A stretch of 64,000 bases of DNA from Desmodesmus armatus. Its lineage: Eukaryota; Chlorophyta; Chlorophyceae; Sphaeropleales; Scenedesmaceae. Below, piece after piece: positions 1 through 64,000 of this stretch. The translations under genes were made by a program, and so were the position numbers. The stretch's first letter is position 1; each line of letters opens with the position of its first letter. The DNA lies in NCBI GenBank assembly GCA_007449985.2, contig VIIQ02000089.1, positions 277,807 through 341,806 on the forward strand, in the 5' to 3' direction. Under the pieces are notes generated by a model. That model was given only the letters and a program-made list of their open reading frames with translations. It was not told where the DNA came from and did no database searches.

Positions 1-69
1 ACGCGAGCCATCAAGTCGGGTAGGTGGCATTGGCTGTCATTTTCGCCTTTGGTCCACAAAGCGAAGCCT

Positions 70-204
70 GCTGCGGGTCTACTGTGTCATAGCTGCTGCT
101 GATTGCAGTCAGGGAGTCAGAGAGGTTGCTGTCATACTCCTCAGCAGTCTCTTTTACTCCCTGGCAGCAAACAGCAGCAGCTGTGACACAGTAGACCCGC
201 TGCT
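70..204. repeat. Imperfect inverted repeat, miRNA-precursor-like hairpin
   Basis: Arms at about 70-118 and 156-204 are reverse complements over 49 positions with roughly seven mismatches, separated by a loop of about 37 bases. The arms share the core GGGTCTACTGTGTCA and a CTG-rich segment. The near-perfect long stem is the geometry of algal small-RNA precursors or of a small MITE. No transcript evidence can be seen, and no target-site duplication was recognised. It lies upstream of the J-domain exon copies, probably in an intron of the DNAJC3-like gene. Confidence 0.55.
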
Positions 205-322
205 GCATCCAAGCATGTGACACGCACTATGACACCACTTGTGTACCAAACCTACTGCTCCCTTACACCCCCCCCCCCCCATTTTCCTTCCCTACGCCCT
301 CACCCCACCCCCACCCCTGCAG

Positions 323-850
323 GCGTACTGCCGCCTAGCCCAGCAGTATAGCCACACTGACAAGGTTTCCGCCTCGGAAAAGGAAGCGTCTCAAGCCAAC
401 AACCAACAGTCCCCCCCCCTCCCCCGTGCTGCGTCACACACCTACTGACCCTTCACTCCACCCTGGCTTCTCCCCCCCCCCCACCCCCCCCCCCACTGCA
501 GGCGTACCGCCGCTTGGCCCAGCAGTACCACCCAGACAAGGTCTCCGCCTTGGAAATCGAGGCGTCTGAAGCCAAGTTTAGGGACATTGCGTAGGCTTAC
601 GAAGTGTGCTTTGATGACGAAACACCTACTGACACTGCTGCGCAACCACGCATATCATATGTTGTACCCCCTGCCGCTGCCTCACACTTCACTCCCCCCC
701 CCCCCTATCCCCCCCCACCCCGCAGGCGTACCGCCGGTTGGCCCAGCAGTAACCACCCTGACAAGGTCTCCGCCTTGGTAAAGGAAGCGTCTGAAGGCAA
801 CAACCAACAGCCCCCCCCCCCCCCCCCCCGTGCTGCATCACACATGTACT
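323..850 (+). pseudogene. Three decayed tandem copies of the J-domain exon
   Basis: Copies of the 5' part of the downstream J-domain exon begin at about 323, 502 and 726. Each is preceded by a C-homopolymer and a CAG acceptor, exactly like the intact exon at 906. All three read AYR(R)LAQQ-like at first and then decay. The first has Ser in place of the His of the HPD motif and diverges after the Gln-Ala segment. The second keeps the HPD motif but has an in-frame TAG where the intact copy has Glu. The third has a stop at the HPD region. Spacing is about 180, 224 and 180 bases. These are intronic pseudo-exons created by tandem duplication of the acceptor plus exon start. Only the fourth copy is open to the end. 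Confidence 0.8.
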
Positions 851-905
851 GACCCTTTACCCCCCCCCCCCCCCCCGCTTCTCTCCCCCCACCCCCCACC
901 CACAG

Positions 906-1142
906 GCGTACCGCCGCTTGGCCCAGCAGTATCACCCCGACAAGGTGTCCGCCTCGGAAAAGGAAGCGTCTGAAGCCAAGTTCAGGGACATCGCCGAGGC
1001 CTACGAAGTGCTCTCTGACGACGAAAAGCGGGGCGCGTATGACAGGGGGGACGACCTGGAGCCGCAGATGGGGGGCGGGAACCCCTTCCAGCAGGGTGGC
1101 TTCCATCAGCAGGGCGGGTACACCTTCACGTTCAGGTTCTGA
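906..1142 (+). CDS. DNAJC3/P58IPK-like co-chaperone, last exon (J domain)
   Basis: This is the last exon of a gene that begins left of the window. A C-rich tract and CAG acceptor precede GCG TAC CGC CGC, which encodes AYRRLAQQ. The exon carries the J-domain helix II, the HPD motif (His codon at about 933), the helix III segment [17 protein letters not shown], then [16 protein letters not shown] and a Gly/Gln/Phe-rich tail ending FTFRF before TGA. The order J domain, then a short G-D-D-L-(E/D)P linker, then an aromatic tail, matches the C-terminus of DNAJC3/P58IPK, an ER-lumenal TPR co-chaperone that recruits BiP/Hsp70. The TPR part is not in the window, so the assignment rests on the tail. 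A different J protein is possible but less likely. Confidence 0.78.
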
Positions 1143-1572
1143 GCATCCATAAACCCTAAAGGGCCAGGTACATTTCGCTGCAGTGATGAGTCAGATGCGG
1201 TGCTGGCCCCGCTGCCAGCGCTGCTGGCATCAGCGCACCTGTGGACACATCTGCCATTGGGGCCATATGAGACGGATGGGACCATGGCCTTGTTTTCTTG
1301 GTCCTTTCTTGTTTGTAGTCTGCAGAAGTGACCCCGAGCTGTGGGCAGCTTGCTCAGCAGCTGCTGCTGATGGGTGTACTCCAACTTTTTTGAGAGAGCG
1401 ACGAATGTGCTGTGCTGTGCTGGGTCTTGCTTGGTAAGATAGGGTGCGGCAGTGTTGCTGCTGCGTGTGTGCGTTTTGGTCACCGTCGCAAACATCGTGA
1501 TCAACCTTGATTGTTGAGAGAGTGTGGATGAGTAGACATGGCATGTGGGGAAGGCTGGGCGCGGTGTGTGGC

Positions 1573-1577
1573 TGTAA
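1573..1577 (+). promoter_or_regulatory. Candidate poly(A) signal TGTAA for the DNAJC3-like gene
   Basis: TGTAA is the canonical chlamydomonadalean poly(A) signal. This one is the first on the + strand after the stop at 1142. Confidence 0.35.
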
Positions 1578-2020
1578 TGTGAAGTGGACATGGCTTTGAT
1601 GGTTGCTTGGTGCCATGCGCACTGATCAAACTGATTGCACTACACACTTGCACAGGCGCTCGTCGGCTGCTGATGCTGGTAGCAAATGGTACAGTGTTTG
1701 GAACAGAAGTCAGTGTTGCTGTCTCATACATGATATCTTTGTGTACAGCGCCCGTTCATCACATGCACTGGGGCGATGATAGCGATTGTATGAATGTACA
1801 TCTCTCAGCAGTCAAGGCACACAACAGGCTCAACCGTCATCAAAAGTGCATTACTCAGCACTCAGCAATTGACAGGCTGTACAAAACAGAGCCCCCAGCC
1901 ACAGACAGAGTGAGGGAAGTCAAACAGGGAACACAGCTTTCAGAGCGCAACACGGCAGCTCAACATGTACACACACACAGTCACTCACGCCCACTTCCCA
2001 ACAAGCGACGTCAAGCTGCC

Positions 2021-2150
2021 ATCTGCAGCTGCAAGCCGCCCTCTCCCCCCTCCAGCAACGCCCTGCGTGCCCCCCTCACAGCATCCCCCTCCTCCACCAG
2101 CAGCCTCCTTGGCCGTGCGCTGCAGGAACTGCTAAACCCTAGGGTCAACA
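2021..2150 (-). pseudogene. Second copy of the UTP12 3' end, including its stop region
   Basis: Bases 2021-2150 are nearly identical to 2228-2365, the last part of the UTP12 terminal exon. Both read, on the - strand, a conserved C-terminal tail rich in [10 protein letters not shown] followed by LQLQMAA. The downstream copy follows the true stop (2218-2220), so it is a 3'-UTR or intergenic duplicate. It diverges from the gene upstream of about 2140. Confidence 0.75.
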
Positions 2151-2217
2151 AAACCGCGGCGGAGCCAATCACACAGCTCAAACAGCCAGCAAGCTTCTGA
2201 GAGCACCCAGAACAGCT

Positions 2218-4193
2218 TCAAGCCGCCATCTGCAGCTGTAAACCGCCCTCTCCCCCCTCCAGCAACGCCCTGCGTGCCCCCCTCACAGCATCTCCCTCCT
2301 CCACACCAGCAGCCTCCTTGGCCGTGCGCTGCAGGAACCGCAGGGCTGCTATGTTGAACCCTAGGTGTCCCTTAGGCCCTGAACCGCGCCCCGCATCCGT
2401 TTGTGGAGGTCAACGAGGGTCTGGCGGGCTGAGGGGGTTGCTGTGAGTTGTGCATGGTGGAGACGCAGCAGGAGGGTGGCCACACGGCAGCTCAGCTCAA
2501 CCTGATCAAAGCAGCAGCAGCAGTAGCAGCAGCAGCAGCGGCGGCAGCAGGGAAATCAGCACATTTTTTGGTTTGTGGAGGGCATTGCTGTGAGTTGTGC
2601 GTGGTGGAGACGAAGCAGCAGGGTGGCCACACGGCAGCTCAGCTCAACCTGAAAACAAGCAGCAGCAGCAGCAGCAGCCAGGGGGGGGGGTTGGGCTGTC
2701 AGTTTGCGAAGAGAGAAGGGGGTTGCTGTGAGTTGTGCATGGTGCAGACGCAGCAGTAGGGTGGCCACACGGCAGCTCAGCTCAACCTGAAACAGCAGCA
2801 GCGGCGGTGGCGGCGGCGGCAGCGGGAGGAATCAGCAAATGTTTGGTTTGTGGAGGGAGTTGCTGTGAGTTGTGCGTGGTGGAGACGCAGCAGTAGGGTG
2901 GCCACACGACAGCTCAGCTCAACCTGTGAAAAAGGCAGCAGCAGCAGCAATTGCAGCAGCAGCAGAAGCAGCAGTGGCGGCAGCAGCAGCAGCAGCAGCT
3001 GCGGGTCAGCATACACTTAGGGTTGCGGAGGGGGTTGCTGTGAGTTGTGCGTGGTGGCCACGCGGCAGCTCAGCTCAACCTGTGTGTGGTTGGGAAGGGG
3101 AGGGAGCAGCAGCAGTAGCAGCAGCGGGGGCGACAGCAGGGGGGATCAGCACATGATTTGGGTTTCGGGGGCCCTCCGCACATCGGATGTGAGTTGTGCT
3201 TGGTGCAGACGCAGGAGCAGGGTGGCCACACGGCAGCTCAGCTCAACCTGGAAACAAGCAGCAGCAGCAGCAGCAGGAGGAGGAGGAGGAGGGATTCATA
3301 CACTCAGTGGACCATCATGATCAATCATTGGTCCTACAACATGGCGTGTGACAAGGAAGCCGCTGCATCACCCATATGCCGCTGCAAGACCCATGCATGC
3401 TGTACTGGACTGTTGCTTGCACATGTTCATTACCCACGTGCCGCACTCCCACAACACTCCCAACAGGGCTGCCCCCCCCCCCCCCCCAACTACACACACT
3501 CCATACGCGCAACACGCACCCCCCCTCTTCCCCCCCTCATGTACACAAATCCACCCACCTGTGTTCCCTGTGCCAGCCAGTCTCCCACCCAGCCCAGCAA
3601 TTTCAGTGCGTCAGCAAACGGCAGCAGCAGCGCCTGCTCCAAGTCGTTGGCCCTCACACACCCCACAACCCCCTTCCCCCCACCCACACAACACCCACAC
3701 ACATGACGCACACGCACAGACGCACGTGCACGCAAACACATACAGCACCCCCTCCAAACACCTCATCACTCACCCCCCCCCCCCCCCCAAAGGACCACCC
3801 ACCTGTGCCCCCTGTGCGAGCCAGTCTCCCACCCAGCCCATCAATTTCAGTGCATCAGCAAATGTCCAGCAGCAGCGCCTGTTCAAGGTCGTTCGCCGTC
3901 ACACCACCACAAACCCTCTCCCCTTCCTCCACCCCCTTTCCCAACCACCATCATCCCCCCCCCCCCCCCCCCCCACACACACACACATTCCACCCACCTG
4001 TGCCCCCTGTGCCAGCCAGTCTCCCACCCAGCCCATCAATTTCAGTGCATCAGCAAACGGCAGCAGCAGCAGCGCCTGTTCCAGGTCGTTGGCCCTCACA
4101 CCACCCACTGCCCTCAGCACATAGGCCTCAGCAGACAAGCCCAACATGAGGGGGTTGGCTGGGGGGCCTTGGGGGCAGGCTGGTTGGACGCCT

Positions 4194-4224
<31 letters not shown>

Positions 4225-7200
4225 GACGCGAAGCACAGTGCACGATTGGTGTACTGCAGTTTGATGCAAGAAGGGGTTTTTGTGTGTGTTGGGGAGTCAT
4301 GCTTGCAGCACAGTACTGCTGGCAGCGCAATACTGTACAGTAACTGCGGGGAACTGTTCACCTGGTAGAGGCCGATGTGCTCACGACAGTCTAGAGGTGC
4401 TGTCAATGAACTCCCCACTTTGCATATCCCTGTCGAACTGTGTTGGTGTGCTGATAGGACTGCTTGCATGTGACTTGCATGATCATAGTATGCTAGCTAC
4501 ACACGTACTCCACTATAGCAAACCCACGCACACACCTTTGCTGCCGCCAGCGCCGCCCTGTACTCCTGCTGCCTCTGCGCCCCCCCCCCCCACCCCACCC
4601 CCACCGCACACACACACTCTCCCCTCCCTTTGCTCCCGCCCCCTTCCCCCCCCCCCCCCCCACCCCAACCACCCATGCACCATGGTGGCACCACATACAC
4701 ACGCACACACCTTTGCTGCCGCCAGCGCCACCCTATACTCCTGCTGCTTCTCCGCCTCATGCCCCCCCCCCCCACACTCCCCTTTCCATTGCTCCCGCCC
4801 CCTTGCCCCACTCACCCTCCCCCCCCCCCCACCTCCCCACCCCCCACCCCCACCCACAGACACGTACCTTCGCTGCCGCCAGCGCCGCCCTGTACTCCTG
4901 CTGCTTCTCTGTCTCATGCCCCCCCCCCCCCACCTTCCACCCCCCACCGCACACAAAGCCACGCACCCTTTTCCTTTGCCCCCCCCCCCCCCAAACCCAC
5001 ACACCTTTGCAGCCGCCAGCGCCACCCTATACTCCTGCTGCTTCTCCGTCTCATGTCCCGCCACATCCAACGCATCCATAATGCTGTCAGCAGCAGACAC
5101 AGACTCAGCCGTACGCCGCCCAGCAGCAGCAGCAGCAGCAGCATCGTCCCCACCAGCAGCAGCAGCAGCGGCGGCATAGGTACCCCCTTGAGGCCCCAGG
5201 ATAAGGGCACCCTGCTGCCGCTGCTGCTGCTGTTCGAGGTCGGCTTCAAATAAGCTCTCCAGCCGCCGCTCTTTCTCTTCCTCCACAAAGAAGGGCTCGG
5301 AGGTGCGCTCCCAGCGGCGGATGCTGCGGTCACTCCCGCCTGCATGGCAATAAGTGTGACGTGCAACCAAAAGTTAACAAAACGTGGCATGGACGTGTGC
5401 GTGTCAACACGATCTCCCCCCCTCCTCTTCTTGTGTGTGACCACATAGTCTCCGCATCATGACACCGCAATTCATTCACGTCGCTACGGTGCTTCACCCA
5501 AAATGCATGTCACCCTGGTGCCCCCCCCCCCTTGCCCCCTCTCCACCCCCAACCACCACCAACACCCTGCACCCCTTTGTCACCTGTGACCACGTAGTCG
5601 CCGTATTGTGACACTGCCAGTGCCTGCACGTCACCGTGGTGCCCCTCCCAACACACAAGGACCTCCCCTGTCCCACACACCGTGTGTGGGGTGCCCCCCC
5701 CCTCCCCCCGCCCCCCCCCCCCACACACACACACCTGTGACTACGTAGTCACCGTATTGTGACACAGCCAGTGCCTGCACGTCACCGTGGTGTCCAGGCA
5801 GCTCCAGCAGCAACTCCCAGCGGTCCATGTCCCAATACTTCAACACCTTGTCACGACCAACACTGTTGTGTGTGTGTGGGGGGGGGGAGGGAGGGGAAAC
5901 ATGAGTGTGTGTGGTTATGTGATCAAGTGGGGATCAGCTAAATGCAGCAGCAGCAGCAGTTGTTGTTGCAGCAGCAGCAGCAGCAGCTCCCAGCGGTCGA
6001 TTTCCCATGTGACCTTGTCATGCCAACACTGGGTGGGTGGGTGGGTGGGTGGGGGGGGGGGAGAAACATGAGCGTGTATAATCATGTGCTCATGTCAAGG
6101 TGAACAATATACAGCAGCATCAACTTCAGCAGTTTGTTGAAAGCTCGCAGCGGTCCATGTCCCAATACTCCAACACCTTGTCACGACCAAACACTGTTTT
6201 ATTGGTGTGTGTGTGTGTGGCGGGGGGGGGGGGGCATGCGCGTGTGTGATAATGTGGTCATGTGGAGATATACCAGACGCAGCAGCAGCAGCAGCGGCCC
6301 AATGGCAGAGGCAGCATTGTGCGCGGGGGATGACACCGGATGTCTTGCACATACAAGCACAAACCCTGAGCAACGGCAGAAGTGTCACAGGAGTGCACCC
6401 AACCAACCCCACTGAGAGATAAAGGGTTGGAAATGGCTCCCTCTCCCTGGGGGGAGGCTTGTTCAGTTGCATGACGTCCAGTGGACGTTGCATGGTGGAA
6501 AAACATTGTGTAAGAGTCGTGGGAAGAGAGATCTTACCTGAAGGCGTAGTGTGTGTCCCGCACAAAGCCGACCGCCCGTACTGTGTCCTGGTGGGCAAAC
6601 AGGCTCTTGTGGCAGTCACCAAAGTCAAGGCCCCACACCTGACACACAGCACAGCACAGCACGACACAGCATGACACAGCACAGAGGCAGACGAGACAGT
6701 ACGTTGTGACGCCTTCCTTCCTCCAAGCAACGAAAGTTGTTTGTGTGCATGCGCCTTCACCCACACAAAAGGGAGGAACGTGCTGTCTGCGCTGCAGCGC
6801 AATAAACAATAGACGTTCTGTGTAACATCCAATTACTGATAGACAACACACAACACACCCCACCGACGATCCGTGAAGCACACCCCTGGGGTGTGCTGCG
6901 GCCCAGCCCCCAGCATGGCCAGTTACCAAGGGGCTGGCTACACGACCCACCCCATACACGGATTTCACCCAACTGACCACCACAGATTCAAAGCTGCACC
7001 AACGCTCATGAAATTTGGGGAGCAGCAATGGCCCGGGGCTCGAAACCCAACAGATACCCAGATTGGGCCTCGATCTCTTCCTGGGCATGGCTGTTGGGCA
7101 CTGGGACCCGGGACCTTGGTACCAATGCCCAACAGCCATGCCTAGGAAGAAGTCGAGGCGCAATCTAGGTCTCTGCTGCATCCCCACCTTGATGTTGTTG

Positions 7201-10200
7201 CCTGCTGATCAGCTGATAAACAGTGTCCCTTGCAATACCCACATTTTCCCCAAAAAAAACAAGGACAGCGCACATCACACACCACAGCCTGGCGGGTTTA
7301 GGGTTTAGGGTTTAGGCCTAAACCCTTTCACATCACCCACCTTGATGTTTTTGCCTGCTGATCCGCTGATGAGCAGTGTGCCTTGCAATGCCAACACTTA
7401 AGGATCTACGGATGCTACTGATATCAACCTTTGAGGACTGCAACCCTGCCCAGCACTAGCCACAAACAATGTAAACGACAGCACACTGCAGAAACCTGAC
7501 CAGTCTGCCTGCAAAAGAACAACCCAGGTGCAATTCACGTCACCCGGGCCCCCTTGTCATCACCCTAAAAGAATACGCGTCACCCACCTTGAAGTTTTTG
7601 CCTGCTGATCCGCTGATGAGCAGTGTCCCTTGCAATTCCAAACACTTATGGATCTACGGATACTACTGATACTAACCTTGATGGACTGAAACCCTGCCCA
7701 GCACTAGCCAGAACCAATGTGAACGACAGCACATACTACACAAACCTGACCAGTCTGCCTGCAAAAAACACCCCAGTGCAATCCACGTCACCCCCCGCCC
7801 CCCTTGTCATCACCTTGTCATAAACCACGTCGCCCACCTTGATGTTTTTGTCTGCTGATCCGCTGATGAGCAGTGCCCGCTGCAAATGCCAACAAGTGCA
7901 AAACCTATGTCTAGGACAGCACAGCACAGCACAGCACACACCACAGCAACCTGTCCAGTCTGCCTGGCAAACAAACACCTAGGCACAATCCATGTCACCC
8001 CGCCCACCTTGATGTTTTTGTCTGCTGACCCGCTGATGAGCAGTGTCGAGTCGCTGCTGATGTCAAGGGTGGTGGCAGGCAGCTTGTGGCCGTACAGACT
8101 CAGGAAGAACTTCAGGCTGCGATTAAAAAAGTGAGGGGGGAAGAGTGAGCGAGGGGGAAGAGTGAGTGAGGGAATGAGTGACGCCGGGCCGGCGAAACAG
8201 GAGAGAGAGGGAGGCAGCCTTCAGTGCAGCTTGCGATGACACAGACCAATATGGTAGATTAAGAATGCGCGGGTGGGCCATGCACGCCCCCACCCCAACC
8301 ACAACAACCACCCCCAGATATGCTTACCGCCATGGCCCCTCCTTACATTACACGCCCCCCCCCCCTGCATGCCCCATCCCCCCCAACCCCACACACCTGT
8401 CACAGTAGTAGACCCTGATGGTGTGGTCCAGCAGAGATGTGGGCCGTACCCCCCCCCCCCACCCCCACAACACACACTCGCATGTACTCCGGATGTTCAA
8501 CACATGCACAAACACACAGCCCCCCCCCCCTTCAAGCTCTGTGTGAGCCCCCCCCCCTCCCCCCCCCCCCCCCACCACACACACCTGTCGCAGAAGTAGA
8601 CCTTGATGGTATGGTCCAGCAAAGATGCTTGCCGTACCCCCCCCCCCTCCCGCCCCCACCAACACCCCCACATTCACACAGCCCCCCCCCCTCTCTCACA
8701 CACTGTCCCCCCCCCACACACACACACACACACCTGTCGCAGTAGTAGACCTTGATGGTGTGGTCCAGCAGTGAAGCTGCCAGCAGCTTGCCGTCAGGTG
8801 ACACGCGCACACACAGCACGTCATCAGCCATATCCAACTGACGCTCAAGCCTGAAACCAAACCGCTGAACCAACATGCCTGCAGCCACAGTAGATAACAG
8901 GGGGGGGGAAGAAGGGGGGAAGGGAGAGTATTAGACTACATTAACCGCGGGAGTGGTGTGATTTTCTTTCTGTTCAAAATAATCCCAACTGACGCTCAAG
9001 CCTGGAATCCCGACCGCTGCAGCAGCATGTCTGCACACAAGGATGAAAAGAGAGGGGGACAATTGTGATGTACATTTAATATGATAGTGAGCCACAGGAA
9101 GACACAAAGCGAGGGGGAAACAGCTCCTCCCGCCCTGTCCTGTCCCTCCAACCTCCCCTGAAGCTCAACCCTGACCCATGCATCATCTCAATCGCATTGT
9201 GCAGTGAGACTCACCCGGTTCTGCTGTTGCGTCTTGCTGGTGCTTCTTGTTCCGCTTCTTGGCTGGCTGCTGTGAGGGGTCATCCTCTTCCTCCTCCTGC
9301 TGCTGCTGCTGCTGCTCTGTGGTGATGGTCCAGGTCCAAAACTTGATTGTCTTGTCTGCACGGGCGTGGACGAGGGCGGACAGGGGCAGGAGCAACACAC
9401 AGGGTAGCAGACACATATGTTTGCTATAGGCACTTTGCGTGGTTTTTGTGTGTGCGTGGGGCAGGGGGGGGGGGGTCAAAGCACATGTTGCTAACAGTGT
9501 ACCTCAATTGCACCCCATTGCCGACAGAAACAAGCCTTGTCAGCAGAATCGTCCTCAGACGCATGTTGTGGTTGCACACAAGGCCAAGGTCGAGATTCTG
9601 GGTGCTGAAATTATGCTGCTGTGCCATGCTGGTTTGTTTTTGGACGTGGAAGGGGAGGGGGGCTGCCTGTGCGTACCTGCTGAGCCTGTCACAAAGCCAC
9701 TCTTGTCAGGCAGCAGAGCCAGGGACCACACCGCCCCGCTGTGGGCCTGCTCCGTATGAACCACACTGCAGGCACCCACATCAATCAGCTGGATGGCGCC
9801 CTCCTGCAACCAAATGCAAGGCCAGACAGCGCAACACAGTGGGATCTGGATTTGGATCTTGGATCTGCAATGTAATGGTGCACTCTTGCAGACTGGGGGG
9901 GGGGGACTCTGCCGGCAGGCGATCCGTAGAGGCGCTGTTGTTCCGAATTTCTATTGTTTGAGTTACTATATTATTATTTGCTGAATACAATTCATTGATA
10001 ATGCTGAAATTTATTGAGATTATGTTTTTTTAATCCAAAAACTACGGGCTCGCTGAAAATATAACTTTAGAGACACAAATTCGAATGGGCGCAGAGGGAG
10101 GGGCAACACAAGGCCGGGGCAGCACTTTGCAAAGTGACATCTGAAACATAGTGACTCAATAAGTGTGACGTTCAAAGCTGACGCCGTTCGTTGCCACAAC

Positions 10201-13200
10201 ACCTTGAAACAAAGATATGAATGAGTGAACAGGTTACTACGCAGATTGGTTCCAAGTGCGTGCCTTGTATGTTTTTTGGGGGGGGGGAGGAGTTAGAGGG
10301 TGGGAGGCGCCTTGACTTGTGTATGGCATGTGTGTCACGCACAAGGCAAGGCACCCCCCCTCCTCTAACTCCCTCCCCCCCCCTCCAATTACCACACACT
10401 GGTGTGCCAGTGCGTGCCTGTTGCCAGGCACATACGCTGCACATAAGGCATACCCAGTGTCAATGCTGCCCAGCCATGCCCCCTCCTTCCCTCCCCCCCC
10501 CCCAAACACCTCAACCTCACACCTTGGTCCTGACCTGCGTGCCTGTTGCCCCAAATATGTTGTGCACAGGGCATATCACACCCGCCGTCATAAAGTTGAA
10601 ACCCCCCCCCCCCCAAAAAACACTGCTGCCAACTTACCTTAGTTCCAACCAATGCGTGCCTGTTGCCTGGTACATACGCTGCGCACAAAGCGTAGCCAGT
10701 GTCAATGCTGCCCAGGCAAGCCCCCTCCCCATCATCCCCCCCCACCACCACCACTATCACATACCTTGGTTCCGACCAGTGCGTGCCTGTTGCCTGGCAC
10801 ATACGCTGCAAACAAGGCATACCCAGTGTCAATGCTGCCCAAGCAGGCCCCCTCCTGCCCCCCCCCCTCCCAAAACACACCCCAACCTCACACCTTGGTC
10901 CTGACCTGCGTGTCTGTTGCCCCAAATATGTTGCAACAGGGCATATCCACCCGACGTCACAAGGTTCAAAAGCCCCCTCTCCCCCCGCGCCCCCCAAAAC
11001 ACCTGCTGCCAACTTACCTTGGTTCCAACCAGTGCATGCCTTTTGCCTGGTACATACGCTGCGCACAAAGCGTAGCCAGTGTCAATGCTGCCCAGGCAAG
11101 CCCCCTCCCCATCATCCCCCCCCACCACCACCACCACCACCACTATCACATACCTTGGTTCCGACCAGTGGGTGTCTGTTGCCGGGCACATACGCTGCAC
11201 ACAAGGCATACCCGGTGTCAATGCTGCCCAGCCGTGCCCCCTCCTCTCCTTCCCCCCCCCCCCAAACACCTCAACCTCACACCTTGGTCCTGACCTGCAT
11301 GCCTGTTGCCCCAAATATGTTGCGCACAGGGCATATCCACCCGACGTCACAAGGTCCAAAAGCCCCCCCCCCCACACCACACAAACAAAAAAAACTGCTG
11401 CCAACTTACCTTGGTTCCGACCAGTGCGTGTCTGTTGCCTGGCACATACGCTGCTCACAAGGCATACCCAGTGCCAATGCTGCACAAGCAGGCCCCCTCC
11501 TCGCCCCCCCCCCCCCCCCAAAACACCCCAACCTCACACCTTGCTTGTGACCTGCGTGTCTGTTGTCCCAAACATGTTGCGCACAGAACATATCCACTTG
11601 CCGTCACAAGGTGGAAAAAGCCCCCCCCCCTTGAAAAAAACTGCTGCCAACTTACCTTGGTACCGACCAGTGCGTGTCTGTTGCCAGGCACATACGCTGC
11701 GCACAGGGCATACCCGGTGTCAATGCTGCCCAGGCAGGCTCCAGTGGTGGGGCTCCACAGCTTGCAGCCAGCATTGCTGCCAGACAGCAGCTGCAGCACA
11801 AGAAGTTGCATCAAAGCACGGGCAGCAGGGACAACGGCAGCAGCGGCAGCAAGACCAGCAAGGGTCGGTAAAAGCAGCTGGTGCAAGTGTTGGGTAGCAT
11901 GACAAGCAAACCTGGGCAGCCAGCATTGCTGCCAGACAACAGCTGCAGCACAAGAGATTGCATCAGCAGGAATGGCAGCAGAAGCAGAAGGGGCAGCAGG
12001 TGATAGAGAGTGCAGCTGGTGCGTGGTGAGCGCTGAGTGCCAGGCAGCCAACACTGGCCCCCTCCCCGCATACACACCCGCATACACACCCGCATACACA
12101 CTGAACATACCAACACCACCCCTCCCCCCTCTCTTGCTCCCCTCCACCCCTGCCCCTCCGTCCCCCCCCCCCCCCCGGGGCACCCCTACCCCCACCCACC
12201 CCCCACCCACCCACCCCACTCAGCACCCCCCCCCCCACACACACACACACCTGTGTGCAATCAGCGCTGAGTGGCAGGCAGCGCACGTCGCCCCCCCCCC
12301 CCCACACACACACACACGCACACACAAGCATGTATCCAAGTACTCCCTCTGTCGACACATACACACATCGTCTGTCATCAAGCTTAGTGTCTAACACACA
12401 CACACTCGCTCTCACCCTCCCCCCCCCCCCCCCCCGGGCTCCCCCCCCCCCCCCCAAAAAACACACACCTGTGTGTCGTCAGCGCTGAGTGCCAGGCAGC
12501 GCACATCACTGCGGTGTCCCTGCAGCTCCAGCCTGCTGCTGACCTCATAGCCACCCCCCTCAGCACTGACATCAACAACCTCAACACTGTTGGTGGACAG
12601 ACCTAGCGCAAGGCTGCCTGCACTCCGCCCCCCCCCCTCACACACACACTCTCCCCCCCCCCCCTACCCCCCACTACCCCCCCCCCCAAACACACACCTG
12701 TGTGTCGTCAGCGCTGAGTGCCAGGCAGCGCACGTCACTGCGGTGTCCCTGCAGCTCCAGCCTGCTGCTGACCTCATAGCCACCCCCCTCAGCACCAACA
12801 TCAACAACCTCGACACTGTTGGTGGACAGACCCAGCGCAAGGCTGCCTGCACTGCCAGCCCTTGGGGCTGCGGGGCTGAAGGCAAAGCTGCGCAGCTTGT
12901 GCTTGAGGGTCATGACAGCCAGGCTGCTGATTTCATCAGATGCCTGCAGGGTAAAGAGGGAGAAAGGCAGAATAAAAGCAGACGTAAAGAGACAGTACAA
13001 GGGTTGTGCTGTGCAGCATTTGACCAAGGGCAGTATGGTCTATACAGCCAGGGTACTAACCTCTCTAGATGAGTCATCCAAAATGACGCATAGATGAGTA
13101 ATACAGACGCATACGGAGCAAAAAGGTCAGGCAGACACCTCAGCTGCCGCTATCAACATCCTGAAACAGCTACTTTTTGGCAAATGCCCAAGGGGGGCGC

Positions 13201-14132
13201 ACCCCCCACCGGCTGGCCACACACAACTCAGTCCAATCACCTGAACTGCCGGGGGCCGGAGCCTAAGCCTCATCGATGAGGGACGCCTAACACGCCTTAT
13301 TCCAGGAGGTGCCCATGCCCGGACCAAACTCGCATGGGAGTCGCACCCATACACCCCCTTCATGTGCTACAGCCTTGACCATGCACACGCAACTGGATAC
13401 ATCAGCCGCCCCAGTGAAGGGGATTGTTGGGCGGGCTGGGATAAGGCAGCTACTAGAGTTTTACCATACACCTACCCACCTGTACCGCAGCCTCCCCTGT
13501 TGCATCGTCGCCCTGCTCTCCACCAGCAGCAGCACCTGCCCCTGCCCCCTTCTTGCCCTCCTTCTCCTTCTTGCGCTTCAGGCGGCGCTTGGCTTTCTTC
13601 AGCGCCTCATCACCACCACGCACACTGCAACAATACAGTAACACAGGACACGTTTGCCCCGTACATAAAACATGGTCCATGCAACATAATCCCCCATACA
13701 AAGATGTTTCCGAACCCCAACCCTCAAGACAGGTGTGGCACTGCTTGCAAGCTGCATTGTTTGGTGTCAATTGTGCACCTGTCAAGATCAAGATTACAAC
13801 CTCACAAGAGGGGGGGGGGGGGTCGCAACCAGCCCCCCCCCCCCCCCGCCCCTTGTTGGGAGGTTGCTAGGCGGGATCAACGTATTGCTGTCGCCGCTGC
13901 TTCTGTGCTGTCATTCCTGATTGCTGCACACATCATGTCCCAATTTACGGAACACTTCATACCTCGGATCACATGACCTGTAACTGCTGCCCCTCACCTG
14001 AACACCTCCAGGCCCTTGCCGGCCCCCATCACTCCCAGCAGATTCCCAGTAACGTTATAACGGATCGACGACACGCGCTCCTGACCCGTGCGCCTCACAG
14101 TGCCCATAGGCACCAGCAGGTCGTGCTGTCGC

Positions 14133-14166
<34 letters not shown>

Positions 14167-16312
14167 CAGCCGCCGCCGCCGCTGCTGCTGCTGCTGCTGC
14201 CAGCAGGGACTCTGGCAGCATCTCGTCATCGTCATCGTCTTGCTGGCCAGCTTGGCTGATAGGATCTGCGGGAGATGGGGGGGCATTGGGGGGGGGGGGC
14301 ATTGGGGGGGGGATTGCAGCGGGGGTGAGGGTGGTGGTGGTGGTGGTGGTGGTGTGTGTGTGTGTGTGGGGGGGGGGGTGTGCGCAACAGGATCACGGAA
14401 GGCAGAGGCTTCGTAATGTATTGAAGCAACACCTCGGTTGCCACTACGGCACAACTACAAGCACATGGGGGCTTCTAAACGCATTACTTGCAGGCTCCAC
14501 ACAATGCAGCAGACTCCACACAAGGCTCCACACAAAGCAGACTCTGCCGTTTCATTGACTGCTGCTCCTCGAATTGATCCCGTATTTTCCCCAGGAACCA
14601 CTTTTAGCAATCGCACGTACCTGCTTGTTCGTCGGGGCGTCGGATCGCGTAAACCCGCAACTCGGCGTCGGTGCATCCCGCCACAAGTCGCTGCTCCTGT
14701 GGGTCTGCATCGAGCGACCAAACCTCGTCCTTGAACCCGATCAGGTCTGGCTGCAATGCTGTAGCACAACGTCCCACACCTAAACGCCGCACCAAAATAC
14801 AGCAGCACAAGATACGTTGCTTTGCTGGTGCGCGTGGCAAGGGGGATTATGACTTTGCACAGCACTCACACGCATGTCACGCATGTATTCCGTACACAGT
14901 CTGGCAAGATAAAGGGGTTTGAACTGAGACAGCCATAGCAGCGTCTTGCTGCAGTGCAGGAGGTTACCTTGACACAGCCGTCCTTGCTGCTGCTGATAAG
15001 CTTGGAGCCCTTGTGCACCAACACCTGCAAACAGTACAGGGGGCCAAGCAGAGAAGCAACGCGGCAGAAGAAGGTGGCGTGGAATGGCTGTGACATACAG
15101 TCAGGTGTGTAGGCACCTTTGAAAGTTCTGGGAAAGCTGCAAGCGTGATGTGGCCAGTGCCACAAACGGTGCCGGTGGTGGTTGGCCATGTAGTACTGCC
15201 TATGCTGCTGTTACGACCCATAGGCCTCACAGCCGGTATGCCGTTCATCCGAATTTATCTTTGTTGCAGCTGCAGACAGAAACACGACTGAAACAACACA
15301 GCTCCATCACACACCGCCGCCTGCTGCTGCTGCTGTTGACCCGCCGCCCCCGACACCCCCCCCCCTTCCCCCACCTTACTCCCCCCCCCCCCAACACACA
15401 CGCACACAGCACCAGCCCCCCCCCCCTAGGCCCCACAGCACCCAACACAATCCACACCCACCAGGTCTGTGATTGCTCCCTTGTGTCCCTTGAACTGCCC
15501 CCCCCCCCCCGCCCAAAAGTCCCCGCCTTCCCCGCCTTACTGCGCGCCCCCCACAGCACCGCCCCCCCCCCCACACACACACAGCACTGAACAGACCAAT
15601 CACCAGGTCTGTGACGGCTCCTTGTGTCCCTTGAACCTGCACCCCCCCCCCCCCAAAAAAGCCACCCCCCTCCCCCTACCCCCAAAGCACCCCCCCCCCC
15701 CCGCGCAGGACCCCTTCAGCACCAAACACTTTACACCCACCAAGTCTGTGATTGCTCCCTTGTGTCCCTTGAACCTGCACAGCCCCGCACCCCCCCCCCC
15801 AGCCTTCACCCTTCCCCCGCCTTACTGCGCTTCCCCCGACAGCACCAGCCCGCCCCCCCAGACACACACAGCACTGACCAGTCCACCCACCCACCAGGTC
15901 TGTGATTGCTCCCTTGTGTCCCTTGAACCTGCACAGCCCCGCCTCGCCCACCACGTCCCACACAACCAGCGTGGTGTCAGCTGATCCTGACGCCAACAGA
16001 GCACCGTCACGGCTGAAACGCAGCGCAGTCACAGAACCTGCAGAAACAAGCAAACAAGTGGACATGTGTGTGAACAGAGAACGTGTGTGTTCAATGAATG
16101 AGTTACATCGTTAGGTGCATGTCATGATGACAGGGTGGGCTCCAACAATGCCTTCCGACATGTCACGCCATTCCACCGCTGCTGTACACAGAACAGATCG
16201 CAACTGCGTACGTGATACTGCTGTAGCACTTATCCAGGCTCACCAACACACCTGAATGGCCAGACAGGGTGACCAGGCAAGTCTGGGACTTGACATCCCA
16301 AATGCGCACCTG

Positions 16313-16398
<86 letters not shown>

Positions 16399-18052
16399 AC
16401 AGCAGCACTGTAACACGACAGGTGCACCTGAAGTTTGTCTACGACGCATGCCAACTATTGTCAACACACCACCAGCCACTGCTCACGGCTTGCAATCCTA
16501 CTTCAACCAACACATAGAGTGCTTGGCACACCTCAGCTGATGGCCCACAACTGTCCCTGCCGCCCACCCCCCAACCCCCACCACCGCTTCCCCCGCTGAC
16601 TGAACACCCCAACACCTCTTCTCCAGCAAGACACACCCAGCTGCGGAAATGCAATAGAAGGCCTGACAAGCTGTTCAGCTCCCGTTACTGTTACTGTTAC
16701 ATGGTTCAGGCTGAGCCTGAACACCCCGTAGGGAACCAACGAGGCTCATGGGGCATCAGCATCATAGAACGCATTTGAATAGACATCGTAGTACTCATCT
16801 GAGAATGCACTGACGAAAAGATCGGACACGTCGGGGGCCTACCCATCCCCAGCAACACCCATGAGGGTATCAGCTTCCTCAGCTGACAGCCCGTCAGCAA
16901 ACAAAACCTCCAATGGAGGGTTGGACCACCGACGCTGGCCACACTCACGCAGAAAGGCACCAACACGATGGGCAGGCTGGTGCATGAAGGACCGCAACTG
17001 GGTTGCAGACACATTGCATGGCAACTCCATCCACCCACCAAAGTCAGCAAAAAGAGCAGCATGCGAGCGCCTCAAAACATCATAAGCCTCACACTCAGCA
17101 ATCATGCTACATTGCAGCCGCTGCTTCCTGCTGCTGGACAACCACCCCCACCCCCACCCCCCTATTTGACTTGGTCAGCCGGTCTGTCTTGAATGCAACC
17201 AGCACTGGAAGCACAACTGCAACCGTTCAACGGCTTCGGAATCTGAACACAGCTGCTGCAAGCTGCTACAGTCACTATTGGATTATAGGATGCACCAGAA
17301 TGTAGCAGTCACTATTCCAGGATAGGATGCACCAATAAGCAGCAAACTGCACCAAGGGATGCAACAGGAAGTAACAAAATTCCACAGTAACCAAAATCAA
17401 CAGTTGGGGAAATGACACTGGATTGTCTGCTGCAGGGCTCACCGTGCCATCTGAGTACCCTGCTGCCAGTTGGCTGCCACTTCCTGGCGACAGTGCGATC
17501 TGGGTGACCTCCGCAGCTGCCTTCGTGCTGCTGCTGCTACTGTTGCTGCTGCTGGCAACTTCAGGTGATAGAGAGGCAGCCTACAGAGAGACACCCAGAG
17601 GAAAAGTGACCTAAGATCGCTTGCGCATACCAGACAGAGGTTGTAGGTCGAGTAAATGAGAACCAGATACATGCTCTAGAAGTCCTTATGGGGTCGCAAC
17701 AGCAGCATGCATGCCTGAGGCTGCCTGCCAGCTGCTGCTGCTGCTGCTGCTGCCAGGGGTCTGATGGCTGCAGCAACGTACCAGAGCTACACAAGCATAC
17801 TTTTCAACATATGGTAACATTATAAAGCTTTCTGCGTGCTTGCTGTAGGCTGCCTATGCCAGGTTGGGCACCGGTGCTGTTGCTGCTACTGCTACTGCTC
17901 ACCAAACTGCCTTGACGTAAGTTCCATATCGCTATGTTCTCCAGGGCGCCCGTGAAAAGCTGCTTTCCAGAAGCATCATAAAGAACATTACAACCGCTTG
18001 CGATCACTCCGAAAGCTGCTGTGTGCTCATATCTCAAGTATGCTTTCACCAT
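2218..18052 (-). CDS. UTP12: UTP12/WDR3, WD40 protein of the small-subunit processome
   Basis: Nucleolar WD40 scaffold of the U3 processome, needed for 18S rRNA maturation. Nineteen exons fit in phase (high to low): 18052-17903, 17520-17443, 16309-16252, 16037-15895, 15024-14968, 14779-14621, 14265-13998, 13624-13480, 12943-12698, 11790-11656, 9803-9677, 9355-9215, 8878-8734, 8116-8008, 6638-6538, 5862-5735, 5339-5005, 4191-3998, 2501-2218. About 1,000 residues result, close to human WDR3 (943). Diagnostic stretches are [10 protein letters not shown] at the start, [67 protein letters not shown], and the UTP12 C-domain ([31 protein letters not shown]). Polyalanine/polyglutamine and Asp tracts lie in exon 7; Lys/Arg-rich exon 8 resembles the WDR3 linker. 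Two one-base losses interrupt the frame, in exon 6 near 14749 and the last exon near 2361; an exon 17/18 phase mismatch may reflect an alternative donor. Confidence 0.93.
2580..3250 (-). repeat. Five tandem echoes of the UTP12 last-exon start
   Basis: On the - strand, copies of the acceptor plus the first 60-80 bases of the last exon ([21 protein letters not shown]) start near 2661, 2790, 2925, 3080 and 3250, upstream of the real exon start at 2501. Each is preceded by a CTG-type trinucleotide tract in the position of the intron polypyrimidine tract. The copies are 80-95% alike by eye, and most retain CAG|GTTGAG. They sit in the last intron and could act as decoy acceptors. Confidence 0.85.
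3560..3900 (-). repeat. Two tandem echoes of the UTP12 exon 18 3' part
   Basis: Copies at about 3563-3660 and 3805-3900 repeat the end of exon 18 ([19 protein letters not shown](L/M)[10 protein letters not shown] plus donor), downstream of the real exon at 3998-4191. C-homopolymers and CACA tracts separate them. The copy at 3563 is still open across the repeated segment. Confidence 0.85.
4191..4222 (-). repeat. CTG tract forming the intron 17 acceptor region
   Basis: About ten CTG units on the coding strand run directly into CAG|G of UTP12 exon 18, replacing a normal polypyrimidine tract. Confidence 0.8.
4525..4925 (-). repeat. Three tandem echoes of the UTP12 exon 17 3' end
   Basis: The exon 17 end ([18 protein letters not shown] plus GTGTGTG donor) recurs near 4866-4922, 4706-4762 and 4533-4580, after the real exon end at about 5005. 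Each copy is followed on the coding strand by GTGTGTG and a G-homopolymer. Confidence 0.85.
5440..5660 (-). repeat. Echoes of the UTP12 exon 16 3' part
   Basis: A close copy at about 5583-5650 repeats [21 protein letters not shown] with its donor. A more diverged copy is at about 5439-5505. The real exon ends at 5735. Confidence 0.8.
5985..6196 (-). repeat. Echoes of the UTP12 exon 16 5' part
   Basis: The acceptor-proximal part of exon 16 (GRDKVL(K/E)YWDMDR) is repeated at about 6143-6195 and, more weakly, at 5987-6032, upstream of the real start at 5862. This exon therefore has echoes on both sides. Confidence 0.75.
7060..7166. repeat. Inverted repeat with 41-base arms in UTP12 intron 14
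   Basis: Arms 7060-7100 and 7126-7166 match with about four mismatches around a loop of 25 bases that itself contains GGGACCCGGG. The core is GGCATGGCTGTTGGGCA. It is a MITE-like or hairpin-RNA-like element. Confidence 0.65.
7178..7890 (-). repeat. Four tandem echoes of the UTP12 exon 14 3' end
   Basis: The exon 14 end ([12 protein letters not shown] plus donor GTGGGC) recurs near 7828-7878, 7588-7635, 7340-7388 and 7178-7225, at intervals of about 150-250 bases. Flanking intronic sequence (the GACCAGTCTGCC context) is repeated too, so the unit is exon end plus intron. Confidence 0.8.
7294..7326. repeat. Interstitial telomere-like TTTAGGG tract
   Basis: Three GGGTTTA units are followed by the inverse CCTAAACCC, a short head-to-head telomere-type motif inside UTP12 intron 14. 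Confidence 0.6.
8391..8635 (-). repeat. Two tandem echoes of the UTP12 exon 13 3' end
   Basis: [14 protein letters not shown] with its GTGTGTG donor (real exon end 8734) recurs at about 8584-8632 and 8393-8440, separated by C/G homopolymers. A weaker echo of the exon 13 start is at about 8988-9035. Confidence 0.8.
10395..11625 (-). repeat. Higher-order tandem array of UTP12 exon 10 echoes
   Basis: Ten echoes of exon 10 lie in intron 10. Six are type A ([26 protein letters not shown]) near 10395, 10636, 10764, 11018, 11154 and 11405. Four are a diverged type B ([19 protein letters not shown]) near 10522, 10893, 11282 and 11538. The block A-A-B repeats with a period of about 382-390 bases (10636/11018, 10764/11154, 10893/11282), so blocks were duplicated after the monomers had diverged. 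Nearly all copies keep the AAG|GT donor context. The real exon is 11656-11790. Confidence 0.85.
12018..12630 (-). repeat. Tandem echoes of the UTP12 exon 9 3' part
   Basis: A long copy (about 12468-12625) repeats [12 protein letters not shown] through LALSADDTQ with the donor. Shorter ones are at about 12247-12295 and 12018-12055. The real exon ends at 12698. Homopolymer C/G tracts and CACA runs separate them. A short echo of the exon 10 start lies at about 11910-11950. Confidence 0.8.
13180..13360 (-). repeat. SINE-like dispersed repeat, copy 1
   Basis: Read on the - strand, this copy contains GGTGCGACTCC (close to the pol III B box GGTTCGANTCC), then TTAGGCGTCCCTCATCGATG, a GGCCCCCGG segment and TGTGTGTGGCCAGCCGGTGG followed by a G-rich then C-rich stretch. 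Related sequence recurs at about 43340-43440, 47390-47480, 51836-51950 and 60418-60540. It lies in UTP12 intron 8. Confidence 0.5.
14125..14205 (-). repeat. Coding trinucleotide tract (polyGln/polyAla) in UTP12 exon 7
   Basis: CTG/CCG-type repeats on the + strand encode, on the - strand, a polyalanine run followed by polyglutamine within UTP12 exon 7, between an Asp-rich segment and [20 protein letters not shown]. Length is likely polymorphic. Confidence 0.75.
15462..15795 (-). repeat. Three tandem echoes of the UTP12 exon 4 3' end
   Basis: [16 protein letters not shown] with its donor (real exon end 15895) recurs at about 15739-15790, 15600-15645 and 15462-15506, in units of about 140-155 bases. 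The units include C-homopolymers and GTGTGTGTGG-type intron starts. Confidence 0.85.
16316..16400 (-). repeat. Long CTG tract next to the UTP12 exon 3 acceptor
   Basis: About 20 uninterrupted and several interrupted CTG units on the coding strand (CAG on +) end just upstream of the CCACAG|GTGCGC acceptor of exon 3. The tract replaces the polypyrimidine tract and is an obvious candidate for length instability. Confidence 0.85.
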
Positions 18053-19591
18053 CGTGTCTCGAGCCCAGTCACCAGCAAGTTGCTTCCTCGTCGAAGTGGG
18101 TTCGCTCAAACTGACAGCATATACCTCTTCTTGCGACCTGAGCCGACCGACACAGTTGGCAACCAATACTACTTTGACCAAGTCAAACTTGGACTGTCAG
18201 GCCTGTTGTGCTGAGTGTTTCTGCACGGACCCACCGTCATTCCACGCTCAACGGTCATTGGAGGGTTCATATGTGAATATGCATCGAATCGCAAGTACTT
18301 GCCGCATGCACACTCAGCCAGCTCAAGCTCCAAACATGCCATGCTGTACACCACCTGAGAGCGCTGGCATCGATGTAAGCAGTGTGCCGCTGAAGGCGAT
18401 AAGGCAGCAGCAAGAAAGAGCCAACATGCCCATAATGAAGTACAGCAACATGAACACACATGCGCAGCCAACCCCATCCATGACATCCACCCATGCATGG
18501 GGTGAATGAACCCCAAGACGATCGCAATGTGCCGAAGGCTCAACAAATAGCACATCACCGTGCAAGCTGAAAGTGGCAAATGACCCACACAAAAGGTGTG
18601 ACCGCAGCGACATGCACTGGTATCGTACAGCTGTGCACAACCGCAATCCTCACAACCGCAACCGACCAACCATATGCATGTCAACTCACCAACACGTCAG
18701 ATGAGGTTGACTGAGCGTGAATTATGGAGATGAAAGGCCAGCAGTCAAAACGTCACGTGCAAGCCATGATCATACTGATATCACTAATATCCATACTCAT
18801 ACTGAATTTATAACTGTCAAAAGGTGACCCCCCCCCCGGGTGGCAGTCTGACACGACAGCTGTCAGCAACTCAGTTGCCAACTGGGCCAGTAGCTGCAGA
18901 GCACACAATGTGTGGCACCCCAAAGCAGTGGATGGGGCCTACAGATGGGACCCACTTGCCAACCACTCAGCCAAAACCTGCTCGCCATCCACCGATTCAG
19001 CTGCAACAGCTGCGTCACCTACACCCGTGGTGTGATCAACAGGCAGCACCTCGCCAGGTGGCCCTGCAACAACTCCCCAGGGGGCTCAACAGCCGCCCGG
19101 GGCAGCAATGGCTCTGTAACACCCCTGTTCCCCTCCGAGGGGAATTTTGGGCCAAAATTGGCTGGCTCTGCAACAACGCCCCCAGTGTGCTCGACATGGG
19201 ATGGTGCCTCTGCAACACCCGCACTGGTAGTGGCCCCACCAAGGTTGAATGGCTCCACAACACCCCCGCTGCGCTCACCAAAGTTGAGTGGCTCTGCAAC
19301 ATCCCTGGTGCCCATGACAGGGGTTGGTGGCTCTGCTACGCCCCCAGTGCCCTCCACATCAAACAGAGGATCTGCTGCGCCCTCAATGTGCTCGACATGT
19401 GATGGTGGCTTTGCAGCAGCCCCAGTGCCCTCGACATTGGACGGTGGCTCTGCATTGCAAACACAGACACCAGACACACACGCTCAGCTCGGAGCAGGTG
19501 GGTGTCTGGTGCCTGTGTTTGCAACCACCACCCCACCCCACCCCACCGGCACCAGCACAATCCTGACACACCCACTGGGTGGTACTCCTAC
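18053..19591. other. Region between the membrane-protein gene and UTP12
   Basis: This is upstream of the UTP12 start and downstream of the membrane-protein stop, so it should hold the UTP12 promoter. No TATA-like or other clear promoter motif was recognised. Its left part (18053-18800) shows no repeats and no recognisable coding. Its right part contains the 19060-19480 degenerate repeat. Confidence 0.5.
19060..19480 (-). repeat. Degenerate minisatellite with a roughly 13-residue period
   Basis: A repeat of roughly 36-39 bases is open on both strands. On the - strand it reads as variants of GTGGVAEPPSHVE. On the + strand it reads GGSATPPVPST-like. Periodicity with open frames suggests former or actual coding, possibly an alternative 3' exon of the acidic-tailed membrane-protein gene, whose predicted stop lies just upstream at 19592. 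No start or splice junction fixes it. Confidence 0.45.
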
Positions 19592-22500
19592 TCATAGCAC
19601 CACGATACATGCTGTTTTGGCTGCTTGCAAGTCCAAATGCTGATACAAGGAAAACACAGCACCCGGTGCGACCACTGCCACAGCTTGCAAACCGCGACAG
19701 CTGCACAGGCCTTCACGCAGTGCGGGGGTGCTCCATATGAGCATACTCAACCAACCGCTGCAGCGCAACCGCCTTGGCAAGCCGGAACCCACCTCGCCGC
19801 ACACCCTGCTCCACCCCCTCCTCCCCCTCTCCCTCGCTCTCCTCCCCTCCATGCCAAAGGTTACGTCATCGCCCTCGTCACTGATGCCGCCGACGTCACC
19901 AGCCGCCAGGGCGGCAGCAATGGCGTCATCGTCGTCATCATTTATGTCATCGCTGTCGGGGATTACGTCATCATCGTCATCGGATAGTGCTGTGTCATCT
20001 GCCTCTGCTTCGTTGTAGTCATCGCCAAATAGGAGCTCCCTGCCACCACCTGAAGATCACACGGTATATGTGCAGCAGCAGCATCAGCAGCGACTGGATG
20101 TTAGTTTACTTATGTTCAACACATGTGTACAGCCTCTGGAAGGCTCCCTGCCATGCTTGTGGGGGTCTGCTGTGTTAGCTCCCAAACTTTGTTACATGAT
20201 GTAACAAATCAGTTGATTTGTTACATCATGTAACAAATCAACTCGACATCATGTGCTGCCATGCATGGTATGCCGTGCGCTGAGCCGGTGCATCTCAGAC
20301 AACTGCTGTCTGACAGCATGATATACATTGTGTCACGCCTGAATGACTGTGTGTGACAATCAGATTGAGCCGCAATGTGCATATGCTCTGCTCTATATGC
20401 ATGTTTCTCTGCTTCACATGTATCATGAGTCATTGGTGTAGAGCTTTTAACACATGCCAGCATCATGATGCGCTCACAACTGCCAAAGGGTGGAACCCAG
20501 TAAACAGGAACCCTGGGCAAAAGCTTTTGAAAGCTCAAAATAAGACTGCATTTTTGCGAGGCCCAACCCACCTGGTGTGACTGAGGTGATGAAGTAGGCA
20601 AAGCGGCCCAGGGCGCTGTGTGCAGGGAAGTTGGCGGGGGGCAGGTTTGCCGGGCTGTGCTCATGCTGGTGCTCAGTGGAGTCGCTGCTGTCAGTGCCGA
20701 CAGCAGCATCTGCAGATGCGGGCCCAATAAAGCGCAAGCAATTTGCAATTTGATGCAGGCACATCAGCAGTAGTAGTAACAGATGCCACACCAACGTTGC
20801 GCGACCGTCACGGTGAGCTTCAGCTCACAGACAAATCAGGCAGCCCGGTAGGTGAACCAATGCATGGCAACCACACATGCGCAAAGAGTATGCAACTTAC
20901 AGGATCAATCATTGAATGCCTGCTGGTGGCTAAGGGCATGGCATGTATGCTGCTGTCATTGCCCATCCAACTGACACCAAAGGTTGAAGCAGGAGGGTGT
21001 GGTTCGGAGGCCATATGCCGGTGTGGCTGCCAGCCGTAAGCCACATGTTACAGTCACCCTTGCCAGGTATTGCACATGCCCATGCACACATTTTGCTTGC
21101 TCGCTTACGTCCGTAATCATCAAACCCTTCATCCGCAGATCCAGTCCCCGCAGCAGCACCCAGCTGGGGGTACCCTCCACTCAGGAACCTCCCAGCACCC
21201 TGCTTCATCCTCCCCCACCCCCTCTTCAAACCCTCCACCATAGCCCCTGCAGCAAAGCCAGTGCCTGCTGCTGCTGACCCCACCCCCCTCTGCACCTGCT
21301 CTCCACTGGGCAGGGCCACCTGAGCAGCATGCACCACATTGGCGGCTGCATTGCTGCCAGCCGCCGCCGCATTGCTGCCAGCATGGCGCGCAGCCGCCGC
21401 GGCATTGCTGCCAGCCGCCGCCGCACTGCTGCCAGCCTGGCGTGCAGCCGCTGCAGCCGCCGCGGCGCCGTGCCGCAGCTGACGACCTCCCCTCGTTGCA
21501 CCACCCCTCGCTTGCTGCGCAGCTGCACGCAACCCTCCCCTGCCTCCCAGAGCCCTGGAAACCCAGGTAGGTACAACCCTGCTAAACCCTGATCCCAAAA
21601 ACGCCTTCCCCCCTGCCACAGGGCGCAACAGGAGGTAAACCCCAGGGCCGACCAGCGGCACCGCAAGCATCGCTGCCCCGAGCAGCAGCGCGCCGGGGAG
21701 GCTTTGCGCGATTTCAACGCCGCAAGCGCGCGCGTCATTCACGACCAGAAATGGGCTCATAAGAGTAAGGAGTGAGAGGTCGACGGTCATGACGTGGATG
21801 GCCCTGCTGTGGCTGAAGAGGAAGCCGAAGTGGGCCCAGGTGGCTGGGGTGGCGGCGAGGCAGAGGGCCAGTAGGAGGGCAATGGAGGCTGTGATGATGG
21901 CGGGGAGGAGTCGGCCTTCGTGCTGCCTCTGGAGCCACAGGGCATTGCCGGTCTGCAGGGATGGGTGGGGGGGGGGTGCGAGGGGGGGGGGAGTGAGTAT
22001 GAGGGAGGAGGCACTATTGGTGTGGTCAAAACCGTGTGCCCGCTGACACATAGCGTGCATGCGGGGGGGGGGGGGGGGGGAGGCAAAGGGCCAGCAGGAG
22101 GGCGATGGAGGCTGTGATGATGGCGGGTAGGAGGCGGCCCTCGTGCTGCCTCTGGAGCCACAGGGCATTGCCGGTCTGCAGGGATGGGTGGGGTGGGGTG
22201 CGAGGGGGGGGGGGTGGGGAGGCAGGAGGGAGTTTGAGAGTGACATTGCCACTGGTTTGGTCAAAACCGTGTGCCCACTGACACATAGCGTGCATGCGCG
22301 GGGGGGGGGGGGGGGGGAAGGGCCAGCAGGAGGGCGATGGAGGCTGTGATGATGGCGGGTAGGAGGCGGCCCCCGTGCTGCCTCTGCAGCCACAGGGTGC
22401 TGCCAGTCTGCAAGGAGAGGCGGGGGGCCAAGGGAGTAGGAGTGCCAGTCAATGAGCTGGGGTTGCTACTGATTGGCTGATTAGAAGTAAGCCAAGCATG

Positions 22501-25500
22501 TGGTGATGTGCGGCTATTGACCAAAGCGGGTGCAGGGGGATAGGGAGTAGGCTGGGGTGGCGGCAAGGCAGAGGGCCAGCAAGAGGGCACTAGAGGCTGT
22601 GATGATGGCGGGTAGGAGGCGGCCCTCGTGCTGCCTCTGAAGCCACAGGGCATTGCCGGTCTGCAAGGAAGGGGGAGGGGCAGGGGAGTAGGAGTGCCAG
22701 TGAGTGAGCTGGGGTTGCTACTGATTTGGTCCAACTGCGAGTAATCCAAGCATGTGAAACAGGGTGCAGGGAGATGGGGAGTAGGCTGAGGTGGCGGCGA
22801 GGCAGAGGGCGTGTAGGAGGGCAATGGAGGTGGTGATGATGGCGGGTAGGAGGCGGCACTCGTGCTGCCTCTGCAGCCACAGGGCATTGCCGGTCTGCAG
22901 GGATGGGTGGGGTGGGTGGGGGGTGGGGGGGGGGGGTGGTCCCAGGGGGGGGGTGGAGTGAGTATGAGGGTTGAGTCACCATTGGTTGGTCCAAACTGTG
23001 TCTGCCCGCTGACAGATAGCGTGCATGCAAGAGAGGGGGGGGGGCGAGGCAGAGGGCCAGCAGGAGGGTGATGGAGGCTGTGATGATGGCGGGGAGGAAG
23101 TGCCCCTCGTGCTGCCTCTGGAGCCACAGGGTGCTGCCGGTCTGCGAAGGGGGGGGGGGCGCAGGGGAGAAGAACTGCCAGTGAGTAGGTTTGCCACTGA
23201 TTGGATTCGAAATAAGCCCAGCATTTGGTGGGCCGCCCTCCGGGTGATGTGGTAATGAGCGCGAGGCACCTTCAGGCTGCTTCCAGGCTGGAAGCTGGCA
23301 GCTCAGCTGGCAGTGCACTTATAGTACGGTTTGTTGTAATACTGAACAATATGGATTTGGGGGCCGCGCATGGTCTGATCAGCTAAATTGACTTGCTGGC
23401 AGCACGTGCATAGGCGGCAGCGTATGCATACTGACAGTGCAGCACTCACCAGGCACTCACCTTGGGCCCCCTTCCAGGTCCAAAGCAAAGTGCAGCAGCA
23501 GCAGAGTGCACGCCTTGAGAGCAAAACATGATGAAATGATAAAAAAGAATGATAAAATAAAGCAGCACAGCTCACCAGGCGTGCAGGCGGCATCTTCTGG
23601 CTCCTGCCAGCTCCTGTGCGTGGCCTCCAGCGTGCCAGGTAGCTCAGCAGGGCAAATGCACCAGCAACGTATGAGAGGGCCAGGTGGGGCCACATGGCAG
23701 GCTGCAGGGGCGGCAGCAACAGCGTGGCATGAAAACAGTGTGAGGCATGCAATAATACTACCTGCACTTCCGCACAGCCTCCGCAGCCTCACACCAAAGG
23801 ATTTTTGAAACCGACAGACATCGTTGTCAGTGAGTAGCAGCTGCAGGTGTCTGCATGGGCTTTGGCCGGCTGAGCACTAACAACAAAATAGCTCAGCAGG
23901 GCAAAGGCACCAGCGATGTACGACAGGGCCAGGTGGGGCCACATGGCAGGCTGCATGGGGGGCAGCAGTGGCAGGGTGACATTCATACAGTGTGTCATGC
24001 ATTGCACTGTGTGAGAGCTGTCAACAAATTTGAAGCATGTGACAGTGTAAGGGTGTGTATTGCTTCCGAAGTGCCGGGCACACCCTCCCATCAGCAGGTG
24101 TCTCGAGATCGGAAGAATGCGCTGCCTGCAGGCTGGCTATCCCTGCTGCATTCTTCTTGCTGAGACTCCTCTGGGCTGCAGCTCGGAACTGCATGTGGTT
24201 CAACCAGTGGCCGCCATGATGGCCTCTACAATTTCAAGACGCCTCGTTGATGTGTTGGCTGCGCAGTTTATCCCGCATGCGGCGCTCGAGCATCTCCCAC
24301 ATGGCTACAGGTATCTACTGATAGCAGCATGATACTTCTGTTAGCTGCCACCTGGCAGCATTGTTGGTAGAGAGATTCTATCCTCTAGAATCCTCACCTT
24401 GCCGCCGTGGCTGCGCAATGTAGGCCCGGCATGAGGCAGTCGAGTATCTCTAAATAAGCAGTGATATCTCAATGATCCTGCTAGACATCTGACTCCAGCT
24501 TGGCAAGCTGTCTGTACCACAGGCTGTGCATGTTTGCCTCCCTAAGTCACGCTATGGCATGCGGCTCACCTTGCCCCCGTGGCTGCGCAATGCAGGCCAC
24601 ATCAGGCAGTTGAGTATGAAGGGGAACAGCCCCAGCAGGTTGAACATCACAAAGGCCAGGGCGTTGTCGTAGAAGCCACGGGACAGCAGACGCAGGTCGT
24701 GCCGCAGACCAAGGGCGTTGGGAGCCAGCAGGAACGCATAGCCTGCATGCATTGAGGGGGGGGGGTGGCGATAACGGGGTGAGGGGGGAGGGGGCTGAGA
24801 CCGGGTAATAGGCAAGGCATGGGGCTAGCAAGAGCAAGAGGTGAGGGCACAGTTGAAGGTCGTGGCGCAGACCAAGGGCGTTGGGAGCAAGCAGGAACGC
24901 ATACCCTGCATGTGCGCAAGTGCAGTACAGCACAGTACAGTTGTACAGTGCAGTAAGATTGCGCAGTACCTGTAAAGTGAAGTTGAACAGCACACAGTAC
25001 AGCAACTTGCTATAAACCTTTGTTTGAGACATCATGTCCCATGGGACGGTCCCACCCTCAGCACTGGCCACGGAGCCTCGGTCTCAAATAGGTCACAAGG
25101 ACTCCTGGCACTCAATTGCAAAAGGACAATCGCAAGAACCAGCAGGACAGCAAGGGGGCGGGGCATGGTGGCAGGAACGGAAGGGCGGAGATGGCGCTTC
25201 GCTGACTCTTGGATTCACAGTGCCACTCTATCACTGTACGGTAGCAGGAGGGACCGAGACCCCATGTCCCAGGCAAGGGTCTGCTGATTAGTAGGTTGCA
25301 AGATGCGCTGTACGTGCGCATTCCTGTTGCTTGGCAGCACAATACCCGATGCCATGCTGCATGGTGCAGCATCTTTTATGCTGTTGAAGACTTTAGGCCT
25401 TCAAGGCACTGAGTGCCAAAGTAACACTCACCAAGCAAGGCAGCGCACAGCGCCGCTGCCAGGCCCTTGACCAGCTTCACACGTTGCTGCCAGGAGCCCA

Positions 25501-26707
25501 GGCTGAGGGTGCCCAGGCTGGGCAGGTCGTGCAGTGCCTGACCAGCAGCATCAGCAAGACCTGCGCAAAGGATGAGAGGGGGGGTGAGGGGGATACCAGA
25601 GTGAGTGGTGTGACGTCAGCCTGGCTGAGCCTGTGCAAGGCCCAGGCTGGGCAGGTCGTGCAGCGCCTGACCAGCAGCATCAGCAAGGCCTGCGCAAAGG
25701 GGGGAAGGCAGGGAGGCGGGCCGCGGCCGGGGGGCACACGACTGTGAGTAGGTTGAGGGGCAGACTTGTGGAGGGGGGGGGGCTTGATCCCACAGGTGGG
25801 GTGACGCGTGGTTGGTGCCGCCGGCGTCGGCAACATCGTGCAGCGCCTGACCAGCAGCATCAGCAAGACCTGTGTAACGGGGGGGGGGGGGGGGGAGGTG
25901 AATGAGGGGAAGGGATCAGGGGTGGGTGAGTGGGAGAGGGAGGGGGGTAAGAGGGGGGGGGGAGTGAGTGGTGTGGCGTCAGCCTTTGCAAGGCTGGGCA
26001 GGTCATGGAGCGCCTGACCAGCAGCATCAGCAAGGCCTGCGCAAGAGGCCGGGGGTGAGGGCAGAGGGGGTGGGGGGGGTGCATGTGAGTGGGCCGAGCA
26101 GAAGACCTTTCAGGGAGAGGGGGGCGCAAAACCCTGTGTCGCTTGCCCGCATGTCCCCCATGCCAGCAGGGTACACTTCTCCTCCCTCATCACAAGTGCC
26201 CATCGGACCAGCTGAGCTCACCACAAGGCGCACAAAGCCCATGCTGACAAACTGACCCAAAATACAAGCACCAACGCTGGTAACAGTGGGGTGTGTGTGC
26301 TACGAGTCCCCTAGCCTACCAGCATGGCATCCCCCCCTTCCAGAGCTCTTCACCCACCTGCCAGCCCCATATCGCTTGCCAGCCTGTCCCCCATGCCAGC
26401 AGGGTACACCTCTCCTGCCTCATCATACACCATAGGACCCACTGGCCCAGCAGGTGATGCGCCAGCATTATGCAGCTTCCTCTTCACGCCATCCCTTGCT
26501 GCTACAAATCCTGCAGCAGCAGCTCCAGCTGCTGTCTTTGCGGCGGCGCCGATACGAGCAGCAGCGGCCGCTGCCGGGTCTGTTGGTGCTGCTGCGGGGT
26601 GTAGCAGCTCTGGGGTTACTGGTCCATGGTGGGCTGATGCCCGTGTGCGTGCTGACTTGGGGGTCTGTGCTGCTGTATCAGCAGCATAAGGGCCATCTCC
26701 ATATGGG
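19592..26707 (-). CDS. Polytopic membrane protein with acidic C-terminal tail (family unassigned)
   Basis: Probable exons: 26707-26358, 25560-25432, 24742-24570, 23701-23576, perhaps 23517-23465, 21952-21109, 20709-20572, 20049-19592. The 5' end is not found. An Ala-rich segment ending YDEAGEVYPAGMGDRLASDM is followed by LADAAGQALHDLPSLGTLSL, then hydrophobic segments: YAFLLAPNALGLRHDLRLLS plus FVMFNLLGLFPFILNCLMWP; MWPHLALSYVAGAFALLSYL; LPAIITASIALLLALCLAA; FLFSHSRAIHVMTVDLSLLT plus LMSPFLVVND; and GALLLGAAMLAVPLVGPGVY. Next come an Ala-rich stretch and a tail full of Asp (DDDDDVIPDSDDINDDDDD). The order of segments around HVMTVDLSLL and VPLVGPGVYLL resembles a plastid/cyanobacterial membrane-protein family, so a chloroplast location is plausible, but I cannot name the family. 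Many exons have tandem echoes. Exon 23517-23465 joins its neighbours in frame only with one extra base, so it is uncertain. Confidence 0.65.
20188..20237. repeat. Perfect nested palindrome
   Basis: Arms 20188-20211 and 20214-20237 are perfect 24-base inverted repeats around two bases. Each arm itself contains the palindrome GTTACATNATGTAAC. It lies in an intron of the membrane-protein gene. It could be a mobile-element end, a protein-binding site or a cruciform. Confidence 0.8.
22080..23155 (-). repeat. Five tandem echoes of the membrane-protein exon 21109-21952
   Basis: The exon start (TGNALWLQRQHEGRLLPAIITASIALLLALCL, acceptor ...CTGCAG|ACCGGC) is repeated upstream near 22190, 22410, 22660, 22905 and 23150. 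The intervals are about 220-250 bases, with C-homopolymers and a conserved CTATGTGTCAG-type intronic segment. Several copies keep an open frame through the transmembrane segment. Only the copy starting at 21952 continues into the full exon. Confidence 0.85.
23880..23965 (-). repeat. Echo of the membrane-protein exon 23576-23701
   Basis: This copy reads PAMWPHLALSYIAGAFALLSYF, nearly identical to the exon at 23576-23701, then diverges. It could be an alternative exon. Confidence 0.7.
24838..24908 (-). repeat. Echo of the membrane-protein exon 24570-24742, 5' part
   Basis: It repeats GYAFLLAPNALGLRHDLQL upstream of the real exon. Decayed echoes of the exon's 3' part are seen at about 24390-24445 and 24240-24300. 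Confidence 0.7.
25640..26240 (-). repeat. Echoes of membrane-protein exons 25432-25560 and 26358-26707
   Basis: The start of exon 25432-25560 (GLADAAGQALHDLPSLG, acceptor GCGCAG|GT) recurs near 25690, 25870 and 26040. An echo of the 3' part of exon 26358-26707 (GEVYPAGMGD) is at about 26140-26240. One intron therefore contains 5'-exon echoes next to its right-hand exon and 3'-exon echoes next to its left-hand exon, as expected if each edge duplicated independently. Confidence 0.8.
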
Positions 26708-27376
26708 CTGCAGCAGACAAGGAGAATCCTCAGACGTCCATATGATGATGCAGATTACTGAATTCAAGTGTTGGATTGGCCTGTTACCTGCTCATTGCAG
26801 CAGCCCGGTGAGTTTTCTGTTGTCGCTGTTTCTTAGTGCAGTGTAGCCAGTGCTCACAAGCGGTTGCGGAGGTTGATATACTTTTTGGAGAAAACGTTGC
26901 AAAAGCTACAGTGACCGAAAGTGAGGTTGCAACACTGCCAGAGACGTTCTTCCGCTGCTACGCAGGTGTGACGCAATCACACGTCATGGGTTGGAAGGTG
27001 AAATTCGACTAACAGGTTCCGTAATCGTTTTCATGAAGGCGAATAATGCTGTTTGCGTTGCGCTGTAAGGCGTGCGACTCGTGGAGGACCCTACTTTGAC
27101 CGGCTGGCTTTGACCTGCAACAACAGGTGTGGTGACACGCGAAGGAAGGTTGCCCACCCATTCAGGCGCTGGAAAAATTGCAGTCCCGATATCCAGTCGC
27201 AAACAATGGCTGCAACCCAGGACAGCATACTTGAGCCCAACCCTGCACCTTGTGCAGGTGCCTGGCGACACCTCAGCGCAGTGACAGCACGCAACAAACC
27301 TTCCGAACAAGCTCTGCGTCCCAACGCTGTCCCACACACCAAGCCTGCAGGACTCGATCCACACCCCGCGCTTCAG
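26708..27376. other. Region between two co-directional genes; no confident gene
   Basis: The missing 5' exon of the membrane-protein gene should lie here or beyond. The - strand frame at 26984-27364 is open for 126 codons, but its apparent start is not ATG and no family was recognised. No homopolymer arrays are present. Confidence 0.4.
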
Positions 27377-27545
27377 CGCTTGAAGTGTTTCATGTTTGCG
27401 ACTATCGTGTTCATGGTCATCCCCTTCTCCTGCGCAATGCCGCCAAACGGCACGAACCGCAACGGCTGCGCTGCGCCCGCTGCGAAGTCCGGCAGGCTGC
27501 CTGCACCAGCACCTGCGGCAAGGGTGCCCTGGGTGCGCCCCACCT
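27377..27545 (-). pseudogene. Duplicate of the 3' end of the KGK-repeat gene
   Basis: This copies the terminal exon's last 160 bases, including FVPFGGIAQEKGMTMNTIVA and the stop, 3' of the true stop at 27626. It has a few substitutions (N(M/R)KHFKR). It is the same arrangement as the duplicated UTP12 3' end. Confidence 0.8.
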
Positions 27546-27625
27546 GATCACACAGCGCTGTCCAACACACCACCCATCAGACCACCCACCACCACCAGAC
27601 TCCACCCACACCTCCCGTGATACCC

Positions 27626-30600
27626 TCAGCGCTTGAAGTGCTTGCGGTTTGCAACAATCGTATTCATCGTCATTCCCTTCTCCTGCGCGATGCCACCAAA
27701 CGGCACGAACCGCACCGGCTGCGCTGCGCCCGCCGCGATCAGCGCCTGCAGGCTGCCTGCGCCAGCACCTGCGGCAGATGGTGCCCTGTTTGCCTTGCGC
27801 GGTGGCTTTGCTGCATCGTTCCAGTTTTGCTGGCAGCGCTTGGTCTCATCTGGACTGAGGGGCTTGAAGGTCATCAGGGAGTACATGTCAACCTGTAGCA
27901 ACAAGGTAAATGGTGCATAAGTGTGTAAGGCCCTTGGAAGACTATGGGGTTGCAGGCCAAAGAGGATCATACATCTGTTATCAGATGTATCGCATCGATG
28001 CAATCAAAGCATGGGTGCCAAGCAGCAACCAACAGAGCACCTGTACTGCTTGCCGCCTGGCAATGCGCATGTAAATTTTTGAATGCAGTCCTCCATGTAT
28101 TGAGTAACCACAACACTTCAAGCCAGGATGCTGACATCAAGCTGGGCACCTGGAATAATCATGTGATCACCAGTGTGGATGATTCCATCATGACGACCAC
28201 ACTGGTCAATGTATGGCCCCACAGTATCAATATATGAACCCACATTATCAATGTATGACCCCACAGTGATCACCAGTGTGGATGATTCTATCATGACGCC
28301 CACACTGGTCAATGTATGCATTCTCCAGTTGTGCTACTGTACCCACCTTTGCAGAATTGGTTGCGGAGTATGGGTCTGGATACTGCACCTTCCATGGGCC
28401 TTGCCGTCGCCAACAACCACACAGGACGGCAGGGGGTTCTGCGGCAGACACAGCAGCAAACATGAGGCGCTTGTAACAACATTTGAGCATGCAAGGGGAG
28501 CTGCCGGTGCTATTACTACCCCAGCCTCCTACTGAAGCCCAATAAAGCACGTCAACACCCCAGCCCTACTACTGTTTAGGCATACACCCAACCCCAAGCT
28601 CAAACGAACTGCCCCTCACCTCCACCGCCATGGTCTGTGCCGCTGTGATGAAGTTGTAGCTGTTTGATGGGGGTGACAGGGGCCGCTTGCCGATGGGTGG
28701 CAGGTCACACCAGCAGCCCTCACTGGGTGGGGGGCCCTTGAAGGTGGCAGCATGCAGGGTGGCTGCTGCTGCAGGGGAGTCATCCACAGGCTTTTTACCC
28801 TTGTTGGGCTGGATCATCCTGTACACATGTACAGTGACATGTGCAGTACAATACAGTACAACACAAGACAATCAGTCAGCCAGTCAGTCAGTCAAGCCGC
28901 CAAGTCAGTGAAGTCACCGTGAAAACCCCTCCCCCATCCCACCTGGTGATACACAAAAAGCAGTCAGTACAGTGCAGTGCATGCAGGGTGGCAGCTGCTG
29001 CGGGTGAGTCATTGACAGGCTTTTTGCCCTTTTTCGGCTGGATCATCCTGCACACGTGCATTGACAACTACAGTACAGCACAAGACTGTCAGTCAGCTGC
29101 AGGAAGATCATCCGATGATCCCCGCAGCGGGGTTTTCGCCCATTTGACCTGGATCATCCTGCATGCAAAACAGCGCAATACAGTCAGTCAGAAAGTCAGT
29201 ACAGTGCATGCGTGGTCGGTGCTGCAGGGGAGTCACCACAGGCTCCTTCCCTTTGTTGGGCTGAATTCTCCTGCGCGCAGTCCATGACAAGTACAGTGCA
29301 GGACAGTAAACCGGCAAGTAAGGACAGTACAGTACATGCAGGGTGGGTGTTGCGGCGGGGGGGGGGGGGGGGGCGTTGTCAACAGGCTTCTTGCCCTTGT
29401 TGGGCTGATTCATCCTGCAGCTGCTGCAGTGACAGCAGCACCCATACATTTTTCCAGCCACGCCATGCATTCTTGTCAGCTGTCATCCTGATGCTGCTGC
29501 TGCTGCCCCCCCAGCCACCACCTTCCGCTGACATAACTGCTAGTCACCCTGCAATCACCACCCACAAGTTTCCCAGCCATGCATCCTGGTCAGCTATCGA
29601 CCTGCTGCTGCTGCTGCTGCTGCTGGTGACCTGTGTCTCACACCTGCCCCCCAGCCGCCACCTTCTGCTGACATGTCAGCCCACATCCAATCACCACCCA
29701 CCTGTTCCCCAGCCATGCATCCTGGTCAGCTATCGACCTACTGCTGCTGCTGCCCTGCTCCCGCCCCTCCTGCAGCACCCTCTGCTGCATTATTGCAAAC
29801 AGGTCCTGCCTTCCTCTGCTGCTGGCAGGGTCAGCTGCATGGCCCTTGCCCTTGGCCGGATCGATCTGGATGTTGCCTAGCCAGGCATCACTGGCTGGGG
29901 GACCTGCGGTACAACAACAGCAGCGGTACAATACGGTACAAGGCAGTGCAATAAGTGCAGCTGAGTGCAGTACGATAGCGCACCCCATACATAATCCCCT
30001 CCCCCCCCCTAACCCTCCCACCCACACACATTGACACGTCCTGTTCCCCTCCTTTACACACACTTGGCTACCCACCTGGTGAAGTCTGTGCCAGCAGCTG
30101 TGACATGTCAGCTGCACGCTTGGGGTCTGTAGGGGGAGACAGCGCCCGCTTGCCCTTTGTGGGGTCAATCTGAGCGCAACAGTAGACGCAAGACCAAAAA
30201 CACCAGTGAGCAAACACACATCAGACTTCCTGTGCACGACTGCCAAGAGGCCAACACCCGCAACGATGCGTCACCACACTACCAAGTCTACACCTCTACA
30301 GTCATATGAAGCATTCCAAATATGGCATACAATTACTCGCCATGGCAAAACACAGCACGCCACGCCATAGCACACAGCACGCCGCACCTGTATGTTGCCT
30401 ATCCATGAGTCCACCCCTCCTGCCTCCGTGCCCTGCAGCAGCCCAAACAGGCCGTTCCTGCCCTCCTTCATAGGCGCAGGCAGGAACTTCTTCCCAGTGG
30501 GTTTGGAGGTGTTGCCACGGGGGTGGGGCTGGCCTGCGCATGGGAGTGAGTGTGTGTGGGTGGACAGGAAAGAGTGAGGGCGAGGGAGGCGATGCTTCAG

Positions 30601-31091
30601 CTGCACCCAGGAGGAACAAGGCTTGCATCCACCCCGCTATGGTTGCTGCTGCTATTGCTGCTACGGCAGGAACACCGGGCATGTTGTGGTGAAGGTAGGA
30701 TTTCATCATATGGATGCTGTCCCTGCTGCCGCGCCCTTGCTGCCATAGCTGCTGCCCCTGCTGCAGCTTTGCAGAGGCTTCCTTGTGCTGAGCCGTCATG
30801 ACCCCTCCTGCGCCACTGCTGTAGGGCCATCAGGACTGAGGTGACAGCGCCACTACGCACCCTGGGGGCTAGCTGGACTTGCGCCGCACCATGCTTTTCA
30901 AGTATGCATCTTGACGCCCTGCTGTTGCTGCAACCACAACGGCTCCTGCTGCTGCTATGTTTGTAGTTGCAGGCCCTGGAGTCCCTTTGTTCTGCTGTGC
31001 TGCTGCCTACCTTCGTATCCGTCTTGCTTGAGCAGCGTTGTGTCGCCCCAGCCGTGCCACTGTGAGCGCTGGGCACTGCCATCCTGTGGGT
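27626..31091 (-). CDS. Unrecognised protein with repeated I(D/Q)P-x-KGK motif
   Basis: Probable exons: 31091-31021, (unresolved stretch about 30950-30600), 30533-30388, 30169-30076, 29903-29702, 28818-28620, 28439-28348, 27892-27626. The 5' end is not identified. The protein holds spaced related motifs: WIGNIQ|IDPTKGKRALSPP, WLGNIQIDPAKGKGHA, RMIQPNKGKKPVDDSP and PPIGKRPLSPPSNSYNFIT, then PWKVQYPDPYSATNSAK, VDMYSLMTFKPLSPDETKRC and a basic tail, MNTIVANRKHFKR. It looks soluble, with no membrane segment or signal peptide seen. I do not recognise the family. Spaced short motifs of this kind occur in structural or axonemal proteins, but that is only a guess. Exon 28439-28348 is 92 bases long where 93 are needed to keep both neighbours in phase, implying one missing base near 28400. 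Confidence 0.6.
28155..28320. repeat. Direct and inverted duplication in an intron
   Basis: A segment beginning ATCACCAGTGTGGATGATT recurs at about 28163 and 28266. Each copy contains a short inverted pair CCAGTGTGG / CCACACTGG, with GTATGACCCCACA-type spacers between them. It may be a small hairpin element duplicated in tandem. Confidence 0.55.
28985..29420 (-). repeat. Four tandem echoes of exon 28620-28818, 5' part
   Basis: RMIQPNKGKKPVDDSPAAAA with its acceptor recurs near 29045, 29160, 29270 and 29415, each followed by decaying sequence and runs of CAGTACAGT. Copies 1 and 4 are closest to the real exon. Confidence 0.8.
29445..29625 (-). repeat. Two echoes of exon 29702-29903, 3' part
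   Basis: The segment encoding SRSIADQDAWLG plus the intron start recurs at about 29570-29620 and 29445-29495, downstream of the exon end at 29702. Confidence 0.65.
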
Positions 31092-31878
31092 CTGTGGGGT
31101 GCAAGCAGCAGGACAGCAGCAGCCAGTACAAGGGTGGGGTGTGTGAGTAAGTTGGGGGCGTCCAAACAATGTGTGATTTGAAATGAAGGGGCTCAAAAGG
31201 AGCTGTGACAGCAGGTTGCATCAGCAGTCGGCTTGGTTGGGAGGAAGACTGTGCTGTAGCTTCAACTACAGGGGGTGTATGGCGATGCATTGCTGTTGTG
31301 CGAACTGCAGTGCTGCTGCCTCTTGCATGCTGTACACATGTGTGGCTGACCACATGTCAGCTGCCTGCCAACACTTCAAAGATGTATACTTACTGACTGA
31401 GTGTTGTCCTGCTGCCCCCACTGGATACAGTGGGTGTTTGGTTTCAGCCAAGGGACACACTGTTGGCACACTCCTTGCATACCTGCACAAACACATGTGC
31501 ACTGTCACCCCTCGCTGGCTGAAGCCCACATAAAGAGAAAGCATAAAAAAATCTATGTTTCCCTCCAAGCTCAGCAATGACAGGCATATTGAGCTCCTTC
31601 TGCTGCTGGCATGCATGTTTCTGCATGCCCCAGCACATGTGCAGCAAGGGTCAAGCTTACCGGACGCATGGCTCGACTGCAGAAACACTGGTATAGCTTT
31701 GACTGCCAAATGTGCTTCTATATGAATTCAACAGCTCCCCCCAGCTCTTCGGGTTCGTTTCTTGAGGAGCTGGCCCCATGTCAGTTCTTACGACAGCTGA
31801 TCGATGTCACTCATATACAGAGTTACCAGGATGATTGGTAAATAGTTAATAAGGCTCCCAAAGCACCCTCGGACCAGT

Positions 31879-32154
31879 TCATTTCGGGCCCACTGACAGT
31901 TGAGTCATTCGTGTGACGATGCCAGTGACCCGGACGGATAGGCTACGGATCTCGGCACCAAGGATGGCCGAACCATTATTTTGAATGGAACTGTCGTCGG
32001 TACGTCTTTCCCGCCCTGTCACCCGTCGGTACTCCCTCCTCAACTTCTTCGCTGCACACTCCTGTTGGCGTGTGCCTTTGATGGCCGATTTGTAGCTGGT
32101 TACAACTTGAATCAGTTGGGTTGGCTGGCTGGGCCCTGGCTGCGGCATGGGCAT
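31879..32154 (-). CDS. Small basic open frame, possible 5' exon of the KGK-repeat gene
   Basis: An ATG-initiated frame of 91 codons lies upstream of, and in the same direction as, the KGK-repeat gene. It is rich in Lys/Arg in the middle (AAKKLRREYRRVTGRERR) and lacks low-complexity sequence. It could be that gene's first exon or an independent short ORF. No splice junction or homologue settles it, and chance is possible. Confidence 0.3.
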   Translation of the reverse strand: MPMPQPGPSQPTQLIQVVTSYKSAIKGTRQQECAAKKLRREYRRVTGRERRTDDSSIQNNGSAILGAEIRSLSVRVTGIVTRMTQLSVGPK

Positions 32155-32354
32155 CAGGAGGAGGTCTCAGATGCAGTGCTGGGGGTCTGCACATACCTTA
32201 GGGGCTCTCACGTTATGCGTGGTGGCCTTGCAAGGTGCGTAACGGTGTGGTGTACGCTTTCAATACTACGTGAGCAGCACGCCTCAAGCAGTGGGTCACA
32301 GCCAGGAGCCACATCACCCCGCATGTGCTGTTGTTGCGCTCTGCAACCCTGCAG

Positions 32355-35300
32355 GTGTTCTGGTGCAAGTTGGCGCAGCAGCACCTCTGTGCGGTGACAA
32401 CTGTTCAGTAACAGTACGTCCTGTGTGTGGAGCAGACGGCAGGTCATACAGCAACGGCTGTGTGGCCTCCTGCGCGGGAGTTGCAGTGTCATCACAGGGC
32501 TACTGTGAAGGTGGGGAGTACACTGAACATACGGGTATCGCAGGACCAGCTAGATTTCTTTCCCTGCATCAATATGACAGGCAACTGTTTTGAAGACAGT
32601 AGGGGAACAGCTGTTGTCCTTGTATTGCCAGCCTTGCAGCCACATGGGTTGCTGAGTCCCAGCTTGTGTCCAAGAATTGATCCGTTGCATCCCCACAGAC
32701 AACTGGGGTGCTTTGTGCAGGATTGGGGTCAGTTCAGGCTCTTTCCCACACAAGCACGAGGGCCTGACTGGTCATGCATGCATGGTCTGCCTGCGACACC
32801 ATTCTAACACACCCCGCACCTGCTGACGGTGCTGAGGTCCCCCGCATGCCTCCCGCCCTGACGCACTCCCCACCCTGTGCTGACATGGCATGGTGCATGT
32901 CCTGCACACCTGCAGGAGACAAGGTGCGCTTTAAGCAGCCAGCCAGCAGCATCACTTTCCTGCACAGCCCCTGGCGCGCAGCAAAGGAGTCTGGGCATGT
33001 GATCACAGCCGAGGTGATGAACAAGTTTGCAGCAGAAGGCTTTGTGTACCGAGGGAAGGTCGACATGGCGCAGATCAACCAGCGCACAGGCTACAAGGCT
33101 GCTCCGGCACATAGGTGGGTGCTGTGTGTTGCGACACCTGCAGCTGCTGTTGCCTGTGAAGAGAGCTATGCCGCCGCTGCATCTCCTGCAGGGGGAGAGA
33201 TGACGCGGAGTGCCAGGCACACCGCGTTGGTTGAGGGGCGAGTGTGTGTGTCTGCGCCGCAGTCGCCACGTCCCCACCGTGGCCCCAGGTGCATAAGACA
33301 CCCTAGGGGTCCTGCGGCAGCAGCAACTTGCTCCTGGGTCCCCTCACACCCTTTCCTGTTGGCTATGTTCACCAGGGCACTGGCAGCTATGAGCCAGTGA
33401 TGCTGTCAGGCAGGTCAGCAGGAAAGGGTGTGAAGAGGGCCCAGCAGCCACATCCTCCTGCAGGATTATCACACGCGGACACCCTATGTGCACTGAAGTG
33501 CTGCACGTGAGCGCAGGCCGTTCCAATGCGACCCTGCACCAAAGGAACGACCTGCGCACATGCACAGCGCTTCAGTGCACATAGGGTCTCCACCTGCACT
33601 GTCCTCAGTACTCTGCAAGTGTTCATTTCCTGCATTACGACGCGGCTTCCCTATCACCCTCACTGCTATTTCCACCTATTTCGCACGCCTGCGCAGGGGC
33701 CCCACCCCTAAGGAGCACAGCGCCATGTTCCAGCAGGAGGCCAGCACAACAGCCACCCAAGCAGCAGCACGGCCCAGCACGCAGGCCAACAAGACAGCAG
33801 CGGCAACAGCTCCAACAACAGCAGCAGGCAGCAGCCAAGCAGCAGCAGCAGCTAAGCCCCTGGAGGGTGGTATGGCGGATGAGAAGGTGCCTCCAAGGAC
33901 TCCTCCTGCTGCTGCTGCTGTGGAAGCCCGGCCGGCTCAGGCCTCGGGCAGCCTTGATGTTGCAGTCGTGCGCGTGGACAACGCTGGCAACCTGTACACT
34001 AAAACGTGAGGAGGCGGGAGGCACGCGCGGTGGGGCAGGCGGAGGGGGAGAAGGCGTAGGGTGTGGCAAGGGTGTTGCTGCATGTGGCCATGGCAAGGGG
34101 GGCCCAGGGGGGGGGGGGGAAGTGTAGCTAAGCCTCTGGAGGGTGGCATGGCTGAGAAGGTGCCTCCTAGGGCTCCTGCTGCTGTGGAAGCCTAGCCGGC
34201 TCAGGCCTCCGGCAGCCTTGACGTTGCAGACGTGCGCGTGGACAACGCTGGCAACCTGTACTCCAAAACGTGAGGAGGCGGGAGGGGGAGGGGAGAGGAA
34301 AGGCATTTGTGTGGAGGCTGGAGGGCAGAGGGATTGTTGGTGTCAGCAGACAGTAGAGAGGTTGATGCATGTGCGCATACGCAGGTGACATGGTCGGCAA
34401 GGGGGTTGCTGCATGTGGGCATGGTTGGGGGGGGGGGGTGGAAGGAAAGTCCTGACCAACTCCACAACAAGTCACATGCTGCTGCCGCTGCCGCTGCCGC
34501 TCCCTGAACACATCTGCAGGTACACATACGACCCAGCCCGCTACGCCCAGATGGCATACGCCCCCTTCAACCCAGCAGGCGCCACCCTCGTAGAGAACAA
34601 GGTCAGCACTGGGGCAGCCACCAAAGTAGCAGCAGCGACACCAGCAGCGCAGCAGCAGCGTGCAGCAAAGGCAGCAGTGGACCCCACCACCTCTGCCGCA
34701 GCAGCAAAGCCCGGTCCTGCCTCCGCTACCAGCAGCAGCAGCAGCAGGCAGGCGCCTGGCGCAGCAGGCAGGGTCCCAGCAGCAGGGTCCCAGGGGGGTA
34801 GTGCAGCAGGCACAGCGGTGCGCGCGCCAGTCACGACAGAACGCAAGGCAACGAGCGGCGGCCCGTTGTCTGCTGCTCCTGCTGCCGCTGCTGTCAGTCG
34901 GCAGCAGGCGCCGGAGGGGGCCACCAAGCTGGACTTGCAGCAGCAGCAGGCTGCTGGTCAGGGGAGAGGGCGGGAGCAGCAGCAGACCCCTCCAGCTGCG
35001 TTAGCCGGCAATGCCACCAGCAATGCCACCAGCAGTGGCACTAGCACTAGCAATGGCACCAGCAGCATGAATGTAACAGCTGGTGCCAACGGCACTGCTG
35101 CCGCAGCCAATGCCACCCAAGCAGTCGCTCCTGGGCAGCAGAGCGGCGCGGCAGCAGCAGCAGACCTGCTTGCTGGGGTCACACCTCAGCAGCAGCAGCC
35201 GCTGAAGCAGAAGCTCATGGCCCCTGCTGCCCCCTTGCAGCTAGAAAAGGAGGCTCTCACACGCGTCCAGCAGCAGCAGCCGCTGTCTGCTGCCGCAAAC

Positions 35301-37824
35301 GTGAAACGGCCCGACTACATGACCACCCCGGTCAGGCAGGGCATGTCGGAGCTGGCTAAGGATGCTGTACGGCAGGCCCTTGGCAGCAGCAGCAGCAGCA
35401 GCAGCGGTAAGGTTACTGACCCAGTGCAGAAGGTGGAGCTGATTCCAGAGCTTGCTGCTGTGGACCCGAAGGCCTTTGGGGAGCAGCCGCTGCTGCCAGC
35501 CGCACCCAGCAGCAGCAGCAGCAGCAGTGGCAGCAAGGCTGCTGCTGCTGCTGCTGCCCCTGTGCAGGGGGCGAATCTCAAGCTTGAAAGCGCAGCACAG
35601 CAGCCGAAGCAGCAGCAGCAGCAGCAGCAGCAGCCAAAGCAGCAGCGGGGGCCTCAGCAGATGTCTGCAGCGACAATAGTGACAGAGGAGGCAGCGGGGG
35701 CTGCGGAGGCAGATGATGATGCAACGGCAGCAGTGCCGGCGCCCGCTGCAAGTAAACCAGTAGCACCCACAGCTGCTGCAAGCAACGCAGGCCCCACCAA
35801 AGCAGCGCCGGCAGCGCCGGCAGCAGCACCCGCTGCTGCAACAACGCCATTGGCAGCCACAACCAAACGGGAGGCTGCAACAGTAGGGACGCCTGCAACG
35901 AAGCAAGCACCAGCAGCAGCACCAGCAGCAGGAGCAGCAGCGCCAGGAGCACCCAAGCCAGCAGGCCAACAGCAGCAGTCCCAGCCAGCTGCTGCTATTT
36001 CAGGGGCCGCACCCAAAACACCGGCGGTCCCCTCCAAGCAGGTGACAGGAGCAGCAGCAGCAGCAGACCCTGCCCCTGCCCCTGCCCCTGCTCCCACTCC
36101 TTCAACCGCTGCCCCTTCCTCCAGCGCCAACCCACCACCACCACCAGCAGCAGCAGCAGCAGCAACAGCTACTGTGCAGCCAGTCAGCAGCAGCAGCAGC
36201 AGCAGTGGGGCTGAGAAGGCTCCTGGAGGTGCCCGCCCGCCGGCCAAGGCCCTGCCCCCCTGTGACAGCCAGGGGCTGCACTGCCGTGACAAGATCTTGG
36301 CAACTTCGCCTATGTTTGGCACGCAGTCGCCCAACGGGAAGTTCATGGATTACTCATGGATGGCCGGCAAGGGGCGCATCAGTGGGGTGAAGATGTTCTA
36401 CAATAAGACCAGCGGCTGTGTGAGGGGCCTGCAGCTGACCTACAAGCCCACTGGTGGTGCAGCCGCCGGCAGCAGTGGCAGCGATGGCCGCAGCAGTGGC
36501 AGCAATGGCGGCAGCAGTGGCCCGGTGGTGAAGCTGCTGGGCAGCGGCTACACGCATGCTGGCATTGTGGTGAGGGAGCTGCGGCTCAAGGAGGGAGAAG
36601 TCATAGGCAAGGCTGAGGTCTGGGACCCCAAGTGAGTGATGTGGCCGGGGCAATGAGTGTTCGCAGAGGGAGCTGTGGTGCAGGTGATCAAATTTTCATG
36701 GGGGGAATGGGCTTGCAATGTTTGTTTTGAAAGCAGTAGCTGTACAGTACCAGCCGTGTGTTTGTCTGTGGGTTGAACGGTAGTGTCCATGTGTGTGTCT
36801 GTGTGGTGCAGGTGCATCAAGTTCTTGCGCCTGTACACCAGCGAGGGCTAGGTCGAATGCTGCTGACACCTTGAAACATGCTACTGAGACCTTCAAATAT
36901 GTGTGTCTGCGTTGTGCAGGTGCATCAAGTTCCTGCGCTTGTACACCAGCAAGGGGCAGAAGGTGGCCGTGGGCAGGATGGAGCCAGGGTCCGAGGGCCA
37001 GGCTCGCAACGTCACCAAAAACAGGGACAACGGCATGCTGGTAGCGGTCAAGGGCTGGCAAGACCCACCCAAGAAGCACGGTGCGTGACATACCGACCGG
37101 GTGGGGGAGGGCTGAAAATATGGTGTCACTCCCTACAGACTGAAATCTGCCAAGTTGCATTGGTGAAGTGCATCGCACTGACACCGATTATCTTCGGCGG
37201 GCCTGGCTGTCTGACACAATGTACCTGGCATGTGTCGCCCCACCTGCTACTGCTGCTCTGTGTGCAGCTGCTACTGCCAAGAAGCCTGCAGGCAGCTCGC
37301 CAGGTGTCCTGAAGCAGCTGCAGTTCGTATGGGCAGCCCCCTACTGCGACCACAAGTGCACCCCACCAGCAGCAGTAGCAGCAGCAGCACCAGCCGCTGC
37401 TGCTGCTGCCCCTGCTGCCGGCCAGCCCCAGGAGCCTACAGGGACTATCATCACAGAGTCAGGGTCTCTTCCCAATGCAGGCCACAAGCGGCGGCTGCTC
37501 CAGCAGCAGCAGCAGCAGCAGTGGCTGTCTGGCAGCATTGACCGCCGGCTGAGTGCTCAACAGCACCTGCAGGAGGCCCGGCAGCGGCAGCGGCTGGCAG
37601 CAGCAGCAGCAGCAGCAGAGGCCCAGCAGCCGCCATTGCTGCTGGATGTGCTGCAGGAGGATGAGCAGGGGCCAGCAGCAGAGGCACAGCAGCAGCAGCA
37701 GCAGCGGCGGCGGCTGGCGGCGGCAGCAGCAGAGGTTCAGGAGCCTGCTTTGGAGGGGGTGGAGGACGATGCTTGGGCAACAGCAGAGCTAGAGACGGCT
37801 GCAGCACTGCAGCAGGGGCTGTGG

Positions 37825-37856
<32 letters not shown>

Positions 37857-39115
37857 TGTCGCCCTTACCAGCAGCAGCAGCAGCAGCAGCGCCAATGGCA
37901 GCGTCGTGGTTCCTGCTAACATCCACCGAATGCTGAGTGTGATCAAGCCTGACAACAGGCTTCCCTGCCCTGTGAAGTCCTTCCCCTACTATTCCATGGG
38001 CCAAATCAAGGCGAAGGCCTCAGACGGGGGCTTTGTGTGCTCAGGAGGCCTCATCGGCAGTAATAGGGTGCTTACTGCGGGGCACTGCGTGTGGGACGAT
38101 CGCAATGGGCAGGGGCCGTTCAAGGACCTTCGATTTGCACCTGGGCAGTGGAAGGTGAGCTTGGGGGGGGGGGGGGGGGGGAGGCAGGGGGCAGGAGTCT
38201 CGTGGATGGACTGTGTATGGGATGTGGCGTATGGGATGGTTTCTTGTCAGTGTGTTGCCAGTGTGATATGGTTGGTAGATGTATTTTTTTGGCTGTCTGT
38301 ACATACGTCGGTAGTCAGCAGGCAAGTGCAGCCCAGGCGTCTGTTGAATGCAGATCCCCCTGACGTGATAAGTTTATGCTCTGGTACCCCCACACCCGCC
38401 CGTAGAAAGCAGCTGCTGCAGCAGCAGCACAAAAGGCTGGAGGCGTTGCCAGATATGCTGATGTATGCCTGCACGTATGCTTCCGTTGCCCCGACCCTGA
38501 ACCCTGAACCCCAACCCCTGTCTGTCTGCCGTTTGTGCAGGTTGGGGCCAAGGTGGAGTCGCCGTTAGGCTTTGTGGACTGGGACTACGTCACTCTTTTC
38601 GACAGCTACATCAATGACCCGGATGGCGAGGGACTGCCGTTCGATGTGGCCGTCATCACGCTAAACAAGCCCGTTGGAACTGAGCTGGGATGGCTCGGGG
38701 TTCGGGCTGATGCTCCGCCCTGCAGAGCGACACCCCTCTCACTAAACCTCGCTGGTTATCCCGGCGAGGATCCTGAGAACCCCGGGTGGGTGGTTGGGCC
38801 GGCGGTTGCTTCTACGACAAGTGTGACGTCAGTTACTCCTGCAGTGTGAGCATTACAAATCACACATGTGACAGCTTCGTGGGCCAAAGTGGGGCGCCGA
38901 TGTTCGATGACGAGAATTACGTGCGTGCGGTACACACGCTGGGCGTACTTCCGGGCTTCAGCAGTACGAATGGCGCGATCACAATCCAGAAGTTCATGCT
39001 GGATAACGTCATGGGGTATTGGCGGGACACGAGTGGCTACAGCCAGACGAAGACTGCCGCACAGGCTGCACGGGCGGAGTCGGCCAAACGGGGCAAGAAG
39101 AGGTTCAGGCGCTGA
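32355..39115 (+). CDS. Kazal + jacalin-like + trypsin-like serine protease multidomain protein
   Basis: Exons fitting in phase: 32355-32510, 32916-33114, 33697-34005, 34520-36631, 36918-37080, 37268-38154, 38541-39115. The first exon (signal peptide expected) is not found; what is visible encodes over 1,450 residues. The Kazal-type inhibitor domain (CGDNCSVTVRPVCGADGRSY then SNGCVASCAG) comes first. A long Ala/Gln/Pro/Ser-rich region follows, with N-glycosylation-like NAT/NGT sites. A jacalin-like beta-prism is suggested by GRISGVKMFYN, GCVRGLQLTYKP, HAGIVVRELRLKEGEV and CIKFLRLYTSKGQK. The chymotrypsin-fold domain has LTAGHC (His codon about 38083), PFDVAVITL (Asp about 38643) and FVGQSGAPMF (Ser about 38888), resembling S1B/glutamyl-endopeptidase types. 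A matrix or periplasmic role is inferred. The frame shifts by one missing base between NPGWV and GGCFYDKCD near 38790-38812. Confidence 0.8.
34118..34275 (+). repeat. Echo of the protease-gene exon 33697-34005, 3' part
   Basis: AKPLEGGMA-EKVPPRAPAA through RVDNAGNLYSKT plus the GTGAGG donor is repeated downstream of the real exon end at 34005. The copy carries an in-frame stop and a deletion, so it is a decayed pseudo-exon. Confidence 0.8.
36800..36855 (+). repeat. Echo of the protease-gene exon 36918-37080, 5' part
   Basis: Acceptor plus CIKFLRLYTS is repeated upstream of the real exon start at 36918. It ends at an in-frame TAG. Confidence 0.8.
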
Positions 39116-42100
39116 GTGCTGTGCGCAACTCCCACCAGTCCTGCTGCACCTTGCTACGCCGCACTGCATATAATTTGTGCTTGTCTGACGACGGTGGTTG
39201 TGAGAGCCTTCCTTTAGCCGCACCTTCTGCTCATGGGTAGACTGCTGCCTGTGGTGGTGGGGTTTGTGTGACGGCTGCTAGCCCCGAGTGCCCCCAGGTG
39301 TGTGTACAGCCCTGTTTGTTGTACAGTGCTTGCGTGTGCTGCTGCACTGGCGAGTGTGGCTTGTGACTGCACCGTGGCTTGGTGCGCATGGTTTTCGTGT
39401 GTGCATCGGAGTGGGTACTCCCCTTGTTGTATATCTGTGTGGCTGGTTGTGATGTCATTGCACCGCCATTAGGACATGGTGTTTCTTGCAGAGCAGCAGC
39501 AGCCCCAGGGTCAAGCCTATACGGTGCCGGTGTGTCACTGCATCCACTTCCTTGGGTGGAGACGAGTGTTAGGATCATTGAGGGTCGTGATCAAGACTGG
39601 AAATTGAGCGAAACGCTGGACAGGCATGTTGCGTGCACCTGCTGTGTGCGTCTCATCATACCATGTTGTTGGCTGCACTTTGCTCATTAGCTTTCTGGCT
39701 GCTGGCAGTAGCAGGCTCATGAGATCAGATCAGACAGTGGCAGGCCAGGTGCGTTTTTGTGTGACCCAGTAGCCTTGTTGGTAGGGCCCGGTAGCCTTTG
39801 TTGTGTTGAAGGGAGCGACAGCTGATCTGGAGCACACAGACACACAGCCCGCCTCTCTATGGTGCTGTTGAGTGAATGGGTGCACTGTACATTGCCACCA
39901 CCACCACTGTACAGTGCACCACATGTGGCCTCATCCCCTTGACTGTCAGGTGTCCCGTTGCTGCTGATTCACGGTGACTGGTTTGTGCCACTGTTTGAAA
40001 GTCCTGTTTTCAATGCCACCCCTTGTGGGGCTCTCTTGGTTGTGTCCCCTTGTGCAGCCTACATACGTATGTACGTGTGATTGGCAGCCACATTGGAGGG
40101 CAAGAGGAGGGCCGCTTCGTATGTCAGGGCTCTCCTGTATGGGGAGGGTGGCTCTTGCTTGTAGGGTATAGGTACAGTTACGCTTACAATGATTGAGCAC
40201 GGCGAAGCCGTGCAAGCCACAAGGGAGCCAGGGGCTCATGGGGTTCAGGTCAGGGTTTGAGTGCAAGTCAGCAGCACAGTATGTGGCAGCAGCGCTGGCT
40301 CTGTGACCATGTGCAACCCGCCTGCCCATGCTGCCCCACTTCGTACCGTGGTGCTGTAGCATGGAGGCTCCCAGGCTACTAGCACGTAGTAAGTGATCTG
40401 TCTCGGTCATGGCCTGTCTTTGCCAAAGGCAGACATTGGCGCTGGAGTTCTGGTGGCCATACTCTATGTCCGAAAACAGATGTGGGTGTGCAGTGTGGCT
40501 GCTTTCTTTCAGGTGGTGCATGCTGATGCCGAGCTGCATATGGACGCCTTGGTTCATTGCACTTTACACCTTACGACTTTGTTAGACCTTATGCGCATGC
40601 ATGCTGTGCATCACATGCGCAACCTGCCCTCCTTACTACTGGGTGTGCAGCAGGCGGCCAGACGCAATTGTCCTGAGGGCGAGCACTTTCGTTCGCACTG
40701 TTTTCTGTACTGCCAGCCACTGTCAGGCCCGGATTGCGTACATGCAGGATGTTGGGTGGTGGAACGGTTGACGGTGCTATGCAGCTTGCATACCCGTCTT
40801 TACGTAAGGCACACCACATCGTCCTGCTGAGCCGTTGATTGCTGTCCTGTGATATGCACGACGATGTGTCCGGCCTTCCTTTTCGTATGTAGCAGCGTAT
40901 ACTAGCAGCGTACTCACTTCACCATGTGCAGCAGCTGGAACGCATGCTTGCATCGTGATCCTGATGCATTGCAGGGTGGTGGCTGGTGGGTTTAGGGGGC
41001 CATTGGGGTTGAGCGCCTGGGGCGCTGTGCCCTGTAGGCCTAGTAGGCTTAGTACCTGGTGCCCGTCCCAACCCTGTTGTGTGACTGTTGCAGCATTGTA
41101 CATTGTGTAAGCTTCAGCTTAGCAAGCTTGTGTATATGTTCCTCGCTTGTGCTTGTGCAGCTTGTGTCTTTTGTGACTTGTCTTCGAGGTGTTGAAACCC
41201 TAGGGGGTTTTGTTTCTTTGTCCAGTCATGGGCACGGCGGAGGGGCCAACAGCATTGTTGATCATCAACAGAGAGAGGCGGGCAAAGTTGCTGGCTATAT
41301 CGGTGGGGCCTGCCGATAAGCCAGGCAGGCAGGCACACAGGTGGCATGGGTGGAGCATGACATGACTGCCCTGAACACGAGGGCTTGGAATGGCCATACT
41401 TTGGACGGTCCTGAACCAAGGGCTGGATATGGCACACTTGCTAGTATATACGGCGTGTTTTGGCCTTATGGCATGTAGGAAGAGGATTGCGCATAGCCTG
41501 CGCGCTTGCTGGGCCGAGCACACAGGGCTTGCCCATGCATGTGGGGTGTTTGGGGCAACTTGGCAGGATGTGGTTCATACCACGTATCCCTGTAGGGTGT
41601 ACTGTTCAGGTAGCACACTCACACACAAGCTGTTGGGAGTTTGTGTGTGTTTGTAGGTGGCGCACCGATGCATGAGTAGCGGACAGATTAGCACGGCAGC
41701 ATTGTCAAGGGTTTTCATAGCTCAATGCAGTTTGGTGGCTGCCTTGGGCGGTGAGACTCAGGAGTTGGGGATGTGTGGCTGCATTCAGGGATTGCCTGCT
41801 TGCATCCATTGAATGCGAGATAGGCAACAGCATTGGCTCTGTAGTAGTGACCTCACTGATGGCACCATGGCAGGGTATGGTAACAGCACTTGTTGGCAAA
41901 CCCTGTACACAAGTGATGTGTCGCCTACTAGGACGATCCAGTCATGCATTGTAGGCTAGTTCTGTGTCCTCCTTGCGGCCACGTACGTGAATGGTCGAAA
42001 TGCAGTAGCAGCTGGTTGCCGCAACCAGGCTAGCCATTATACAACGTCAACGCTATCGCGTCTCAAGTGCAGGCCTTTGCTGTGGGCTGATGCATGAGCC

Positions 42101-42322
42101 GCGACTGAGTCAAACCAACATCTCACGATATTTTCAACCGCCAGACATTGGGGACATAAATGCCATTATTCTCAGAAGGAAATCTCCATCTTTACAAAGC
42201 GGTCACTCTGCCAGAATAGTGGCACTACTGCAGATTGGAGCAGATGCCACGCGTCAAGTTCGGCGATCGTCCACATCACTTCAAAGCCCACACAAAAACA
42301 CCGCCCCCCTGATTCCCAAATG
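39116..42322. other. Long region without recognisable genes
   Basis: It follows the protease stop. The next TGTAA on the + strand is far away (41106-41110), so a long 3' UTR or a non-coding region is possible. Open frames such as + 40393-40830 have no recognisable domain and no supporting splice structure. Unlike most of the window it lacks long C/G homopolymers, CTG tracts and exon echoes. Confidence 0.5.
42192..42196 (-). promoter_or_regulatory. Candidate poly(A) signal TGTAA for SWEET
   Basis: TGTAA on the - strand lies about 127 bases past the SWEET stop, the best-placed such signal in the window. Confidence 0.5.
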
Positions 42323-44189
42323 CTACTTCGCGTGCGGGTGCTGAGGCCCCACTGCTCCTACGTTCGCCAGGTCAGCTGCAGCTGCGGGTGCAGGAGACTC
42401 GACTGACTGCGATTCCGCTGGTGCGCTGCAGCCTCCCCTGAACGACTGCAACAGGCGCTTCACAAGACTGGGCTCCCGGGTGCTATCGGCATTGACTTGG
42501 CGCTCTCGCGCGGGCAGGATGACGCAAAGCAGCATCGACACGATGTTGAACGCCACGCCCATCGCGTTTGGCAGCGCGATGAAGAACCAATCCTTGCGGG
42601 CCTGCAAAGCAGCAAGCGAAAAAGTAACGTTATGCAAGAGGGGTCTGAGTATAGCCTGCAGGGCGATGTTTGAGCTGGGTCTCTATAGTGTAGCTACGTG
42701 AAGTTTATGTTGTGACCTGTAGTAAGACTGTTGGACTTCGTCTCTATATTGCACTGCTGATGTACGGGTTGCTGATAAGTCAGACATGAACATCTCCATG
42801 TGGCCACAGGAGCAACGGCGCTTTGACCGTCAAAGCGGTGACCTCTGCCTGGATACTTGAGTCATGAGATGCAGCTTCTTTCAAAGAACAGTGTTGGAGA
42901 CTCTCCAGCAAAAACGGCTGTGGTTCTTCAAAGAAACATGCGTGCACAAATCGCTGGTGTTCATTGTCGAAATAAGCAACAGGCGCCCCCACCGTGAGGT
43001 ACGGTGACTACTATGACAATCTGCCATCGCGACCTTACTTATGGAGTGTGGAGCATTTTCACTCCAAACATTCATCACTCACCATGCCATACACCGTCCA
43101 CAAAACAGCGTTGATCAAATTTGTCAGGCACAGTGGCCAGTAGATGGTGGAACTGTCGCGCTCCCTGAGCACTTGGAACAGCGAGCTCAGAGGCGCCACA
43201 TAGTAGATCCCTAGAATAGCCACAGCTGTGGATCCCCTGCGGCACACACCACAAACCCAATGCAAGCCTTAGTAGCTGCTGCTAAGTGCAACACTGCTGT
43301 GTCACCAACCATGCCAGAATGTGGTTGGGGTAAAGCACGACTATTGTGTGATCAGCTGGCCGTGTTGCCACCCGGCTGTGTGGCCAGCTGACTGTGTGGC
43401 CAGCCAGTGGGAGTCCGCCCCCCAGCTAACACCCCCCCCCCCCAAACCACAAACTACGCATGCAGTTGCTACCTGCAGCTTCCTCACCCGAGGGGTGGGG
43501 TTGAATGCGGAGGCTGTTCAGGTTGGGTCAATGAAACTCTACACCGGGTGTGCCAGAATGTGGTTTGGAGCAAGCACCACTCCCCAAACTTCTCCGAGAA
43601 GTGGTGGCACCAAGCACATGGGGTGAGGTGAAATGTAGAGGCTGTAAATGTTGATCCATTGGTTCCACTGTGAGCGTACAGGTATGCAAACCATAGGCCA
43701 CGTGAAATTGTGGTGCGGTGGCAAACCCAAAAGCTTACCAGAGCTGCTGCTGGTCGACAACCTGCCAGAGGTTTATGATGCCAACCACCAGCAGCACAGC
43801 TGTAGCAGCCAGCATTACCAGCAACACCCGGCCTTGCTCCTGCAGCATACACAGAAGCAGCCGATGCATATGCCGAAACTGAGTTATCCCACTATGAACA
43901 ACATGCCAGGCTGGCAAACGCTGTTACTGACAATCCTTGCTTCATGAGTTAGTGATAAGTATGATTTTTAACTTGTAACAACCTCCCCCTGTCGACACCC
44001 CCCATAATTGAGTTAGTGACAACTATGATTAACGGCTGGTAAAATGTTGCGGTGCTGTCAAGCACAGTCCAACAGAGGACATGGCACATGGCACATGCAC
44101 CCCCCCCCATATGAGTTCCCTGACCTTGATGTTCAGGAACTTGTAGCTGCTATGGATGTAGAACCAGCCTGCAGCAGCAATAGCGGTAT

Positions 44190-44222
<33 letters not shown>

Positions 44223-45444
44223 TGGCGGCGGCGCCCGTCGCGGCAGCAGAAGCATGTTGATGTCATGAACTGGGCAACAGGACTGTCACAGCTGACTGCT
44301 CGAGCAGTATTGCTTGCATAACCTATCACACACAGACAACAACCAGGCAGCTCAGCACTCTGATAAAAAAACAGCACTGTGATTAAAAATATAGAATAAA
44401 CTAATTTGGAATATGTTTTTAATATACAAGAACAGAAACACAACCCCCGCCGCTGCCCCTCAATCACAGCTGCCTTTCACTCCCCACTCACTCATAATGA
44501 GCCCAATGCTGTTGGGGAAGTTCATGTAGCAGTCCTGGGTGATCTGGCCATAGATTGAGCCCAATGTGCAGTTGGCTGCCATCGCCACACATGGCAGGGG
44601 GTTCAAGCCCTGTGCACCAGCAGTAGCAGCAGCGGCAGCAGCAGCAGCAGCAGTGGCAGTAGCAGCAGCAGTGGCAGCAATCAGCGCCAGGAAGACGGTG
44701 TGACTTTGCAATGTTAGGTACTGCTGCTGTGCACACAGCATCAAGGCACATCAAGACAACCTTCACCAACATTGCAAAGCTCAACTTAGCCAGTAAAAAC
44801 AATGCCACTACAATACAAGCAGTCACCCAGCACCATGGCTGGGCTCCAGCTGGACATCATGTCACTCCATGATAGAGTGTGCTGATGATGGTGTGCAACA
44901 CTTTGCAACATGAGTTCTACATAGGGAATTTCTGAAGGTTTCCGGTCATCTGGCCGCAGAGGAGATCATGAGAAAAAGTTGTGTCTGACTTACCTTGAGC
45001 TTTTTGGTCCTGTTGGCGTCCAGTATGGCAGGGAGGGGACTGCCAAAGGCAGCTATGGCAAATAACATACCTGCAGAGGTGTGCATGTGTGCATGTGTGT
45101 GTTGGGTGGGATGGGGCCAGGGGGGGGGGGGGGCAGGGCAGAGGCACAGGTCGCACCCAGCACAATACACTCAGACTTTGGACTTCAAGGCTGCTTTAAT
45201 CCCTTCAATTTTTGCCTACTGCGCATGGTGTTCTGATCTGCCTCCCAAGTTGGCGGCACAGTAAGATGAGATGTTTTCTGAAGTGTTTGCAGTTGGCTCA
45301 ACAACACCAGCAGGAATACTGAGGGAGCTGGCTGGCGTGCATGGGACTGCGAAAGGCTCAGCTACGGACATAATAGTACTGAAGTTCTATATCGCTTACG
45401 ATGCCAGGGATCACATGGTTGAGAACAGTCTCCTGGGGTGTCAT
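42323..45444 (-). CDS. SWEET-type sugar transporter
   Basis: SWEETs are bidirectional sugar uniporters with two MtN3 triple-helix repeats. Recognised exons: 45444-45400 (candidate first exon, MTPQETVLNHVIPGI then GTAAGC), 45070-44994 (MLFAIAAFGSPLPAILDANR), 44609-44492 (LNPLPCVAMAANCTLGSIYG, FPNSIGLIM), 43839-43739 (VLLVMLAATAVLLVVGII), 43236-43083 (VAILGIYYVAPLSSLFQVLR, LTNLINAVLWTVYGM) and 42601-42323 (DWFFIALPNAMGVAFNIVSM). The P-x-P/SPLP motif, PNSIG in repeat 1 and PNAMG in repeat 2 with the NA-WT-YG pattern are hallmarks. Phases suggest one short exon still missing between 45400 and 45070 and another between 44492 and 43839. The membrane location (plasma, vacuolar or chloroplast) cannot be told. 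No exon echoes are seen here. Confidence 0.85.
43340..43440 (+). repeat. SINE-like dispersed repeat, copy 2
   Basis: TGTGTGGCCAGCCAGTGGGA followed by a C-rich stretch, with TGTGTGGCCAGCTGACTGTG repeated just upstream. It lies in a SWEET intron. Confidence 0.45.
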
Positions 45445-46271
45445 TGCTGCTGCTGCTCTCTGCACAGTCTGACCAGGAACTACTTCGGTTCGATCGACGT
45501 TAGTTACAGCGATTCACCAGTATTTTCCAGCTATTAGCTTTGTTGTGTCGAACTTTGTTTGGTTCAGGTGCTGCCTTGTTTTCGCGGTGCTGTGCTGCGA
45601 AGGCCAAAAAGAAGCCTGCTGGGAACGTCCACTGCTGACGTAAATGATCGACGTGCTGGTAGTGATATTGTGGAATGTGCAGCAGGCAACATGAGGTTGA
45701 AAATGGGATCACCGGATCCACGTGGCGGGTCAACGATGTTGGAGTGACAGGGCAGGCTGCTGCATCAAGCACATCAGTTACACAACACACTACGTCGTGA
45801 GAATTGATGAAGGACCTTTTCGTGTCCAGGCATCTCTTCCGTGACTTTCTGATCGTGCCTCTCACAATCGTGACACTGCATTCATCGAGCATATGTCAAC
45901 AGCACGCAATTTTCAAGTTTGGAAACTTCCACTTGAACCACGCGGTCAATCACCATACTGCCGCCCCCCTCTTTGATCTGCTCCACAACCAAGGGACCTC
46001 TGTCAACATCATACAAACTCATACAACAACAACATGAGCCAGCAGGGCCCCTAGGACACCTACCCATGGCCAGAACTATCGTGGGCGCCAAAACCCCTGC
46101 CTGCCTGTATTGCCCTGCCTCACCATCTCCTGCAGCAGCGCGGTACCGCCCAGCAGTAAAAGTATCCACCCACTTGTAACACCCCCCCTCCTCTGTTGGT
46201 GCTTCCTCATTAATGCAAGCCACAAGAACCACTAGTGCCAGCAGGGCCACTAGGAAACCACCGCAAGCGTC
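45445..46271. other. Region between SWEET and the alpha/beta hydrolase
   Basis: It holds the 3' UTR of the hydrolase (- strand) and the SWEET upstream region. A TGTAA (- strand) at 45778-45782 lies about 490 bases past the hydrolase stop. The open frame at 45882-46250 starts at GTG and was not accepted as a gene. Confidence 0.5.
45778..45782 (-). promoter_or_regulatory. Candidate poly(A) signal TGTAA for the alpha/beta hydrolase
   Basis: TGTAA on the - strand downstream of the stop at 46272. The 3' UTR would be about 500 bases. Confidence 0.35.
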
Positions 46272-49200
46272 TCATTCAACGTAGCTGACAGCCTCTCTGC
46301 CTGCATTCCCCTTCACCACAAAGTCCAGCAGCAGCGAATTAAATTCATCCGGTTGCTCCAGGTACAGCCAGTGGTTGGCCCTCTTAAACACCACACTGCA
46401 GCAGTCTGGAGCAACCTGCTGGACGTGCAAGCAGCCCTCCACTGGAAACACCCCACTGCATAGCACGGCACAGCACAGCACACCATCAGGTTAGTCACCA
46501 TGATGGTCATCTGGCTTGAATCTGCTGTGAAATGCACACAAATGTGACACGGCATGTCTGGCCGCCACGTGCCAATGCACGGCTGCATGTCTTTCACCCC
46601 ACGGTCCCTCGCCCTTGCTCACCCAACCATTCACCCAACCTACCCACGCAATCCAGTTGCAGTCATGTCCGACAGTGTGATCAGCTGCTGCAGGGGTAAA
46701 ATCATTGCGCAAGGCCTGCTCAAGTAATCTGGGCTGCATCGGGGCTTCTGTTATCTTTGAACACCAGCACCTACCCCACCACAACAATACAAGAGTGGCC
46801 CACCCTCACCCACCAATCACAAGCAGCTCCCGCCACCAACAAGCGCACCTACTCACCCCCCCCCCACACACACACACCCACTCACCAACACCCACCAACC
46901 GCATTCAGCTACGCCAGCTTTAGCTGAAACCAACAGGGCCCAAATTCCCTCCTGACCCACCCACCCAACTGCATCCCCCCACCACATTCAGGCAGGGCAG
47001 CTCCTGTAAAAACCAGGGCCCCAATTTCAACCCATCAACACACCAACAGGTGCTACACGTGTAAAATTGCTTAGTCATTCTGGACAACCCCACCCACCCA
47101 CCTGCATCCCCCCACCACATTCAGGCAGGGCAGCCCCTACTGAAGCCAGCCCCCCCCCCCCCCCACCAACACATCAACAGGTGCCACAAGTGCAACAACG
47201 ATAACTTTAACACTCCCACTCACCCACCTGCATCCCCCCACCACATTCAGGCAGGGCAGCTCCAGCAGGGGCAGCACAGGCCGCCAGTCCAGCTGGGTGT
47301 GGTCAGCCATCAGGGCTCCAAGCGCCTCTGGCTTGCAGCGCAGCGTCTCCGCCCTCAGCTCTGCAAATTTGCAGCAAAGGGAAGTAAAAGGTGTGAGGCT
47401 TGACCTTGGGGCCCCGGCGGCCTCGGCTGGTGTGTGTGTGTGGCCAGCCAGTGGGGGTCCGCCCCCTTAGTCATCACCCCAAAAAGGTAAGCAAAAGCAG
47501 TGACACACAGACGTTAGTGGGGTGAGGTGTGAGGTTTGAGATGCCAGTTGGTCAGTTACAGGAAGCAAACATGGGATAGCACTTTACTTTGAGCATGCGT
47601 GCGTCAAACGGGCTGCGAACAATTGACAAAGGCCACATTCAAGGACGCAGTATGTAGGCCAGGGCACTCAGTATGTAAGCACATGCATGCACCCTACCAT
47701 GTGAGCACTCCTTTAAGCGAAATACGCAGTACATCAGCACATCACGTGCGGTACGCATTTTGGTGCCGAAGCAAGGGTATACTCTGAGAGAGCATGCTGG
47801 CCACACTGCCCCGTCCACCAATGTACTCGGGGGGGGGGGGGGGGGAGGGCAGGGGGGTGTATGAGTTGGTGCGAGGCTGGGAGGGAATCTATTTTCAAGA
47901 ACAGCAGAGCGGCAGTGAGGCAGTGCACAAAACAAGGTATGTGCGCGCACCCAAGAGGCAAGGCCATCACCCTTTGAAATTTGCCGAACTTCCCCACAAG
48001 ACAGTCCCCACCACTGGCAGCATCGCCTGCCAGTATGCTGTCAGGGACAGGCAGTGCAACCCCCGGTGGTGGTGGTGGTGGTGGTGGGGGGGGGGGGGGG
48101 CGAGGGGAAGGGGGGGGGTCTCATAGGAGGGTGGAGGCTGGGAAGGAATCTACCTTCAAAGAGGCAGTGAGGCAGCGCAAACAGCATGTTCGGTGCATGC
48201 ATTCAACCGGCCGTCACTTAAAAATCTGTGCATCCATCCAAGAGGCCGTCACCCAATAAAAGAGTGCCAAACGTCCCTACAAGACACTTTCCACCACCAG
48301 CAGCATCATCACCTGCCAATATGCTGTCAGGTACAGGCAGCGATAGACAGCCGGCCGCATTGCCATCTGCTATACTGCCCAAGTCGGCCGCCAGCTGCTG
48401 CTGCAGCCGCTGCAGGGATGCTTCGTCGTAGCAGCCGTTGCTGCCTAGCGACCAGTCCGGGGCGCGGTTTTGCAGGGGCGCCTGTCACACATGCAAAAGG
48501 GAAATACAGGACAGTGCGATGTGAGGGTAGCACAGGCGTACGGTGCAACTGCTGAGAACAGGGCGCCACGATCCTTGCCCACTGTGGGCTTCCTCTCCCC
48601 TCCCCACCTGCCGTGCACACAATGCCCCCCCCCCCCCCCCCCGCGCCATCCACAACCTGCAGACCACACTGTCAAACCTACAAACAAAAACAATCACATG
48701 CTTACCTGGTCCACAAACACTGCCTGCCTGAGCCGGTCTGTCCCAAACAGTTCCACATAGCTCCAGATAACAGCACAACCCATGGACGTACCCACCACTG
48801 CAGCAGACATACAGTACACAGAAGCAACAGGGGTGGTGATCACTCATGAGTGCAGTCCGGGTTGGCAACCCACCGCTGTGGGATTGTGCACCTTGCCCCA
48901 CAAAACCCACAGCCGTTCACTTATCAGTACGTGCAGCGTGAAACCGGCAACATGTGGTGTTGGGGGGGGGGGGGGGCAAGGAGGTGGGGGTTGTTGGGGT
49001 GAGGGTGGAGGCATTGGGGCGAAGGGAAGGGGGGGGGGTGAAAGGGGGGAAGCTCCAGATAACAGCACAACCCATGGACGTACCCACCACTGCAGCGGAC
49101 ATTCAGTACACAGAAGCAACAGGGGTGGTGATCACTCATGAGTGCAAGTCAACCCAACGCTGTGGGATTGTGCACCTTGCCCACAAAACCCGCAGCCGTT

Positions 49201-50984
49201 CACTTATCAGTACGTGCAGCGTGAAACCGGCAACACATGGTACGGGGGGGGGGGGGGGGGGGAGGGACAAGGAGGTGGGGGTTGTTGGGGTGAGGGTGAA
49301 GGGCATTAGGGAAGGGGGGGGGAGTGAAAGGTGGGAAGCTTCAGATGACAGCACATCCCATGGAACCAACCACTGCAGCAATCAGACAGATGTACAGAAG
49401 AAGGCAGCAGGCAGGGGCAGTGACGGCGAGGTATTTCACCACTCTGCAAATGCGTACTTTGCTCAACCCTGGCCAGCTTACTCATCATAAACATCGACAT
49501 TGAACACGGCAACACCAGTGACAGTGAGTGTGTAGACAGGGAGTGAGCAACAAGCCAGTAGAAAGGGGAAGTCATAGTGTGCAAGGAAAAGGGACGAGGA
49601 GGAAAGGGTTGTTGGGGTGAGGGCGAGGGAGAGAGGAGGGTTGTTGGGGTGAGGGCGAGGGGAGAGAGGAGGGGTTGTTGGGGTGAGGGCGAGGGGAGAG
49701 AGGAGGGGTTGTTGGGGTGAGGGCGAGGGGAGAGAGGAGGGTTGTTGGGGTGAGGGCGAGGGGAGAGAGGAGGGGTTGTTGGGGTGAGGGCGAGGGGAGA
49801 GAGGAGGGGTTGTTGGGGTGAGGGCGAGGGGAGAGAGGAGGGGTTGTTGGGGTGAGGGCGAGGGGGAGAGAGGAGAGGTTGTTGGGGTGAGGGCAAGGGG
49901 AGAGAGGAGGGGTTGTTGGGGTGAGGGCGAGGGAGAGAGGAGGGGTTGTTGGGGTGAGGGCGGAGGGAGAGAGGAGGGGTTGTTGGGGTGAGGGCGAGGG
50001 TGAGGGAGGTCGAAGGAGACAGGGAAGGAGAGGGGGGGGGATCAGGTTCGACACACCCCCCGGAGCATACCCACCAACCTGATGGTATGGTCAAGCGTTT
50101 CAAAGTCCAAAGGTTTAAAGTTTTGTATCAAGGCCATCCCCCCACCATACACACTTGACAACCACACAGGAGCACAGGGCAGGGCCCCGAGGGGGGGGGG
50201 GGCACTGTGTACGCACCTGTGACATCAGTGAGACTGAGTGCCTGCAGGAAGTCCTTTCAGGTCATAGCTTGTCAAGGCTTGTTGTATCATGAAATTGCCC
50301 CACCCACCACACACTCCAAACCACACACTATGCCCCCAGAACTAGGGGAGGGCCCCCGGGGGGAATGGGGGGTGTGGGTGGGGTGGGGTGGTGGTGGTGG
50401 TGGTGGTGGTGTGGTGGTGGTGGTGGGGGGGGGGGGAGGGGGGGCTGTGTACGCACCTGTCACGTCAGTAAGACTGAGTGCCTGCAGGAAATCCCTTAGG
50501 TCTGCTGCCAGCCGTGCGATGTGGTAGCCGCGTGCAGGAACACCGGCAGAGTCTCCGTGGTGCCGCAAGTCCACAGCATACACCTGCAGCCAACCCCAGC
50601 ACAAGTAGCACACACAGGCACAGGTGAAGGTGTGCCTCGCGGGGACTTGTGGTGTGCTTTAAAAAGGCTGATAGCTGATGGCGTGCATTGCACAGAGTGG
50701 GCGGGGACCATTCCCAACCCTCAACTAGTGATGGCATAGGGAATGCTGGATCGAACAACAAGAACATCAAAGCCTATATGATAGCCAGCTGATAAGCAGA
50801 CGGGGGGGGGGGGAGTCAGTCACCTGGCACGTTGCTGCCAGCGCAGGCATGTTGCGCTGGAAGTACTTCTGGACCCACTCCAGCCGTGTATTAGCACCAC
50901 GACAGGACCGCTGCTACCAGCTGCTTCATAGGCCAGCTGCACGCCGTCATTGGTGGTGAAATGCTGAGCCGTGCTGGCTGCCAT
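46272..50984 (-). CDS. Alpha/beta hydrolase-fold protein
   Basis: Six exons keep phase: 50984-50824, 50583-50457, 48797-48706, 48481-48313, 47360-47228, 46455-46272, giving about 288 residues, typical of small esterase, epoxide-hydrolase or haloperoxidase-like members. It starts MAASTAQHFTTNDGVQLAYE. Motifs: oxyanion-hole strand VVVLIHGWSGS, YAVDLRHHGDS, nucleophile elbow VVGTSMGCAV (catalytic Ser) and C-terminal KRANHWLYLEQPDEFNSLLL (catalytic His). At the usual position of the acid residue the sequence reads LPCLNVVGGCSGVFP, with Cys/Ser instead of Asp, so the acid may be elsewhere or activity altered. The substrate cannot be inferred. Exon 1 is one base short between HGWSGS and KYFQRNMPALAATCQ. 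Intron echoes include the exon 2 end at 50217-50270, the exon 3 start at 49057-49102 and 49335-49382, the exon 4 end at 48010-48050, and the exon 5 end at 47099-47140 and 46972-47005. The gene is head-to-head with COG5, 339 bases apart. Confidence 0.88.
47390..47480 (+). repeat. SINE-like dispersed repeat, copy 3
   Basis: GGCTTGACCTTGGGGCCCC, CGGCTGGTGTGTG, then GTGTGGCCAGCCAGTGGGGG and TCCGCCCCCTTAGTCATCA. Very similar to the copy at 60418-60540. It is in a hydrolase intron. Confidence 0.5.
49604..49995 (+). repeat. G-rich minisatellite, about 12 units of 33-35 bases
   Basis: The unit begins TTGTTGGGGTGAGGGCGAGG and ends GGAGAGAGGAGGGG. Twelve TTGTTGGGGTGAG starts can be counted. The array lies in an intron of the alpha/beta hydrolase. 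Every unit has four or more G-runs on the + strand and so has G-quadruplex potential (inference). Confidence 0.9.
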
Positions 50985-51323
50985 GGCACCTATGGCACTG
51001 TCGTGCTGCTGTCGAAATGCCCAGAGCAAACACGTCTAACTATACACGAAGGGAAAGTGCTGTAGTAATCTTGACTTGTTTTGGAAATTCGTCTTCCTGC
51101 AGAGGAGCAAGAAGAAGAACATAACATCTGGATCGCGATCTGATCAACTGACGTTTGACCCAGGCATCCCAGGCATTCCTCGTTATCTTCCAAGCTTTGC
51201 AGGAATTTATATTATCACTCACAAGATTTCCCCTCTTGTCTACTGCTTATCTAATATGCTGACAGTTTCACCACGACACAGCTTTTGAAAAGCTTTGTTG
51301 TTGCACCTCCTGCCGCTGCTGCC
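50985..51323. promoter_or_regulatory. Presumed bidirectional promoter, hydrolase / COG5
   Basis: These 339 bases separate the ATG of the hydrolase (-, 50984) from the ATG of COG5 (+, 51324), so both promoters and 5' UTRs must lie here or overlap. No TATA box or other element was recognised. Confidence 0.45.
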
Positions 51324-54300
51324 ATGGGTGGTAGAGGCTCTCTGGACGAGCCATCACAGCAGCAGCTTGCAGCAGCAGGACAGCAAGGCAGCACCAGCAA
51401 GCAGCAGCATGCTGCAACTGCTGAGGTCCTGTCGGACCCCTCGCTGCAGCCCTTCCTGCAGCAGGACTTCAACGCAGCTGAATTCACGAGTCACGTACTC
51501 GCAGCATCACGCACGAGCGCCCAAGCTCAAGCAGAGCAGCTGAAGCAGGGGGTCCGGCAGTGGAGCAGGCGCTCAGCACACATGTTATTTCAAACCACCG
51601 GGAGCTGCTGCAGCATGCCAGGAGGTTGGCAGACACAGAGCACTCCCTGCAGGATGTGGTGCTGTCAGTGTCCTCACTGCAAGCATCGGTGAAGCGCATC
51701 CGTGCTGAGATGGAGGGGCCTTACGTACAGGTGCGGTGCTGTGAAGCTGTTGTGTTGGGGGGGGGGGGGGGGTAACCACATCCGGCGCCCCCCCCCCCCC
51801 CCCCCCCTCCCCCCCCCTCCCCCCCCCCCCCCCCCCCCCGGCTGGCCACATACATGATAATCAGGCGAACACATCTGCCGCGGGCCGCAGGCACAGCCTC
51901 GCCAGTATGACACGCCTGACACCCCTATCCCAGGAGGTGCTGATGTCCCCTGATGTCCCCTGCTTTCAAGAGTTCGGGGGGGGGGGGGGTGGGGGGTAAG
52001 AGTGATATGGGCATCTGTCGAACGACCTGCTGTGCCTTGATGTTGTAGATTTTGGCGGGACAGCGCAGGTGCAGGCGCATGCACAAGTGTGCACGCCAAG
52101 CAGCTGCGTGAGTAGCCAGATGAATGTCTCAGCCTTGGTCACACTGAAGGGCCATCTATGTTCACACCCCACCCCTGCTCTTGTATCGCCCCCCACTCTT
52201 TCACTTCAGGTGGTCTACGGCAGCTAGTGTGCAGTGTCACTGATGTGCCTTCACGGTCGCTGTTTGTTGTTCTTCAGCTTGTGTCTCAAATTTCCCCCTC
52301 CACGTTTCTGTTCTGTCTGTTTGTCTCTGCCGTTGCTTCCTTTTTCTGCAGGTCAAGGCCAAGACCGCCCAGCTGGCCAACATGCATGCCACCATAGAGC
52401 TGCTGAGACACCTGGGACACAGACTCAAACTGGTGAGGTTATTGGCATGCCTCTGGTCCTGCCTTGTGCCTGCCAACATGAACAGGCGCAGAAGCTGCGG
52501 CGGCAGCTAGCAGCCTCACATCAGCTGCTGGGCCAAACTACAGGCTGCCATATTCATTAGTATCACACTCAGCATGCTGCCTGTTTGTTGTTTCTCATCT
52601 GTCGCTGGATATTCTTTTCATTGCATTGCAGGTGCAGAAGCTGCGGCAGCAGCTGGCAGCCTCGCCCCAGCTTTTGGACCTGGCTAAGGCTGCCAAGCTG
52701 CTGACAGACATCAATGCGGTCAGCAGTGAGGCAGACTTTGTGGGGGTGGCAGCAGCAGAGGCTGATGTCGCATTCCTGCAGCAGGCAGCGGCACAGATAC
52801 ACGACCAGGCACAGGTAAAGTGTGTGCTGTGTGGGTGTTTGGGGGGGGGGGACACCAATCCCGGGAACCTGGGGGGGGGGGGGGTCACCGAGGGGGGTGG
52901 GAGCAGCAGAGGCTGATGACGCATTCCTGCAGCAGGCAGCCGTACAGATACATGATCAGGCACAGGTGTGGGTGTGTGCTGGTGGGGGGGGGGGGGCAGC
53001 CAATTCGGGGGGGGGGGCACATCCCTGGAGGGGGGGGTAGGGGCTCATGTCATCTCGGGGGAGGGGGGATGGTCCGTTAACCTCGGGGGATGTCACAGAG
53101 GGGGGTGGCAGCAGCAGAGGCTGATGACGTTCAGCTGGGCGTACTTTTGTGTGGCGCGGGGGCAGTGGGTGGGTGGGAGGGGGGGGAGGGAGGTCAGCGG
53201 GGGTGCCAAGGGCTGGGGGCCCAAGTGGTGGGGGGTCAAGGGGGTTGAAGGGGGTTGACGGGGGGTGGGACAAAAAGGGGGTCACGCAGGGGGAGAGAGG
53301 CGAAGCGCTGCGGCAGTGGGCAGCGACAGCTTCTCACGGCAGCAGTGGAGACGGCATGAAGTGACGGCACGCCCCCCCCCCCCTGCCATCCCCGCCTCCA
53401 TCCACCCCCCTCACGTGTTTCTTATTGACAGCGTGGAGACTGATGCCATTTATGCCCCCCCCTCCCTCCCTCCCCCCCCCCCCCCCCCCCAACACACCAT
53501 CTGATGACTTTTGTGTCCACCCCCCCCCCCCCCAAGGCGTTCCTGATTGACGGCACGGAGAGTCAGAGCCAGGCCAGCATTCGTGCACCCCTCTCCCCCC
53601 CCCCCCCCTCCCCCCCCCCCCCCCTCTTGCCAGGCGTTCCTAATTGACAGCGCAGCCATTGACAGCATTTGTGCCCCCCCCCCCCCCGCGCGCGCGCCCC
53701 CCTCACCCCTACCCCCCCCCCCCCCCCCCACAGGCATTCCTGATTGAGGGCATGGAGAGTCAGAGCCAGGCCAAGGTGGGCAGTGCACTGCAGGTCTTCT
53801 TCAACCTGGACCAGCTCAACAAGGTGGGTGGGGGCAGCACACCATCTTTTTGCCTTTTCTCGTGCCTTTTGCTGGGGGCAGCACAGCATGTTGCTCCTTG
53901 TCTCATGCCTTTTTGCTGGGGGCAGGACAGCATCCGCCTTTTTGTGGCATTTGTTGGGAGGGGGGATGGATGATTTACATCTGGCACCCCAAGGCTCACC
54001 CTTCCTCCCGGCTAGCTTCTGTTAGTGAGTTTGGTGTGCAGGTCGGCACATCTCTTTTGCTGTGCAATTTTGGCAGCTTTGACATGGTTTCAATCAGTCT
54101 CCTGCGCAGTTGGGCAAGATGCCCAGCTCATGCTGTTGCTGCTGCTGCTGACATGTTATTGGTGTGCTGACCTTGCCGTGTTTGTCCCGTAATCCAACAG
54201 GAGGTGGATGTGGTGCTGTCCCAGCACAAACACGAGCTGGCATACTTGTCACTGCACTGACTTGTGCCGGTGTGGTGTGCCGTCGCTTTGATTTCTCGTG

Positions 54301-57300
54301 ATTCCCCAGGAGGTGCATGCGGTGCTGTCCCATAACGCTCGAGCTGATGTACTAGTTGCTGCACTAACCTGCTGGTGTGATGTGCCATTGCTGTACTGAC
54401 CATGTGCCGTTGCTGCTTTGCTTATCCCAATGCTCTCTCATGTGACACAACAGGAGGTGGATGCGGTGCTGTCCCAACACCTGCATGAGCTGGAGCGCAG
54501 CTTCAAGCAGTCACTGGACAGCCGCCACCTCAGCAGCATGGCAGCAGCAGCGGCAGCAACGGCGGCTGGTGGCGGCAGCAATGCGGCAGCAGCAGCAGCC
54601 GGCGGCGGAGGGCCTGGGGGTGCGAGAGGCCTGACGATCCCTGCACCTGGTGCAGCAGGGTCTTGGCAGGTGGGTGTGCCGTGTTTTGGGGGTTCAAGTA
54701 AAAGTGGTGGTGGCAGCAATGGCGGCTGGGGGCGGCAGCAATGGGGCAGCAGCTGACAGTTGTTGTGGTGGTGGGTAGGGGGGTAGGAGGGGCCTGACGA
54801 TCCCCGCACCTGGTGCAGGAGGTTCTTGGCAGGTGAGTGTGCATATGTCGTGTGCATCTTTGTATTGGAAGCAGTGGTGGCAGCAACGGCGGCTGGCGGC
54901 GTCAGCAGTATGGCAGCAGCAGCCGGCGGCGGCGGGCCTGGGGGTGCGAGGGGCCTGACGATCCCTGCACCCGGCGCAGCAGGGTCTTGGCAGGTGGGTG
55001 TGCCGTGTTTTGGTGGTTCCAGTGGGAGTGGTGGTGGCAGCAGGGGCGGCTGGGGGCGGCAGCAGTGCGACAGCAATGCGGCAGCAGCAGCCGCCGTGGT
55101 GGGCCTGGGGGTGCGAGGGGCCTGACGATCCCTGCAACTGGTGCAGCAGGGTCTTGGCAGGTGGGTTTGCCTTGTTTTGGGGGTTCAAGTGGGAGTGGTG
55201 GTGGCAGCAGCGGCGGCTGGGGGCAGCAGCAGTGCAGCAGCAGCAGCCGGCGGCGGTGGGCCTGGGGGCGAGGGGCCTGACAATACACGCACCTGGGGCA
55301 GCAGGGTCTTGGCAGGTGGGTGCGCCGTGTTTTGGGGGTTTGAAGTGGGGGTGGTGGTGGCAGCAATGGCGGCTGGGGGCGGCAGCAATGGGGCAGCAAC
55401 TTACAGTCAAGGTGTTGGTGGTGGTGGTGGATAGGGGGTGCCAGGGGGATTTCTGCACCTGGCGCAGCAGGGTGCTGGCAAGTGGGTGTGCCGTATGTAT
55501 GCTGCGTTTATTGGAAGCCGTGGTGGCAGGAATGGCGGCTGGTGGCGGCAGCAGTGGGGCAGCAACTGACAGTTGTGGTGGTGGTGGTGGTGGGTAGGGG
55601 CGTAGGAGGGGTCTCACCGTGAGGCACATTGGGCGCAGGGTTGACCGGCTGCGCCAGGGCAGGCAGGTCGACTGGGGGCGGCAGCAAGGGGGGCAGCAAC
55701 GGACAGATGAGGTGGTGGTGGTGGTGGTGGGTAGGGGGGTAGGAGGGGCCTGAGGATTTCCGCACCTGGGGCAGGAGGGTCCTGGGAAGTGGGTGTGCCG
55801 TATGTACGCTGCGTTTACTGGAAGCTGTGGTGGCAGCAATGGTGGCTGGTGGCGGCAGCAGCAGGCGGCAGCGGGTCTGGGGGCGCGGGGGGCCTGAGGA
55901 TTTCTGCACCTGGGGCAGCAGGGTTTTGGCAGGTGGGTGTGTGGGGTGTGTGTGGTTGAGAGTGGCAGCAGGGCTGTACGCATCCAAGTCATCAGTCTTA
56001 TGCTTCGGGCCTGTGTGTGTGTATGCAGGACAAGCTGTGGAGCTGCCTGCGTGGGTCATGTGATGCCCCTGCTTGCATCCTGCACAGTACTTTGTAGTCC
56101 CGATGTCTCTGCAGGACAAGGTGCCTTGTTGTGTTGACCAAGGCTGCTCTGTCCGCAGCTGAGTCAATAGGGGGGCACTATCACTGCCTAGCCAATTGTT
56201 GGAACAAGTATTGTTGGCCGGCTTTGGGGAGGGTTTGCAGTAGATAATCCTACATTGAATCGTTTCTACAGTTTCCATCACTAGTTTCCTTTCTAGTTGG
56301 CTGCTGCTTCAAAAGAGGGGCATGGTCGACTGACTTGCTCTGATTGTTGCTGGTCTCTGTATGTATATGTACACAGGACAAGCTGTGGAGCTGCCTGCGT
56401 GGGTCCTGTGATGCGCTCGCCACGTCGGCCCTGTCTGTGTGGCACCTGCAACGTGTGGTGGCCAAGAAGCGAGACCCCATCAGTCACATACTGTTCCTGG
56501 ACGTGGTGTGCCCACCGGGACCCCCCTCCTCACAGAGCGCTTCTGGTGAGAGGGGTGGAGACACCGTTGCAAGGCTGGTTGCTGTTGCTAGTTAGCGCTG
56601 GTGCCCTTGTACGCCCCCCCCCCCCCCCCCACGCCGCCCTCCTACTGCACCTCCCCCCAACCCACACACTTTCCCAACCAAGCTGCCTTTCTTTTACTCA
56701 CGTGGTTCCTTTACCCACTGCCCCTACCCCCCCCTCCCCAAACACACACACACACACACACACACCATGTCCCTCTTGCCCCTTTCTTCCCCGCAGGGAC
56801 GAGGCCCTGCGTGTGTTGTTAGAGGTGTTTGCTGCTGCTGCTCGCCCTTCCAAGGGTGGCTTTGTGCGCGATGCGCTGACGTCCTCCTACCCCCGCCTGG
56901 TGACACTACTGGAGTCGACACTCAACAGGATCGTCACAGACAGCAGGATCAAGGTGTGTATGGTCTCTTATGCATCGGATGGTGCTGCTTGTGGGGGTCG
57001 TGTGGCAGCTGTGTCAGGGGGGGGGGGGGAGGAAGGGGGGCGGGGCACCCATGCCCCCACATACACACCACATGTTCTTATCCTAGGCTGGTGACACTAC
57101 TGGAGTCCACACTCGACAGGATCGTCACAGACAGCAGGATCAAGGAAAGGCCCTTGTCCCCTTGCTGCTTGGGTATATGTTGGTGCTTGTGTGTCAGCAT
57201 CAGACCAGCATACTTTGGGGTGGCACTACTATGCAAGAGAGTGTTGCTGCTGTTGAGAGGGGGGCATAGCATGTGGCGCACCTACCACGCCCCACATGCA

Positions 57301-60300
57301 CACCTGCACATTCCCGCATCGCTAGCTTGGTGGCACTGCTGGAACCCACACTCAACAGGATTGTCACAGACAACAGGATCAATGTGCGCACCAATCTCTG
57401 GCACTGTCGCTATCATCATGGCTGTTGTCAGGATGGGGGCACAGGGTGTAGTCTACTGGTGTGGTAGCTGCGTGATTTTGACCACCCGGGGGGGGGGGGG
57501 CGTCAGAGAGTGTGCCGCCCGTACTGCCTTGCCACATTGAGGGTCCAATGGCCGCGAACAAGCTATGGCTGCTGCTGTTGCTGCTGCCGCTGCTGCTGCC
57601 GCTGCTGCCGCTGCTGCTGCCGCTGCTGCTGCTGCCGCTGCTGCTGCTGCCGCTGCTGCTGCTGCTGCTGCTGCCGCTGCTGCTGCCGCTGCTGCTGCAG
57701 GGTGTGGTGCCTGCTGTGCTGCCGGAGCAGCTGCCGCTGCTGCTGGATGCATCTGCACCCTTCAGGGACGCCTACCTGTCGGGAGGGCTGGTGCGGCTGC
57801 AGGTGAGGCACAGCAAGGGGCAGTCACAGTCAGACAGTCCAGTCAGTGAAGCAAAACCCTGCTCAAAGGGGGTTTTGCTCCCCCTATGAAGCAGGAGCAA
57901 AACAGTGTCTGTTCTGTTTCATCAAACATTTGCCCAGCAAAGCTATCCGCAGACAGGCTGAATTGCATGGGTCATGTCAGCAGGCAGCTATCTTCAATCA
58001 GTCCACTCTGCTTTAGGCCAGAGTGAAGGAAGGCACAAGGTCAGACAAAATCAAGCCACCAGACAATGCCGGATGCCGGGGGTATGGGGTGTGAGGTATC
58101 ATCCCCCGACAGCCTGGGTCCCTTTGTTGAGGCCCTCCAGCCTAGCGTGACAAGTACTGCTGATGTGTGTGCTGTAGACACAGGGAGTGCATCCAGCCAA
58201 TGCATAAACCATCCAAGCATGTGACATTCCGAAGTTGGGTATAAGTATAACTTCCTGTGTCTACACACTTCCTTTGTGTAGACACAGGAAGTGTGTTTGG
58301 CATGGATGATGCATGTGTAGCTAGCACCCTATGAACATGCAACACGCAAGCAATGTGTGTGTACATGTGTCTGTAGGAGGCGGTGGGCACGGCCTTTCCT
58401 GGCAGTAGCAGAGCACTGCCCAGCCCTGCTGATGTGCAGAAGTGTATCGGGTGAGTTGGGGGGGGGAGACAGGGGTGTTAGGGGCGGGGGTGGAGGGTAG
58501 GAGTGTGTGTGTGTGTGGAGGGGGGGCAATGGTGGATGGGTGGGGTTGGTGCTGCTTAGCCCTGCTGATGTGCAGAAGTGTATCTGGTAAGATTGGGGAG
58601 TGCTGGTGGTGGTTGCTGTCGTGGCAGCGGGCTGGTGGGGTTGCCTGTGCTGTGGTGAACAGCCCCCCCCCCCCCTCTCTGGCAATAGGATGTCATATCC
58701 ATGCATGATTCAAGTGCACTGAGTAAGGGTGAATTGGTCCTGCCGTGCATGCCTGTGACATGTCAGTCCAGGTTGACCATCGTGTGAATCAGACAGCATA
58801 TAGTGCAGGTGTCCACTTGCTGCCGATGACCAGGCCTCTGTGTGAAGTTTCAAACACCCCTCCTCGATTTGAAATCGATTTGAAATCGAGGAGGGGTGTT
58901 TGAAACTTCACACAGAAGTTTGAAGTTCGAAGTTTGACTTTGATGGAGAGGAGCAGAACCAGCATGCATGTGACTGCAACTAGCAATTAATTGCATAACA
59001 TCCACCAACCCACGCAGTAACGCATGGTGGCAAATGCACTGGTGGATTTCGAGTAATGTGGGACAGTGACAAAGTTGGTGCAACCAGCAGTGGCCCACAG
59101 TGGTTTAACTTGGGTCACAAGTCACAAGTGGACTTCATGCACCCAGCATGAAGTTCATGCTGGGTGCAGGTTGATGCATGAGAAGCTGAAAGCGGCTGGA
59201 TCATGTGGCTACCTGGCTGCCCTGGTGGCACCCGCCTACCTGTTTCCCGCCCCTGCTTCCTGCTACCCCCTCCCTCCCTTCTCTCATCCTCAACCCTACC
59301 ATACAAGCGGCTCTTGTCCACCTCCGACTCACCCCCCCACCCCACCCCACCCCCCTGGCCGTGTACCCCCCCCCCACACACCACCACCAACACCACCAAC
59401 ACCACTACACCTTGCCCCCCCCCCCACACAGGTTGATGCATGAGGAGCTGAAAGCTGCTGGGTCAAGTGGCTACCTTCCATCAGATGCCTCCCACCCCCC
59501 CTGGGGAATTTGTACCCCTGCTTTCTGCCACCCTCCGCCCTCCTCCCCACTGGAGCGGGGGCTCAATGTTGTCCACTCCCTGAACCCTCTCCCCCTCTCC
59601 CCACAAACAATCCGCTCTGCCCCCCCCCCCCCCTTGGGCCCCTCATCCCACCCCACACAGTTTGATGCATGAGGAGCTGAAAGCTGCTGGATCAAGTGGC
59701 TACCTGGCTGCTCTGGTGGGAGGCAGTGTGGGGAAGGCACTGCGGCTACTGGCAGAGAAGGCAGAGTACATGGCTGCGGCAGGGCCAGAACTGCGACAGG
59801 TGTGTGAGGGGTATGTGTATGTGGTTAGGGGGGGGGGCAGTTTAATCGCTGGGATGGGGTGTCATTGTGGTGTTTGTGGGGGAGGAGGGGGGACTGCGTG
59901 TCGCGCACAAGTTGATGGGGGTGGCAGTGGTTGGTTATTGGCCGGGGGAGGGGGGGGGGGAGCAGGGGAATGGGGAGGGGGGGGGAGGAGTGTGCCACAC
60001 CTGCAGGTCCACAGCTGTCGGAGTCTGACTGGTCTTTTGTGAGAGCGTTCCTACCCAGTGGCCACGGCACGCAGCAATTTGAATGAATAAGGAAGCTGGG
60101 TTCAAAATAAGCGCGCAGGACTTGGGACACGTGGCAACGCGATAAGGCCCCAGTGCATGGTTCGGTTGGGCACGAGGTCACAAGAGTCCCTCTGGCGGGC
60201 CGAGAAAACACCCAAAACAAACCCTCCTAGCTGGGACCCAGCAGCAACAGCTTTTGTGTGTTGGTTTTGTTTCCTGCTGCCCGTTGTTGCTGCAGGTGTC

Positions 60301-61520
60301 ATTGGGTCCTGCTGCTGGTGGTGGTGCGTCTCAGGCTCAGCTCAGGAACATCGCCCTCTGCTCACAGTTACAGGTGCGCCAACCAGTCAGTGATAAGACG
60401 GTGTGGCCGCCAACCCTTGAATACATGTTAGGCGATGCCGAGCGTCTCTCATCGGGATGAGGCTTGACCTTGGGCCCCCCGCAGCCTCGGCTGTTGTGTG
60501 TGTGGCCAGCTGGTGGGGGTCTGCCCCCTTGTCATCTGCAAAAACCCTTCAATACATGCATGTTTGTGTCTGTTACCTGTGTGTTGACAAAATGATGCTT
60601 TGATGTGCTTTGTGTTGATGTGCTTTGTGTTGACAAAATGATGCTTTGATGTAATTGTGTTGATGTGCTTTGTGTTGACAAAATGATGCTTTGATGTGCT
60701 TTGTGTTGATGTGCTTTGTGTTGACAAAATGATGCTTTGATGTGCTTTGTGTTTGTTGATGTTTGATGTTGATGTGCTGTGCTGTGTTGTGCTGCTGCAC
60801 GTGCAGGAGGTGCACAGGTCTCTATCCACGCTGCTGCCCCGCCTGCCTGGCCCTGCTGCTGCTGCACTGGCCCCATACCTCGAGGCACTGCACAACACAG
60901 CCATAGACATAGGTGGGAGGGGGGGGGGGCTGATGTTGTTTTGTTGGATGTTTGCGCGCCTGGATTGTCCCTTGGTTTTGTTCTTTTCGGCACTTTTGCA
61001 GCAAGCAAGTTTCATGCGTATGTGTGTACAGAAGGCTACGGTGTCGTGCCGGCCCTGAAGATGCCCCAGGCTCTTGTATGATCTTGCATAGCAGGACAGA
61101 AGCAGCACCACAGGCTAGGGCGGCAACGTGTGTTGTGATGCAGCGGTCAATATGGCGGGAAACTGTGGTTGTGTGATCCTCTGGACCTTGCGTTGCCCTG
61201 CTGTCCTGTCGGCCGTGGAGTTGCCCCCATGACGTAGCGCAGTGGGCACATACAGCAGCACGGGCTGAGGGCGACAACATGTGTTGAAGTGGTCCCTGAA
61301 AAACAAGTTATTCTTGGGTGGTAAAATTATTCAACTCAGTGAGTTTTGCGTTGCCCTGCTGTTACACTGTCCTGTTGGCCCTGCAGTTGCCCCCATCTTC
61401 AAGGCTGCCATGGATGTGTTTGAAGGTCACATCACAGCCATGCACCAGCAGAGCTGGGGACCAGCAGCAGCAGCAGCAGCTGGAGGAGGAGGTAGTGGAG
61501 GGGGTGCAGCTGGTGAGGAT

Positions 61521-61559
<39 letters not shown>

Positions 61560-63399
61560 GGCGGCGGTGCCAATTGGGTTTACTGAGACCAGCGGCTATG
61601 TCACTGAGCTGGCAAATGCCATCGCTGTCTTCAGGTGGGTGATGCATTCCTTACTTTGTTTGGGTTTTTGGGTCGGACGCGGGGGGGGGGGGGAGAGTAT
61701 GTTAAGCACATGTTGAACACAATCATGTTGCGTCCCCCACCCCCCATGTCCTGCGTCTGCCTGGACCCAACCAGCACAACACTGTGGCTCATCTCCTTTG
61801 CGCCCCCCCCCCTTCCGCACACACTCTTTGGTTCCCCAAATTTCTCTTGCCGCCACTGCGCTGTTGGCCGACCTGCAACCTGTACTGCCCATCCTCGCTC
61901 TCTTGTCTCGCTTACTCACACCTCTCTCTTGCCGTCAACATCTTCTCTTACGAACACAGGTCTGAGTACCTGTCCAAGTTCATCCCTCCCCCCAGCCCCA
62001 GCGTCCCTTCAGTATGCAGCAGCCTATTTGAGCGCTCAGCTGGGCGGCTGCTGATGCTGTGGGTGCGGGCGGCCTGCCTGCTGCCTTGCCCCCCCCCCTC
62101 CCCACCCATGTCACAAGCATAAACACTTGCCCCCGCTGCTGCTGCTGCTGCTGCTGACAATCCTGTTGCCGACCCCCTCCCCCCCCCCTTCACACAGGTC
62201 TGAGTACCTGTCCAAGTTCATCCCTCCCCCCAGCCCCAGCGTCCCTTCAGTATGCAGCAGTCTGGTTGAGCGGTCAGCTGGGCGGCTGTTGATGCTGTGG
62301 GTGCGGGCGGCCTGCCTGCTGCGGCCCCTGGGTGAGGGGGCAAGCTTCAGCTGGCTAAGGACCTGGGTGAGCTGCAGATGGTTGTGGGCAGGGCCTGTTC
62401 CCCCTGGACGCACTGGGGCCTGCACACAGGTGGTGTATCCGGGGGTGGGGGGGGTGAAGGGGGGGGGGGGGGTTGACACTGGTGTGTGTTGAGGGGGGGG
62501 GCAAGCTTCAGCTGGCTGAGGATTTGGGTGAGCTGCAGATGGTTGTGGGGCAGGGCCTGTTCCCCTGGACGCACTGGGGCCTGCACACGGGTGGGTGGGT
62601 TGTTGGGGGGGGGGGGGTTTGCACGTATGTGTGTGGTGTGTGGGGGGGGGGGAGGGGGGCAAGTTGCAGCTGGCCAAGGACCTAGGGGAGCAGCAAATGG
62701 TTGTGGGGCAGGCCCCCTGGGTGGGGCCCGCACACCGGTGGGTGTGGATGTTGTGTTGGGTTTTTTGGGGGGGGGGGGGTGGGGTGGGGGGTGGGGGGGG
62801 GGGGAGGGGGGCAAGCTTCAGCTGGCCAAGGATTTGGGTGAGCTGCAGATGGTTGTGGGGCAGGGCCCACTGGACGCACTGGGGCCCGCACTCTGGTGGG
62901 TGTGGATGTATGTGTGTGTTGGGCCGCACACCGGGGCGCAGACAGCGAGTGTTTGTTTGGAGCACGGCCCCTATGTGTGTGTGTGTTCCCCGGGGGGCCT
63001 TGTGGATGTGGTGTGTTAGGGGGGGGGGGGGAGGCTGCAGATGGTGGCCTGTTCCAGATGGTGGTGCCACTCCGAACAGTGCTGTTCAGTCGGACTGCAT
63101 GTCCGCTGTGTACTGCGATCTGCTGTGTGTTGACAGAGAGACTGCATGTGTGCACATGCATGCTGGCTAGTATGTTTGTGCCTTCGCGCACTCCGTGGGC
63201 TGCTGTTGACTCAAACTTCATGTGTGCTGTGGTGTGCTGTGCTGTGGTGTGCTGTGGTGTGCTGTGTTGTGCTGTGCTGTGCGTGCAGGTGTCTGCGTGC
63301 GTTCCGTGCGCTGCTGTTCACTGAGGATGCAGCTCTGTCCGGTGCCTCCTGCCTACTGGACATGCCACCTGGGCTGGTGCTGCTGCACTGCTTCTCAAG
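51324..63399 (+). CDS. COG5: COG5, subunit of the conserved oligomeric Golgi tethering complex
   Basis: COG5 belongs to COG lobe B, which tethers vesicles in retrograde intra-Golgi traffic. Exons: 51324-51730, 52352-52432, 52632-52814, 53734-53823, 54454-54669, 56377-56545, 56797-56953, 57701-57802, 58377-58450, 59661-59799, 60296-60373, 60807-60912, 61387-61634, from 62198 (3' boundary ambiguous, among four copies), 63289-63399. A final exon may run past the edge (from about 63766, acceptor not seen). Matches to animal COG5: [174 protein letters not shown]. Gly/Ala and Gln runs are lineage-specific. One base is missing in exon 1 (before LEQALSTHV); phase also slips at exons 6/7, in 13 and near 62340. 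I chose the ATG just upstream of the conserved N-terminus. Confidence 0.92.
51836..51950 (-). repeat. SINE-like dispersed repeat, copy 4
   Basis: GGCTGGCCACATAC next to a C-homopolymer, then GCCGCGGGCC, AGCCTCGCCAG, and the segment CCCAGGAGGTGCTGATG shared with the copy near 13305. It lies in COG5 intron 1. Confidence 0.45.
52484..53135 (+). repeat. Echoes on both sides of COG5 exon 3
   Basis: An acceptor-side echo ([16 protein letters not shown]) is at about 52484-52550, upstream of exon 3. Donor-side echoes ([21 protein letters not shown] plus GTGTGGGTGTG) are at about 52905-52970 and, shorter, 53098-53135, downstream. Confidence 0.8.
53415..53672 (+). repeat. Three echoes of the COG5 exon 4 start
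   Basis: The exon start [14 protein letters not shown] recurs, diverged, near 53420, 53536 ([13 protein letters not shown]) and 53632 ([11 protein letters not shown]). Each is preceded by a C-homopolymer, upstream of the real start at 53734. Confidence 0.8.
54195..54350 (+). repeat. Two echoes of the COG5 exon 5 start
   Basis: Copies of CAG|GAGGTGGATGCGGTGCTG (EVDAVLSQH) begin near 54201 and 54310, upstream of the real start at 54454. Confidence 0.8.
54790..55940 (+). repeat. Array of 7-8 echoes of the COG5 exon 5 3' end
   Basis: The exon end ([20 protein letters not shown] plus donor CAG|GTGGGTGTG) recurs near 54833, 54995, 55165, 55318, 55488, 55795 and 55938, with a weaker member near 55640. 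Unit length is about 140-170 bases and includes the Gly/Ala-coding stretch. Most copies keep a usable donor and some an open frame. Confidence 0.85.
56015..56075 (+). repeat. Echo of the COG5 exon 6 start
   Basis: Acceptor plus [13 protein letters not shown] is repeated upstream of exon 6 (56377). A shorter fragment lies near 56114. Confidence 0.8.
57085..57385 (+). repeat. Two echoes of the COG5 exon 7 3' end
   Basis: [20 protein letters not shown] is repeated at about 57087-57143 and, more diverged ([19 protein letters not shown]), at about 57326-57383, downstream of exon 7. Confidence 0.85.
57568..57700 (+). repeat. CTG/CCG trinucleotide tract at the COG5 exon 8 acceptor
   Basis: About 130 bases of mixed CTG and CCG units run into CAG|GGTGTGGTG. 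The tract occupies the polypyrimidine position of intron 7. It is open in all three forward frames, so part could be exonic. Confidence 0.8.
58250..58292. repeat. Perfect hairpin with 18-base arms
   Basis: Arms 58250-58267 and 58275-58292 (ACTTCCTGTGTCTACACA and its complement) with a 7-base loop. A related GTAGACACAGG-type fragment lies near 58170. It is in COG5 intron 8. Confidence 0.75.
58838..58915. repeat. Perfect inverted repeat with 33-base arms
   Basis: Arms 58838-58870 and 58883-58915 are perfect reverse complements around a 12-base loop. The core is GTGTGAAGTTTCAAACACCC. A partial third copy (GAAGTTTGAAGTTCGAAGTT) follows at about 58915. It is in COG5 intron 9 and has the geometry of a hairpin RNA precursor or a young MITE. 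Confidence 0.85.
59160..59480 (+). repeat. Two echoes of the COG5 exon 10 start
   Basis: [19 protein letters not shown] with its acceptor recurs near 59168 and 59431, upstream of the real start at 59661. The copy at 59168 ([19 protein letters not shown]) is open over its repeated length. Confidence 0.85.
60418..60540 (+). repeat. SINE-like dispersed repeat, copy 5
   Basis: TTAGGCG, TCTCTCATCGGGATGAGGCT, TTGGGCCCCCCGCAG, TGTGTGTGGCCAGC and TGGTGGGGGTCTGCCCCCTT, collinear with the - strand of the copy at 13180-13360. In COG5 intron 11. Confidence 0.5.
60580..60770 (+). repeat. Minisatellite in COG5 intron 11
   Basis: About four units built from TGTGTTGACAAAATGATGCT and TTGATGTGCTTTGTGTTGAT alternate with a period near 45-60 bases and end just before the exon 12 acceptor. 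Confidence 0.8.
61962..62090 (+). repeat. Echo of the COG5 exon starting at 62198
   Basis: [20 protein letters not shown] through [17 protein letters not shown] is repeated almost identically upstream of the copy starting at 62198. The first copy ends in LPCPPP, the second in RPLGEG, which matches COG5, so the second is taken as the true exon. Confidence 0.8.
62341..62900 (+). repeat. Four tandem copies of the COG5 [17 protein letters not shown] segment
   Basis: Copies begin near 62341, 62505, 62660 and 62814 and are separated by G-homopolymers. The last ends [11 protein letters not shown] with a donor in the right phase for exon 63289-63399. The first is joined to the preceding exon part. 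Which copy or copies enter the mRNA cannot be decided from the sequence. Confidence 0.8.
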
Positions 63400-64000
63400 G
63401 TGGGTGGGAGAGAATGCGGCCGGGAGGGGAGGGGGGTGGAGTTGGGGTTGGGGGTGGGGGGGCGTTGATAGGGGGAAGGGGTTGTGGTGGACGTGTGATT
63501 TTTTGTGGGGCTGGTGCCTCCTGCTGCTGTACATGCCACCAGGGCATGTGGCACAGGGCTGTTTCTGTGCAGTACTGCTTGGGGTGCAGTACTGCTCGGG
63601 GTGCAGACCCCAGAGGGGGTGAGGGGCGACAGATGGGATAGGCTGCTTACATGGTGGTAGGGGTGTGTGTATGTAAGGGGGGCGGGTGCCTGCTGTGGCA
63701 CACACAAACCCCTCGCCCACAACACCCATGCCCACTCATACCCCCCCCCCACCTCCGGCGCACCCGACGATATACACCACGGGTTGCCCAGCAGCATCCA
63801 AAACCTTACGAGAGCTCAGGCCTGTCACCCGCCCCGCTCAACCGCTGGGCTGGACCAGCACAGCAACCTGAAACCCCTTCCACACACTCCCGCCCAGTTG
63901 CTTTGCAGTGCACTCAGAGTCCTTCTGTTGACGGTGCAACCTTCAAGGTTGCCGTGCACCCCCTGCCCCACATCAGGCCCGCAGCTATTTTGCCTTCTCA
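63400..64000 (+). other. COG5 last intron and possible terminal exon
   Basis: A partial echo of exon 63289-63399 is near 63510-63560. Downstream, about 63766-63950 contains RAPDDIHHGLPSS-like and ALRVLLLTVQ-like reading that could be the terminal COG5 exon (animal COG5 has RAPAEL near here), but no AG acceptor stands at the expected place and the frame is uncertain. Confidence 0.3.

What the first reader, a model, noticed from the sequence alone, without database searches (positions are those of the whole stretch)
323..63560. Introns built from tandem echoes of the adjacent exon edge
In seven of the nine genes, most exons carry extra decaying copies of one edge. Copies of the 3' end plus donor sit downstream, and copies of the acceptor plus 5' end sit upstream. 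At least 25 exons show it, some on both sides (UTP12 exon 16, COG5 exons 3 and 5). Unit boundaries almost always coincide with C/G homopolymers or CTG tracts. The regularity suggests a local, recurring duplication process (slippage or template switching at G-rich tracts) that copies splice sites and generates candidate alternative exons. I know of no described system of this kind; the generality is inference from one window.
Basis: partly seen in the sequence, partly recalled or inferred. Interest (0 to 1): 0.9.

Follow-up and report, generated by a model that had tools for sequence, protein, structure and literature searches.

The report
Introns stuffed with exon-edge copies
In this green alga many introns hold tandem, decaying copies of one end of the neighbouring exon together with its splice site, a pattern that seems to enlarge introns and that I found no earlier description of.

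Summary
The window is the end of a contig in a 116-Mb green-algal assembly whose closest protein matches are Scenedesmaceae. In three genes with hand-checked GT-AG models (UTP12/WDR3, COG5, last exon of a DnaJ gene), 13 of 31 exon 3' ends recur downstream and 10 of 32 exon 5' ends recur upstream (one of the ten is only a CTG tract). The three wrong-side hits are in short exons. Unrelated introns give nothing comparable. Direct local repeats outnumber inverted ones 121 to 1. In UTP12 and COG5, 24 of 26 repeat families span a splice border and none copies a whole exon; random placement predicts about 8-13 touching an exon. Copies carry one splice site, average 90% identity, and 31 of 34 indels break frame, so they are not working exons. 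Six of nine chaperonin genes, picked without regard to repeats, show the same, and a Tetradesmus obliquus COG5 gene model contains four in-frame copies of one exon end. Best reading: recurrent local tandem duplication (offsets mostly 80-400 bp) anchored at exon-intron borders, tolerated because a one-sided copy is invisible to splicing. G-tracts accompany donor-side but not acceptor-side copies. Why borders are preferred over intron interiors is unexplained; that is the interesting part.

The parts
253..905 (+). DnaJ gene: three upstream copies (near 323, 502, 726) of acceptor plus 5' part of the last exon
906..1141 (+). authentic last exon of the DnaJ-domain gene
   Evidence: PF00226 E 8.7e-16
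2011..2341 (-). UTP12 last exon: duplicated stretch of its 3' part, offset 207; does not span a splice border
2250..2501 (-). UTP12 exon 18 (5' part as modelled here; 2250 is not a splice border)
   Evidence: tblastn P0001, P0002, P0009
2428..3291 (-). five upstream copies of the 5' end of UTP12 exon 18, four of them with the acceptor
3519..4108 (-). two downstream copies of 3' end plus donor of UTP12 exon 17 (3998-4191)
4519..5062 (-). three downstream copies of 3' end plus donor of UTP12 exon 16 (5005-5339)
5581..6294 (-). UTP12 exon 15 (5735-5862): copies of both edges, one downstream and two upstream
7179..8066 (-). four downstream copies of 3' end plus donor of UTP12 exon 13 (8008-8116); no G7+ runs in this intron
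8356..8778 (-). two downstream copies of 3' end plus donor of UTP12 exon 12 (8734-8850)
8834..9058 (-). upstream copy of the 5' edge of UTP12 exon 12, 77% identity
   Evidence: below the score cut
10349..11742 (-). nine downstream copies of UTP12 exon 9 (11656-11790) 3' end, in a higher-order pattern of period about 389
11764..11998 (-). upstream copy of the 5' edge of UTP12 exon 9
   Evidence: score 49
12029..12853 (-). downstream copies of UTP12 exon 8 (12698-12943) 3' end plus donor
15344..15950 (-). three downstream copies of UTP12 exon 3 (15895-16037) 3' end plus donor
52483..53129 (+). COG5 exon 3 (52632-52814): copies of both edges
53373..53773 (+). at least one upstream copy of COG5 exon 4 (53734-53823) 5' end
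54185..55957 (+). COG5 exon 5 (54454-54669): two upstream 5'-edge copies and a downstream array of seven 3'-edge copies (score >=40)
56014..56414 (+). upstream copy of COG5 exon 6 (56377-56545) 5' end
56895..57386 (+). two downstream copies of COG5 exon 7 (56797-56953) 3' end; one has lost its GT
58416..58598 (+). downstream copy of COG5 exon 9 (58377-58450) 3' end plus donor
59167..59719 (+). two upstream copies of COG5 exon 10 (59661-59799) 5' end plus acceptor
61188..61396 (+). upstream copy touching the 5' edge of COG5 exon 13 (61387-61634), only 10 exonic bases
61954..62915 (+). COG5 exon 14 (62198-62429): one upstream copy of the 5' edge and three downstream copies of the 3' edge
21842..23230 (-). 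minus-strand unnamed gene: array of acceptor plus 5' exon end (gene not modelled)
46956..47263 (-). minus-strand unnamed gene: copies of exon 3' end plus donor (gene not modelled)

Best explanation
Introns of this alga grow by recurrent local tandem duplication of DNA segments (offsets mostly 80-400 bp) that straddle one exon-intron border. Each event puts a copy of the exon's edge, its splice site and some adjoining intron inside the intron. The copy has only one splice site, so splicing can still use the outer, authentic site and the mRNA is unchanged; selection does not see it and it decays, while the array can be re-duplicated into higher-order repeats. SHOWN: tandem direct copies, edge anchoring, correct side, neutral-looking decay, longer introns where copies occur, occurrence elsewhere in the genome. 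INFERRED: that the physical event is replication slippage or template switching (helped by G-tracts next to donors), that the authentic site alone is spliced, and that selection removes duplications of whole exons. UNEXPLAINED: why borders are so strongly preferred over intron interiors.
For: Direct vs inverted local pairs 121:1. Edge-specific and side-specific copies against a 2,050-comparison null. Of 26 families in two genes, 24 span a splice border, 1 lies at the 3' part of the last exon, 1 is intron-only, 0 contain a whole exon. Overlap with an exon by >=10 bp: 25 observed, 13.1 expected when whole families are placed at random without copying whole exons (P 2.9e-7); for the closest pair of each family alone, 21 observed, 11.7 expected (P 1.9e-4). 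With introns collapsed to their estimated pre-array length, 10.8-10.9 expected (P for 25: 3.9e-9; for 21: 5.5e-5). Classes expected of 26 random events: 13.3 intron-only, 9.5 edge, 1.9 whole exon, 1.2 inside exon. Decay: 31 of 34 indels not multiples of 3; in arrays with two or more echoes, sites where every echo differs from the authentic exon fall on codon positions 1/2/3 as 1/2/11, sites where only some differ as 47/30/59. Echo-to-authentic identity 0.897 (58 copies), echo-to-echo 0.866 (86 pairs). Introns with echoes median 859 bp (17), without 403 bp (14), p 8e-4. Generality: 13 of 15 ten-kb stretches elsewhere have local direct repeats, 125 direct vs 5 inverted pairs within 3 kb; in 9 chaperonin genes 29 direct pairs vs 0 inverted, 9 of 16 families overlapping one of 45 HMM-matched exons and 11 within 45 nt, in 6 of the 9 genes. 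Tetradesmus COG5 model: four copies of a 26-residue exon end, the first three each followed by the same 11 residues beginning with V, period 37 residues. Unit size: 84 of 90 families at offset 80-400 although up to 3,000 was searched.
Against: Random placement plus selection alone does not predict the near-absence of intron-only families, so the border preference needs a cause I have not shown. G-tracts are enriched at donor-side junctions (23 of 40) but acceptor-side junctions show no tract enrichment (4 of 18), and two donor-side arrays lack G7+ runs. Detection favours pairs in which one arm is a constrained exon; I bounded this (65 of 86 echo-echo pairs still score >=50) but did not remove it. 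5 of 16 families in the chaperonin sample and one in COG5 (60577-60753) are not near a recognised exon, 3 of the 9 chaperonin genes have no repeat family at all, and some random stretches (L008, L019) carry repeats that look unrelated to exons. Splice dinucleotides are kept slightly more often than expected (GT 37 of 38, AG 15 of 16), which could hint at function. No RNA evidence was available.
Confidence: 0.72

Rival explanations
1. No targeting: tandem duplications arise anywhere, selection removes those that change the mRNA, and intron-only pairs are missed because both arms decay and introns are partly low-complexity. Edge copies stand out only because one arm is a conserved exon.
For: Echo-authentic identity exceeds echo-echo identity (0.897 vs 0.866); dust masks 20-21% of intron bases against 8-13% of exon bases.
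Against: 65 of 86 echo-echo pairs remain detectable at score >=50, so most intron-only duplications of like age should have been seen; 13.3 of 26 expected, 1 observed.
Confidence: 0.2
2. The echoes are functional: decoy or alternative splice sites, or regulated partial exons kept by selection.
For: GT kept in 37 of 38 and AG in 15 of 16 border-reaching copies, where decay at the observed identity predicts 30.2 and 13.3.
Against: 31 of 34 indels break the frame and echo changes spread over all codon positions; no family copies a whole exon. With the lower divergence of codon positions 1 and 2 (5-6%) as neutral rate, the splice-site excess is weak.
Confidence: 0.1
3. RNA-templated or break-repair copying: pre-mRNA or nearby DNA is used as template during repair at exon borders, rather than replication slippage.
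For: Border preference would follow naturally if splicing intermediates or border-specific breaks were involved; most copies run on from exon into unspliced intron or the reverse.
Against: Direct orientation (121:1) and head-to-tail arrays with higher-order periods are what plain tandem duplication gives; no direct evidence for an RNA step.
Confidence: 0.08
4. Assembly artefact or collapsed haplotypes.
For: The assembly seems to have small indel errors, for example frame breaks in COG5 exons 1 and 14 (read); 5 of 58 copies are 97% or more identical to the authentic edge.
Against: Mean echo-to-authentic identity is 0.897 and echo-to-echo 0.866, with private changes in the copies; the same architecture recurs in separate contigs and in a Tetradesmus gene model.
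Confidence: 0.02

Closest known systems
Internal gene duplication / tandem exon duplication (Gao and Lynch 2009, seen only as cited in PMC4974935)
   Same: Short tandem duplications inside genes that include exon and intron sequence
   Different: As I recall them, those duplicate whole exons or coding segments and alter the transcript; here only one exon edge is copied and the coding sequence appears untouched
[quoted passage not shown] potato RdRp case, PMC4974935, passages read)
   Same: Tandem duplication that copies splice signals
   Different: It makes a new intron from exonic sequence (AGGT model) or from a duplicated intron-exon segment (potato); here existing introns grow, and each copied edge keeps its own splice site inside the intron
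Minisatellite or satellite arrays with higher-order repeats
   Same: Head-to-tail copies, unequal growth, higher-order period (UTP12 intron 9)
   Different: The unit is a piece of a conserved exon with its splice site, a different unit for each exon
Introner elements (recalled, no paper read)
   Same: Lineage-specific source of intron sequence
   Different: Introners are dispersed and similar between introns; here copies match only their own exon (non-cognate maximum score 42)

Membership tests
Tandem exon duplication | A complete extra exon with both acceptor and donor | tested here: not met
   0 of 26 families contain a whole exon; the three wrong-side edge hits are in exons of 74-135 nt
Intron gain by AGGT tandem duplication (Rogers) | A new intron runs from the first copied GT to the second copied AG, so the copied exon sequence lies between two new splice sites | tested here: not met
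   Copies of an upstream exon's end are followed by GT in 37 of 38 border-reaching cases, inside an intron whose own borders fit the algal homologues
Introner elements | Similar sequence shared among many unrelated introns | tested here: not met
   2,050 non-cognate edge-intron comparisons, maximum score 42; exon-derived parts only
Tandem repeat array (minisatellite-like) | Head-to-tail direct copies | tested here: met
   121 direct vs 1 inverted within 5 kb; TRF periods 127, 256, 389 in UTP12 intron 9
Internal gene duplication | Local duplication inside a transcription unit | tested here: met
   26 families within or touching UTP12 and COG5
Internal gene duplication | Changes exon number or coding sequence | tested here: inconclusive
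   The exons taken as authentic align to Scenedesmus and Tetradesmus proteins in order, but no RNA was available to show what is spliced

The most novel reading that the evidence does not exclude
Exon-intron borders are themselves hot spots for tandem duplication in Scenedesmaceae: an event started at the border copies outward from the exon on either side, and this is a main way their introns lengthen. If so, a mutational process reads gene structure at the DNA or pre-mRNA level.
Probability: 0.35. Interest if true: 0.88.

Novelty: new variant of a known kind. Interest (0 to 1): 0.72.

Why it matters
It offers a visible, apparently recurrent route by which introns get longer, and each copy is a molecular fossil of its exon edge. 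It might explain part of the long introns reported for Tetradesmus obliquus (mean 462 bp against 230-302 bp in the other algae of Table 1 of PMC5966456, passage seen). It also warns annotators: echoes can be called as exons, as seems to have happened in a Tetradesmus COG5 model. If the border preference survives a genome-wide count, it points to a mutational process tied to gene architecture.

Tried and rejected
A home-made gene finder drifted in self-training and was dropped. A 147-bp (nucleosome-size) unit was considered: 18 of 90 families lie at 140-160 bp, but only 2 of the 16 chaperonin families, so I make no claim. C-tracts at acceptor-side junctions were tested and not found. G-tract asymmetry (G7+ 62 first half vs 16 second; C7+ 8 vs 27) is partly produced by the arrays themselves; in echo-free introns it holds for G6+ (10 vs 2) but not for C6+ (8 vs 10). 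A first placement simulation stopped on a script error and counted rejected draws wrongly; it was replaced. Haematococcus was my first guess for the organism and was wrong. A protein search for pyruvate kinase with too strict a cut-off returned nothing, so locus L015 was only read, not tested. A BLASTP self-comparison printed no internal repeats; the Tetradesmus repeat was read by eye there and confirmed by a word count, 1 of 175 proteins. A Scenedesmus acutus paper (PMC8780407, passages) mentions tandem gene fragments, not exon edges. Literature searches found no description of exon-edge echoes; they cover only the held open-access library.
Full report
What the window is. It is the last 64 kb of contig C85 of a 115.8-Mb, 831-contig assembly. 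UTP12 matches Scenedesmus sp. NREL 46B-D3 best (63% identity over 80% of the query) and Chlamydomonas reinhardtii at 51%; COG5 matches Tetradesmus obliquus at 68-69% and Scenedesmus sp. PABB004 at 62%. The taxonomy entry places Scenedesmus in Sphaeropleales, Scenedesmaceae. The organism itself is not named to me.

Is the observation there? Yes. A self-BLASTN of the window gives 126 direct and 9 inverted pairs; within 5 kb, 121 direct and 1 inverted. To test the exon claim I modelled three genes. Exons of UTP12 and COG5 were placed by tblastn with related algal proteins, with GT and AG candidates at the borders chosen by hand. Pfam confirms DnaJ and COG5; WDR3 (UTP12) is the best match for the third, although it stays below its cut-off on the 129-residue piece given. 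I then aligned the 80-nt edges of each exon with its own introns and, as control, with the other introns. 13 of 31 donor-side edges and 11 of 32 acceptor-side edges have copies on the expected side (42 and 22 copies at score 40 or more). The wrong side gives 1 of 32 and 2 of 31, all in exons of 74-135 nt. The 2,050 control comparisons reach 42 at most, while cognate scores reach 155. At score 50 or more, 19 of 34 exons have an echo and four have echoes at both edges; one of the 19, COG5 exon 8, is only a CTG tract.

Anatomy. Between UTP12 exons 17 and 18 the 1,496-bp intron holds two copies of exon 17's end plus donor, then five copies of exon 18's beginning, four of them with the acceptor. 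UTP12 intron 9 (1,852 bp) holds nine copies of exon 9's end; after the first, at offset 246, they follow in a 119-136-bp ladder with a higher-order period near 389 bp. Introns with echoes have median 859 bp (n=17), those without 403 bp (n=14; p 8e-4).

Are edges really preferred? In the two fully modelled genes I found 26 repeat families. 24 overlap an exon by at least 15 bp and 25 by at least 10 bp. Checked against the borders themselves, 24 span a splice border, one lies at the 3' part of the last UTP12 exon, one is a 46-bp minisatellite inside an intron, and none contains a whole exon. Random placement that forbids copying whole exons expects 13.1 families to touch an exon (P 2.9e-7); using only the closest pair of each family, 21 observed against 11.7 (P 1.9e-4). 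Placing single units gives 8.0 expected in present introns and 10.8 if introns are first shrunk to their estimated length before the arrays grew; even the smaller count of 21 is then unlikely (5.5e-5). Of 26 random events 13.3 should be intron-only, 1.9 should copy a whole exon and 1.2 lie inside one. A detection bias exists because a conserved exon arm is easier to recognise, but copies still recognise each other: 65 of 86 echo-echo pairs score 50 or more, and dust masks only 20-21% of intron bases.

What happens to the copies? They decay. Identity to the authentic edge runs from 0.76 to 0.99, median 0.90 (58 copies). 31 of 34 indels are not multiples of three. In arrays with two or more echoes, sites at which all echoes differ from the authentic exon fall on codon positions 1, 2, 3 as 1, 2, 11, the mark of constraint on the authentic exon; sites at which only some echoes differ fall as 47, 30, 59. 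Pooled over copies, differences per site are 6.3%, 5.0% and 14.9% at positions 1, 2, 3; this pooled count repeats shared changes, and I do not read it as coding constraint on echoes, though it leans that way. GT is kept in 37 of 38 and AG in 15 of 16 copies that reach the border (38 of 40 and 16 of 18 copies examined), somewhat above the 30.2 and 13.3 expected at the observed identity; the one lost AG looks like a one-base alignment shift. I regard this as suggestive only.

Tracts. G7+ runs occur in 11 of 13 introns with donor-side echoes and 5 of 18 others. UTP12 intron 13 and COG5 intron 5 carry four and six donor-side copies without any G7+ run. Tracts therefore go with donor-side copies but are not required.

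Elsewhere in the genome. I asked for twenty 10-kb stretches by position; four did not exist and one gave 922 bases. Of the fifteen full ones, 13 contain local direct repeats, covering up to 26%, against 8-50% in the window; in total 125 direct and 5 inverted pairs within 3 kb. Not all of these are exon edges; L008 and L019 look like other repeats. As a sample not chosen for repeats I took chaperonin (PF00118) genes: 50 matches on ten contigs, nine stretches with 45 of the matches fetched. They give 29 direct and 0 inverted pairs and 16 families; 9 overlap an HMM-matched exon, 2 more lie within 45 nt and 5 do not; 6 of 9 genes have at least one overlapping family and 3 have no family. The HMM does not mark every exon, so the 5 may or may not be at exons. 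In a second species, one T. obliquus COG5 model (P0121) carries four copies of a 26-residue exon end, the first three followed by the same 11 residues starting with valine, as a read-through donor would give; another T. obliquus record (P0123) has one copy. This is a gene model, not RNA evidence, and the two records may differ only in annotation.

How it works, as I see it. Recurrent tandem duplication of segments (84 of 90 families at offsets of 80-400 bp) that cross one border. The copy lacks a partner splice site, the outer authentic site is still used, and the copy drifts. That accounts for the side rule, the lack of whole-exon copies (few of which were expected anyway) and the decay. It does not account for the lack of intron-only families. 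Either borders are where these events start, or detection still favours edges more than I estimated. Slippage or template switching at G-rich DNA is the likeliest molecular step on the donor side; it is inference.

Known or new. Closest are internal gene duplication and intron gain by tandem duplication (PMC4974935, passages seen; PMC3488318, passages seen). The cases I know change gene structure; here gene structure seems kept and introns swell. My searches of the open-access library found no description. In the Haematococcus papers I saw passages only; one (PMC7617258) mentions short repeats organised in tandem, and none of the passages shown mentions exon edges.

Noticed in passing
window 62198-62429 and 51325-51730: COG5 exons 14 and 1 contain small frame breaks, possibly homopolymer errors of the assembly; a later echo of exon 14 keeps the frame where the authentic copy does not (read).
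   Followed up: partly
window 49606-50009: A 34-bp minisatellite of about 12 near-identical copies (95% match), within a minus-strand gene territory.
   Followed up: no
window 60577-60753: A 46-bp minisatellite of about 3.8 copies inside a COG5 intron, the only repeat family there not touching an exon.
   Followed up: no
window 2011-2341: Part of the end of the UTP12 coding region is itself duplicated downstream.
   Followed up: partly
L005 6552-7406: A gene of the aconitase family has an array of several copies of an exon start preceded by a CTG tract (read from ORFs).
   Followed up: no
L015: A pyruvate kinase gene with several local repeats, closest offsets 93-209 bp; at least three overlap exon edges by reading.
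   Followed up: partly
P0121, residues from 364 on (four copies, period 37): Tetradesmus obliquus COG5 gene model with four tandem copies of one exon end, apparently echoes annotated as exon.
   Followed up: yes
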